A stretch of DNA of 64,000 nt from Henricia sp. BOLD:AAB3569 (Eukaryota; Echinodermata; Asteroidea; Spinulosida; Echinasteridae): positions 1,550,001-1,614,000 of the forward strand of contig JBBELK010000064.1 in assembly GCA_037783545.1 (NCBI GenBank), in the 5' to 3' direction. Below, one piece after another: positions 1-64,000 of this stretch (position 1 is the first letter of the stretch; each line of letters opens with the position of its first letter). Below the pieces are notes generated by a model. That model saw only the letters and a list, made by a program, of their open reading frames with translations, did no database searches and was not told the DNA's origin. The translations under genes and the position numbers were made by a program.

Positions 1-1578
1 TAGATTGTTGCGATTTACAAATTTGTAACTTTAATACACTCACTCACACAACAATAAATTGCCAGTAAATGCACGCGTTTACGGACTCCGGTAAAACAAT
101 CCTTGACCCTATAGCTACTGCAGATGAAATCACAATTGTCAGATCATGTAATGAAGCCAACTGGTTTGGAACCCAACTTGTTTGAAACCCGAAGAAGAAA
201 AACATGTGAAATGATTACATTTGGTAAACTTGGGCTACTGTTCCTAAAAAGGAGTTTCCAATAATTATCGGCCGACATATTGCTCAAAGTTAATACATTA
301 ATGTCACCTATAATGACAGCACATCATGCAACGTGATTTTATACAATGGTTTAAACTATCATTCACTAGTTTTGCATTTAAATGCTTGTAAATTGTGTTG
401 AAAATCAAATTTGCTTTCCAACAAAGTGCATACGTGTCGTACGTGGCATAATGTATAACAAATACTGAGAACTGTGCGTGGAAATTATTATGAATACTTG
501 CTTTAAAAATCCAATTTCCTTTCTAACAAAGTAACATTGTACACATGTAGGCCCTACGTGTCGTACGTGACAAATCTCGAACTGAGTATACCCAGCACGA
601 TATGTGGCAGAGGGACTAACCCATAACGCCCCTATACCTGAACACACTCTTCCCTTTTGTTAACCACCAATCGTCCCTAAAAACTGAAAGGAATTCCTTG
701 GAAATCCCTTGGATGTTTGAGACACAATAGGGGATCAATGCATATAGGGTTGCCACTATCGTGCTGCATATGATTCTGAGAATTGTGCGTGGAAATGTAT
801 CAATTTCAATGACATCGTCGGTCAAGCGTATTATTATGCTGACTAGGTGTGCATGTGCCGCGTTATACAAAGGCTATAGACGAGTGTTGAATAATTTCAT
901 GGAATAGCCTACTAGTGCTTTGTGGGCGTTCACAGTTTCATTTGCTCACAACAAAAGCTATACATTGCTACAACACTAATCACCCTTTTCTTTCACTTGA
1001 TGATAAAGCGCGGAAATATCTGCTGTTTGAAAAGGTGGATACTTCCTGTGCGGAGAAAATATTTACAAATTCTGAACCAATTACGATACGCATACTTCCC
1101 ATTGTTGCAAATAGCTCTGCGATTAGATATCATGAATTGGCTGCAAACCCGAGGACTGTTCATCCTTATTTGATACATGTACATGGAAATGTTGACTTAA
1201 CAAAAAAAGCCCTTATCAGAATGAACGAATAAAAAGAACAAAATCTGATGGGAAGATGTTAAATTACCTTAGGTCTACCTTATACATGTAACATCAGGTG
1301 TATAAAAGGAATTAAAACATGGTTTTAATGTTTGTGGCTCAAATTCTACATATCAAAAGTTCATTTATACTTCAGGATCACCTATAATTTTGATATTTCT
1401 GTTCTTTTTTTAATGCTGCAGTGGAAAATATGGAAGATGTGTTTTTTCACATATATTTGCCTGAAAGGTTCTTAATTGTTATTTTTAATAAACTAATGTA
1501 TGAAAATATTATTGATTCTTAGCAAATTCTGAAATCCACGAGAGTCATTCCCTCATAAAATTACCCATGAACTCTTAC
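1..1578. other. No gene recognised
   Basis: Only short reading frames without recognisable domains or splice context are visible. The stretch is AT-rich. The downstream exons of the ankyrin gene at 1579-1943 should lie to the left of it, here or beyond the window edge, but I could not identify one. Confidence 0.5.
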
Positions 1579-1943
1579 CTTACAATATCCTCGTGGCAGC
1601 GTTCAGTGGCAGCGTGCAGCGGACCAGCACCCCAGGCCGTGTAGAGACCGCTCTGGCCCCGTCCCATCGCCAGAAGAAACCGGACCGTCTCCAGACGCCC
1701 CGTAACACACGCACCAAACAGCAAACTCTCCCCGGTCTCCGGGGTCTGGTAGCGTACCAAATAAGCTACCTCATCTGATCTCAAAGCAGTAAACATCGTC
1801 CTCACGACGTTCAAGTCTCCAGCCTTCACGGCTGTCATCAGTTCGGTCATCTTGATAACTGGGGGCAGAACGGAACCAGAATTCTTCCGCAGCTGGGCAC
1901 TGGCAGGAACCTCATCGGGGAACTTATAGCATATTTTACACAT
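1579..1943 (-). CDS. 5' exon of an ankyrin-repeat protein (partial)
   Basis: The exon encodes about 121 residues. The second half reads as ankyrin-type helix-turn-helix repeats: a segment with ESLLFGACVTGRLETVRFLL is followed by GPLHAATERCHEDIVR, with the GPLHxA and IV spacing of the ankyrin consensus. The frame ends at a strong donor on the minus strand (AG then GTAAGA, plus 1573-1580), so the gene continues leftward, probably outside the window. Two starts are possible: the first Met at 1943, or the Met at 1850 (AAGATGA, A at -3), after which the MTELMTAVKAGDLNVV segment already looks like an ankyrin helix. Ankyrin repeats mediate protein-protein contacts; no specific function can be given. 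It is unrelated to the homeobox arrays. Confidence 0.6.
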
Positions 1944-3081
1944 AATAATACCGCAGCCTATAATGCACAGTCAGTCTCCTCTCGGACACTAATCAGCTAA
2001 TCAGTTTCGAATTCCACGTCAAAAAATTTGCTTGTAAAACACCACCACGCATTTGCCTTTTATCCACACGCGGTATAAGTCACTGTTTACTTTTAGCACG
2101 GTGGGATACTTTCCGGGTCAACGATACTGAATCACCCGGTAGTACGGTACAGCACGTGCAATAACGAGAGGCGGAAATGGTGCGTGGTTCGTGGAAATCG
2201 ATTTCGAAGTTTCGGTGGAACTGTTACAGTGTGTATTCGTTCCGTTTTAGTCATTTGAAATGGAGTTCACTTTCATCCTTGTTGTTTCGGTGTTGGGGCA
2301 GTCCCTAAAAGAGCCCCTGACGTTACCTGGATGGTTCATAATTATAAACATTATAGTTTATTTATGACTTGAAGCCAGACAAATTCATTTTTAAATCTGT
2401 TTATTAAATTTGTTTATCACCCATCGCTTGCGGGGAATGAATTGACGATATTTTTTCTACCTTGTCATTATTTGCCGCAGTTAAAAATGCCACGATAAAT
2501 ATTTAAAAAACAAAAATAAACAAACAAACAAAAAACCCATTGGGTTAACAAACCTCAAATTTGACGTTTATACCGCGGCGTGACGAATGGCCTGCATGGT
2601 GCGTCACCCATGCAAGTTGATAGCAGTTTCCCCTTTTCTTCCGCCATACTTGCTATTATAATGTTGATTCAACAGTGCGCGATTAAAAAAACACCAAAAT
2701 AAAGATGGCAATTAACCTGATGATGATCGAGGGCTTTGGTTTTTTAAAGGCCCAGTGGATCATTTGCAATGACCCAAAAAAGTAATCGACGAGTTTACAG
2801 GGGAAAAGTTCTGAAAGTAAAGATTGAATTAATAGCAACTACCCAATGAAAGATTTCCGCTCAAAATGATATAATTTTACCAGAAAATAATCTGTTAAGA
2901 TGGAATTATTTAGATCGTTTGCAAAGATTTCCTATTTTTTGGTTCGCATCTACGCGGTCCAAAATGCATGGGCGCTGTGTACTGCGTGTGCGTGTTCCAA
3001 CGCAATGCAATTTTATGGATCGCGCGCCGCGCACAAGCAGTATATGATGTGCGCCACAGAGTGCATGACGCAAGCCACATA
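1944..3081. other. Non-coding upstream region
   Basis: This lies upstream of the ankyrin exon on the minus strand and may hold its promoter. I see no clear TATA box and no long reading frame. A CAAACAAACAAAA-type simple stretch lies near 2510-2535. Confidence 0.4.
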
Positions 3082-3486
3082 GGGCGTGTTTGTTTCATGA
3101 CAGATCCGAATCCAGATCCCGATCTGTTTTACCGCGCAGAAACAAACGAAACTGCTCTCAACTCGGATCTCAAATCACGTGAATTGCAATTTATTTACCA
3201 AATTTGTCAAATTTCTGTTCCAAATTTCTCTAACTACATTCGTCGTAAATAAACAAGCAGCCTAAATTTGTTTGCATCGTGTGTTGCCTCTGAAAATTGA
3301 AACGACACGGTTTTACTCACAAAAATCTTCGCGATGTTTACGTCGCCATTTTGGATCTAGCGCTGAACCATCTCTCGAGAAGGATTCCACAGATCACATA
3401 TCTCGATCAGGATGTGCGCGAAGTGAACGTGTTCACCTTGGTAATGCGCCGATCTGAATCTGGATCCGTCCGAAACAAACACGCCC
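3082..3486. mobile_element. Non-autonomous inverted-repeat transposon, PIF/Harbinger-like
   Basis: The ends are inverted repeats of about 40 bp: the left end begins GGGCGTGTTTGTTTC and continues through a GATCCGAATCCAGATC block, and the right end is the imperfect reverse complement ending GAAACAAACACGCCC. Both sides are flanked by ATA (3079-3081 and 3487-3489), a 3-bp target duplication as PIF/Harbinger elements make. There is no transposase inside, so this is a MITE of about 405 bp. The superfamily rests only on the TIR look and duplication length. Confidence 0.65.
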
Positions 3487-4047
3487 ATATAGTACCCGAT
3501 CAACTGAGAACGAATATTTGAAAACCCCGCCAAGACCAGAAAAACGCATATGGATTTTCATGTTTTTTTTAAACGTGGTACATTTGACAAAGCTGAAATG
3601 TCTTCGTATGAGTTTGTTGATGTCTTTCTTTTGATTTATAATGGTTTTATTCGCAGAATCGCTCAAAAACAGATAATCTACAGGCCTTTAAGAGGTACAT
3701 TTAAGAAGACAACGGGTCCCCTCGAATTTCCCCCTCTCGTGAAAATGACCTAACTGCACCGTAACACTCGACTCCTCGTCATTCGGGAACTTCCTTTGTA
3801 AATGCTAGTAAATGTCGGCAATAATTATTATTTTCCGTGTATGTTTTGAATCATACGCGGACAGGGAAAGAAATAAACCAAGAGTGCTTGTCACGAAAAG
3901 CGCGGAACTAGAATAATTGTCATTGTCACACATGTAATGCAAATACACACCCGGAGAGGTTATTATTCATTTCGGCAATATTTACTGTGAAAACTATAAA
4001 AATGTATACACACTAAAAATATATATAGCGCATTCCATGTCTCCATA

Positions 4048-6172
4048 CCCAACATACATGTTTCGCAATTATAGTAGGTGCAGTATTCACGACCACTTGC
4101 GAGCAGACGGCAGTGTCTAAATCAGGTGCTCGCTTAAGAAAAACTCTCTTATTTCTATGAGGATGGTCGAATTTTTGGATTTCTTTTTGTAATAAGCACA
4201 TTGACAATACAAGACGTACATGTGTTTTAACAAAAAAAAATTAAAGTGACAAAAATCGAAGATATAGGCCTATGTTCCTTTGTTGTTTTTGGCATGGACC
4301 TTATTATCGTCTCCATATTATAAAATTTTTCTATACAACACTGTGCTATTTTATCCACACAAGCAAAAATTAACAATTATTACAAACCAATTTAAAAGAA
4401 GGAATAACAGATAGGGCAGTTGTTTGACCACTAACTATAAACAAAATGTATAGCCTATATACGTATATACAGGCATATCCGGTAATACGACGACCGGTCG
4501 TATATACAAAAGCCGTATTAGGACGACCACCGTCGTTAGGACGACCGGCTACCGGTCGTCATAACGCAAAGTGCTCAAAAACCATCTTAATTAGGTCAAA
4601 AACCATTTTTATTAGGTTTCTCACCATTTTTATTAGGTTTGTAACCATTTCGGTTACTCTGCCCAAAACGGTCGTCGTATTGGTGGAAATACAATTATAT
4701 ATATATATATACGTATATACATACAGGAAAAAGTGGTTATACCCCTTAACACCCAAAAAGATTTTTCATGGATTTTTTTCAGGTTTTCGGTGGAGGGGTG
4801 CGTTAACAAGCGGGAAGAATGTGGTGAGGTATATAGGAACACTATTAGGCGAATCACTCTGTCACACTACACCGTCGTGCTGGGCCAAAAGCATCGAGAG
4901 TGTTATTGGAGGGTGGCGCCGTACGCAACATTTGGTAAAATATGAGGCGATATTGTTGGCCGACGATAACCAAAAACTGATATATAAATTCCCGTCGTTA
5001 TTTATGAACTCAAAATTACATTGTTGTTTTTAAGAATTACGAAGTGCACGGTATCACACATGGCAACTATGATGCATTTTGTTGAGTATGAACAATGATC
5101 ATGCTCCGGGGTGCAGGAGCTTTTGGAAAGAGACAAAGACTGATCCGAACTTTCCAAGCCGGATCTCTCATCTGGTGAATTTACTATTTATCCCTCATTA
5201 TTATTCAATAAAGAGTAAAAAGAAAGCAACTACATTCCACGCTAACACGGATGTTTGTCCTGTCCGGTATATAGGAATAGCGAGGGACCGCCCCGACGCC
5301 AGCGGTCGGCCAGAGGTGGTCAGTTTCTTTTACCGCATTGTTCTGGTTGTCCAGTGACAAAACAAAACACCACAATATGTCACAACCGGCCATATTGTTG
5401 GCTCCAATAGACACGACGGAAAGGTGGAAACAAGGATGATGGCCCATTCTTTGCCACTTGCACGAAACCACCATATTGACAAAACAGCGGGGCTTTTCTT
5501 GCATGAACAATGATAGTCTGGTCAATTTACGGGAAAATTGTGCCTGACCTAGAACTAATTGCAATAGAAAGCATTCCAACACTGACTGGTGTATAAAAAA
5601 ATTAAAATACTGAAAATCTAATATTTTCTAATGAGTCAATTCGCGGTAAATTTTGTATGTTTTTTAATCATTACATTGAGAGCGCTATTTCGTCTGTTAG
5701 GCTATCTATCAGGAATCCGTGCACATTATGCAACACGACTACTCGTAGCAGACGAAATATTTCCCGTCGTCTGCTAAAGATGAGGCATTATAAACGAAAT
5801 TTTTTTTTCACATTTCGGGGATTTTGTTTATAGTTAGTGGTCAAACAACTGCCGTACTGTTATTCCTTCTTGTAAATTGGTTACTTTGTAATAATTGTTA
5901 ATTTTTGCTTGTGTGGATAAAACAGCACAGTGTTGTATAGAAAAATTACATAATATGGAGATGATAATAAGGTCCATGTCAAAAACAACAAAGGGAAATA
6001 TATCTTAGATTTTTTCACTTTTTGGGGTTAAAACACATGTACTTCTTGTATTGTCAAAATTCGACCATCCTCATAGAAATAAGGGCGTTCCACCTGATTT
6101 AGACACCGCCGTCTGCTCACAAGTGGTCGTGATTACCATGCACCTATATTGCGAAACATGTAGGTTGAAGTA
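4048..6172. mobile_element. Element with ~400-bp terminal inverted repeats
   Basis: The segment at about 4048-4450 recurs in inverted orientation at about 5820-6172. Shared blocks include the TTGTTTGACCACTAACTATA region at 4420-4440, the CACACAAGCAAAAATTAAC region at 4357-4377 and the clinched CGACCATCCTCATAGAAATA block near 6061-6080. The arms differ by scattered substitutions and small indels. The 1.37 kb between them has no transposase-like frame. The right end carries a further degenerate duplication (about 6105-6250). This fits a non-autonomous long-TIR DNA transposon; the exact ends and target duplication could not be fixed. Confidence 0.6.
4574..4656. repeat. Short tandem repeat, ~21-23 bp unit
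   Basis: Three to four degenerate copies of a unit containing AACCATTTTTATTAGGTTT lie inside the long-TIR element. A 195-residue frame across it is repeat-driven and is not considered a gene. Confidence 0.6.
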
Positions 6173-6460
6173 CGTTACCAGACTAGCTTCTGAGACGCCG
6201 TCGTATGCTCGCAAGTGGTCGTATTACTCAGACGCATCCACTATTACGAAACATACAGACTGAGGAACATTACCAGACTAATTATTAATTCTTAATTTTT
6301 GTCTTCAAAAACTGCTTCAAAAACACCTTTCCACTCAAAAGAAACAAGATTTTTCATATTTTGTTTATTGAATGTTGTGGCCTAGATTCATGTTAGAATG
6401 ATTTCTATTGCAATTAGTTCTAGGTCAAATCGTAAATTGACAGGACTATTATGTACACAC
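5505..6460. repeat. Second inverted repeat pair overlapping the long-TIR element
   Basis: A block around CTAGAACTAATTGCAATAG (5549-5570) occurs inverted near 6403-6424, with further similarity on both sides (roughly 5505-5585 against 6391-6460). The pair partly straddles the right arm of the 4048-6172 element, suggesting nested insertions or an inversion. Confidence 0.45.
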
Positions 6461-6659
6461 AGACCGTATTTTCCAACTTTTAGACAAATCTGCCAACAGG
6501 TTTCATAAGAAGGTTTTCTGCATGGGTGTTGATATCGACGAGAGAATCTCTCAGTAGTTCTGCATCTGCTGTGATGTGTGAAACTTGGTTTCATAGAACT
6601 TCATTGTTATGTATATAATGCACCTATCAATTTTCCCCCCGGCCCCCACTCCCCCCGGG

Positions 6660-6875
6660 CTGCCCTGGCTAAGAGGTGGGGATTGTCACTTTTTGCGTGA
6701 CAAAATCCCCACCCCTGGGGCAACATTTAGGTGACCAAAATCCCCACACTCGGGCGCAAAACATGCGCGTCTTGCATACAAATGCACATACATTTTTTTT
6801 AAAGGGTCAAATGCCACCCTGGGGCATGAAAAACGTGACCAAAACCCCACCGCGGGGGTGGAGGGGTGGGGGAAA
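6660..6875. repeat. Degenerate CCCCAC/GTGACC minisatellite, copy 1
   Basis: Several degenerate units of the form GTGACCAAAATCCCCAC, spaced 30-70 bp, lie immediately upstream of the U1 promoter. They replace the sequence found upstream of U3-U9. Confidence 0.55.
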
Positions 6876-7198
6876 CAATTGATAGGTGCAATACAACAAT
6901 GCAGCGGCTTTACAGTAGCATTTCAGCATCAATGCGCATTGGCGCCTTTGATCAGCCGGGATGCCATTTTGTCTGCCGCAAGATCAATCATCCGAGTTGG
7001 CCAATCATTGCGCGCGATAGACGTGTGTAGTCGCCGGGCCGTGAATGGATCAAACGCGGCCGCCGATTGGAGAAGATGTATAAGAAGTTGCCGGTGCTAG
7101 CAGAGAATCATCACTTGCCTGCAAACTTGCAAAAGTTACAGACCAACTTTCTGCTTTCTTTTAAACATTTTGACGCTGTGTTATCCTGGGACTTCGCC

Positions 7199-8496
7199 AT
7201 GCCTGCTATCACCGTACAAAGCATTTCAACCACCGAAGGCAGCAATGCCTCGCGGCGACCCACCCATCTGATCTAACACATCTTGGACATCAAGCAAGGT
7301 ATGTAGTCCTCAATATAGATTGTTTGGCAAATCTATCAACTGTATTGAAATGCTTACTTCATTTGCAAGGAATTTATGTTATGGGCTCAACGTTTGAAAC
7401 TATAGTCATAACTCAGTGTACTATGGGCATAGACGTTTAAATTCTTCGTTAATAAGGGGATATCGAACATACGAAGGAAGAAGTTTGGTTGGTACTACGG
7501 AATTTAAGTTGCGTCGGTTCACCGGTTATGAAAGATCGGGGCAACTTTGCAAAATACGTGTTTTACATGTATCTTTTTAAACCCAGTCCTTACTAAAGTC
7601 AACATGTCTCTTTCTTTTCCCACGCAGAAACTCCAAGATCGACCGTCAATAGCAGCACGCCTCCCATTTACTCGAGCGTCCAGGGGCCGCCGAGCAAACG
7701 CCGTCGTCGCACCGTCTACAGAGACGAGCAGAGACAGCGGCTGGAGGAGGCATTTGCTACCAATCAGTACCCAAACATCAATAGCAAAAAGATGCTTGCT
7801 GATGTCATCGGCACCACTGAGAAAATAGTTCAGGTTGGTAAAATCCCACACCAGTCCCCTTTCTCTCACCAGCATGGCCTGGGTCTAGAAAATTCTTCAT
7901 GAAATTAGAAGGTGCTATATACCGCCGCTCCCATAATTTGTTAAAGAATCGCTATAGTTAAAGAATCTCCACAAGAACAAACGAAACACACATGCATCTG
8001 CAAAAAACACAAAATTATTTGGCATGCGTCATTTCGGATACATCAGTCTATAATAATTATCGGGAAAGCAGAACGTATCACCGTTGTCATTCACACGTTC
8101 CATATAGCATTATTGCTATTACACTTTTCAAGCATGTTTGTCTTGAAAACATTTTGAAAGGTAATCCTGAAAACACGTTGAAAGGTAATCCTGAGTCAAC
8201 TGAATGAAGAATGTTTAATGTCTATAATAATTAATTTTCTTGCTACTTTTTGTTTTTGCGTCAACAGGTTTGGTTCAAGAACCGCCGTGCCAGACACCGT
8301 GGCAGAGGACGTGGCAAGGGACTTCGGAGCAGCAATCAGTCTTCCAGGCCAACCGAGCAGAGGAGCGTCTCCCCGGTAGACTCACTCTCCAGAACTACGT
8401 CTCTGCCTGCCGAGGACTTGGCATCACCGCTTCCACCGTGCCCTTCCCTTCATCCCATGCAGTTCATCCATACATCGGTGCCTTCTTCCTGCGGGT
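7199..8496 (+). pseudogene. Homeobox unit U1, broken copy
   Basis: Exons are at 7199-7298 (from the internal Met), 7628-7833 and 8268-about 8496. Exon 1 has a single-base nonsense change: TAA at 7274-7276 where U2 has GAA, just before the HILDIKQ segment. Exon 3 begins correctly with VWFKNRRARHRG but is cut after the ...SSCGF codons by the junction of the 2.2-kb duplication, so the normal tail is lost. Splice sites (GTATGT donor; CCCACGCAG and CAACAG acceptors) and the homeodomain frame are still intact. The conserved promoter block lies at 6850-7075. A transcript could form but would not give the normal protein. Confidence 0.85.
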
Positions 8497-8828
8497 TTTT
8501 GTCTTCAAAAACTGCTTCAAAAACACCTTTCCACTCAAAAGAAACAAGATTTTTCATATTTTGTTTATTGAATGTTGTGGCCTAGATTCATGTTAGAATG
8601 ATTTCTATTGCAATTAGTTCTAGGTCAAATCGTAAATTGACAGGACTATTATGTACACACAGACCGTATTTTCCAACTTTTAGACAAATCTGCCAACAGG
8701 TTTCATAAGAAGGTTTTCTGCATGGGTGTTGATATCGACGAGAGAATCTCTCAGTAGTTCTGCATCTGCTGTGATGTGTGAAACTTGGTTTCATAGAACT
8801 TCATTGTTCGGCCCCCACTCCCCCCGGG

Positions 8829-9044
8829 CTGCCCTGGCTAAGAGGTGGGGATTGTCACTTTTTGCGTGACAAAATCCCCACCCCTGGGGCAACATTTAGG
8901 TGACCAAAATCCCCACACTCGGGCGCAAAACATGCGCGTCTTGCATACAAATGCACATACATTTTTTTTAAAGGGTCAAATGCCACCCTGGGGCATGAAA
9001 AACGTGACCAAAACCCCACCGCGGGGGTGGAGGGGTGGGGGAAA
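8829..9044. repeat. Degenerate CCCCAC/GTGACC minisatellite, copy 2
   Basis: This is the duplicate of 6660-6875, upstream of U2, generated by the 2.2-kb tandem duplication. Confidence 0.55.
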
Positions 9045-9244
9045 CAATTGATAGGTGCAATACAACAATGCAGCGGCTTTACAGTAGCATTTCAGCATCA
9101 ATGCGCATTGGCGCCTTTGATCAGCCGGGATGCCATTTTGTCTGCCGCAAGATCAATCATCCGAGTTGGCCAATCATTGCGCGCGATAGACGTGTGTAGT
9201 CGCCGGGCCGTGAATGGATCAAACGCGGCCGCCGATTGGAGAAG
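9020..9244 (+). promoter_or_regulatory. Conserved upstream block of U2
   Basis: The block runs from a G-rich tract (GGGGGTGGAGGGGTGGGGG) to the first exon and is kept in nearly all array units. It has CTTTGATC at 9115-9122 (a match to the TCF/LEF consensus on the other strand; other copies have GTTTGATC), GATCAATCA, a CCAAT core and GATCAAACGCG. A TATA-like TGTATAAGA follows at about 9246-9254, 115-120 bp before the preferred start codon. Regulatory function is inferred from conservation only. Confidence 0.5.
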
Positions 9245-9367
9245 ATGTATAAGAAGTTGCCGGTGCTAGCAGAGAATCATCACTTGCCTGCAAACTTGCA
9301 AAAGTTACAGACCAACTTTCTGCTTTCTTTTAAACATTTTGACGCTGTGTTATCCTGGGACTTCGCC

Positions 9368-10928
9368 ATGCCTGCTATCACCGTACAAAGCATTTCAACC
9401 ACCGAAGGCAGCAATGCCTCGCGGCGACCCACCCATCTGATCGAACACATCTTGGACATCAAGCAAGGTATGTAGTCCTCAATATAGATTGTTTGGCAAA
9501 TCTATCAACTGTATTGAAATGCTTACTTCATTTGCAAGGAATTTATGTTATGGGCTCAACGTTTGAAACTATAGTCATAACTCAGTGTACTATGGGCATA
9601 GACGTTTAAATTCTTCGTTAATAAGGGGATATCGAACATACGAAGGAAGAAGTTTGGTTGGTACTACGGAATTTAAGTTGCGTCGGTTCACCGGTTATGA
9701 AAGATCGGGGCAACTTTGCAAAATACGTGTTTTACATGTATCTTTTTAAACCCAGTCCTTACTAAAGTCAACATGTCTCTTTCTTTTCCCACGCAGAAAC
9801 TCCAAGATCGACCGTCAATAGCAGCACGCCTCCCATTTACTCGAGCGTCCAGGGGCCGCCGAGCAAACGCCGTCGTCGCACCGTCTACAGAGACGAGCAG
9901 AGACAGCGGCTGGAGGAGGCATTTGCTACCAATCAGTACCCAAACATCAATAGCAAAAAGATGCTTGCTGATGTCATCGGCACCACTGAGAAAATAGTTC
10001 AGGTTGGTAAAATCCCACACCAGTCCCCTTTCTCTCACCAGCATGGCCTGGGTCTAGAAAATTCTTCATGAAATTAGAAGGTGCTATATACCGCCGCTCC
10101 CATAATTTGTTAAAGAATCGCTATAGTTAAAGAATCTCCACAAGAACAAACGAAACACACATGCATCTGCAAAAAACACAAAATTATTTGGCATGCGTCA
10201 TTTCGGATACATCAGTCTATAATAATTATCGGGAAAGCAGAACGTATCACCGTTGTCATTCACACGTTCCATATAGCATTATTGCTATTACACTTTTCAA
10301 GCATGTTTGTCTTGAAAACATTTTGAAAGGTAATCCTGAAAACACGTTGAAAGGTAATCCTGAGTCAACTGAATGAAGAATGTTTAATGTCTATAATAAT
10401 TAATTTTCTTGCTACTTTTTGTTTTTGCGTCAACAGGTTTGGTTCAAGAACCGCCGTGCCAGACACCGTGGCAGAGGACGTGGCAAGGGACTTCGGAGCA
10501 GCAATCAGTCTTCCAGGCCAACCGAGCAGAGGAGCGTCTCCCCGGTAGACTCACTCTCCAGAACTACGTCTCTGCCTGCCGAGGACTTGGCATCACCGCT
10601 TCCACCGTGCCCTTCCCTTCATCCCATGCAGTTCATCCATACATCGGTGCCTTCTTCCTGCGGGTTCTACCCACCACCGTACATCGCACCAATCCACCCT
10701 GGGCCCGGCAGCAGTCCTCCCCTGGGCTACACGGTGGCAACTATCCCTGGTCGCTACGGAGCATTCCTCGGTCCCGTCACCAGACTCCCTCATTGGTCTC
10801 TACCTGGTGCCTCCTCGGTTCCTTTGGCTCTATCTACGCCTCTAGCTCAGTCCACACCACGCCAGTCGGACTTTGCTAACTTTGGGGGCTATGTTTCTGG
10901 TGGACTCTTGATGATTGCTCACACATGA
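9368..10928 (+). CDS. Homeobox gene U2, paired-like, Lys50 (intact)
   Basis: Exons: 9368-9467, 9797-10002 and 10437-10928, joined in phase 1 and phase 0, giving 265 residues. The homeodomain is at residues 57-116, with R5, L16, F20, W48, F49, N51 and R53 present, Tyr at position 8 instead of Phe, and Lys at 50; recognition helix VWFKNRRARHRG. Intron 2 splits it at 46/47. An Arg/Gly-rich stretch (RGRGRGKGLRSS) after it may act in nuclear import. The tail is Pro/Ser-rich (GFYPPPYIAPIHPGPG) and ends GGLLMIAHT. THLIEHIL in exon 1 is weakly eh1-like. Expected to be a nuclear DNA-binding regulator. An upstream in-frame ATG at 9245 would add 41 residues; the internal Met is preferred because other copies break upstream of it. 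A polyadenylation candidate AATAAA lies at 11490-11495. Confidence 0.82.
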
Positions 10929-11631
10929 ACATTTATAACATAGTTTTGATGCCAAAATGGCTTTCCATAATATTATCTTATACATTTATTTAAAAGTTAT
11001 ACCTTCTGTTTGACAACTTTGCGATGTGTAAAGTTAAGTTTACCTTTTGCTTTCTTGGCAGATTTGCTTTTCTTATTAAAGTTATGTTTGCAAAAGACAG
11101 TTGCTAGCCAATCTGCAAATGTTTTAAAAGTTATACCACATGTCAAATGGATATAGTTCAATATTGTTTCTCAAAACATGTAGTTTATACATGTACAACA
11201 TATACATCTCAACGCATTTTTGTACAATGAAGTCCTGTGCAAGTGTAGCCAAAACTGTACACATCGCCTTAAAAGAGTTAACAAAGTTGACGGGATATTT
11301 GTTGTTGTTCAAATTTGTCGTTTCACAAACCCTGTATACAACATACATAATGATTCCCAATTTATTAACTAATTTATTAAACAAGTACCAATTTTCCTTT
11401 GTTCAACTGAAAGTTAATACATGTATTCAAATCATCACAACTGATTTTCTTAATTGTATACTGTACATGTCAATGCCAATTTATTATGCAATAAATTCCC
11501 GTGCAAGCTTCTTAACCAATCGCAATTTGTATTTTAATTCCCTTCACTTAATATTGATTTTTTTGTACAAATAATTGAAAGGAAATTACAAAATTCGGCA
11601 ATTATTACTTTTTCGGCACAAACAAAATCAG
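10929..11631 (+). other. 3' flank / intergenic spacer of array unit
   Basis: The spacer is AT-rich, repeated after each left unit and nearly identical after U2 and U3. It holds ATTAAA at 11075-11080 and AATAAA at 11490-11495; the latter lies in a TGCAATAAATTC context that is also kept in the right array, so it is the better polyadenylation candidate. The overlapping frames of 86-144 residues in this spacer occur on both strands and are not gene-like. Confidence 0.5.
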
Positions 11632-11982
11632 GTCATCGGGGGTGGAGGGGTGGGGGAAACAATTGATAGGTGCAATACAACAATGCAGCGGCTTTACAGT
11701 AGCATTTCGGCATCAATGCGCATTGGCGCGTTTGATCAGCCGGGATGCCATTTTGTCTGCCGCAAGATCAATCATGCGAGTTGACCAATCAATGCGCGCG
11801 GTAGACGTGTGTAGTCGCCGGGCCGTGAATGGATCAAACGCGGCCGCCGATTGGAGAAGATGTATAAGAAGTTGCCCGTGCTAGCAGAGAATCATCACTT
11901 GCCTGCAAACTTGCAAAAGTTACAGACCAACTTTCTGCTGTCTCTCAAACATTTTGACGCTGTGTTATCCTGGGACTTCGCC

Positions 11983-13544
11983 ATGCCTACTATCACCGTA
12001 CAGAGCATCTCAACCACCGAAGGTATAGCAATGCCTCGCGGCGACCCACCCATCTGATCGAACACATCTTGGGCATCAAGCAAGGTATGTAGTCCTCAAT
12101 GTAGATTGTTTGGCAAATCTATCAACTGTATTGAAATGCTTACTTCATTTGCAAGCAATTTATGTTATGGGCTCAACGTTTGAAACTATAGTCATAACTC
12201 AGTGTACTATGGGCATAGACGTTTAAATTCTTCGTTAATAAGGGGATATCGAACATACGAAGGAAGAAGTTTGGTTGGTACTACGGAATTTAAGTTGCGT
12301 CGGTTCACCGGTTATGAAAGATCGGGGCAACTTTGCAAAATACGTGTTTTACATGTATCTTTTAAAACCCAGTCCTTACTAAAGTCAACATGTCTCTTTC
12401 TTTTCCCACGCAGAATCTCCAAGATCGACCGTCAATAGCAGCACGCCTCCCATTGACTCGAGCGTCCAGGGGCCGCCGAGCAAACGCCGTCGTCGCACCG
12501 TCTACAGAGACGAGCAGAGACAGCGGCTGGAGGAGGCATTTGCTACCAATCAGTACCCAAACATCAACAGCAAAAAGATGCTTGCTGATGTCATCGGCAC
12601 CACTAATAAAATAGTTCAGGTTGGTAAAATCCCACACCAGTCCCCTTTCTCTCACCAGCATGGCCTGGGTCTAGAAAATTCTTCATGAAATTAGAAGGTG
12701 CTATACCGCCGCTCCCATAATTTGTTAAAGAATCGCTATAGTTAAAGAATCTCCACAATAACAAACGAAACACAGATGCATCTGCGAAAGAAAAACAATT
12801 ATTTGGCATGCGTCATTTCGGATACATCAGTCTATAATAATTATCGGGAAAGCAGAACGTATCACCGTTGTCATTCACACGTTCCATATAGCATTATTGC
12901 TATTACACTTTTCAAGCATGTTTGTCTTGAAAAAATTTTGAAAGGTAATCCTGAAAACACGTTGAAAGGTAATCCTGAGTCAACTGAATAAATAATGTTT
13001 AATGTCTATAATAATTAATTTTCTTGCTACTTTTTGTTTTATGCGTCAACAGGTTTGGTTCAAGAACCGCCGTGCCAGACACCGTGGCAGAGGACGTGGC
13101 AAGGGACTTCGGAGCAGCAATCAGTCTTCCAGGCCAACCGAGCAGAGGAGCGTCTCCCCGGTAGACTCACTCTCCAGAACTACGTCTCTGCCTGCCGAGG
13201 ACTTGGCATCACCGCTTCCACCGTGCCCTTCCCTTCATCCCATGCAGTTCATCCATACATCGGTGCCTTCTTCCTGCGGGTTCTACCCACCACCGTACAT
13301 CGCACCAATCCACCCTGGGCCCGGCAGCAGTCCTCCCCTGGGCTACACGGTGGCAACTATCCCTGGTCGCTACGGAGCATTCCTCGGTCCCGTCACCAGA
13401 CTCCCTCATTGGTCTCTACCTGGTGCCTCCTCGGTTCCTTTGGCTCTATCTACGCCTCTAGCTCAGTCCACACCACGCCAGTCGGACTTTGCTAACTTTG
13501 GGGGCTATGTTTCTGGTGGACTCTTGATGATTGCTCACACATGA
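11983..13544 (+). pseudogene. Homeobox unit U3, exon 1 frameshift
   Basis: Exons are at 11983-12084, 12414-12619 and 13053-13544. Exon 1 carries two extra bases (GAAGGTATAGC where others have GAAGGTAGC or GAAGGCAGC, about 12020), putting the rest of the exon out of frame with a stop at 12055-12057. Exons 2 and 3 are open and encode a Lys50 homeodomain; residue 42 is Asn (ACT AAT AAA) instead of the usual Glu. The insertion creates a GTATAG that could act as a donor in the same phase as the normal one, which would restore the frame while removing the THLIEHIL segment. So it is a pseudogene or a copy with a shortened N-terminus. Upstream block at 11632-11859. Confidence 0.7.
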
Positions 13545-15195
13545 ACATTTATAACATAGTTTTGATGCCAAAATGGCTTTCCATAATATTATCTTATACA
13601 TTTATTTAAAAGTTATACCTTCTGTTTGACAACTTTGCGATGTGTAAAGTTAAGTTTACCTTTTGCTTTCTTGGCAGATTTGCTTTTCTTATTAAAGTTA
13701 TGTTTGCAAAAGACAGTTGCTAGCCAATCTGCAAATGTTTTAAAAGTTATACCACATGTCAAATGGATATAGTTCAATATTGTTTCTCAAAACATGTAGT
13801 TTATACATGTACAACATATACATCTCAACGCATTTTTGTACAATGAAGTCCTGTGCAAGTGTAGCCAAAACTGTACACATCGCCTTAAAAGAGTTAACAA
13901 AGTTGACGGGATATTTGTTGTTGTTCAAATTTGTCGTTTCACAAACCCTGTATACAACATACATAATGATTCCCAATTTATTAACTAATTTATTAAACAA
14001 GTACCAATTTTCCTTTGTTCAACTGAAAGTTAATACATGTATTCAAATCATCACAACTGATTTTCTTAATTGTATACTGTACATGTCAATGCCAATTTAT
14101 TATGCAATAAATTCCCGTGCAAGCTTCTTAACCAATCGCAATTTGTATTTTAATTCCCTTCACTTAATATTGATTTTTTTGTACAAATAATTGAAAGGAA
14201 ATTACAAAATTCGGCAATTATTACTTTTTCGGCACAAACAAAATCAGGTCATCGGGGGTGGAGGGGTGGGGGAAACAATTGATAGGTGCAATACAACAAT
14301 GCAGCGGCTTTACAGTAGCATTTCAGCATCAATGCGCATTGGCGCGTTTGATCAGCCGGGATGCCATTTTGTCTGCCGCAAGATCAATCATGCGAGTTGA
14401 CCAATCAATGCGCGCGGTAGACGTGTGTAGTCGCCGGGCCGTGAATGGATCAAACGCGGCCGCCGATTGGAGAAGATGTATAAGAAGTTGCCCGTGCTAG
14501 CAGAGAATCATCACTTGCCTGCAAACTTGCAAAAGTTACAGACCAACTTTCTGCTGTCTCTCAAACATTTTGACGCTGTGTTATCCTGGGACTTCGCCAT
14601 GCCTACTATCACCGTACAGAGCATCTCAACCACCGAAGGTATAGCAATGCCTCGCGGCGACCCACCCATCTGATCGAACACATCTTGGCCATCAAGCAAG
14701 GTATGTAGTCCTCAATGTAGATTGTTTGGCAAATCTATCAACTGTATTGAAATGCTTACTTCATTTGCAAGCAATTTATGTTATGGGCTCAACGTTTGAA
14801 ACTATAGTCATAACTCAGTGTACTATGGGCATAGACGTTTAAATTCTTCGTTAATAAGGGGATATCGAACATACGAAGGAAGAAGTTTGGTTGGTACTAC
14901 GGAATTTAAGTTGCGTCGGTTCACCGGTTATGAAAGATCGGGGCAACTTTGCAAAATACGTGTTTTACATGTATCTTTTAAAACCCAGTCCTTACTAAAG
15001 TCAACATGTCTCTTTCTTTTCCCACGCAGAATCTCCAAGATCGACCGTCAATAGCAGCACGCCTCCCATTGACTCGAGCGTCCAGGGGCCGCCGAGCAAA
15101 CGCCGTCGTCGCACCGTCTACAGAGACGAGCAGAGACAGCGGCTGGAGGAGGCATTTGCTACCAATCAGTACCCAAACATCAACAGCAAAAAGAT

Positions 15196-16407
15196 TGTAG
15201 CAAACTAATGCTACAGAGTGGGTTGACTAAAATGGTATTAAATTCCCATTGTACAATTACGCTTCCTGGAGTCCAAATTAATGCTCAATCAGTTTAATTA
15301 ATGATCAATGGAATGAGAAAAGACTATATAAATTACAGTCTACACAAATAGGTGATAAACAATTTTAACAATACTGGTTCACCGCGTTTGAATTCTCGCT
15401 AGTTCAAAGTTCCATGATTGAATGTCCTGATAGGTCCATGCGGCGTCGAAGTCCATTTCCGGAAGGCGAAACGGCTTGAAAGCTATTCGGTATGTTGGCG
15501 TATATGTGCGTGGATGCCTTGCGCCTGGTACGCAAAGATCATGTAAGACATGTCCATGGAAGTTGAAACATGAAGGGAACACTCAAAGGATCCACGCTCG
15601 GATGGTTCAGAACAGGAATTGGACTTGGAATTTGGTAGTTCACAGCCTTCGAAGTTTCCGAAGCCCGAGGGTTCACAAGCTTAGTTCACATGGTTCGGTT
15701 GATTCGAAAGAATTCGCAAGAATTCACAAGAGTTTGGTAGATTCGAAACACTTGGAAGATTCTCAGCATTTGCAAGGTTTTGCTCATAGGAAGTGGAAGT
15801 GGAAGTGGAAGTGGAAGGTTTTGCTGGAGTAAAATACAAATGCATGAAAAACACAATAAGCATCTAAATACTTGCAATGTTTTGTAGCATAAACTGAAAT
15901 TACTGAAAATCACCTTATGGCAATAAAAAACACTAACTGGGTTAAATCTTTAAACTTGGTCAGATAATCTAGGTGCATACACTTACTACAGACTAGCTTG
16001 GAAATACATGCACAGAGCACTAAACACGAACTTCACATGTGCATAAAATACAAAGAAGTACAATGTACATGTACATGTACATAAGAAACCTTTGACCTAG
16101 TTAAATTCTCGAACATGTGATTTCAAAAACGATATCAAATTCGTCTATTAATACTTACTACGCTGGGGGGATAATACTACATAACTCTTGGTTTAGTTAC
16201 AAAACACTGGCAATCAGTTTGGTACAATTTTGATGGTCTATTCAGAGGATTTACGGGTGCAAAATTGACAAGTCAAAGTAACAATCACGAATGGAATTTT
16301 GTGGAAAATCATGTGTGTAACTTTTTACGGTCTCATACAATAGCGCCCTCAATAGAGCAAAACTAATCTACGGAGTCTTAAAGTGGCTACATGTGCTGTC
16401 CGTAACA
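15196..16407 (-). repeat. LTR (3' LTR of the element)
   Basis: The LTR is 1212 bp. Its edge forms a small hairpin (TGTAGCA...TGCTACA). It contains a GGAAGT hexamer microsatellite at about 15789-15818 and a TACATG-rich stretch near 16062-16081. Because the element lies on the minus strand, this left LTR is the 3' one. Confidence 0.92.
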
Positions 16408-16501
16408 TCCCGGCCCCGATGATACGCTCAAGTTATCATCACCGAAGCATCAAGGACAGCAGTGTCGAAAATTATCTCTGTAAACGATGCAGTTCAACTG
16501 C

Positions 16502-19500
16502 CTACTCATTCTTGTCGCAGGGGTCATCCGACGGAGTTGGTGTCATCTGAGCCTCTAAAAGACAGATCTTGTCGCTTGGACGAACATAGGACCCACTTTG
16601 GGTCTTCACCTGGACTGAACGAACAAATCCGTCTTTCCCTTGGTAGGTGGCTGCGATAAGACCCAAGGGCCATCTGCAACGGGGCGTGTTCTCGTAACGC
16701 ACAAGTACGAGGTCTCCAACTTGTAGGTTCCTCTTGGGGAATAGCCACTTTTGACGATGCTGAAGCGACGGAAGGTATTCACTCAACCACCGACGCCAAA
16801 AGACGTCAGCTAGGTATTGGACCTGTCTCCAGCGTCTCCGGTAGAGGTCTTGCTGTACGAACTGTCCTGGTGGCAAATTTGGACCTGATCGAAGTAGCAA
16901 GAGGTGGTTTGGCGTGAGAGGAGAGGGATCCCTCGGATCCTCAGAAAGCTTGGTGATTGGGCGACTGTTGACTATGCTCTCAACAAGGCACATCAGCGTG
17001 GACAATCCTTCATCATCCATGACTTGCTGACGTGACAAACTATTCAGGACAGAGCGGACAGTTCTTATCTGACGCTCCCATATGCCTCCCATGTGGGAAG
17101 CTGCTGGGGGATATTAAATATCCACTGGACTTCACGTTGACGAAGGTAGTCATCGATTTGGTTCTGATTCCACTCATGCAACGCACGTCTTAGCTCGGCC
17201 TTAGCTCCCACAAAATTAGTACCGTTGTCGGAACGTATCTCAGTCGGACTTCCACGTCGACTGATAAAACGCTGCAGGGCGTTTATGAAGGAATCTGTCT
17301 CTAGGCTATGGCACACCTCTATGTGGATTGCTCTAGTTGTAAGGCAGGTAAACAGACATCCAAATCTTTTGACCTCACTCCGACCTCTCTTGACTAGGAA
17401 TGGGCCAAAGAAGTCCACCCCAACTGCATTAAAGGGGGCTTCTCCGGGTGTAACACGATCCTTTGGCAGGTCTGCCATCTTCTGGGATTCAGGTGGTGCC
17501 ATTCTCCTTTTGCATGGTATGCACCGTCGTAGCACTTGCTTAACTGACACGCGTCCTTTCACAATCCAGAATCTTTGGCGCAGTTCAGCGAGAGTCCTCT
17601 CAACACCAGCATGTCCACACTTAATGTGGTAGTGTCTGATAATGAGCTCCGTCACTGGATGCTTCCGGGGTACGATCCACGGGTGTTTGGCTTCCGTAGG
17701 AATAGCGGCATTATCCAGACGACCGCCAACACTCAGGAGTCCGTCGACTGAGATGGGGTCCAGTTTCTGGAAACGGGTTTTGGCCTGCTGTGTGTCACCA
17801 AGGTTCGCCTGTTGGATGTATCTCACGATGGCTTTCTCGGCATTAAGCAACTCTTTCACTGTTAGGGGTCTGGGTTCGATACTTCCATCCCGATTCTTGG
17901 CTACTTTCTGGCGTAGCACAGCTTTAGCACGAAGAATCCATCCAACAGTTTTCTTCAACAGGTACCACGACGAGTATCGGGCAAAGAGATCTTCAAGTAT
18001 GGTGGGTTTCGGGTCGGTGTCTTTATTGACAGCATACACTTGGGGCTGCCGCTTGATCTCAGCATCCTTGTCAATTTCAAGAGACTTGAAGTCTGGCTGT
18101 TTGGGCCAGGCGTACTCTTCTTTTATTAAGAAGGGAGGTCCCTTTATCCAGCGGTCAGAGTTGACAAGTTGCTGTGCTGTTGTGCCCCTAGAGGCATCAT
18201 CTGCGGGATTCGTAGCTGAATCCACATACTTCCACTGGGATGCGCTAGAACGCTCATGGATCACGGCTATCCGATTTGCAACGTAGGTCTGGAATTGCTT
18301 GTCTTCATTGCGCAGGTATTGCAGCACAATCATACTGTCCGTCCAGAAGATTGACTCAGCAAGTGGGATCTGCATTTCGCGCCTGATAATCTCATCTAGC
18401 TTAACTGCCACAACAGCTGCGGTGAGTTCCAGACGTGGAATCGTAGTAGCTCTTAGTGGTGCAAGTTTGGCCTTCGCCATAATGAAGGCACAATGCACCT
18501 GGCCGTCGGTATCTACTGATCGGAGGTAGCTGACCGCACCGTACGCCCTCTCAGACGCATCTGCGAAATGATGCAGCTGCATAGACGAAGTGGTGTTGGT
18601 CCCAGTTGGTTTTACACATCTAGGTATTTCCATTCCCTTTATCAGGGGCAGGTCGTTCAGCCAACGATGCCACTGTTCGGCCATATCACTTGGCATAGGG
18701 TCATCCCATCCCGTTTTAAGACGACACAGTGTCTGGAACAACATTTTGGCTCTCAGGACAAAGGGACATACGAACCCCAAGGGATCGTATATCGAGCTGG
18801 TGATACTCAGCAATCCGCGTCTTGTGACGGGTTTCTCCTTCACGTTGGTGTCAAATCCAAAGGTGTCTGATTCAACCTTCCAAAGTACTCCTAGCGCTCT
18901 CTCAGATGGAAGAATCTCGTGGTCTAAATCCATAGTTGTGATGGTCTTGGCGCACTCCTGAGGTGGCACTGACTTTAAAACTGCTCGAGAATTGCTTAAC
19001 CACTTCGTGAGCCTAAACCCACCAAGAGCTAGCAAATCTCGAAGCTGGCTGACGAGACGAATGGCTTCCGATTCAGTTGGTGTGGATTTCAAACAGTCAT
19101 CGACGTAGAAGTTCTGGTCGATGGTCTGAACGGTTTCTTTGTCGTACCTCTCATGGTAGTCAAGAGCTGTGCGCTTCAATGCGAAGCTGGCACAACTTGG
19201 GCTCCAAATGCCACCAAACAAGTGAGAAGTCATACGATATGTGAGAGGCTGGTTTCCAACCTCATCTCCTCTCCACCACAAGAAGCGAAGGGCATCTCGA
19301 TCTTCGGTATTTACACGAACCTGGTGGAACATGCTCTCTATATCTGCCATCAAGGCAATGTGCTCCTGGCGAAACCTCAAAAGGACACCAATGAGCTTAT
19401 TGGTGAGGTCAGGACCTTGGTAGACTCTGTCATTAAGTGAAGTGCCTCGGAAGTGCGCTGCACAGTCGAACACTATTCGAAGTTTGTCTGGCTTGCGAGG

Positions 19501-22431
19501 ATTTACAACAGGGTGGTGGGGCAAATACCACACATAACCATCAGCTCTGTCCATGTCACAGGTGGGTACAGCTTCTGCATGTCCTTTCTTGAGAAGGTCA
19601 TTAACACCACTGCTGTATTTCTTTAGCAGTGCGGGGTCTTTGGAGAGTCGCTTTCCTAGCGACTTCAAACGCTGTTCAGCCATTGGTTTATTATCAGGGA
19701 GGTGTGGAGGCCTTTCCTTGAAGGGAATGCTCATGGAGTAGTGGGCTTCTTCTCTATGCAGTGAATTCTCCCATATGGAAAGAACCTTTCTTTCACTGAC
19801 GGATAGGGTCTCAGTGGTGCCCCCCACGTCGTCAAGCTTCCAAAACTTCTCAACTTGATGTTGTAAGTCAAGGTCAGACTTGACAAAGTACGAGGTGGCT
19901 ACCTTGGACTTCTTGCTTAAGTCAATTGGTCCATTCAGGGTCCAGCCAAGGGTGGTCTTGGTTGCATACGGCTCGCCCAAAGCACCTACGCGGACTTCCA
20001 GTGGGACCATAACATGTGGTGCATCTTGTCCAATTAGGAGATGGACATCGTTGATGTCAACATCGGGTATCTTGATGTCACGTAGGTGTGGCCAGCAGCT
20101 GAGTTCTTCCTCAGTGACGAGACTACCGAGACCAATATTTAGTTTTGGCCTGGTAAGGACATTGGGTATTTGTATCACTTGAGAGACGTCATAATTAGCT
20201 ATTTCCAAGCTGACAACAAAGGTGTTGACTTCAGCCTCCTTCAGGTCAAGAGTTGTTAGCCTTATGGTATCCTTCTTGGCCTTAATTCCAAGGCGTCGCA
20301 TCAAGTCTTCAGAGCAGAAGCTCTGGGTTGAGCCACTGTCCATCAGCGCGTATGTACTTAAGAACTGCTGTTGTCCTGGTGCCCTTATCTTAACAGGAAC
20401 AATGGGCAAGGCTACCTTTACCTCGCCGGCCCCAGTGAGGTTGCATGCTACAACTGGATTGTTCACAGTCGGAGTCTGTGGTGGAGTGGAACTATTCGGT
20501 GCAGCCTGAGTGACTGGTGATGTTAAACTGTTATCACTACGTGTACGTGGTAGATGCAAGTACTTGCTGTGCTTCATGCCACATCCCTGGACCGTGCACA
20601 CAAAGGGGCGTGTGCAGTCCCTGCCTAGATGGCCTGGTTTGAAGCAATTTACGCAAAGCTTCTTGCCTTGCACAAATGCAAGACGGTCCTTTATGCGTAG
20701 TGCCTTGAAGGCCTCACACTGATTGAGGTAATGGGGCTGCTCACAACGCGGGCAACGTTTAATGAAAGGCGTTGTCTGGTTTGTTTGGGAGCTACCCGGA
20801 GAAACCTTCGATGAAGAAGCTAGCTGGGTGCCAAAATTCACTCGACGTTTAACAAACGTCTGGTTTCTGGACCTTGATTCCTTGGTTGCACCTCTTTGCA
20901 CGATACCTCCAAAGACCGGATCCCGTGCCTCCTCAGCAGCATCAGCTACAAAGTGGGTAACATCGTCAATGTTTGGGGCCCTCTTCTTTGTTGTTTTTAT
21001 GTGATGTACTTGCTTTAGCCATCGAGTCTTTAAGTGGTAGGGTAACTTCTCGACAATTGCTAAAAGGCTACTTCTGTTGTTTAACTCATTTAGGTATCCC
21101 ATCGTGTCTAGGGTTTCTCTGCAGCATCGAAGGTCGTCAGCAAGATCCTGCAATGCATTGTTGTCAGCGACACTTGACCCTTTAGTCACCTTATCTATCC
21201 AGGCCTGTGCAATGGTATGTTCGTCTCCAAATCTCTCCTTTAAAAGACGAAGACCAAGGGTGTATCCTTCTGACGGTAGTTTAACCGTGCAGCACTGCAG
21301 AAGTCGTCTAGCCTTCCCAGTACAGTACTGCATAAGACGGGTAAGTTTAGCTCCATCGCCGATGGTTTCTCGACCCACTGCATTTTCGAAGGCCCTGATA
21401 AATGACCAGTACCGGAGAGGGTCGCCATCAAATGTCATGAGTTCAGCCTTAGGAAGTTGTAATGCTTCAACTAATGACTGTTGGTGTATACGGGTGTCTT
21501 TAACCATCTGGCATAAAATGTTTGTTACGTCTGTGCTTGTAGCCGACGGAGATCCAAAACGATCAACAGGCGGGGAGTACGACTCGTCAACAGGTCTTAA
21601 GGTTTCATGTGTCGGTGTGTTGGCCTTTAAATTTGGTGTACTGTTTACCTGAGCAGAAGGGCTAAAACCAGGCTTGAGGTTCTCATGGTGCTTCGGTGTG
21701 TTTTCGTCATTGGGTTTAACATTGGGTGTATCTTGGGTGAAGCACACATCTGACCTACTTGCTGCATCGGCCTCTGCAAAGGTTTTCTCCAGAGCCTCAG
21801 CCCTGGCATACTTGACCTTTATTTCTGACTCTCGTCGTTGTTGATCAAGCTTAAGTTGTTGTTCTTTCAACTTCATCATGGTACGTAGCGAGGCAAGTTC
21901 AATGGCGTGTTGCTCTTGCAGGGCAATGGCCTCTGCCTCTAATGCCGCCCTCTCGGCCTTAGCTCTGAGGCGGGCACTTGCAGTCGAACTCGCAGTCGAT
22001 GCCTTGGATTTAGCACTTTGTTGACTGATGGAGTCGTCTGCATCAATGTCATCATCGGGGTTTTCATGCTGAATTTCAGGTTCGGCTTGGGTTTGGTTTT
22101 CTTCCAACCATTCCATAACTGAACAACGATAAGTTATCACTTTATTCTCTGCCTCCTTCCAATAAGCTGCAGAACTTTTCTTCTCATTGTCACTTGTAAG
22201 GTGCTTGTCATAGTCGTTATGTGCCTCAGCGAATTCTGCAAAGCACTTCTCAAACTCTTTCATGTTGGTTTCAAACTTAGGTGCATTTTTCTTGTCCTCC
22301 TTGAGGGTAGAAATTAGTTTCATTATTCTGGTCAGTGCTCCTTTGCACGTGCCCCTGGTCTTCTTCAAGTCACGTGACTGCTGTGTGGTGTTTGATGCAC
22401 TTGTAGGTGATTCGGGGTTTACTGCATCCAT
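16502..22431 (-). pseudogene. Gag-Pol polyprotein of the BEL/Pao element, frameshifted in integrase
   Basis: The first frame starts at Met 22431 and runs to 17065 (1788 residues). In order: charged, coiled-coil-like Gag N-terminus (to about 220); a Gag region of the retrotransposon-Gag/DUF1759 kind (about 320-470); two Cys/His clusters including CVNCFKPGHLGRDC near residue 591; an aspartic protease core with LMDSGSTQSF near 695; reverse transcriptase with the FYVDD box near 1108; RNase H start (HFADASERAYG) near 1288; and integrase with an N-terminal HH/CC part and two core Asp residues (VGVDFFGPF near 1670, RSDNGTNF near 1735). Around plus 17105-17115 the frame is broken by a small indel. 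The integrase stretch that should hold the catalytic Glu and the C-terminus continues in another frame (17092-16502). No envelope gene is seen. Confidence 0.88.
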
Positions 22432-22495
22432 GATTAAACAATTAGGTTATTCACTTTCAACATGTGACAAATGCGTTCAGATCGTACAAAACTAA

Positions 22496-23707
22496 TGTAG
22501 CAAACTAATGCTACAGAGTGGGTTGACTAAAATGGTATTAAATTCCCATTGTACAATTACGCTTCCTGGAGTCCAAATTAATGCTCAATCAGTTTAATTA
22601 ATGATCAATGGAATGAGAAAAGACTATATAAATTACAGTCTACACAAATAGGTGATAAACAATTTTAACAATACTGGTTCACCGCGTTTGAATTCTCGCT
22701 AGTTCAAAGTTCCATGATTGAATGTCCTGATAGGTCCATGCGGCGTCGAAGTCCATTTCCGGAAGGCGAAACGGCTTGAAAGCTATTCGGTATGTTGGCG
22801 TATATGTGCGTGGATGCCTTGCGCCTGGTACGCAAAGATCATGTAAGACATGTCCATGGAAGTTGAAACATGAAGGGAACACTCAAAGGATCCACGCTCG
22901 GATGGTTCAGAACAGGAATTGGACTTGGAATTTGGTAGTTCACAGCCTTCGAAGTTTCCGAAGCCCGAGGGTTCACAAGCTTAGTTCACATGGTTCGGTT
23001 GATTCGAAAGAATTCGCAAGAATTCACAAGAGTTTGGTAGATTCGAAACACTTGGAAGATTCTCAGCATTTGCAAGGTTTTGCTCATAGGAAGTGGAAGT
23101 GGAAGTGGAAGTGGAAGGTTTTGCTGGAGTAAAATACAAATGCATGAAAAACACAATAAGCATCTAAATACTTGCAATGTTTTGTAGCATAAACTGAAAT
23201 TACTGAAAATCACCTTATGGCAATAAAAAACACTAACTGGGTTAAATCTTTAAACTTGGTCAGATAATCTAGGTGCATACACTTACTACAGACTAGCTTG
23301 GAAATACATGCACAGAGCACTAAACACGAACTTCACATGTGCATAAAATACAAAGAAGTACAATGTACATGTACATGTACATAAGAAACCTTTGACCTAG
23401 TTAAATTCTCGAACATGTGATTTCAAAAACGATATCAAATTCGTCTATTAATACTTACTACGCTGGGGGGATAATACTACATAACTCTTGGTTTAGTTAC
23501 AAAACACTGGCAATCAGTTTGGTACAATTTTGATGGTCTATTCAGAGGATTTACGGGTGCAAAATTGACAAGTCAAAGTAACAATCACGAATGGAATTTT
23601 GTGGAAAATCATGTGTGTAACTTTTTACGGTCTCATACAATAGCGCCCTCAATAGAGCAAAACTAATCTACGGAGTCTTAAAGTGGCTACATGTGCTGTC
23701 CGTAACA
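22496..23707 (-). repeat. LTR (5' LTR of the element)
   Basis: This is the partner of 15196-16407, same length, with no difference found in the blocks compared. It would carry the active promoter of the element on the minus strand and ends next to the resumed homeobox exon 2 at 23708. Confidence 0.92.
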
Positions 23708-25379
23708 AAGATGCTTGCTGATGTCATCGGCACCACTAATAAAATAGTTCAGGTTGGTAAAATCCCACACCAGTCCCCTTTCTCTCACCAGCATGGCCTG
23801 GGTCTAGAAAATTCTTCATGAAATTAGAAGGTGCTATACCGCCGCTCCCATAATTTGTTAAAGAATCGCTATAGTTAAAGAATCTCCACAATAACAAACG
23901 AAACACAGATGCATCTGCGAAAGAAAAACAATTATTTGGCATGCGTCATTTCGGATACATCAGTCTATAATAATTATCGGGAAAGCAGAACGTATCACCG
24001 TTGTCATTCACACGTTCCATATAGCATTATTGCTATTACACTTTTCAAGCATGTTTGTCTTGAAAAAATTTTGAAAGGTAATCCTGAAAACACGTTGAAA
24101 GGTAATCCTGAGTCAACTGAATAAATAATGTTTAATGTCTATAATAATTAATTTTCTTGCTACTTTTTGTTTTTGCGTCAACAGGTTTGGTTCAAGAACC
24201 GCCGTGCCAGACACCGTGGCAGAGGACGTGGCAAGGGACTTCGGAGCAGCAATCAGTCTTCCAGGTCAACCGAGCAGAGGAGCGTCTCCCCGGTAGACTC
24301 GCTCTCCAGAACTACGTCTCTGCCTGCCGAGGACTTGGCGTCACCGCTTCCACCGTACCCTTCCTCTCATCCCCAGTTCATCCATACATCGGTGCCTTCT
24401 TCCTGCGGGTTCTACCCACCACCGTACATCGCACCAATCCACTCTGGGCCCGACAGCAGTCCTCCACTGGGCTACACAATAGCAACTATCCCTGGTCGCT
24501 ACGGAGCATTCCTCGGTCCCGTCACCAGACTCCCTCATTGGTCTCTACCCGGTGCCTCCTCGGTTCCTCTAGCTCAGTCTACACCACGACAGTCGGACTT
24601 TGCTAATTTTGGGGGCTATGTTTCTGGTGGACTCTTGATGATTGCTCACACAAGAACATTTATAACATAGTTTTGATACCAAAATGGCTTTCCCTAATAT
24701 GATCTGATACATTATTTAAAAGTTATACCTTCTGTTTGACAACTTTGCAATGTGTAAAGTTAAGTTTACCTTTTGCTTTCTTGGCAGATTTGCTTTTCTT
24801 ATTAACGTTATGTTTGCAAAAGAAAGGTGCTAGCCAATCTGCAAATGTTCTAAAAGTTATACCATTTTAACGTGTCAAATGGATAGTTCAATATTGTTTC
24901 TCAAAACATGTAGTTTATACATGTACAACATATACATCTCAACGCATTTTTGTACAATGAAGTCCTGTGCAAGTGTAGCCAAAACTGTACACATCGCCTT
25001 AAAAGAGTTAACAAAGTTGACGGGATATTTGTTGTTGTTCAAATTTGTCGTTTCACAAACCCTGTATACAACATACATAATGATTCCCAATTTATTAACT
25101 AATTTATTAAACTAATTTATTAAACAAGTACCAATTTTCCTTTGTTCAACTGAAAGTTAATACATGTATTCAGATCATCACAACTGATTTTCTTAATTGT
25201 ATACTGTACATGTCAATCCCAATTTATTATGCAATAAATTCCCGTGCAAGCTTCTTAACCAGTCGCAATTTGTATTTTAATTCCCCTTTACTTAATATTG
25301 AATTTTGTTGTACAAATAATTGAAAATAAATTACAAAATTCGGCAATTATTGCTTTTTTGGCACAAACAAATTCAGGTC

Positions 25380-25604
25380 ATCGGGGGTAGAGGGGTGGGG
25401 AAAACAATTGATAGGTGCAATACAACAATGCAGCGGCTTTACAGTAGCATTTCGGCATCAATGCGCATTGGCGCGTTTGATCAGCCGGGATGCCATTTTG
25501 TCTGCCGCAAGATCAATCATGCGAGTTGGCCAATCAATGCGCGCGATAGACGTGTGTAGTCGCCGGGCCGTGAATGGATCAAACGCGGCCGCCGATTGGA
25601 GAAG
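25380..25604 (+). promoter_or_regulatory. Conserved upstream block of U5
   Basis: This holds the same elements as U2: GTTTGATC at 25475-25482, GATCAATCA at 25511-25519, CCAAT at 25530-25534 and GATCAAAC at 25577-25584. The TATA-like stretch after it reads TGTATAATA here. Function is inferred from conservation across units. Confidence 0.5.
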
Positions 25605-25727
25605 ATGTATAATAAGTTGCCCGTGCTAGCAGAGAATCATCACTTGCCTGCAAACTTGCAAAAGTTACAGACCAACTTTCTGCTTTCTCTCAAACATTTT
25701 GACGCTGTGTTATCCTGGGACTTCGCC

Positions 25728-27288
25728 ATGCCTACTATCACCGTACAGAGCATCTCAACCACCGAAGGTAGCAATGCCTCGCGGCGACCTACCCATCTGA
25801 TCGAACACATCTTGGGCATCAAGCAAGGTATGTAGTCCTCAATATAGATTGTTTGGCAAATCTATCAACTGTATTGAAATGCTTACTTCATTTGCAAGGA
25901 ATTTATGTTATGGGCTCAACGTTTGAAACTATAGTCATAACTCAGTGTACTATGGGCATAGACATTTAAATTCTTCGTTAATAAGGGGATATCGAACATA
26001 CGAAGGAAGAAGTTTGGTTGGTACCACGGAATTTAAGTTGCTTCGTTTCATCGGTTATGAAAGATCGGGGCAACTTTGCAAAATACGTGTTTTACATGTA
26101 TCTTTTAAAAACCAGTCCTTACTAAAGTCAATATGTCTCTTTCTTTTCCCACGCAGAATCTCCAAGATCGACCGTCAATAGCAGCACGCCTCCCATTGAC
26201 TCGAGCGTCCAGGAGCCGCCGAGCAAACGCCGTCGTCGCACCGTCTACAGAGACGAGCAGAGACAGCGGCTGGAGGAGGCATTTGCTACCAATCAGTACC
26301 CAAACATCAACAGCAAAAAGATGCTTGCTGATGTCATCGGCACCACTGAGAAAATAGTTCAGGTTGGTAAAATCCCACACCAGTCCCCTTTCTCTCACCA
26401 GCATGGCCTGGGTCTAGAAAATTCTTCATGAAATTAGAAGGTGCTATATACCGCCGCTCTCATAATTTGTTAAAGAATCGCTATAGTTAAAGAATCTCCA
26501 CAAGAACAAACGAAACACACATGCATCTGCAAAAAACACACAATTATTTGGCATGCGTCATTTCGGATACATCGGTCTATAATAATTATCGGGAAAGCAG
26601 AACGTATCACCGTTGTCATTCACACGTTCCATATAGCATTATTGCTATTACACTTTTCAAGCATGTTTGTCTTGAAAACATTTTGAAAGGTAATCCTGAA
26701 AACACGTTGAAAGGTAATCCTGAGTCAACTGAATGAAGAATGTTTAATGTCTATAATAATTAATTTTCTTGCTACTTTTTGTTTTTGCGTCAACAGGTTT
26801 GGTTCAAGAACCGCCGTGCCAGACACCGTGGCAGAGGACGTGGCAAGGGGCTTCGGAGCAGCAATCAGTCTTCCAGGCCAACCGAGCAGAGGAGCGTCTC
26901 CCCGGTAGACTCACTCTCCAGAACTACGTCTCTGCCTGCCGAGGACTTGGCATCACCGCTTCCACCGTGCCCTTCCCTTCATCCCATGCAGTTCATCCAC
27001 ACATCGGTGCCTTCTTCCTGCGGGTTCTACCCACCACCGTACATCGCACCAATCCACCCTGGGCCCGGCAGCAGTCCTCCCCTGGGCTACACGGTGGCAA
27101 CTATCCCTGGTCGCTACGGAGCATTCCTCGGTCCCGTCACCAGACTCCCTCATTGGTCTCTACCTGGTGCCTCCTCGGTTCCTTTGGCTCTATCTACGCC
27201 TCTAGCTCAGTCCACACCACGCCAGTCGGACTTTGCTAACTTTGGGGGCTGTGTTTCTGGTGGACTCTTGATGATTGCTCACACATGA
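25728..27288 (+). CDS. Homeobox gene U5, paired-like, Lys50 (intact)
   Basis: Exons: 25728-25827, 26157-26362 and 26797-27288, giving 265 residues with all splice signals kept (GTATGT donor; CACGCAG and CAACAG acceptors; CAG|GTTGGT second donor). The homeodomain at residues 57-116 is Lys50 with the VWFKNRRARHRG helix and Glu42. Differences from U2 include HILGIKQ for HILDIKQ, Asp for Tyr before the homeodomain (PPIDSS) and Glu in VQEPPSK. The tail ends FGGCVSGGLLMIAHT. An upstream in-frame ATG at 25605 would add 41 residues. Apart from U2 this is the only clearly complete left unit. Polyadenylation candidate AATAAA at 27862-27867. A nuclear transcription regulator is expected; targets unknown. 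Confidence 0.82.
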
Positions 27289-28008
27289 ACATTTATAACA
27301 TAGTTTTGGTGCCAAAATGGCTTTCCATAATATTATCTTATACATTATTTAAAAGTTATACCTTCTGATTGACAACTTTGCGATGTGTAAAGTTAAGTTT
27401 ACCTTTTGCATTCTTGGCAGATTTGCTTTTCTTATTAATGTTATGTTTGCAAAAGACAGTTGCTAGCCAATCTGCAAATGTTTTAAAAGTTATACCACAT
27501 GTCAAATGGATATAGTTCAATATTGTTTCTCAAAACATGTAGTTTATACATGTACAACATATACATCTTAACGCATTTTTGTACAATGAAGTCCTGTGCA
27601 AGTGTAGCCAAAACTGTACACATCGCCTTAAAAGAGTTAACAAAGTTGACGGGATATTTGTTGTTGTTCAAATTTGTCGTTTCACAAACCCTGTATACAA
27701 CATACATAATGATTCCCAATTTATTAACTAATTTATTAAACTAATTTATTAAACAAGTACCAATTTTCCTTTGTTCAACTGAAAGTTAATACATGTATTC
27801 AAATCATCACAACTGATTTTCTTAATTGTATACTGTACATGTCAATCCCAATTTATTATGCAATAAATTCCCGTGCAAGCTTCTTAACCAGTCGCAATTT
27901 GTATTTTAATTCCCTTTACTTAATATTGAATTTTGTGTACAAATAAGTGAAAGGAAATTACAAAATTCGGCAATTATTACTTTTTCGGCACAAACAAATT
28001 CAGGTCAT

Positions 28009-28754
28009 CGGGGGTGGAGGGGTGGGGGAAACAATTGATAGGTGCAATACAACAATGCAGCGGCTTTACAGTAGCATTTCGGCATCAATGCGCATTGGCG
28101 CGTTTGATCAGCCGGGATGCCATTTTGTCTGCCGCAAGATTAGACACGTGAGTTGGCCAATCAATGCGCGCGATAGACGTGTGTAGTCGCCGGGCCGTGA
28201 ATGGATCGAACGCGGCCGCCGATTGGAGAAGAGGTATAAGAAGTTGCCCGTGCTAGCAGAGAATCATCACTTGCCTGCAAACTTGCAAAAGTTACAGACC
28301 AACTTTCTGCTTTCTCTCAATCATTTCATCACTTGCCTGCAAACTTGCAAAAGTTACAGACCAACTTTCTGCTTTCTCTCAAAGCAGAACTACGTCACTG
28401 CCTGCCGAGGACTTGGCATCACCGCTTCCACCGTGCCCTTCCCCTCATCCCATGCAGTTCATCCATACATCGGTGCCTTCTTCCTGCGGGTTCTACCCAC
28501 CACCTTTCATCGCACCAATCCACCCTGGGCCCGGCAGCAGTCCTCCCCTGGGCTACACGGTGGCAACTAATCCTGGTCGCTACGGAGCATTCCTCGGTCC
28601 CGTCACCAGACTCCCTCATTGGTCTCTACCTGGTGCCTCCTCGGTTCCTTTGGCTCTATCTACGCCTCTAGCTCAGTCCACACCACGCCAGTCGGACTTT
28701 GCTAACTTTGGGGGCTGTGTTTCTGGTGGACTCTTGATGATTGCTCACACATGA
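28009..28754 (+). pseudogene. Homeobox unit U6, promoter and 5' exon fused to exon 3 tail
   Basis: The upstream block (28009-28231) is followed by the 5' part of exon 1, in which the upstream ATG has become AGG (28232) and a 62-bp segment is tandemly duplicated (starting 28265 and 28327). At about 28384 it jumps into exon 3 at the codons before SLPAEDLASP. The preferred start codon, both introns, exon 2 and the whole homeodomain are missing. The exon 3 tail then runs open to the stop at 28752-28754. This is a deletion derivative. Confidence 0.85.
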
Positions 28755-29828
28755 ACATTTATAACATAGTTTTGATGCCAAAATGGCTTTCCATAATATT
28801 ATCTTGTACATTATTTAAAAGTTATACCTTCTGTTTGACAACTTTGCGATGTGTAAAGTTAAGTTTACCTTTTGCTTTCTTGGCAGATTTGCTTTTCTTA
28901 TTAAAGTTATGTTTGCAAAAGACAGTTGCTAGCCAATCTGCAAATGTTTTAAAAGTTATACCACATGTCAAATGGATATAGTTCAATATTGTTTCTCAAA
29001 ACATGTAGTTTATACATGTACAACATATACATCTCAACGCATTTTTGTACAATGAAGTCCTGTGCAAGTGTAGCCAAAACTGTACACATCGCCTTAAAAG
29101 AGTTAACAAAGTTGACGGGATATTTGTTGTTGTTCAAATTTGTCGTTTCACAAACCCTGTATACAACATACATAATGATTCCCAATTTATTAACTAATTT
29201 ATTAAACTAATTTATTAAACAAGTACCAATTTTCCTTTGTTCAACTGAAAGTTAATAGGCCTACATGTATTCAAATCATCACAACCGATTTTCTTAATTG
29301 TATATTGTACATGTCAATCCCAATTTATTATGCAATAAATTCCCGTGCAAGCTTCTTAACCAGTCGCAATTCGTATTTTAATTCCCTTTACTTAATATTG
29401 AATTTTTTGTACAAATAATTGAAAGGAAATTACAAAATTCGGCAATTATTACTTTTTCGGCACAAACAAAATCAGGTCATCGGGGGTGGAGGGGTGGGGG
29501 AAACAATTGATAGGTGCAATACAACAATGCAGCGGCTTTACGGTAGAGCATTTCGGCATCAATGCGCATTGGCGCGTTTGATCAGCCGGGATGCCATTTT
29601 GTCTGCCGCAAGATCAATCATGCGAGTTGACCAATCAATGCGCGCGGTAGACGTGTGTAGTCGCCGGGCCGTGAATGGATCAAACGCGGCCGCCGATTGG
29701 AGAAGATGTATAAGAAGTTGCCCGTGCTAGCAGAGAATCATCACTTGCCTGCAAACTTGCAAAAGTTATAGACCAACTTTCTGCTGTCTCTCAAACATTT
29801 TGACGCTGTGTTATCCTGGGACTTCGCC

Positions 29829-30361
29829 ATGCCTACTATCACCGTACAGAGCATCTCAACCACCGAAGGTAGCAATGCCTCGCGGCGATCCACCCATCTG
29901 ATCGAACACATCTTGGGCATCAAGCAAGGTATGTAGTCCTCAATATATATTGTTTGGTTAGCGGAGCAGTCTCCCCGGTAGACTCACTCTCCAGAACTAC
30001 GTCTCTGCCTGCCGAGGACTTGGCATCACCGCTTCCACCGTGCCCTTCCCTTCATCCCATGCAGTTCATCCATACATCGGTGCCTTCTTCCTGCGGGTTC
30101 TACGCACCACCGTACATCGCACCAATCCACCCTGGGCCCGGCAGCAGTCCTCCCCTGGGCTACACGGTGGCAACTATCCCTGGTCGCTACGGAGCATTCC
30201 TCGGTCCCGTCACCAGACTCCCTCATTGGTCTCTACCTGGTGCCTCCTCGGTTCCTTTGGCTCTATCTACGCCTCTAGCTCAGTCCACACCACGCCAGTC
30301 GCACTTTGCTAACTTTGGGGGCTATGTTTCTGGTGGACTCTTGATGATTGCTCACACATGA
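29829..30361 (+). pseudogene. Homeobox unit U7, homeodomain deleted
   Basis: Exon 1 from the internal Met (29829-29928) is intact with a good donor, but intron 1 breaks off after about 30 bases. At about 29958-29970 it joins exon 3 in the codons for the SPVDSLSRT segment, removing exon 2 and residues 47-60 of the homeodomain. The tail is open to 30361. Upstream of the internal Met there is also a TAG in the longer frame (29769-29771). No homeodomain can be made. Confidence 0.85.
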
Positions 30362-31413
30362 ACATTTATAACATAGTTTTGATGCCAAAATGGCTTTCCA
30401 TAATATTATCTTATACATTATTTAAAAGTTATACCTTCTGTTTGACAACTTTGCGATGTGTAAAGTTAAGTTTACCTTTTGCTTTCTTGGCAGATTTGCT
30501 TTTCTTATTAAAGTTATGTTTGCAAAAGACAGTTGCTAGCCAATCTGCAAATGTTTTAAAAGTTATACCACATGTCAAATAGATATAGATCTATATTGTT
30601 TCTCAAAACATGTAGTTTATACATGTACAACATATACATCTCAACGCATTTTTGTACAATGAAGTGTCCTGTACACATCGCCTTAAAAGAGTTAACAAAG
30701 TTGACGGGATATTTGTTGTTGTTCAAATTTGTCGTTTCACAAACCCTGTATACAACATACATAATGATTCCCAATTTATTAACTAATTTATTAAACTAAT
30801 TTATTAAACAAGTACCAATTTTCCTTTGTTCAACTGAAAGTTAATACATGTATTCAAATCATCACAACTGATTTTCTTAATTGTATACTGTACATGTCAA
30901 TCCCAATTTATTATGCAATAAATTCCCGTGCAACCTTCTTAACCAGTCGCAATTTGTATTTTAATTCCCCTTTACTTAATATTGAATTTTGTATACAAAT
31001 AAGTGAAAGAAAATTACAAAATTCGGCAATTATTACTTTTTCGGCACAAACAAAATCAGGTCATCGGGGGTGGAGGGGTGGGGGAAACAATTGATAGGTG
31101 CAATACAACAATGCAGCGGCTTTACGGTAGAGCATTTCGGCATCAATGCGCATTGGCGCGTTTGATCAGCCGGGATGCCATTTTGTCTGCTGCAAGATCA
31201 AACACGTGAGTTGGCCAATCAATGCGCGCGATAGACGTGTGTAGTCGCCAGGCCGTGAATGGATCAAACGCGGCCGCCGATTGGAGAAGATGTATAAGAA
31301 GTTGCCCGTGCTAGCAGAGAATCATCACTTGCCTGCTAACTTGCAAAAGTTACAGACCAACTTTCTGCTGTCTCTCAAACATTTTTGACGCTGTGTTATC
31401 CTGGGACTTCGCC

Positions 31414-32892
31414 ATGCCTACTATCACCGTACAGAGCATCTCAACCACCGAAGGCAGCAATGCCTCGCGGCGACCCACCCATTTGATCGAACACATCTTG
31501 GGCATCAAACAAGGTATGTAGTCCTTAATATAGATTGTTTGGCAAATCTATCAACTGTATTGAAATGCTTACTTCATTTGCAAGGAATTTATGTTATGGG
31601 CTCAACGTTTAAAACTATAGTCATAACTCAGTGTACTATGGGCATAGACGTTTAAATTCTTCGTTAATAAGGGGATATCGAACATACGAAGGAAGAAGTT
31701 TGGTTGGTACCAGGGAATTTTAAGTTGCTTCGTTTCATCGGTTATGAAAGATCGGGGCAACTTTGCAAAATACGTGTTTTACATGTATCTTTTTAAAACC
31801 AGTCCTTACTAAAGTCAATATGTCTCTTTCTTTTCCCACGCAGAGTCTCCAAGATCGACCGTCAATAGCAGCACGCCTTCCATTGACTCGAGCGTCCAGG
31901 GGCCGCCGAGCAAACGCCGTCGTCGCACCGTCTACAGAGACGAGCAGAGACAGCGGCTGGAGGAGGCATTTGCTACCAATCAGTACCCAAACATCAACAG
32001 CAAAAAGATGCTTGCTGATGTCATCGGCACCACTGAGAAAATAGTTCAGGTTGGTAAAATCCCACACCAGTCCCCTTTCTCTCACCAGCATGGCCTGGGT
32101 CTAGAAAATTCTTCATGAAATTAGAAGGTGCTATACCGCCGCTCCCATAATTTGTTAAAGAATCGCTATAGTTAAAGAATCTCCACAAGAACAAACGAAA
32201 CACACATGCATCTGCAAAAAACACAAAATTATTTGGCATGCGTCATTTCGGATACATCAGTCTATAATAATTATCGGGAAAGCAGAACGTATCACCGTTG
32301 TCATTCACACGTTCCATATAGCATTATTGCTATTACACTTTTCAAGCATGTTTGTCTTGAAAACATTTTGAAAGGTAATCCTGAAAACACGTTGAAAGGT
32401 AATCCTGAGTCAACTGAATGAAGAATGTTTAATGTCTATAATAATTAATTTTCTTGCTACTTTTTGTTTTTGCGTCAACAGGTTTGGTTCAAGAACCGCC
32501 GTGCCAGACACCGTGGCAGAGGACGTGGCAAGGGGCTTCGGAGCAGCAATCAGTCTTCCAGGCCAACCGAGCAGAGGAGCGTCTCCCCGGTAGACTCACT
32601 CTCCAGAACTACGTCTCTGCCTGCCGAGGACTTGGCATCACCGCTTCCATCGTGCCCTTCCCTTCATCCCATGCGCAGTTCATCCATACATCGGTGCCTT
32701 CTTCCTGCGGGTTCTACCCACCACCGTACATCGCACCAATCCACCCTGGGTCCGGCAGCAGTCCTCCCCTTGGCTACAAGGTGGCAACTATCCCTGGTCG
32801 CTACGGAGCATTCCTCGGTCCCGTCACCAGACTCCCTCATTGGTCTCTACCCGGTGCCTACTCGGTTCCTTTGGCTCTATCTACGCCTCTAG
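31414..32892 (+). CDS. Homeobox gene U8, Lys50, frameshifted C-terminal tail
   Basis: Exons: 31414-31513, 31844-32049 and 32482-32892, giving 238 residues. The internal-Met exon, splice sites and full Lys50 homeodomain are intact. The longer 5' frame is broken by an extra T (five instead of four, about 31381-31386), again upstream of the internal Met. In exon 3 two extra bases (ATGCGCAG for ATGCAG, near 32672) shift the frame, so the normal tail from QFIHTS onward is replaced by an unrelated Ser/Pro/Leu-rich stretch ending at 32890-32892. It may be a DNA-binding protein with an altered effector region or a decaying copy. Confidence 0.55.
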
Positions 32893-34035
32893 CTCAGTCC
32901 ACACCACGCCAGTCGGACTTTGCTAACTTTGGGGGCTATGTTTCTGGTGGACTCTTGATGATTGCTCACACATGAACATTTATAACATAGTTTTGATGCC
33001 AAAATGGCTTTCCATAATATTATCTTATACATTATTAAAGTTTATACCTTCTGTTTGACAACTTTGCGATGTGTAAAGTTAAGTTTACCTTTTGCTTTCT
33101 TGGCAGATTTGCTTTTCTTATTAAAGTTATGTTTGCAAAAGACAGGTGCTAGCCAATCTGCAAATGTTTTAAAAGTTATACCATTTTAACGTGTCAAATG
33201 GATAGTTCAATATTGTTTCTCAAAACATGTAGTTTGTACATGTACAACATATACATCTTAACTAATTTTTGTGCAAGTTAAGTGTAGCCAAAACTGTACA
33301 CATCGCTTTAAAAGAGTTAACAAAGTTGACGGGATATTTGTTGTTGTTCAAATTTGTCGTTTCACAAACCCTGTATACAACATACATAATGATTCCCAAT
33401 GGATTAATTAATTTATTAAACTAATTTATTAAACAAGTACCAATTTTCCTTTGTTCAACTGAAAGTTAATACATGTATTCAAATCATCACAACCCATTTT
33501 CTTAATTGTATACTGTACATGTCAATCCCAATTTATAATGCAATAAATTCCCGTGCAAGCTTCTTAATCAGTCGCAATTTGTATTTTAATTCCCCTTTAC
33601 TTAATATTGAAATTTTTTTATAAATAATTGAAAGGAAATTACAAAATTCGGCAATTATTGCTTTTTCGGCACAAAACAATTCAGGTCATCGGGGGTGGAG
33701 GGGTGGGGGAAACAATTGATAGGTGCAATACAACAATGCAGTAGCATTAGAGTAGCATTTCGGCATCAATGCGCATTGGCGCGTTTGATCAGCCGGGATG
33801 CCATTTTGTCTGCCGCAAGATCAATCATGCGAGTTGGGCAATCAATGCGCGCGATAGACGTGTGTAGTCACCGGGCCGTGAATGGATCAAACGCGGCCGC
33901 CGATTGGAGAAGATGTATAAGAAGTTGCCCGTGCTAGCAGAGAATCATCACTTGCCTGCAAACTTGCAAAAGTTACAGATCAACTTTCTGCTTTCTCTCA
34001 AACATTTTGACGCTGTGTTATCCTGGGACTTCGCC

Positions 34036-34646
34036 ATGCCTATTATCACCGTACAGCCTGGCATCTCAACCACCGAAGGCAGCAATGCCTCGCGACAACC
34101 CACCCATCTGATCGAACACATCTTGGGCATCAAGCAAGGTATGTAGTCCTCAATATAGATAGTTTGGCAAATCTATCAACTGTATCAACTTCATTTGCAA
34201 GGAATTTATGTTATGGGCTCAACGTTTGAAACTATAGTCATAACTCGTGTACTGGGCATAGACGTTTAAATTCTTCGTTAATAAGGGGATATCGAACATA
34301 CGAAGGAAGAAGTTTGGTTGGTACTACGGAATTTAAGTTGCTTCGTTTCATCGGTTATGAAAGATCGGGGCAACTTTGCAAAATACGTGTTTTACATGTA
34401 TCTTTTTAAAACCAGTCCTTACTAAAGTCAACATGTCTCTTTCTTTTCCCACGCAGAATCTCCAAGATCGACCGTCAATAGCAGCACGCCTCCCATTGAC
34501 TCGAGCGTCCAGGGGCCGCCGAGCAAACGTCTTCCAGGTCAACCGAGCAGAGGAGCGTCTCCCCGGTAGACTCAATCCACCAATCCACCCTGGGCCCGGC
34601 AACACGGTGGCAACTATCCCTGGTCGCTACGGAGCATTCCTCGGTA
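34036..34646 (+). pseudogene. Homeobox unit U9, homeodomain deleted
   Basis: Exon 1 (34036-34138) is in frame with one extra codon (VQPGIS). Exon 2 starts normally at 34457, but after the SKR codons at the homeodomain start (about 34529) it jumps to exon 3 sequence for LPGQPSRGAS in another frame, with a TAG soon after. Further internal deletions follow, and the exon 3 remnant ends at about 34646, where an unrelated repeated block begins. The last unit of the left array is thus a homeodomain-less remnant. Upstream block at 33690-33912. Confidence 0.85.
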
Positions 34647-35963
34647 AAAGGAATGCCCGATTTACTGTAGAATAAAAATGGTGGCTGTATTTAAAGCTGG
34701 GTGGAAATCTCCCTTCACTTTTATGGTTTTCAACAGTTATGTATTCCTTTCTTTGTATAGTCCTTTATCTATGAAGAACATTTTATTTATAATTTCATCC
34801 TGGAAAAGTCAGAAAATTTCAGTCTTTTTCCGAGACTCTTTTCACGCGAAACTGAAAACGAAAGGTCACGTCAATCAACTCTAGCTATGTGTGTGACACA
34901 CAAAGCTGCTTCATTGACTGTGGTCGTGTACCTATAGCTCCTCGCAGCAAACACGTACACGTTGTACGGAACCACGGATTTTCCACAGTGACTGTCTCCT
35001 CGCTATGACGTAGCGGGTCAATGCATATCATTATGACAGGTAATCCTGAAAACACGTTGAAAGGTAATCCTGAGTCAACTGAATGAAGAATGTTTAATGT
35101 CTATAATAATTAATTTTCTTGTTACTTTTTGTTAATTTACCCTTTACTTAATATTGAATTTGTTGTACAAATAATTGAAAGGAAATTACAAAATTCAGCA
35201 TTGATTACTTTTTCGGCCATATGGCCATCGTCGTGATGTGGGGTATTTTTTTCGTCCTTGTAAACATTTTAGACAATGTAGCTCCCAAAAGGGGCCCTAT
35301 TTTGCCCAGTAGCGTAATATGTGACTTTTTCCAAAATGGACGCTGGCAATTTATATTCTTGCGGGGGTAGTTTTGTTTGAAGTGGAAATTAGGGAATAAA
35401 AGTGACAGATTACCCCCATAAAAGATGAGACTTCAATGAGTATTTTGGTTGTTGTCCCGGAGGCTGAGAGAGTGGTAAGTATTTTTAAATGATTTTTGAA
35501 AATAGGGCATTTAGCATTGGTTCCTATGAGGGCCCGATTTACTGTAGAATAAAAATGGTGGCGTCCATGTTGGTTGTATTTAAAGCTGGGTGGAAATCTC
35601 CCTTGACTTTTATGGTTTTCAACAGTTATGTATTCCTTTCTTTGTATAGTCCTTTATCTACGAAGAACATTTTATTTATAATTTCATCCTGAAAAAGTCG
35701 GAAAATTTCAGTCTTTTTCCGAGACTCTTTTCACGCTAAACTGAAAACGGAACCACGGATTTTCCACAGTGACTGTCTCCTCGCTATGACGTAGCGGGTC
35801 AATGCATATCATTATGACGTCATCACCCCGTTATTCATTTTGGCCCGTTGCCGGTTGACGAACACGGTCTAGTTTTTTATTGTTTCTCTCTAATATAAAT
35901 AATGACCCTATGGACGAAAATGTACTGGCAGCATTTCTTTCTATTCAACCCATAGGCTAAGGC

Positions 35964-36340
35964 TTTCCTTTACAGTGTGCATTTCGGCATCAATGTCCAT
36001 TGAGGCGTTTGATCAGCCGGGATGCCAGTCTGCCGCAAGATCAATCACGCGAGTTGACCAATCAATGCGCGCGATAGATGTGTGTAGTCGCCGGGCCGTC
36101 GGTGGATCAAACGCGGCCGCCGCTTGGAGAAGATGCATAAGAAGTTACCCGTGCTGTCACACTTTAAGCAACTAACAATGGAAATTGGGCACACACCATT
36201 GTTAATAACAATGGATTGTGCCCAATTTCCATTGTTAGTTGTTCACAGTGTCAGAGAATCATTACTTGCTTGCTAAAATGCGCCGTGACGTCATCGAAAC
36301 ATCAGAGCACGCGGAACATCTGAGCACGTGATAATAGCAA
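35964..36340 (+). pseudogene. Promoter/5' exon fragment U10 with hairpin insertion
   Basis: This copy of the conserved upstream block (TTTGATCAGCCGGGATGCCA, CCAAT, GATCAAACGCG) and the start of the 5' exon is interrupted at about 36156 by a palindromic element. It then resumes as TCAGAGAATCATTACTTGC and degenerates. No exon 2 or 3 follows; array 3' flank begins at about 36420. Confidence 0.75.
36157..36252. mobile_element. Foldback MITE (hairpin), copy 1
   Basis: An almost perfect palindrome: CAACTAACAATGGAAATTGG...CCATTGTTA is followed at once by its reverse complement, with outer ends CACACTTTAAG and TTCACAGTG partly paired. It is about 95 bp and inserted in a homeobox 5' exon. The same element at the same site at 38062 shows that the insertion preceded duplication of the block. 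Confidence 0.75.
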
Positions 36341-37870
36341 TGCCTTGCGGCTACCCACCCACCTGTACTTGGAAAGCCATGTAGATTGAATAGAAAGAAA
36401 TGCTGCCCCTACTTTTTCGTTATACCACATGTCAAATGGATATAGTTCAATATTGTTTCTCAAAACATGTAGTTTATACATGTACAACATATACATCTCA
36501 ACGCATTTTTGTACAATGAAGTCCTGTGCAAGTGTAGCCAAAACTGTACACATCGCTTTAAAAGAGTTAACAAAGTTGACGGGATATTTGTTGTTGGTCA
36601 AATTTGTCGTTTCACAAACCCTGTATACAACATACATAATGATTCCCAATTTATTAACGAATTTATTAAACTAATTTATTAAACAAGTACCAATTTTCCT
36701 TTGTTCAACTGAAAGTTAATACATGTATTCAGATCATCACAACTGATTTTCTTAATTGTATACTGTACATGTCAATCCCAATTTATTATGCAATAAATTC
36801 CCGTGCAAGCTTCTTAACCAGTCGCAATTTGTATTTTAATTCCCCTTTACTTAATATTGATTTTTTTGTACAAATAATTCAAAGGAAATTACAAAATTCG
36901 GCAATTATTACTTTTTCGGCACAAAAACATTTCAGTTCATCGGGGTGCACACCGCTCAATAGGCAGAGATCCGTGCGCCAAACTCATGAATCCTTCGAAT
37001 TCTTCTTTATTATAGAGAGAGTTGCGAGCTGAACGTCTAAAATTCGTCCAACTATAAACATTTTGGACAATGTAGCTCCCAAAAGGGGCCCTATTTTGCC
37101 CATAGTAGCGTATGTGACTTTTTCCAAAATGGACGCTGGCAATTTATATTCTTGCGGGGGTAGTTTTGTTTGAAGTGGAAATTAGGGAATAAAAGTGACA
37201 GATTACCCCCATAAAAGATGAGACTTCAATGAGTATTTTGGTTGTTGTCCCGAGAGGCTGAGAGAGTGGTGAGTATTTTTAAATGATTTTTGAAAATAGG
37301 GCATTTAGCATTGGTTCCTATGAGGGCCCGATTTACTGTAGAATAAAAATGGTGGCGTCCATGTTGGTTGTATTTAAAGCTGGGTGGAAATCTCCTTTCA
37401 CTTTCATGGTTTTCAACAGTTATGTATTCCTTTCTTTGTATAGTCCTTTATCTACGAAGAACATTTTATTTATAATTTCATCCTGGAAAAGTCAGAAAAT
37501 TTCAGTCTTTTTCCGAGACTCTTTTCACGCGAAACTGAAAACGAAAGGTCACGTCAATCAACTCTAGCTATGTGTGTGACACACAAAGCTGCTTCATTGA
37601 CTGTGGTCGTGTACCTATAGCAGCAAACACGTACACGTTGTACGCACTCACGGAACCACGGATTTTCCACAGTGACTGTCTCCTCGCTATGACGTACGGG
37701 GTCAATGCATATCATTATGACGTCATCACCCCGTTTTTCATTTTGGCCTGTTGCCGGTTGACGAACACGGTCTAGTTTTTCATTTTTTCTCTCTAATATA
37801 AATATCTACCCTATGGACGAAAATGTACTGGCAGCATTTCTTTCTATTCAACCCATAAGGCTTTCCTTTA

Positions 37871-38245
37871 CAGTGTGCATTTCGGCATCAATGTCCATTG
37901 GCGCGTTTGATCAGCCGGGATGCCATTTTGTCTGCCGCAAGATCAATCACGCGAGTTGACCAATCAATGCGCGCGATAGATGTGTGTAGTCGCCGGGCCG
38001 TCAGTGGATCAAACGTGGATCAAACGCGGCCGCCGCTTGGAGAAGATGCATAAGAAGTTACCTGTCACACTTTAAGCAACTAACAATGGAAATTGGGCAC
38101 ACACCATTGTTAATAACAATGGATTGTGCCCAATTTCCATTGTTAGTTGTTCATAGTGTCAGAGAATCATTACTTGCTTGCTAAAATGCGCCGTGACGTC
38201 ATCGAAACATCAGAGCACGCGGAACATCTGAGCACGTGATAATAG
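37871..38245 (+). pseudogene. Promoter/5' exon fragment U11 with hairpin insertion
   Basis: This is a second copy of U10 with the same interrupting hairpin. It adds a short local duplication (GATCAAACGTGGATCAAACG, about 38008-38027). It ends near 38240 beside an inverted flank block. There is no homeodomain. Confidence 0.75.
38062..38160. mobile_element. Foldback MITE (hairpin), copy 2
   Basis: Same palindromic element as at 36157-36252, at the equivalent position of the duplicated 5' fragment. Confidence 0.75.
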
Positions 38246-38261
38246 ATAAATATATTGTGTG

Positions 38262-38870
38262 TGTGCAAGATTTTTTTTACAAGGGCGTCCTCATGTGAAC
38301 TACTTTGCAGATATTATACACTGGCTTTAAAGGAGCGCGTACAGATTTCCTAGAAAATTGATTTAGATCTAACTAATAAATCATATAAAATATTCCAATT
38401 CATGACAAGAAAACAAGAAATTTACAAATATTTGGGAGTAAGTTAACGACTTGACAGTATAAGCAATAACACGACTGAGCGGAATGCTTCCACACCTGCA
38501 GAATTGGAAACCGGGTTGTATTTTGCTCTCAAAGAATGTTACATCATGCCATTATAGCTGTACCATAATCTTTACTCACATTGAAAATGATCTACATGCA
38601 CGGGATCACGGTATTTCCTTTGTTTCTTATATTGTTTTTTTTCTTCATAAACGTATGCTGTAAATGCCTCAGATGTGAGTTTTCTTCGATATCATAGTAT
38701 AATACCCGTATGTACGCAGATGGTTTGCGTTTTCCTCTGTGCCAAAGAACGGAATGATTGACAAACACGTTACATGTAGATTCACCCCAAAATGTATTCA
38801 TCTCTCCGTAATTTATCCGTACCAGATTTCTGGTTCGGATAAATCACACGGTCTTGGAGTTTCAGTATAG
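38262..38870 (-). repeat. Inverted copy of the right-flank block
   Basis: Sequence here matches, in reverse orientation, the block right of the R array (about 58700-59240; also 47000-47560 and 57100-57570), for example around TTGACAGTATAAGCAATAAC and TTGGCACAGAGG-like parts. The right array is therefore bracketed by inverted copies of the same segment. Confidence 0.7.
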
Positions 38871-39722
38871 GCCTATATGAAAGTTTAACTGCAGTACTGC
38901 AACAAATTCAGCTCTGATTTTTGTTCAAAATATTTATGAGTATTTGACAAAAGAGACTATTTATTCAGGTTATGAAACTAAGTTAAACATAACTATGAAA
39001 AATCGAACATTAAATTTTGACTCAGAGTCCGAGTATAGTAGCGTCCGAGTATAGTAGCGTGACATAAGCCCCGTGGCAGTACACACATTCTTTTGAACCC
39101 TAACCTATTATATAGTCTCCTCTCAAGACGCTAAAAAGGTACAAACCCCATTGTTCTCCCCTCGCAGTGGTGTAAAAAAAAATTACGCGTATACGGTCCG
39201 CGGTGCCGTGGTTTTCAGGTTCGTACCGTGCAGCTTGCGTGGATGCATTGTAAAATGGGCAGGGAGCCAGACCACTCGGTGTGTTTCGTCATTATTGCGT
39301 TTTACACTGCAGGTTTGTGTAATTGGCAACCAACTAGAGTGCTTTGTATTTTGAAGTCTCGAATGGAAGCCAAAAGGAGAGCTGTCGTTAACTATTTTGC
39401 GTATTTTATTTCATTTTATTTCAATTATTTATACAAAATAAAATAATATTAACTTTCAGTTGAAGAAAATTTAAAACAATTTAAAAAAATAATAACATTA
39501 AATACAATAACTTTTAAAACGGTTGCAGATTGTATACCATGTGTCTTTTGCAAACATATCTTTGAGAAGAAAGCAATTCTGGCAACAAAGTAAAGCTTTA
39601 AATTTAAAAGAGGAAACTGAACTTTACACATCTTAAAGTTGTCCAACAGAATTTAAAAATAGCATAACATTTTTGGAAAGTGTTTTTGGTATCAAAACTA
39701 TGTTAAATGTACCAAATAATGT
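38871..39722. other. Spacer; no gene seen
   Basis: A 16-18-bp direct repeat (GTCCGAGTATAGTAGC) occurs twice at 39027-39060. From about 39445 the sequence is the 3' flank of unit R6. The small frames near 39151-39446 show no domain and are not called. Confidence 0.45.
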
Positions 39723-40401
39723 TCATGTGCGAGCAATCATCAGGAGTCCACCAGGAGCATAGCCCTCAAAGTTATCAAAATCCGACAGACGTGGTGTAAA
39801 CAGAGCTAGAGGCGTAGATTGCGCCAAAGGAACCGAGGGGACATCGGGTAGAGATGAACCGAGGAATGATCCATAGCGACCGAGGATAGTTGCCACCGTA
39901 TAGCCTGGCGGAGGACTGCTGCCGGGCGTGCTGCTGTTGACGGTCAATCTTGGAGACTCTGCATGGGAAAAGAAAGAGACATGTTGACCTTGGTTAGCAG
40001 GACTGATTTTAGAGATTTTTATATATAACATGTTTTGTCGAGTTGTTGCCGCAGTCTTCTCATATAACAAAGAACCTAAAAACAAGCAACCATTTTCTTT
40101 GCTTTTTAAACCATACTTTATTTCGCGTATTTTGCTATAGGCTTTTATTAACGAAGAATTTAGGCACATACATGTATATGTACATGTATTCGGTACACCG
40201 AGTCATGATTGGGTATATGAACTGTTTCAAAGGGACATAACATAAATTCCTAGCAAAATGAAGTATAAGTATTTAAATACAGTTTATAGTTTTGACAAAC
40301 GATTATATATTGATGCCAACATACCTTGCTTGATGCCCAGGATGTATTCGATCAGATGGGTGGGTAGCCGCGATGGTTGAGATGTTTTGTACAGCAAGCA
40401 T
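39723..40401 (-). pseudogene. Homeobox unit R6, homeodomain deleted
   Basis: On the minus strand a start-like ATG (40401) begins an exon 1 shortened to 77 bp (to 40325), lacking the TTEGSNAL codons and out of frame. Exon 2 starts at 39958 with ESPRLTVNSSTP and then runs directly into exon 3 tail codons (GSSPPPGYTVATILGRYG), ending LLMIART at 39723. The homeodomain and intron 2 are missing. Farther 5' (40402-40760) the leader is interrupted by a 230-bp MITE. The last unit of the right array, like the last of the left array, has lost the homeodomain. Confidence 0.82.
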
Positions 40402-40435
40402 AGCGAAGTTCCAAGATAACACTAGTGTCAAAATA

Positions 40436-40665
40436 GGGAGGTTTCGGTCGCATACGGTTAGGCAAAACGACGACTATTAGTGAATTTTATGTCATCGATT
40501 TGTGCGTACTTGTGGCGTTTACACAATTATCCCAAGTGTTGTTTTGTTGTTTACACTGATAGCAACGCCTCTATACCTTAGTGAAAAACGGACAGCGAAA
40601 GGTAACGATTTTGAGGTTTGGCTAATCGTAGTCGTAATCACTAACCGTGCACACCGAAACCTCAC
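40436..40665. mobile_element. MITE in R6 5' exon, TA target duplication
   Basis: The ends are inverted repeats: GGGAGGTTTCGGTCGCATAC on the left and, reversed, GTGAGGTTTCGGTGTGCAC on the right. Imperfect pairing extends through GGTTAG and a CGACGACTATTAG/CGACTACGATTAG block, about 45 bp per arm. It is flanked by TA (40434-40435, 40666-40667), as in Tc1/mariner-type elements. There is no transposase. Confidence 0.7.
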
Positions 40666-42078
40666 TAATGTTTGAGAGAAAGCAGAAAGTTTGGCTGTAA
40701 CTTTTGCAAGTTGGCAGGCAAATGATGATTTTCTGCCGGCTGGGGTAACTTCTCATACATCTTCTGCAATCGGCGGCCGCGTTTGATCCATTCACGGCCC
40801 GGCTACTACACACGTCTACCGCGCGCTTTGATTGGTCAACTCACGTGTTTGATCTTGCGGCAGACAAAAATGGCATCCCGGCTGATCAAACGCGCCAACG
40901 CGCATTGATGCCGAAACGACTACTGCAGAGCGCTGTATTGTTGTTACGATTACTGAACAAATAAACCGACTTGTACTTGGAAAGCCATGTAGATTGAATA
41001 AAAAGAAATGCTGCCCCTACATTTTCGTTAATAGAATCATTATGGAGAGATGAAAACTAAGGATGGAAACTGCAGCAATTTTCCACAATTCCAGTTTGAA
41101 GTTTTATGTTATTTCTTTGCTTTTCTGCTGTGTGTTCCTAAAGTGACATGCCCCAAACAGCGCCCTCTTTCTGGGAGTTTCTGTAAAGACATTTTCAAAG
41201 TTTAAAAATGCTACCTTTTACTCATATGGCATTAAAATAAACAGTATAGTATTGACTTGCTAAACAAGTAATCCTTCATATGCAGCAAAAACTGTGCATA
41301 AAGTTATTTAGCATTTCAGGGGCCCGTTAACTGGAAACACCATAACTTATACTGTCGTCCCGATGACCTATTTTTTTTTTCTGTGCCGAAAAAGTAATAA
41401 TTGCTGAATGTTGGATTTTCCTTTCAATTCTTTGTACAAAGAAATTGAATATTAAGTAAAAGGGGAATTAAAATACAAATTGCGATTGGTTAAGGAGCTA
41501 GCACGTGAATTTATTGCACAATAAATTGTGATTTACATGTACAGTACAATTAAGAAAATCAGTTGTGAAGATTTGAATACATGTATTAACTTTCAGTTAG
41601 ACAAAGTTAAACTGCAACTTGTTTAGAAAAAATTAGCACAAACATTTATTGCGCAGTTAATGTATTGGGAATTACATAATTTATGAAACGACAATTTTTT
41701 GTGAAATGACAAGTTTGAATTGGTCATACAGGTGTCTACACATTTTGTCAAACAACATAACGTCCTGTCAACTTTGTTTAGGCCTACACATTTTTAAAAA
41801 AACGGGGATATACAGTTTTCAATAAACTGGCACAGGACTTCATTGTAGAAAAATGAGTTGTAATATACGTTGTACATGAACAGAAAATTTTTTGAACTGA
41901 TAGTTTGGTCGTTTTATAACATAGCCCGTTTGACACGTTAAAATTGTATAATTTTAACGTGTTAAATTTTAACTTTACACATCGAAAATTTGTCAAACAG
42001 AAGGTATAAAAATTTAAATAATGTATAACATAATATTATGGAAAGCCATTTTGGGTATCAAAACTATGTTAAAAATGT

Positions 42079-43573
42079 TCATGTGCGAGCAATCATCAAG
42101 AGTCCACCAGGAGCATAGCCCTCAAAGTTATCAAAGTTCGACTGGCGTGGTGTAGACCATGGAGGAAGGAAACTTCCTCCATGTGTAGACTGAGCTAGGG
42201 GCGTAGATTGTGCCAAAGGAACCGAGGGGACACCGGGTAGAGAGCACTGAGGGAGTCCGGGGACGGAACCGAGGAAGGCTCCATAGCGACCGGGGATTGT
42301 TGCCACCGTGTAGCCCGGGGGAGGGCTGCTGTCGGGCCCAGTGTGGATTGGTTCGATGTACAGTGGTGGGTAGAACCCGCAGGAAGAAGGTACCGATGTA
42401 TGGATGAACTGGGGATGAGAGGAAAGGCACGGTGGAAGCGGTGATGCCAAGACCTCGGCAGGCAGTGGCACGGCTCTGGGGAGTGAGTCTACCGGGGAGA
42501 CGCTCTTCTGCTCGGTTGGCCTGGAAGACTGATTGCTGCTCCGAAGCCTCTTGCCACGTCCTCTGCCACGGTGTCTGACACGGCGGTTGTGGAACCAAAC
42601 CTGTTGATGCAAAAACAAAAAGTAGAAAGAAAATTAATTACATATTAGACATTCTTTATACAGTTTACTCATGATTACCTTTCAACATGTTTCCAAGACA
42701 ACATGTCTAAAAAGTGTAATAGCGATAATTTAATGCTTATATGGAAGGTGTGAATGTAACCGAACTGACGCATGCCAAATAAATGTGTTTCTTTTGTTCT
42801 TGTGGAGATTCTTTAAAAAATAGCAATTCTTTAACAAAATGTGGAGCTTCGGTATAGCACCTTCTAATTTCATAAGAATTCTGTAGGCCATTCTGGTTAG
42901 AGAAAGGGGACTGGTGTGGAATTTTACCAACCTGAACTCTTTTCTCCGTGGTGCCTATGGCATCAGCAAGCATCTCTTTGCTGTTGATGTCCAGGTACTG
43001 GTTGCTAGCAAATGCCTCTTCCAGCCGCTGTCTCTGCTCTTCGCTGAAGACGGTGCGACGACGGCGTTTGCTCGGCGGGCCCTGGACGCTCGAGTCAATG
43101 GGGGGCGTGCTGCTGTTGACGGTCAATCTTGGAGACTCTGCGTGGGAAAAGAAAGAGGCATGTTGACCTTGGTTAGCAGGACTTATTTTAAAGACACAGA
43201 TATAACATGATTTGTTGAGTTGTTGCCGCAGTCTTTCATATAACAAGGAACCTAAAAAAAGCAACCTTTTTTCTTTGCTTTTTTAACTATGCTTCTTTCG
43301 CGTATCTTGCCAAGCATTTAGGCACATACATGTACTGGGTACACCGAGTCATGATTGCGTTGATGAACTGTTTCAAAATGTGTGCTGGGGATATAACATA
43401 AATTCCTAGCTAAATGAAGTATTTAAATACAGTTGATAGTTTGACAATCGATTTTATATTGATACCAACATACCTTGCTTGATGCCCAGGATGTATTCGA
43501 TCAGGTGGGTGGGTAGCCGCAAGGCATTGCTACCTTCGGTGGTTGAGATGCTTTGTACGGTGCTAGCAGGCAT
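42079..43573 (-). CDS. Homeobox gene R5, His50/Val54
   Basis: Minus-strand exons 43573-43474, 43137-42932 and 42600-42079, giving 275 residues. The homeodomain (residues 57-116) starts KRRRRTVFSEEQ, has Leu at position 26 (QYLDIN), His at 50 and Val at 54 (WFHNRRVRHRG). RGRGRGKRLRSS follows. The tail is Pro/Ser-rich with an insertion (STHGGSFLPPWS) absent from the left array and ends APGGLLMIART. The usual upstream ATG (43700) is out of frame because a GA repeat in the leader is 4 bp longer than in R4, so the internal Met with GCCATGC context is taken as start. A 3'-flank hairpin lies near 41935-41968 and an AATAAA candidate at 41525-41520. Confidence 0.78.
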
Positions 43574-43700
43574 GGCGAAGTTCCAAGATAACACAGTGCC
43601 AAAATGTTCAAGAGAGAGAGAGCAGAAAGTTTGGCTGTAACTTTTGCAAGTTGGCAGGCAAATGATGATTTTCTGCCGGCGGGGATAACTTCTTATACAT

Positions 43701-43885
43701 CTTCTCCAATCGGCGGCCGCGTTTGATCCATTCACGGCCCGGCGACTACACACGTCTACCGCGCGCTTTGATTGATCAACTCACGTGTTTGATCTTGCTG
43801 TAGACAAAAATGGCATCCCGGCTGATCAAACGCGCCAACGCGCATTGATGCCGAAACGCCTACTGTATTGTTGTTACGATTACTG
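43701..43885 (-). promoter_or_regulatory. Conserved upstream block of R5
   Basis: It has three GATCAAAC-type motifs, a CACGTG E-box at 43782-43787 directly beside GTTTGATC, and a GATTGATCAAC stretch where other copies have the CCAAT core. It is the right-array version of the block upstream of the left units. Confidence 0.45.
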
Positions 43886-45002
43886 AAACAAATAAACCGA
43901 CTTGTACTTGGAAAGCCATGTAGATTGAATAGAAAGAAATGCTGCCCCTACTTTTTCGTTAATAGAATCATTATGGAGAGATGAAAACTAAGGACGGAAA
44001 CTGCAGCAATTTTCCACAATTCCAGTTTGAAGTTTTATGTTTTTTCTTTGCTTTTCTGGTGTGTGTTCCAAAAGTGACATGCCCCAAACAGCGCCCTCTT
44101 TCTGGGAGTTTCTGTAAAGAAATTTTCAAAGTAAAAAAATGCCACCTTTTACTCATTATGGCATTAAAATAAACAGTATAGTATTGACTTGCTAAACAAG
44201 TTATCCTTCATATGCAGCAAAAACTGTGCATAAGTTATTTAGCATTTCAGGGGCCCGTTAACTGGAAACACCATAGCTTATACTATCGTCCCGATTTTTT
44301 TTTCTGTGCCGAAAAAGTAATAATTGCCGAATGTTGGAATTTCCTTTCAATTCTTTGTACAAAGAACTGAATATTAAGTAAAAGGGGAATTAAAATACAA
44401 ATTGCGATTGGTTAAGGAGCTAGCACGTGAATTTATTGCACAATAAATTGTGATTTACATGTATACAGTACAATAAAGAAAATCAGTTGTGATGATTTGA
44501 ATACATGTATTAACTTTCAGTTGAACAAAGTTAAACTGCAACTTGTTTAGAAAAAAATTAGCACTAACATTTATTGCGCAGTTAATGCTTTGGGAATTAC
44601 ATAATTTATGAAACGACAATTTTTTTGTGAAACGACAAGTTTGAATTGGTCATACAGGTGTCTACACATTTTGTCAAACAACATAACATCCTGTCAACTT
44701 TGTTTACACATTTTTAAAAAACGGGGTATACATTTTTCAATAAACTGGCACAGGACTTCATTGTAGAAAAATGAGTTGCTACCTATAATATACGTTGTAC
44801 ATGAACAGAAACATTTTTGAACTGGTAGTTTGGTCGTTTTATAACATAGCCCGTTTGACACGTTAAAATGGTATAATTTTAACGTGTTAAATTTTAACTT
44901 TACACATCACAAATTTGTCAAACAGAAGGTATACAATTTAAATAATGTATAACATAATATTATGGAAAGCCATTTTGGGTATCAAAACTATGTTAAAAAT
45001 GT

Positions 45003-46554
45003 TCATGTGCAAGCAATCATCAAGAGTCCACCAGGAGCATAGCCCTCAAAGTTATCAAAGTTCGACTGGCGTGGTGTAGACCATGGAGGAAGGAAACTTC
45101 CTCCATGTGTAGACTGAGCTAGGGGCGTAGATTGCGCCAAAGGAACCGAGGGGACACCGGGTAGAGAGCACTGAGGGAGTCCGGGGACGGAACCGAGGAA
45201 GGCTCCATAGCGACCGGGGATAGTTGCCACCGTGTAGCCCGGGGGAGGGCTGCTGTCGGGCCCAGGGTGGATTGGTTCGATATACAGTGGTGGGTAGAAC
45301 CCGCAGGAAGAAGGTACCGATGTATGGATGAACTGGGGATGAGAGGAAAGGCACTGTGGAAGCGGTGATGCCAAGACCTCGGCAGGCAGTTGCACGGCTC
45401 TGGAGAGTGAGTCTACCGGGGAGACGCTCTTCTGCTCGGTTGGCCTGGAAGACTGATTGCTGCTCCGAAGCCTCTTGCCACGTCCTTTGCCACTGTGTCT
45501 GGCACGGCGGTTGTTGAACCAAGCCTGTTGATGCAAAAACAAAAAGTAGAAAGAAAATTAATTACATATTTAATAGACATTAGACATTCTTCATACAGTT
45601 TACTCATGATTACCTTTCAACATGTTTCCAAGACAACAAAAAGTGTAATAGCAATAATTTAATGCTTATATGAAGGGTGTGAATGATAACGTTCTGTTTC
45701 CCGATAATAGACTGATGTAACCGAACGGACGCATGCCAAATAAATGTGTGTTTCTTTTGTTTTTGTGGAGATTCTTTAAAAATAGCAATTTTTTTACAAA
45801 ATGTGGAGCTTCGGTATAGCACCTTCTAATTTCATAAGAATTGTGTAGGCCATTCTGGTTAGAGAAAGAGGACTGGTGTTGAATTTTACCAACCTGAACT
45901 CTTTTCTGCGCGGTGCCTATGGCATCAGCTAGCATCTCTTTGCTGTTGATGTCCGGGTACTGGTTGCTAGCAAATGCCTCATCCAGCCGCTGTCTCTGCT
46001 CGTCGCTGAAGACGGTGCGACGACGGCGTTTGCTCGGCGGGCCCTGGACGCTCGAGTCAACGGGGGACGTGCTGCTGTTGACGGTCAATCTTGGGGACTC
46101 TGCGTGGGAAAAGAAAGAGGCATGTTGACCTTGGTTAGCAGGACTTATTTTAAAGACACAGATATAACATTTTTTTCGAGTTGTTGCCGCAGTCTTTCAT
46201 ATATTAACAAGGAACCTACAAAAAGCAACCTTTTTGTTTGCTTTTTAAACTATGCTTCTTTCTGTATCTTGCCAGGGTTTTATTAAGGAAGAATTTAGGC
46301 ACATACATGTACTGGGTACACCGAGTTATGATTGCGTAGATATAGATGAACTGTTTCAAAATGTGTGCTGGGGATATAACATAAATTCCTAGCTAAATGA
46401 AGTAAGTATTTAAATACAGTTGATAGTTTGACAATCGATTTTATATTGACATACCTTGCTTGATGCCCAGGATGTATTCGATCAGGTGGGTGGGTAGCCG
46501 CAAGGCATTGCTACCTTCGGTGGTTGAGATGCTTTGTACGGTGCTAGCAGGCAT
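45003..46554 (-). CDS. Homeobox gene R4, Asn50/Ala47
   Basis: Minus-strand exons 46554-46455, 46099-45894 and 45524-45003, giving 275 residues. It is the only right copy in which the longer 5' frame is also open (ATG at 46677, 41 extra residues). The homeodomain has Pro26, Asn50 and an unusual Ala47 (QAWFNNRRARHSGKG), with Asp17 and Gln42 instead of the common Glu. Ala47 and Gln42 change positions that normally contact DNA or stabilise the fold, so binding may be weakened. The tail ends GGLLMIACT. 3' hairpin near 44859-44890; AATAAA candidate at 44437-44432. Confidence 0.78.
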
Positions 46555-46677
46555 GGCGAAGTTCCAAGATAACATAGTGTCAAAATGTTTGAGAGAGAGC
46601 AGAAAGTTTGGCTGTAACTTTTGCAAGTTGGCAGGCAAATGATGATTTTCTGCCGGCAGGGGTAACTTCTTATACAT

Positions 46678-46860
46678 CTTCTCCAATCGGCGGCCGCGTT
46701 TGATCCATTCACAGCCCGGCGACTACACACGTCTACCGCGCGCTTTGATTGGTCAACTCGCGTGGTGTTTGATCTTGCGGCAGACAAAATGGCATCCCGG
46801 CTGATCAAACGCGCCAATAATGATGCCCAAACGCCCTACAGCCGCTGCATTGTGGTTATA
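46678..46860 (-). promoter_or_regulatory. Conserved upstream block of R4
   Basis: GTTTGATC at 46698-46705 and 46767-46774, GATCAAAC at 46803-46810 and an inverted CCAAT (ATTGG) at 46748-46752. Unlike R5, the E-box next to the middle motif is changed to CGCGTGGTGTTTGATC. Confidence 0.45.
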
Positions 46861-47880
46861 ATCACACAAATAAACCGGCTTGTACCTATAGATTGAATAG
46901 CCTTCTTAGATCGAATAGAAAGAAGTGATGTCAATGGAATCATTATAACGGAGAGATGAAAACATTTTGGGGTGAATGTACATGTAACGTGTTTGTCAAT
47001 CATTCCGTTCTTTGGCACACCCCGCGCCTAACGCCGGATGTTTTCAGAGGAAAACGCAAACCATCGGCGTACAGTACGGGTATTATACTATGATACAGCT
47101 ATCGAAAAAAAACAACTCACATCTGAGGCGTTTACAACATACGTTTATGAAAAAAACAATAAGAAGAAAAGGAAATACTGTGATACCATGCCTGTAGATA
47201 TTTGCGTGAAGCCATTAAAGGCACATGCTCGTCAGCAATGCGCGCGCGCTAAATTCGTGCCACGAAATACGCAGCTCGATCCATAGCAAAGACATGGAGC
47301 TGCGTATTTCGTGGCACGAAATTGGCGCGCGCGCATTGCTGACGAGCCTCTGCCTTTAAATGTTTCATTGTGAGTAAAAATTATGATACAGTTATAATGG
47401 TATGATGTAACATTCTTTGAGAGAAAAATACAATCCGATTTCCAATTCTGTAAGCATTTCGCTCAGTCGTGTTGTTGCTTATACTGTCAAGTACGGTAGT
47501 TAACTTACTCCCAAATTGTTACCTTAATATTTGTAAATTTCTTGTTTTTGTCATGAATAGTATTTTGAGGGAATATTAAGCGTGCTTCAAACGGCAACGC
47601 CCCGCGCGGCTACGTGTGTTTACAAAATAAAAGGGCGCCGCGGCCTTTGCACAAAATCCCAAAAGCATTATCTAGTCAGCACAATAGCCCAGTTGATTGA
47701 CATCTTCTCATCTGTTTGAAAACGGCGGGCGACATAGCAAAAGGACTGTAGAGGTTATTCAAATGCTTTCTTTTGATTGATCAACTCACGTGTTTGATCT
47801 TGCGGCAGACAAAAATGGCATCCCGGCTGATCAAACGCGCCAACGCGCATTGATGCCGAAACGCCTACTGTATTGTTGTT
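46836..47880 (-). repeat. Flank block inserted between R3 and R4 (copy of 56.8-59.6 kb blocks)
   Basis: This makes the R3-R4 interval 4.0 kb instead of about 2.95 kb. The block shares TCAATCATTCCGTTCTTTGG, the TACGGGTATTATACTATGAT stretch and the CAAACGGCAACGCCCCGCGC stretch with 56830-57790 and 58393-59600. At about 47770 it re-enters array promoter sequence (GATTGATCAACTCACGTG), so it sits within a duplicated promoter. Confidence 0.7.
47219..47355. mobile_element. Palindromic MITE flanked by TTAA
   Basis: Arms of about 62 bp (AGGCACATGCTCGTCAGC... against AGGCAGAGGCTCGTCAGC... reversed, with a CGCGCGCG core) surround a short loop, flanked on both sides by TTAA (47215-47218, 47356-47359). 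A TTAA duplication is the mark of piggyBac-type elements; no transposase is present. The derived site at 57290-57360 keeps only the right arm. Confidence 0.75.
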
Positions 47881-48848
47881 ACTATTACTGAAACAAATAA
47901 ACCGACTTGTACTTGGAAAGCCATGTAGATTGAAATGCTGCCCCTACTTTTTCGTTAATAGAATCATAATGGAGAGATGAAAACTAAGGACGGAAACTGC
48001 AGCAATTTTCCACAATTCCAGTTTGAAGTTTTATGTTCTTTCTTTGCTTTTCTGCTGTGTGTTCCAAAAGTGACATGCCCCAAACAGCGCCCTCTTTCTG
48101 GGAGTTTCTGTAAAGAAATTTTCAAAGTAAAAAAATGCCACCTTTTACTCATATGGCATTAAAATAAACAGTAGTATTGACTTGCTAAACACGTTATCCT
48201 TCATATGCAGCAAAAACTGTGCATAAGTTATTTAGCATTTCAGGGGCCCGTTAACTGGAAACACCATAGCTTATACTATCGTCCCGATTTTTTTTTCTGT
48301 GCCGAAAAAGTAATAATTGCCGAATGTTGGAATTTCCTTTCAATTCTTTGTACAAAGAACTGAATATTAAGTTAAAGGGGAATTAAAATACAAATTGCGA
48401 TTGGTTAAGGAGCTAGCACGTGAATTTATTGCACAATAAATTGTGATTTACATGTACAGTACAATAAAGAAAATCAGTTGTGATGATTTGAATACATGTA
48501 TTAACTTTCAGTTGAACAAAGTTAAACTGCAACTTGTTTAGAAAAAAATTAGCACAAACATTTATTGCGCAGTTAATGCTTTGGGAATTACATAATTTAT
48601 GAAACGACAATTTTTTTGTGAAACGACAAGTTTGAATTGGTCATACAGGTGTCTACACATTTTGTCAAACAACATAACATCCTGTCAACTTTGTTTACAC
48701 ATTTTTAAAAAACGGGGTATACATTTTTCAATAAACTGGCACAGGACTTCATTGTAGAAAAATGAGTTGCTACCTATAATATACGTTGTACATGAACAGA
48801 AACATTTTTGAACTGGTAGTTTGGTCGTTTTATAACATAGCCCGTTTG

Positions 48849-48879
48849 ACACGTTAAAATGGTATAATTTTAACGTGTT
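48849..48879 (-). other. Conserved 3'-flank hairpin of right-array genes
   Basis: ACACGTTAAAAT and its inverted partner ATTTTAACGTGT are separated by about 5 bases, roughly 115-145 nt after the stop of R3. The same hairpin follows R5 (about 41935-41968), R4 (44859-44890) and R2 (51859-51890). It is destroyed by a deletion after R1 (about 54740). Left units U4 and U8 keep one arm only. It would lie in the 3' UTR if the distal AATAAA is used. Function unknown. Confidence 0.55.
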
Positions 48880-48993
48880 AAATTTTAACTTTACACATCG
48901 CAAATTTGTCAAACAGAAGGTATAAAATTTAAATAATGTATAACATAATATTATGGAAAGCCATTTTGGGTATCAAAACTATGTTAAAAATGT

Positions 48994-50582
48994 TCATGTG
49001 CAAGCAATCATCAAGAGTCCACCAGGAGCATAGCCCTCAAAGTTATCAAAGTTCGACTGGCGTGGTGTAGACCATGGAGGAAGGAAACTTCCTCCATGTG
49101 TAGACTGAGCTAGGGGCGTAGATTGCGCCAAAGGAACCGAGGGGACACCGGGTAGAGAGCACTGACGGAGTCCGGGGACGGAACCGAGGAAGGCTCCATA
49201 GCGACCGGGGATAGTTGCCACCGTGTAGCCCGGGGGAGGGCTGCTGTCGGGCCCAGTGTGGATTGGTTCGATGTACAGTGGTGGGTAGAACCCGCAGGAA
49301 GAAGGTACCGATGTATAGATGAACTGGGGATGAGAGGAAAGGCACGGTGGAAGCGGTGATGCCAAGACCTCGGCAGGCAGTGGCACGGCTCTGGTGAGTG
49401 AGTCTACCGGGGAGACGCCCTTCTGCTCGGTTGGCCTGGAAGACTGATTGCTGCTCCGAAGCCTCTTGCCACGTCCTCTGCCACGGTGTCTGGCACGGCG
49501 GTTGTTGAACCAAACCTGTTGATGCAAAAACAAAAAGTAGAAAGAAAATTAATTACATATTAGACATTAGACATTCTTCATACAGTTTACTCATGATTGA
49601 TTACCTTTCAACATGTTTCCAAGACAACATGTCTAAAAAGTGTAATAGCGATAATTTAATGCTTATATGGAAGGTGTGAATGATAACGGTGATACGTTCT
49701 GTTTCCCGATAATAGACTGATGTAACCGATCTGACGCATGCCAAATAAATGCGTTTTTTTCACATGTGTGTTTCTTTTGTTCTTGTGGAGATTCTTTAAA
49801 AATAGCAATTCTTTAACAAAATGGGGGGCGTCGGTATAGCACCTTCTAATTTCATAAGAATTCTGTAGGCCATTCTGGTTAGAGAAAGGGGACTGGTGTG
49901 GAATTTTACCAACCTGAACTCTTTTCTCCGTGGTGCCTATAGCATAAGCAAGCATCTCTTTGCTGTTGATGTCCGGGTACTGGTTGCTAGCAAATGCCTC
50001 CTCCAGCCGCTGTCTCTGCTCGTCGCTGAAGACGGTGCGACGACGGCGTTTGCTCGGAGGGCCCTGGACGCTCGAGTCAACGGGGGGCGTGCTACTGTTG
50101 ACAGTCAATCTTGGGGACTCTGCGTGGGAAAAGAAAGAGGCACGTTGACCTTGGTTAGCAGGACTTATTTCAAAGACGCAGATAACATGTTTTGTGGAGT
50201 TGTTGCCGCAGTCTTTCAGAACAAGGAACCTAAACAAAAAAAACCTTTTCTTTGCTTTTTAAACTATGCTTCTTTCGCGTATCTTGCCAGGGTTTTATTA
50301 AGGAAGAATTATTTATAGGCACATACATGTACTGGGTAGGCTACACCGAGTTATGATTGCGTATAGATGAACTGTTTCAAAATGTGTGCTGGGGATATAA
50401 CATAAATTCCTAGCTAAATGAGGTAAGTATTTAAATACAGTTGATAGTTTGACAATCGATTTTTTTATTGATGCCAACATACCTTGCTTGATGCCCAGGA
50501 TGTATTCGATCAGGTGGGTGGGTAGCCGCAAGGCATTGCTACCTTCGGTGGTTGAGATGCTTTGTACGGTGCTAGCAGGCAT
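48994..50582 (-). CDS. Homeobox gene R3, Asn50
   Basis: Minus-strand exons 50582-50483, 50119-49914 and 49515-48994, giving 275 residues. Homeodomain: Pro26, Asn50, Ala54 (WFNNRRARHRG) and Tyr at position 36 where other copies have Asp (LAYAIG). Splice sites are normal. The upstream ATG (50704) frame is broken by a missing C (CTGCGGCAGG for CTGCCGGCAGG, near 50690), upstream of the internal Met. The tail ends GGLLMIACT. AATAAA candidate at 48430-48425. Confidence 0.78.
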
Positions 50583-50704
50583 GGCGAAGTTCCAAGATAA
50601 CACAGTGTCAAAATGTTTGAGAGAAAGCAGAAAGTTTGGCTGTAACTTTTGCAAGTTGGCAGGCAAATGATGATTTTCTGCGGCAGGGATAACTTCTTAT
50701 ACAT

Positions 50705-50895
50705 CTTCTCCAATCGGCGGCCGCGTTTGATCCATTCACGGCCCGGCGACTACACACGTCTACCGCGCGCTTTGATTGGTCAACCCACGTGTTTGATCTT
50801 GCTGTAGACAAAAATGGCATCCCGGCTGATCAAACGCGCCAACGCGCATTGATGCCGAAACGCCTACTGTATTGTTGTTACGATTACTGAAACAA
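50705..50895 (-). promoter_or_regulatory. Conserved upstream block of R3
   Basis: Same layout as R5: GTTTGATC near the first exon, inverted CCAAT, CACGTG followed by TTTGATC, and a distal GATCAAACGCG. Inferred from conservation. Confidence 0.45.
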
Positions 50896-52004
50896 ATAAA
50901 CCGACTTGTACTTGGAAAGCCATGTAGATTGAATAGAAAGAAATGCTGCCCCTACTTTTTCGTTAATAGAATCATTATGGAGAGATGAAAACTAAGGACG
51001 GAAACTGCAGCAATTTTCCACAATTCCAGTTTGAAGTTTTATGTTTTTTCTTTGCTTTTCTGCTGTGTGTTCCAAAAGTGACATGCCCCAAACAGCGCCC
51101 TCTTTCTGGGAGTTTCTGTAAAGAAATTTTCAAAGTAAAAAAATGCCACCTTTTACTCCATATGGCATTAAAATAAACAGTATAGTATTGACTTGCTAAA
51201 CAAGTTATCCTTCATATGCAGCAAAAACTGTGCATAAGTTATTTAGCATTTCAGGGGCCCGTTAACTGGAAACACCATAGCTTATACTATCGTCCCGATT
51301 TTTTTTTCTGTGCCGAAAAAGTAATAATTGCCGAATGTTGGAATTTCCTTTCAATTCTTTGTACAAAGAACTGAATATTAAGTTAAAGGGGAATTAAAAT
51401 ACAAATTGCGATTGGTTAAGGAGCTAGCACGTGAATTTATTGCACAATAAATTGTGATTTACATGTACAGTACAATAAAGAAAATCAGTTGTGATGATTT
51501 GAATACATGTATTAACTTTCAGTTGAACAAAGTTAAACTGCAACTTGTTTAGAAAAAAATTAGCACAAACATTTATTGCGCAGTTAATGCTTTGGGAATT
51601 ACATAATTTATGAAACGACAATTTTTTTGTGAAACGACAAGTTTGAATTGGTCATACAGGTGTCTACACATTTTGTCAAACAACATAACATCCTGTCAAC
51701 TTTGTTTACACATTTTAAAAAAACGGGGTATACATTTTTCAATAAACTGGCACAGGACTTCATTGTAGAAAAATGAGTTGCTACCTATAATATACGTTGT
51801 ACATGAACAGAAACATTTTTGAACTGGTAGTTTGGTCGTTTTATAACATAGCCCGTTTGACACGTTAAAATGGTATAATTTTAACGTGTTAAATTTTAAC
51901 TTTACACATCGCAAATTTGTAAAACAGAAGGTATAAAATTTAAATAATGTATAACATAATATTATGGAAAGCCATTTTGAGTATCAAAACTATGTTTAAA
52001 ATGT

Positions 52005-53519
52005 TCATGTGCGAGCAATCATCAAGAGTCCACCAGGAGCATAGCCCTCAAAGTTATCAAAGTTCGACTGGCGTGGTGTAGACCATGGAGGAAGGAAACT
52101 TCCTCCATGTGTAGACTGAGCTAGGGGCGTAGATTGCGCCAAAGGAACCGAGGGGACACCGGGTAGAGAGCACTGAGGGAGTCCGGGGACGGAACCGAGG
52201 AAGGCTCCATAGCGACCGGGGATAGTTGCCACCGTGTAGCCCGGGGGAGGGCTGCTGCCGGGCCCAGGGTGGATTGGTTCAATGTACAGTGGTGGGTAGA
52301 ACCCGCAGGAAGAAGATACCGATGTATGGATGAACTGGGGATGAGAGGAAAGGCACGGTGGAAGCGGTGATGCCAAGACCTCGGCAGGCAGTGGCACGGC
52401 TCTGGTAAGTGAGTCTACCGGGGAGACGCTCTTCTGCTCGGTTGGCCTGGAAGACTGATTGCTGCTCCGAAGCCTCTTGCCACGTCCTCTGCCACGGTGT
52501 CTGACACGGCGGTTGTGGAACCAAACCTGTTGATGCAAAAACAAAAAGTAGAAAGAAAATTAATTACATATTAGACATTCTTCATACAGTTTACTCATGA
52601 TTACCTTTCAACATGTTTCCAAGACAACATGTCTAAAAAGTGTAATAGCGATAATTTAATGCTTATATGGAAGGTGTGAATGTAACCGAACTGACGCATG
52701 CCTAATAAATGTGTTTCTTTTGTTCTTGTGGAGATTCTTTAAAAAATAGCAATTCTTTAACAAAATGTGGAGCTTCGGTATAGCACCTTCTAATTTCATA
52801 AGAATTCTGTAGGCCATTCTGGTTAGAGAAAGGGGACTGGTGTGGAATTTTACCAACCTGAACTCTTTTCTCCGTGGTGCCTATGGCATCAGCAAGCATC
52901 TCTTTGCTGTTGATGTCCAGGTACTGGTTGCTAGCAAATGCCTCTTCCAGCCGCTGTCTCTGCTCTTCGCTGAAGACGGTGCGACGACGGAGTTTGCTCG
53001 GCGGGCCCTGGACGCTCGAGTCAATGGGGGGCGTGCTGCTGTTGACGGTCAATCTTGGAGACTCTGCGTGGGAAAAGAAAGAGGCATGTTGACCTTGGTT
53101 AGCAGGACTTATTTTAAAGACACAGATATAACATTTTTTTGTCGAGTTGTTGCCGCAGTCTTTTATATATTAACAAGGAATCTAAAAAAGCAACCTTTTT
53201 ATTTGCTTTTTAAACTATGCTTCTTTCCGTATCTTGCCAGGGTTTTATTAAGGAAGAATTTAGGCACATACATGTACTGGGTACACCGAGTTATGATTGC
53301 GTAGATATAGCTGAACTGTTTCAAAATTTGTGCTGGGGATATAACATAAATTCCTAGCTAAATGAAGTAAGTATTTAAATACAGTTGATAGTTTGACAAT
53401 CGATTTTATATTGACATACCTTGCTTGATGCCCAGGATGTATTCGATCAGGTGGGTGGGTAGCCGCAAGGCATTGCTACCTTCGGTGGTTGAGATGCTTT
53501 GTACGGTGCTAGCAGGCAT
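52005..53519 (-). CDS. Homeobox gene R2, His50/Val54
   Basis: Minus-strand exons 53519-53420, 53063-52858 and 52526-52005, giving 275 residues. The homeodomain matches R5 in Leu26, His50 and Val54, but the N-terminal arm has Leu at position 2 (SKLRRRT for SKRRRRT), losing one basic minor-groove residue. The tail ends GGLLMIART and has SVSSSCGF for SVPSSCGF. The upstream ATG (53644) is out of frame because the leader GA repeat is 2 bp longer. The R2 and R5 genes and spacers are very alike, suggesting recent duplication or conversion across R3/R4. AATAAA candidate at 51441-51436. Confidence 0.78.
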
Positions 53520-53644
53520 GGCGAAGTTCCAAGATAACATAGTGTCAAAATGTTTGAGAGAGAGAGCAGAAAGTTTGGCTGTAACTTTTGCAAGTTGGCA
53601 GGCAAATGATGATTTTCTGCCGGCAGGGGTAACTTCTTATACAT

Positions 53645-53835
53645 CTTCTCCAATCGGCGGCCGCGTTTGATCCATTCACGGCCCGGCGACTACACACGTC
53701 TACCGCGCGCTTTGATTGATCAACTCACGTGTTTGATCTTGCTGTAGACAAAAATGGCATCCCGGCTGATCAAACGCGCCAACGCGCATTGATGCCGAAA
53801 CGCCTACTGTATTGTTGTTACGATTACTGAAACAA
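53645..53835 (-). promoter_or_regulatory. Conserved upstream block of R2
   Basis: GTTTGATC near the first exon, GATTGATCAACTCACGTG in the middle and a distal GATCAAACGCG; nearly the same as R5. Confidence 0.45.
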
Positions 53836-54812
53836 ATAAACCGACTTGTACTTGGAAAGCCATGTAGATTGAATAGAAAGAAATGCTGCCCCTACTTTTT
53901 CGTTAATAGAATCATTATGGAGAGATGAAAACTAAGGACGGAAACTGCAGCAATTTTCCACAATTCCAGTTTGAAGTTTTATGTTTTTTCTTTGCTTTTC
54001 TGGTGTGTGTTCCAAAAGTGACATGCCCCAAACAGCGCCCTCTTTCTGGGAGTTTCTGTAAAGAAATTTTCAAAGTAAAAAAATGCCACCTTTTACTCAT
54101 TATGGCATTAAAATAAACAGTAGTATTGACTTGCTAAACACGTTATCCTTCATATGCAGCAAAAACTGTGCATAAGTTATTTAGCATTTCAGGGGCCCGT
54201 TAACTGGAAACACCATAGCTTATACTGTCGTCCCGATGACCTAATTTTTTTTTCTGTGCGGAAAAAGTAATAATTGCTGAATGTTGGATTTTCCTTTCAA
54301 TTCTTTGTACAAAGAAATTGAATATTAAGTAAAAGGGGAATTAAAATACAAATTGCGATTGGTTAAGGAGCTAGCACGTGAATTTATTGCACAATAAAAT
54401 GTGATTTACATGTACAGTACAATTAAGAAAATCAGTTGTGATGATTTGAATACATGTATTAACTTTCAGTTGAACAGAGTGAAATTGCAACTTGTTTAGA
54501 AAAAATTAGCACAAACATTTATTGCGCAGTTAATGTATTGGGAATTACATACTTTATGAAACGACAATTTGTTTGTGAAACGACAAGTTTGAATTGGTCA
54601 TACAGGTGTCTACACATTTTGTCAAACAACATAACGTATAACCTAATATAACGTATAACCTATAATATACGTTGTACATGAACAGAAAAAAATTTGAACT
54701 TGTAGTTTGGTCGTTTTATAACATAGCCCGTTTGACACGTATAAAATTTAAATAATGTATAACATAATATTATGGAAAGCCATTTTGGGTATTAAAACTA
54801 TGTTACAAATGT

Positions 54813-56394
54813 TCATGTGCGAGCAATCATCAAGAGTCCACCAGGAGCATAGCCCTCAAAGTTATCAAAGTTCGACTGGCGTGGTGTAGACCATGGAGGA
54901 AGGAAACTTCCTCCATGTGTAGACTGAGCTAGGGGCGTAGATTGCGCCAAAGGAACCGAGGGGATACCGGGTAGAGAGCACTGAGGGAGTCCGGGGACGG
55001 AACCGAGGAAGGCTCCATAGCGACCGGGGATAGTTGCCACCGTGTAGCCCGGGGGAGGGCTGCTGCCGGGCCCAGGGTGGATTGGTTCGATGTACAGTGG
55101 TGGGTAGAACCCGCAGGAAGAAGGTACCGATGTATGGATAAACTGGGGATGAGAGGAAAGGCACGGTGGAAGCGGTGATGCCAAGTCCTCGGCAGGCAGT
55201 GGCACGGCTCTGGGGAGTGAGTCTCCCGCGGAGACGCTCTTCTGCTCGGTCGGCCTGGAAGACTGATTGCTGCTCCGAAGCCTCTTGCCACGTCCTCTGC
55301 CACGGTGTCTGGCACGGCGGTTGTGGAACCAAACCTGTTGATGCAAAAACAAAAAGTAGAAAGAAAATTAATTACATATTAGACATTAGACATTCTTCAT
55401 ACAGTTTACTCATGATTACCTTTCAACATGTTTCCAAGACAACATGTCTAAAAAGTGTAATAGCGATAATTTAATGCTTATATGGAAGGTGTGAATGATA
55501 ACGGTGATACGTTCTGCTTTCCCGATAATAGACTGATGTAACCGAACTGACGCATGCCAAATAAATGCGGTTTTTTTTCACAAGTGTGTTTCCTTTGTTC
55601 TTGTGGAAATTCTTTAAAAATAGCAATTCTTTAACAAAATGGGGAGCTTCGGTATAGCACCTTCTAATTTCATAAGAATTGTGTAGGCCATTCTGGTTAG
55701 AGAAAGGGGACTGGTGTGGAATTTTACCAACCTGAACTGTTTTCTCCGTGGTGCCTATGGCATCAGCAACCATCTCTTTGCTGTTGATGTCTAGGTACTG
55801 GTTGCTAGCAAATGCCTCCTCCAGCCGCTGTCTTTGCTCGTCGCTGAAGACGGTGCGACGAGGGCGTTTGCTCGGCGGGCCCTGGACGCTCGAGTCAACG
55901 GGGGGCGTGCTGCCGTTGACGGTCAATTTTGGAGACTCTGCGTGGGAAAAGAAAGAGGCATGTTGACCTTGGTTAGCAGGACTTATTTTAAAGACACAGT
56001 TATAACATGTTTTGTCGAGTTGTTGCCGCAGTCTTTCATATAACAAGGAACCTAAAAAAAAGCAACCTTTTTCTTTGCTTTTTAAACTATGCTTCTTTCG
56101 CGTATCTTGCCAGGGTTTTATTAAGGAATAATTTAGGCACATACATGTACTGGGTACACCGCGAGTTATGATTGCGTAGATGAACTGTTTCAACATTTGT
56201 GATGGGGATATAACATAAATTCCCAGCTAAATGAAGTAAGTATTTAAATACAGTTGATAGTTTGACAATCGATTTTATATTGATGCCAACATACCTTGCT
56301 TGATGCCCAGGATGTATTCGATCAGGTGGGTGGGTAGCCGCAAGGCATTGCTACCTTCGGTGGTTGAGATGCTTTGTACGGTGCTAGCAGGCAT
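54813..56394 (-). CDS. Homeobox gene R1, His50/Ala54
   Basis: Minus-strand exons 56394-56295, 55937-55732 and 55334-54813, giving 275 residues. Homeodomain: Pro at position 3 (KRPRRT), Leu26, Val for Leu at 34 region (EMVADAIG), Thr44 (TEKTVQ), His50 and Ala54 (WFHNRRARHRG). The tail ends GGLLMIART. The upstream ATG (56521) is out of frame because the leader GA repeat is 4 bp longer than in R4. It is the outermost right unit and the only right unit whose upstream region matches the left array (G-rich tract at 56718-56738 and beyond). The 3'-flank hairpin is deleted. AATAAA candidate at 54388-54383. Confidence 0.78.
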
Positions 56395-56521
56395 GGCGAA
56401 GTTCCAAGATAACACAGTGTCAAAATGTTCAAGAGAGAGAGAGCAGAAAGTTCGGCTGTAACTTTTGCAAGTTGGCAGGCAAATGATGATTTTCTGCCGG
56501 CGGGGGTAACTTCTTATACAT

Positions 56522-56800
56522 CTTCTCCAATCGGCGGCCGCGTTTGATCCATTCACGGCCCGGCGACTACACACGTCTATCGCGCGCATTGATTGGCCAA
56601 CTCGCATGATTGACAGACAAACTGGGCATCCCGGCTGATCAAACGCGCCAATGCGCATTGATGCCGAAATGCTACTGTAAAGCCGCGCTGCATTGTTGTA
56701 TTGCACCTATCAATTGTTTCCCCCACCCCTCCACCCCCGATGACCTGAATTTGTTTGTGCCGAAAAAGCAATAATTGCCGAATTTTGTAATTTCCTTTCA
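56522..56800 (-). promoter_or_regulatory. Upstream block of R1, left-array type
   Basis: It reads, reversed, like the left-array block: GATCAAACGCGGCC, a CCAAT core, GATCAGCCGGGATGCC, TTGATAGGTGCAAT and the GGGGGTGGAGGGGTGGGGG tract, then the left spacer sequence (AATTCGGCAATTATTGC). Other right units lack the G-rich tract. Confidence 0.55.
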
Positions 56801-56825
56801 ATTATTTGTAAAAAAAATTTGTAAA

Positions 56826-57875
56826 AAAAACGTCTACCGCGCGCTATGATTGGTCAACTCGCGTCGTGTTTGATCTTGCGGCAGACAAAATGGCATCCCG
56901 GCTAATCAAACGCGCCAATAATGATGCCCAAACGCCCACATATATACAGCCGCTGCATTGTGGTTATAATCACACAAATAAACCGGCTTGTACCTATAGA
57001 TTGAATAGTCTTCTTAGATCGAATAGAAAGAAGTGCTGTCAATAGAATCATCATTACGGAGAGATGAAAACATTTTGGGGTGAATGTACATGTCAATCAT
57101 TCCGTTCTTTGGCACATCCCGCGCCTAACGCCGGATGTTTTCAGAGGAAAACGCAAACCATCGGCGTACAGTATACGGGTATTATACTATGATACAGCTA
57201 TCGAAAAAAAAAAAACTCACATCTGAGGCGTTGACAACATACGTTTAGAAGAAAAGGAAATATTGTGATACCATGCCTGTAGATAGCAAAGGCATGGAGC
57301 TGCGTATTTTGTGGCACGAAATTGGCGCGCGCGCATTGCTGACGAGCCTCTGCCTTTAAAGGTTTCAATGTGAGTAAAAATTATGATACAGCTATAATGG
57401 CACGATGTAACATTCTTTGAGAGAAAAATACAATCTGATTTTCAATTCTGCAGGTGTGTAAGCATTTCGCTCAGTCGTGTTATTGCTTATACTGTCAAGT
57501 AGTTAACTTACTCCCAAATTGTTACCTTAATATTTGTTAATTTCTTGTTTTCTTGTCATGAATAGTATTTTGAGGGAATATTTTACGCGTGCTTCAAACG
57601 GCAACGCCCCGCGCGGCTACGTGTGTTCACAAAATAAAAGGGCACCGCGGCCTTTGCAAAAGATGTGTGGTAACCACAAAAACATTATCTGGTCAGCACA
57701 ATAGCCCAGTTGATTGACATCTTCTCATCTGTTTGAAAACGGCGGGCGACATAGCAAAAGGACTGTAGAGGTTATTCAAAGGCTTTCTTTTGCCCTCTGG
57801 GGTTGGAAGTGAAGAGCGAGGGAACTTGACCGAGTGCCGCATTTGAAAAAGTCAAGTTGTCTGTGGTATTTTGAT
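56826..57875 (-). repeat. Flank block, copy next to R1
   Basis: This is a truncated homeobox promoter (about 56826-56960, with a CCAAT core and GATCTTGCGGCAGAC) followed by the block also seen at 46836-47760 and 58500-59660. The palindromic TTAA element is reduced here to its right arm (about 57290-57358). No gene. Confidence 0.65.
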
Positions 57876-58600
57876 CAACTTTTGCAAGTTGGCAGGCAAA
57901 TGATGATTCTCTGCCAGCAGGGGTAACTTTAGTCTGGTTCCCGGACCAAAAAATTCGATCAATAGACTGATTTTAAGGTCGGGCAACTGCCAGTCCGCCA
58001 TATTGAAACAGGAGGAATTCCTCCTTTTCCCGAAGGTTCCCGAAGTTACCCGAATGCACGTCCGGACGTTATCGTTAATCGTCGGGTAAGATTCGTCAGT
58101 GTTTCGCCGTGTGTTTTTTTACGATGATGCAGACAAGGTTTGAATTTGATTTTTGATGCTATAAGGGGCATGTGTAATATTTTACGGTTAATATATTAAA
58201 TTGTTATTTGCCAAATATGGAATAATCCTTTTCAAATTGTTATACACTCGTGCCGCGCTTTGAAAATAAACGGTTATGCACTACTAAAAATAAATGCATG
58301 ACGTAATGCTTAGTGCTATTTTAAACACCACGGTAGCCGGTCCTCATATTCAGTCGTTGTTTGTGGAATATGTGAAGCAGGAACCAGTCTAGGGTAACTT
58401 CTTATGCATCTTCTCCAATCGGTGGTCGCGTTTGATCCATTCACGGCCCGCCGACTATACACACGTCTACCGCGCGCTTTGATTGGTCAACTCGCGTGGT
58501 GTTTGATCTTGCGGCAGACAAAATGGCATCCCGGCTGATCGATCAAACGCGCCAATGCGGATTGATGATTTCCAAACGCCCACCGTACAGCCGCTGCATT
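57876..58600 (-). pseudogene. Homeobox promoter/5' exon fragment R0
   Basis: On the minus strand, array promoter sequence (58400-58600) leads into the first part of the 5' exon, interrupted by a 463-bp element (57930-58392), and then resumes through CCTGCCAACTTGCAAAAG to about 57876. It stops before the internal Met. No exon 2 or 3 belongs to it. Confidence 0.7.
57930..58392. mobile_element. hAT-like MITE with 8-bp target duplication
   Basis: Ends TAGTCTGGTTCC and GGAACCAGTCTAG are inverted repeats, and GGTAACTT is present on both sides (57922-57929, 58393-58400). An 8-bp duplication is typical of hAT elements. The interior has no transposase frame. Confidence 0.75.
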
Positions 58601-59660
58601 GTGGTTATAATCACACAAATAAACCGGCTTGTACTAAAGCCTTATTCTAATAGATTGAATAGAAAGAAGTGCTGCCAGTACATTTTTGTCAATGGAATCA
58701 TTATTACGAAGAGATGAAAACCTTTTGTGGTGATCTTTATACATGTAACGTACGTTTTTGTCAATCATTCCGTTCTTTGGCACACCCCGCGCCTAACGCC
58801 AGATATTTTCATCGGCGTACAGTACGGGTATTATACTATGATACAGCTATCAAAAAAAAATCAAATATGAGGCGTTTACAGCATGAAGAAGAAAAAAATA
58901 AGAAGAAAAGCGGAAATAGGCCTACTTTGATCTCGTGCATGTAGATATTTGCGTGAAGCCATTAAAGGTTTCAATGTGAGTAATAATGATACAGCTATAA
59001 TGGCATGATGTAACATTCTTTGAGAGCAAAATACAATCCGATTTCAAATTCTGCAGGTGTGTAAGCATTTCGCTCAGTCGTGTTATTGCTTATATTTTCA
59101 AGTCGTTAACTTACTCCCAAATGTTTACCTTAATATTTGTAAATTTCTTGTTTTCTTGTCATGAATAGTATTTTGCGGGAATATTTGGCTTCCTCCATGG
59201 TTAGGTCTAAATCAATTTTCTAGGAAATCTGTAGCGCTCCTTTAAAGCTAGTGTATAATATCTGCAAGCATAAATAGCAAGAATATACCAAATTGTTACA
59301 AAATTACTATTTTTGTTTGACCGTGTAAAAGGTAATCTGAACTACGGCGATAAAAGTGGAATTTACGTATCATTTTTGTGTGCATTTTTATCAAAGAATC
59401 GTGGACCAAAGTCACATGTATACGCGTGCTTCAAACGGCAACGCCCCGCGCGGCCGGCTACGCGTGTGTTCACAAAAGGGTGCCCTTTGCACAATATGTC
59501 ATGTGTTAACTTCCACAAAGGGCACGATCTGGTCAGCCCGACAGCCCAGTTGATTGACATCTTCTCATCTCTTTGAAAACGGCGACATAGCAAAAGGACT
59601 GTAGAGATTATTCAAAGGGATTTCTTTAGCCCTCTGGGGTTGGAAGTGATGAGCGAGGGA
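58393..59660 (-). repeat. Flank block, outermost copy
   Basis: Third copy of the flank block, including the GGTTGGAAGTGATGAGCGAG end (compare 57800-57840) and the part found inverted at 38262-38870. Small frames inside have no recognisable domain. Confidence 0.6.
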
Positions 59661-60359
59661 ACTTGACCGAGTGCCGCATTTATAAAAAGTTAATGACCGA
59701 CTTTGAAGTTTTCTATGGCGTTAGATGAATCAATAGCCGGCGCCGGTACTCAACATGGGTGCGTTCAACTGGGAATGTTTTCAACAGTATAGAACAAATG
59801 CCTCTCAAAAGGTAGTACACATGATTGCTAAACTATTAAAAGGGGCGTTATTTCCACTCGTAATTAGAAGCCCATGTTGACAAAACTGCCCTGTAGAAAT
59901 ATAATAGCCACATAAATAAGTGCATGTGATACTTCTGAAAACTTGAAAAATCCAAGCACGGTTTTTGTGTTGAATTGAATGGTAAAAAAGTATATTGCAA
60001 AATAATTTTTTAGTTTTATAAAATCTAACACTTTTAGTAAGGTTTTTCTCGTGAACTCGTGAAAAAAAATAGTTGGGGTCACTGCAAATGATGTGTTCTA
60101 CCTTTAATGTTTCATAAATTTTGCACTTGTTGATCCATCACCTCCCATTGGTGGAGTTTGTGGGCATATATCTATTTGAAAAGCAGCACGACAACTTGAG
60201 AAAACGAGAAAACATGGCATTATTTAAAGATATAACATGAAGATAGATCAGGGGGAAAAACTGTTACATAAACGACGCTATTTCCAAGTGTATTATCGAG
60301 GGTGTGTAGGTCAGCTCAGTACTCATCTACGTTCCGAGAAAACAATGAAAAACTCATAA
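59661..60359. other. No gene seen
   Basis: AT-rich sequence with only short frames and no repeat shared with the arrays that I could detect. Confidence 0.4.
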
Positions 60360-60440
60360 ATCTTCCTTTCGCAAGGGTCCTTGCTGCACACCGAGTTTCC
60401 CGAACTCGGTGTGCAGCAAAGACCCTTGCGAAAGGAAGAT
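60360..60440. repeat. Near-perfect palindrome, ~39-bp arms
   Basis: ATCTTCCTTTCGCAAGGGTC...ACCGAGTT pairs with its reverse complement across a loop of about 3 bases, with one mismatch. It is probably a foldback MITE; the target duplication is not clear. Confidence 0.75.
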
Positions 60441-62628
60441 GTTAAAAAACTGTGCCTATGCTTTTAAGACATTACGCGAATCCTCCGTCTTATTAATTTA
60501 GGCTGGTTCCTTGGTTATACTGCACGGACAACGAAGCTATAATACCTCGGTAGTCAGGGACCCGTTTCGTTTACATGAGGGCGCGTTTGTAAAAAAAATA
60601 ATAACGTCTTCCAAGAGTGAGGTTTTTTCCAGTCAGATGGTTGAATATTTTTTTTTTTTAATTGCAAATCTTGTATGCGGGCTTCGCCAACAAACTTAAG
60701 ACACAATGATGTCAAATTGTTTACATGTGTGCTCTGCTATACCATGGGCTCTACAAACCGCCTGGTTCGACCCCGATAGAAATACACACATGTATACAAA
60801 CAGAGCGTGACGTCATCATGTCGGAATCAGGTCAAGTCGCCCCCTAGCCGAGTCGCCCCTAATGTCTTTAGGTACGTTGCACCTCACACGTAGCCACTCA
60901 TCGCCCTACTCCTGGAATATTTCAGCCTGTCCCAACAAAAGTCTCAAAATAAGCAGAATGGAGTATTTTTAGTGCGCCACTATTCGTTTTCTGCAAATAA
61001 AAGGCGGCCGTGGCTAGCACTGGTGGCTAGGCCCCGTTAATTAACTAGCGCGCCCTCTTCGGTTCATTTGTATTAAAGGTCACGGAAGTGTGAAGGAAAC
61101 CAATATGGCGACGATGACAGCGAAGTGACGAAGTAGCCAAGGTGTCCTTCCAAACACTCAAAGTCTTTTTTGCGATTGGTGAAATCTTTTAGGTTTTTGG
61201 TGGAAGGTCGTCCGTGAAACAAGGTTGGCGTTGCATTTGTTCACTAACCGTATTTTGAGTTTTTGCCTCGAGAAAAGTAAGCCGTGATAATCGGGTGAAC
61301 GACCCAAAAAATCACCGTGATTTAGTTTGACATGTTCATTTGCCTTTGGGCATAGGCCTATGCTATGTTGGGTAAGAGTTGGGAAGTTGATCAAAATTGT
61401 TTTCTCTAAAATGACTCATCTAGCATTGGAATGAGCAGATTTGATATTAAAAAAAACCAAAATTTCGAGTGGGAAAAATTTAATATTTTGTGAGGAAACA
61501 CTTAGAAAATGTTCAGCCTGTCTGAGACTCTCATCATATGTTTTGCACACAAGGCCTGAGGTAAGCCATGATCAAATCATCAATTCTTTCAGGACTTTCT
61601 GTCTATCTACCCGTCATTTTTTTGGAAAGAATTGACTGATCATTGCTTTAGATCATGCGCGCGGGCCAATCGTGCCAATCACGTGGCACCACAACCCGTT
61701 TTGAGAAGTGAAGAGTGTTTCCCAGAAATGTCAGTTTTGAGCTTAAACGGGCGTGTTACTCAAGTAGGCCAAGTATCATTAAAACAAAAGGACCAATGGG
61801 GAAGTTTAACATGTATTCTTCGTCCTTTTGAATATACTGTAAAAATGAATTACATGGCCTCAACTGTTGGGAAATTTAATTTGAAGTTGCATATTTTTCA
61901 GTCGTCATCCCCATTTGCTAATGGGCCTACCATGTCTACAGACTACAAGATAATGACCTTGTTTCCTAAAATTTTTAATTTGTTTTTCTTCAACTTGTTG
62001 CACTTTTACGTGGAGTCTGGCAGAAGCTCACAAGATTAGATAGCGACTTGGAAATCCGTGACGTCATCAGCCGCACAGTCGTGACACTATTATTTATCAA
62101 ATCCGTAACCGAAGTTTGCAAGCTTGATTGCACTGTAAATTATGCCGCCTTTTGTTTCTGTCATTTATCTGTCGGGCTGATTTCTTTTTGATGCAGGTCC
62201 ATTGGAACTGGTTTTCTTTATATTTGTACAAAATATCACGCAATTCCACCTGTGCTGTGGCGAGATTTTCCGCGTTTTCCACCCCAAAAATCACAAAAAT
62301 CGGCAGCTGGCGGGCGCCGTCAACTACCTAGTCTTGATTCAAGACACCAGTACGGACACGACCATGGACATAACAAAACCCGTGCCCATAGCTCCCTCAT
62401 GCTGCGCTTGGCACTGCTGTTTAATGTCAGTTGATGGCGCCCTGTTAACGGCCTGCTCTTGAAGGACAAGATCATAACGCTTGAATTTAAGACTAACCAA
62501 GAAAAAATAACATGCTTCGTGCCAAACAGAGCGCTTTGCATCACATCACAATTTTTGAAGTTGCTGTCTATTCATTTTCATTGATGATCCCGCATGTAAA
62601 CTGCCTTTTTTGGACCAGAAATATCACG
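60441..62628. other. Mostly unassigned; weak promoter candidate near 61079-61113
   Basis: An ETS-like CGGAAGTG (61084-61091) and a YY1-like CCAATATGGCGACG (61100-61113) lie within 30 bp, a combination seen in housekeeping promoters. The ATG inside opens only a seven-codon frame. A 135-residue frame at 61632-62039 has no recognisable domain. I do not call a gene. Confidence 0.3.
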
Positions 62629-63035
62629 GTATTTTTTTCGTATACATTGAACAAAGATTTAAAGAAAATTACCTCCTGGAATCAACAGATCATCACATTC
62701 TAAGATATACTTCCCACTTGCACTTCTGTCGCAAATGTTGCATTTCTGAGATAAATAAATAATAAAATTACTGCATAAAGTAATGCACAAAAAGACGCGG
62801 TGAGCGGTCTGTGCGTAAGCGCGACAACAGAGGGCGCTTCACGCGCGCGTGAATGGTTATCTTGTGCACTAACTAAAGGCAATTTTTGAAGAAGAAAATG
62901 TGATTTTTCTACAGAAAAGAAACATTTGCGACAAAAGTGCAAGTGGGAAACTTGAATATCTTAAAATTACATTATCTTTTGATTCTAGAAGGTAATTTCC
63001 TCCAAATCTTTGTTCAATGTATACGAAAAAATACC
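62629..63035. mobile_element. Foldback/TIR element, ~120-bp arms
   Basis: GGTATTTTTTTCGTATAC at 62629 pairs with GTATACGAAAAAATACC ending at 63035, and the pairing continues inward with mismatches and small indels through CCCACTTGCACTT/AAGTGCAAGTGGG to about 62755 and 62915. The 160-bp centre is GC-rich (GCGCTTCACGCGCGCG). There is no reading frame of interest. Confidence 0.7.
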
Positions 63036-63191
63036 AATCTCACTATTAAACAAACATCTTGCTGCGCCCCAATATAAACAAAAATAATAGTTTTAAAAAT
63101 GCATATCGTCAGAAAGTATGCTGAATTTTTATTACCTATTTAGAAGTTTGAATTGAACAATGTGAGGTTATTGAGCTCGTGCCAATGACGT

Positions 63192-63386
63192 CATTTTGGG
63201 AGTCAAGTAATGCCGCGTCGTTGTGGAAGCAATGTGCGTGCGCATTGTGTGTGTCCATAGCGTGCGTAACGCGCAATGCTAAGGCTCCCATTGGTGAATT
63301 AAACCGCGTTACGCCCACCAGAGACACACACAACGCGCACGCACATCGCTTCCACAATGACTCAGCATTATTTGACTCCCAAAATG
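63192..63386. repeat. Inverted repeat, ~75-bp arms
   Basis: CATTTTGGGAGTCAA...TGTGGAAGC...GTGCGTGCGCATTGTGTGTG pairs with the reversed ...GCGCACGCACATCGCTTCCACA...TTGACTCCCAAAATG segment, with several mismatches. It is a likely MITE; overlapping frames on both strands are due to the symmetry. Confidence 0.65.
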
Positions 63387-64000
63387 GCGTATTTGCACGT
63401 GTTCGAAGGGGGTCAATAGAGCTTATTTTTCATGATGCACCAGGCTTCAGACACGGCAAGAATGCGTTGTGTAACTGATTAGTATTAGTGTACCAAATGC
63501 GCGGGCGATGACGTCACAGATTTCCAAGTCCCTAGAGTAGTTTCTTCTCAAGGCCGAAGCTAAAGGCATACATGTATCAGCCTACCCCTAGAACTATGGG
63601 AAGACTGGTTCCCGCTCCACATATTCTACATATGAATCTCAGAATACATGTGGTCAGAATCTTTTGGTCGGGTAACCGGACTATGGCTAGTTGGGTCATG
63701 AGCCTGCCCTCTTGCGATTACATGTATCCCATAAATGCAGTGACGTCATGCCGTAATCAGTGATAATTTTCACTATGTCAAGTTTGCCGGAAAATCTAAA
63801 GAAAGATAACGTTGGACGAGTTTTTTACTGTTTAGAAGAGTCGGTGGGAAAACTGATCATATCACAGAATTCTTGAGAGTCGAACAACCTCTGTGGTACA
63901 TACATGTATGTTTTTCAGAGTTTGATTTTGATTGTAAATTGAGATTTCTGACACATGTAAACTGACTAAGAAACACATGTACTGTAGCAAAATCCAATAT
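63387..64000. other. No gene seen
   Basis: Only short frames; CRE-like TGACGTCA near 63509 and 63741. Several ACATGTA motifs, which are common across the window. Confidence 0.4.

Follow-up and report, generated by a model that had tools for sequence, protein, structure and literature searches.

Array organisation and unit structure

The 64,000-nucleotide stretch of Henricia DNA analysed here (the window) carries two arrays of a homeobox gene, nine units on the + strand facing six on the - strand, and promoter blocks and exon 1 positions confirm the total of 15 proposed in an earlier note on this DNA. Promoter blocks of the + arm lie at 6857, 9026, 11641, 14257, 25386, 28013, 29485, 31069 and 33694; on the - arm, exon 1 is complete at 56394, 53519, 50582, 46554 and 43573, and the sixth unit is a remnant (40944-39723). 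Since the 3′ ends of both arms point at each other, the arms are arranged tail-to-tail, as the note had described, and its derivation of all units from one three-exon paired-type homeobox gene is also confirmed. Most + units are 2615-2627 bp apart, in line with the period of about 2.6 kb given previously, the exceptions being 1474 and 1584 bp after the two deleted units, 2169 bp after the truncated P1 and 11129 bp across a retroelement. The 2.95-kb period ascribed to the - arm stands as a typical value but is not uniform, since ATG-to-ATG spacings of 2875, 2937, 4028 and 2981 bp include one 4-kb step.

Full open frames are present in seven units, matching the earlier estimate. Two encode 265 aa proteins with lysine at homeodomain residue 50 (K50) on the + strand: P2 (9026..10928; exons 9368-9467, 9797-10002 and 10437-10928) and P5 (25386..27288; exons 25728-25827, 26157-26362 and 26797-27288). 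The other five, each encoding 275 aa, are on the - strand: M2 (42079..43867; exons 43573-43474, 43137-42932 and 42600-42079; H50, V54), M3 (45003..46856; exons 46554-46455, 46099-45894 and 45524-45003; A47, N50), M4 (48994..50871; exons 50582-50483, 50119-49914 and 49515-48994; N50), M5 (52005..53811; exons 53519-53420, 53063-52858 and 52526-52005; H50, V54) and M6 (54813..56735; exons 56394-56295, 55937-55732 and 55334-54813; H50).

The remaining eight units are broken. P1 (6857..8497, +; K50; promoter 6857-7195, exon 1 7199-7298, exon 2 7628-7833) has a TAA stop in exon 1, inside the eh1-like motif, and a short, truncated exon 3 starting at 8268. A 2-bp insertion shifts the exon 1 frame of P3 (11641..13544, +; K50), where exons 2 and 3 are open; an alternative donor, GAAG/GTATAG, would preserve phase despite the insertion. 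The same insertion occurs in P4 (14257..24655, +; K50; exon 3 from 24185), whose exon 2 is split by a Pao/BEL-type LTR retroelement antisense to the unit (15196..23706, -; ends set by eye). This element has a polyprotein ORF at 17065-22446, 1.22-kb LTRs that are 99.75% identical (3 mismatches in 1221), a target repeat AAAGA(T) and a Pao reverse-transcriptase piece whose nearest match (76%) is from Patiria miniata. In the deleted unit at 28013..28754 (+), the promoter runs directly into the 3′ portion of exon 3; exons 1-2, the start of exon 3 and the homeodomain are missing, and a 62-bp tandem repeat lies at 28264-28382. The other deleted unit, P6x (29485..30361, +), keeps exon 1 behind its promoter and the 3′ end of exon 3 but has lost exon 2 and the exon 3 start. 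P7 (31069..32975, +) has an intact K50 homeodomain followed by a frameshift in exon 3 that replaces the C-terminus (protein of 238 aa, stop at 32892). Two units are rearranged and lack the homeodomain: P8 (33694..34645, +), with an open exon 1 and a cut exon 2 joined to exon 3 pieces, and M1 (39723..40944, -), with the promoter, a partial exon 1 and the start of exon 2 joined to exon 3.

Beyond these units lie six promoter relics: two on the + strand (35968-36155 and 37866-38065, with a 32-bp exon 1 scrap at 36334-36365) and four on the - strand, one at 47872-47773 and three outside M6 (56964-56830, 57929-57877 and 58605-58392), so that remains of the array extend to 58605. Pfam gave no match at E 0.1 for ten ORFs that belong to no unit, eight in the flanks and two in between, and an eleventh, at 1575-1970, is ankyrin-like.

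Gene structure and probable phb affinity

Units span 1.5-1.6 kb from ATG to stop. Splice sites place intron 1 in phase 1 and intron 2 in phase 0 between homeodomain residues Q46 and V47, confirming the phase-0 intron at 46/47 noted earlier; the combination of a paired-class homeodomain and this intron fits the phb class, and P0230, an unnamed phb-like fragment, also breaks after Q46. The homeodomain fold itself is beyond question; Pfam PF00046 matches M4 at E 8.7e-19 and P2 at 8.6e-17, and both proteins contain a single homeodomain. The eh1-like motif, HLIEYILG or HLIEHILG, aligns to FSIEGILG in P0004 from the brittle star Amphiura and to HLIADILG in P0129 from Patiria miniata, with H in place of F.

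A short TATA promoter is common to the units: TATAAG occurs in 12 of the 13 promoters that were aligned (from 15 units), and P5 has TATAATAAG. The M6 promoter is an arm-to-arm mosaic whose upstream part resembles the + arm. GATCAAA, a motif chosen after looking, occurs 51 times in the window, with 31 of these sites inside the 3.9 kb that the 13 aligned promoters make up; among these promoters the full CTTTGATC is present in P1 and P2 only. Autoregulation is unsupported, since TAATCC and TAATTA/TAATTG sites are absent from all 13.

Although the earlier note could not name the gene with confidence, sequence comparison indicates that it most probably belongs to the echinoderm pmar1/phb class, as a phb gene of sea stars. 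Its closest full-length relative is P0129 (295 aa), among 242 proteins from the matches listed (122 from the homeobox search and 120 retroelement proteins). Four of the seven intact copies (M4, P2, M6 and P5) were compared with this set outside the homeodomain, and P0129 ranked first with all four, at E 6.6e-7 to 7.9e-6 for the C-terminal part and 6.2e-5 to 5.1e-3 for the N-terminal part; the next protein reached 0.074, and none of 968 shuffled control sequences scored better than 0.087. P0129 and the array proteins have in common an MPA start, HLI..ILG, SPPPGYTVAT.PGRY and GGLL.IA. P0129 was absent from single-protein search results and was recovered with an alignment query. We take it to be phbA from a single six-residue word, TAEQRH, which is encoded by the published starfish Pp-phbA forward primer and found in P0129 alone of the 242 proteins. 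The homeodomain tree joins the window sequences to P0129 (97/74) and then to Amphiura P0004 (83/39), both forks being unstarred, and trees of the homeodomain alone reject neither SEBOX nor DUX kinship. No protein named pmar1, micro1 or hbox12 was among the homeobox matches listed, which for the alignment search were the best 120 of 318. Placement in a known tandem family, set as a check in the earlier note, was positive for pmar1/phb, and the idea of a young, pmar1/phb-related tandem homeobox array is supported.

Residue 50, selection and alternative explanations

We favour, with reasonable confidence, the explanation that a sea-star phb gene of phbA type, from the asteroid branch of the pmar1/phb class and with a putative early-embryo role, was amplified in tandem in this lineage. 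Its proteins are most likely short repressors of early zygotic expression, multiplied for dose, and the two arms would have drifted or been selected towards different DNA targets.

Residue 50 is the main specificity residue of homeodomains. It is K in all six + units that retain the position, H in three and N in two of the five intact - units, and Q in the relatives P0129 and P0004; K versus H/N is therefore a fixed difference between the arms. A K50N change in CRX is reported to move preference from TAATCC to TAATTA (PMC10645426), and Q50K to shift Bicoid (PMC6177261).

It is quite possible, though we do not expect it, that the phb array is instead under largely relaxed selection, with unequal exchange keeping copy number while the homeodomain drifts, residue-50 changes being neutral or loss-of-function and one, two or no copies mattering. 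The broken state of eight of 15 units fits this reading, as do near-neutral dN/dS values of 0.95 for the - arm homeodomain (mean 6.8 non-synonymous versus 2.0 synonymous differences per pair, the pairs not being independent) and 0.84 for the C-terminal part; P. lividus is also reported to transcribe copies with premature stops, if these are not sequencing errors (PMC5370098). Arguing against it are the full frames kept in five - and two + units, the constancy of N51 and W48 across all seven, the constraint on the N-terminal part (dN/dS about 0.3) and an exon 1 identical in the five intact - units.

Positive selection is a less likely, still tentative reading, according to which phb in this sea-star lineage became two early zygotic repressor arms (K50 versus H50/N50) with contact residues 47, 50 and 54 driven apart among copies, one locus thereby supplying the embryo in its first hours with more than one DNA specificity; H50 would have been reached in parallel in brittle-star Pplx. 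No other part of the - arm protein varies as much as the homeodomain, with amino-acid-variable codons at 15 of 60 homeodomain positions versus 18 of 215 elsewhere across the five - units (Fisher p 0.0012), and three of what we take to be the four DNA-contact residues (47, 50, 51 and 54) vary (hypergeometric p 0.045). The fixed K versus H/N difference points the same way. However, both tests weaken to p 0.135 and 0.119 when the seven intact copies are taken together, the + pair (P2, P5) shows no homeodomain variation, and dN/dS does not exceed 1, the copy pairs not being independent. Silent sites are also more variable in the homeodomain than in the rest, and the amino-acid/silent variable-codon ratio, homeodomain versus rest, has p 0.096.

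That collapsed or unmerged haplotypes in the assembly have inflated the copy number is highly improbable. P1 and P2 are 100% identical over several 300-bp blocks (families D1, D2 and D11-D13), but the stop and truncated exon 3 still separate them, and private deletions, a retroelement and frameshifts distinguish other units. Whole-unit comparison of P2, P3, P5, P7 and M2-M6 gave identities far beyond chance. Units of the + arm share about 98%, M2-M5 share 96-98% with one another and 93-94% with M6, and between arms the figure is 81-84%, a difference of 16-19%.

Least credible is membership of DUX/sDUX, SEBOX or the K50 paired-like class (Otx, Pitx, Gsc, Dmbx): the best PDB matches are DUX4 homeodomains, RARH.G.G is common to the array and DUX4 HD2, the + arm carries K50, and on the homeodomain alone (60 columns) union with DUX gave p-AU 0.189 and with SEBOX 0.663, the latter with a likelihood 1.57 higher from one long-branched SEBOX row (P0218), neither union being rejected, but among the 242 retrieved proteins P0129 alone gives a clear match outside the homeodomain. 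There P0218 appeared once in the top-four lists (E 0.53; M6, C-terminal part). DUX kinship was set aside because the gene has one homeodomain, not two, and the DUX4 PDB score adds two matches; grouping with the K50 class was rejected (p-AU 0.01, with human sequences).

A putative early-embryo role and comparison with known arrays

For the favoured phb amplification, we infer the early role from relatives. Each unit would be a short gene that the zygotic genome expresses early, activated perhaps by maternal beta-catenin through TCF-like GATCAAA sites, its protein repressing targets through the N-terminal eh1/octapeptide-like motif and its many copies yielding a quick mRNA pulse within short cleavage cycles. 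After the arms separated, K50 proteins of the + arm may have come to favour TAATCC-type sites and the N50 and H50 proteins other sites, probably TAATTA-type for N50. Consistent with such a role, Pmar1 is described as a repressor that acts early, downstream of beta-catenin (PMC10322840), starfish phbA and phbB are reported to peak at midblastula (PMC8505446), and a potential TCF/LEF motif is said to be the only cis element shared across sea-urchin species by those pmar1-like genes that depend on beta-catenin (PMC5370098). Against the TCF step, most P. lividus hbox12 genes are reported to be independent of beta-catenin (PMC5370098), and our sites were picked post hoc with the full motif in two promoters. 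Against the repression step, the eh1-like motif starts with H rather than F, and brittle-star Pplx, which lacks eh1, reportedly failed to repress in sea-urchin embryos (PMC4709884); phb genes have also been reported to feed positively into sea-star hesC (PMC7719182), which a direct repressor could do only through an intermediate.

Sea urchins and a brittle star were already known to have multi-copy pmar1/phb arrays; in open-licence PMC literature, outside which most subscription journals lie, we found no report of a sea-star phb array. The one phb match in a starfish genome paper, PHB2, is presumably prohibitin. What is unusual here is the residue-50 change between and within arms. Starfish phbA/phbB (Patiria pectinifera; P0129 of Patiria miniata) resemble the array in full length, HLI..ILG, C-terminal motifs and paired-class homeodomain, but P0129 has Q50 rather than K, H or N, and two starfish genes are named (PMC8505446) as against 15 units. 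Echinoid pmar1/micro1/hbox12 arrays likewise contain many similar copies in both orientations, some tandem and some broken, with transposon relics nearby and a paired-class homeodomain, although P. lividus hbox12 is described with two exons and one intron (PMC5370098) rather than three exons, and Q50 is implied for echinoid pmar1 (PMC4709884), which we compared by description only. Amphiura filiformis has a tandem phb duplication with early expression (PMC11310086), and Afi-pplx has H50 (PMC4709884), as do three - arm copies; the excerpted texts of these two papers report no K50 or N50 for Amphiura phb/pplx, whereas the array has both, and P0004 differs from it in Q50 and FSIEGILG.

With its residue-50 change, the sea-star array suggests that the pmar1/phb class tends to amplify again and again, and that its targets may be rewired on each occasion. 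In sea urchins the pmar1 genes head the embryonic network, and the array makes testable the long-standing question of how embryos tolerate fast turnover in their first regulatory genes. DUX4 is also an early-embryo paired-like gene, and Bicoid a single gene of a different homeodomain class. Orthology with mammalian DUX4/LEUTX-type genes is unsupported, and the array lacks a double homeodomain. These genes, among them LEUTX, a K50-type early paired-like gene (PMC6258689), offer an analogy only, and the Q50K specificity change in the embryonic homeodomain of Bicoid (PMC6177261) is like K50 in the + arm.

Structure, damage and probable exchange in the two arms

When one + strand and one - strand unit were used as BLAST queries against the window, nine promoter blocks were recovered on the + strand and six units on the - strand; their three exons, where still present, are in register. 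Exon 1 ends at CAAG/GTATGT in phase 1, exon 2 begins after CCCACGCAG and ends at GTTCAG/GTTGGT, and exon 3 begins after CAACAG; intron 2 is of phase 0 and falls between homeodomain residues 46 and 47. Full frames are retained in 7 of the 15 units, namely P2 and P5 of the + arm (265 aa) and M2-M6 of the - arm (275 aa), while the other eight are broken, each by different damage. There are six extra promoter relics, and array remains reach 58605. P3 and P4 have a common 2-bp insertion (11983-12084 and 14599-14700, + strand) that creates GAAG/GTATAG, which could serve as a splice donor and has the right phase; its use in P3 would remove the N-terminal eh1-like motif (HLIEYILG or HLIEHILG) and leave the homeodomain in frame. 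In P7 (31414-32892, + strand) the homeodomain is preserved and a frameshift alters the C-terminus; the product could be a competitor without the conserved tail. A perfect 62-bp tandem repeat of 1.9 copies (28264-28382) lies inside a deleted unit at 28013, and an ankyrin-repeat ORF on the - strand (1575-1970; Pfam Ank_2, E 3e-11) appears to be a neighbouring gene or a piece of one.

Exon 2 of P4 is split by a Pao/BEL-type LTR retroelement (15196-23706), antisense to P4, which has an open frame of 1793 aa from stop to stop and LTRs that are 99.75% identical across 1221 bases. Judged from its sequence, the element is young and its insertion recent. Among the best 120 of 4524 matches, its reverse-transcriptase/peptidase piece has 76% identity to a Patiria miniata protein, followed by an unnamed ENA protein (75%), Asterias rubens (67%), Patiria (66%) and fish proteins (61-62%). 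Along with the Patiria homologue of the homeobox gene, these matches point to sea-star DNA.

Comparison of nine whole units (P2, P3, P5, P7 and M2-M6) gave pairwise differences of 1.8-2.5% for the + arm and 1.9-3.8% for M2-M5. M6 differs from the other - units by 5.8-6.7%, and units of opposite arms differ by 16-19%; mean synonymous divergence is 0.15 between arms and about 0.03 within. Since divergence between the arms exceeds that within them, we infer that the arms separated first and that each was amplified or homogenised afterwards. The M6 promoter (56395-56735, - strand) is a mosaic whose upstream part is + arm-like: over the first 120 aligned upstream columns it differs from P3 by 4% and from the most similar of the other - units by 48%; over the following 120 columns the figures are 3% for P5 and 9% for M3. 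Sequence has therefore probably moved between the arms.

We aligned 13 upstream regions, from the units with an exon-1 ATG, leaving out M1. TATAAG lies about 120 bp upstream of the ATG in 12 of these, P5 having TATAATAAG, and CCAAT-type elements occur one to three times per block and GATCAAA sites two or three times; CTTTGATC is matched by P1 and P2 only. In two single promoters GATCAAA, a motif picked post hoc, was more frequent than in Markov shuffles, of which 9/2000 reached the observed count for P3 and 0/2000 for M4. The arms differ by 10% in the 300-bp promoter, 13% in intron 2 and 31% in intron 1 and the 3' flank. Promoter constraint would thus be mild at best.

Relationship to phb

In a homeodomain tree of 41 rows and 60 columns the seven intact window copies formed one group (100/99), joined by P0129, a 295-aa Patiria miniata protein, at 97/74 and by the Amphiura homeobox protein P0004 at 83/39. 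Held-together tests on the 60-column homeodomain rejected neither a union with DUX (p 0.189) nor one with SEBOX (p 0.663); kinship with the K50 class (lysine at homeodomain residue 50) was rejected (p 0.01). The homeodomain by itself is too short to settle kinship, and the case rests on sequence outside it.

A search with one - arm protein returned eight matches (E up to 10), including Lytechinus and Amphiura homeobox proteins; neither P0129 nor a near-identical protein was among them. A query built from P0004, P0001 and a pair of window proteins, aligned together, retrieved P0129, named "prophet of Pit-1-like" at source, as the sole match spanning 99% of the query among the best 120 of 318. 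Its identity to M4 is 46% by MAFFT and 38% by BLAST (E 4e-47, two-sequence comparison). The N and C parts of M4, P2, M6 and P5, with the homeodomain removed, were compared with 242 proteins (122 hits of the two homeobox searches plus 120 proteins of retroelements): P0129 came top throughout, with all E <=0.0051, the next best protein reached E 0.074, and none of 968 shuffled control sequences fell below E 0.087. The published forward primer for P. pectinifera phbA (PMC8505446) encodes TAEQRH, present in P0129 only among the 242, while the reverse primer encodes the common VQVWFQ (58/242); neither phbB primer matched any of them. The match outside the homeodomain, together with the TAEQRH word, therefore indicates that P0129 is probably PhbA, and that the array is probably a phb array.

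Variation at residue 50

P2 and P5 encode K at residue 50 (codon AAG); M2, M5 and M6 encode H (CAC), and M3 and M4 encode N (AAC). K50 is also found in P1, P3, P4 and P7, and Q50 in P0129, P0004, P0001, P0130, two Lytechinus rows and two Ptychodera rows. These states would lie one base apart along either CAG, CAC, AAC or CAG, AAG, AAC. Among - arm units, amino-acid-variable codons are concentrated in the homeodomain (15/60 versus 18/215 elsewhere, p 0.0012), where residues 47, 50 and 54 vary and N51 is invariant (p 0.045); we take 47, 50, 51 and 54 to be DNA-contact positions. For the seven copies together (21/71 variable codons in the homeodomain, p 0.135; contact residues, p 0.119) both tests were non-significant, and P2 and P5 do not differ from each other in the homeodomain. 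For the - arm, dN/dS averages 0.95 in the homeodomain, with boundaries set one residue late (58-117), 0.84 in the C-terminal part and 0.31 in the N-terminal part, values that fit relaxed constraint or diversification and cannot separate the two.

H50, as in M2, M5 and M6, is shared with brittle-star Pplx (PMC4709884). CRX, a K50 protein, binds preferentially to TAATCC, and K50N changes this preference to TAATTA (PMC10645426); Bicoid specificity is shifted by Q50K (PMC6177261). The + and - arm proteins may now read different DNA sites.

Novelty and proposed role

Tandem pmar1/phb arrays are already known (PMC5370098, PMC4709884 and PMC11310086, as excerpted). A sea-star phb array was not found in searches of the open-licence PMC literature, and neither K50 nor N50 phb is reported in the excerpts of the pmar1/phb literature covered.

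Pmar1 acts downstream of beta-catenin as a repressor (PMC10322840), starfish phb expression peaks at midblastula (PMC8505446), and phb genes are reported as positive inputs to sea-star hesC (PMC7719182). Since these relatives act early, the array units are probably short early zygotic genes whose copies were amplified for output, a reading that draws on knowledge of the family. The window proteins probably repress via their eh1/octapeptide-like motif; Afi-Pplx, which has H50 and is without eh1, failed to replace Pmar1 (PMC4709884). The H-first form of the motif is also present in Pax, as HSIDGILG.
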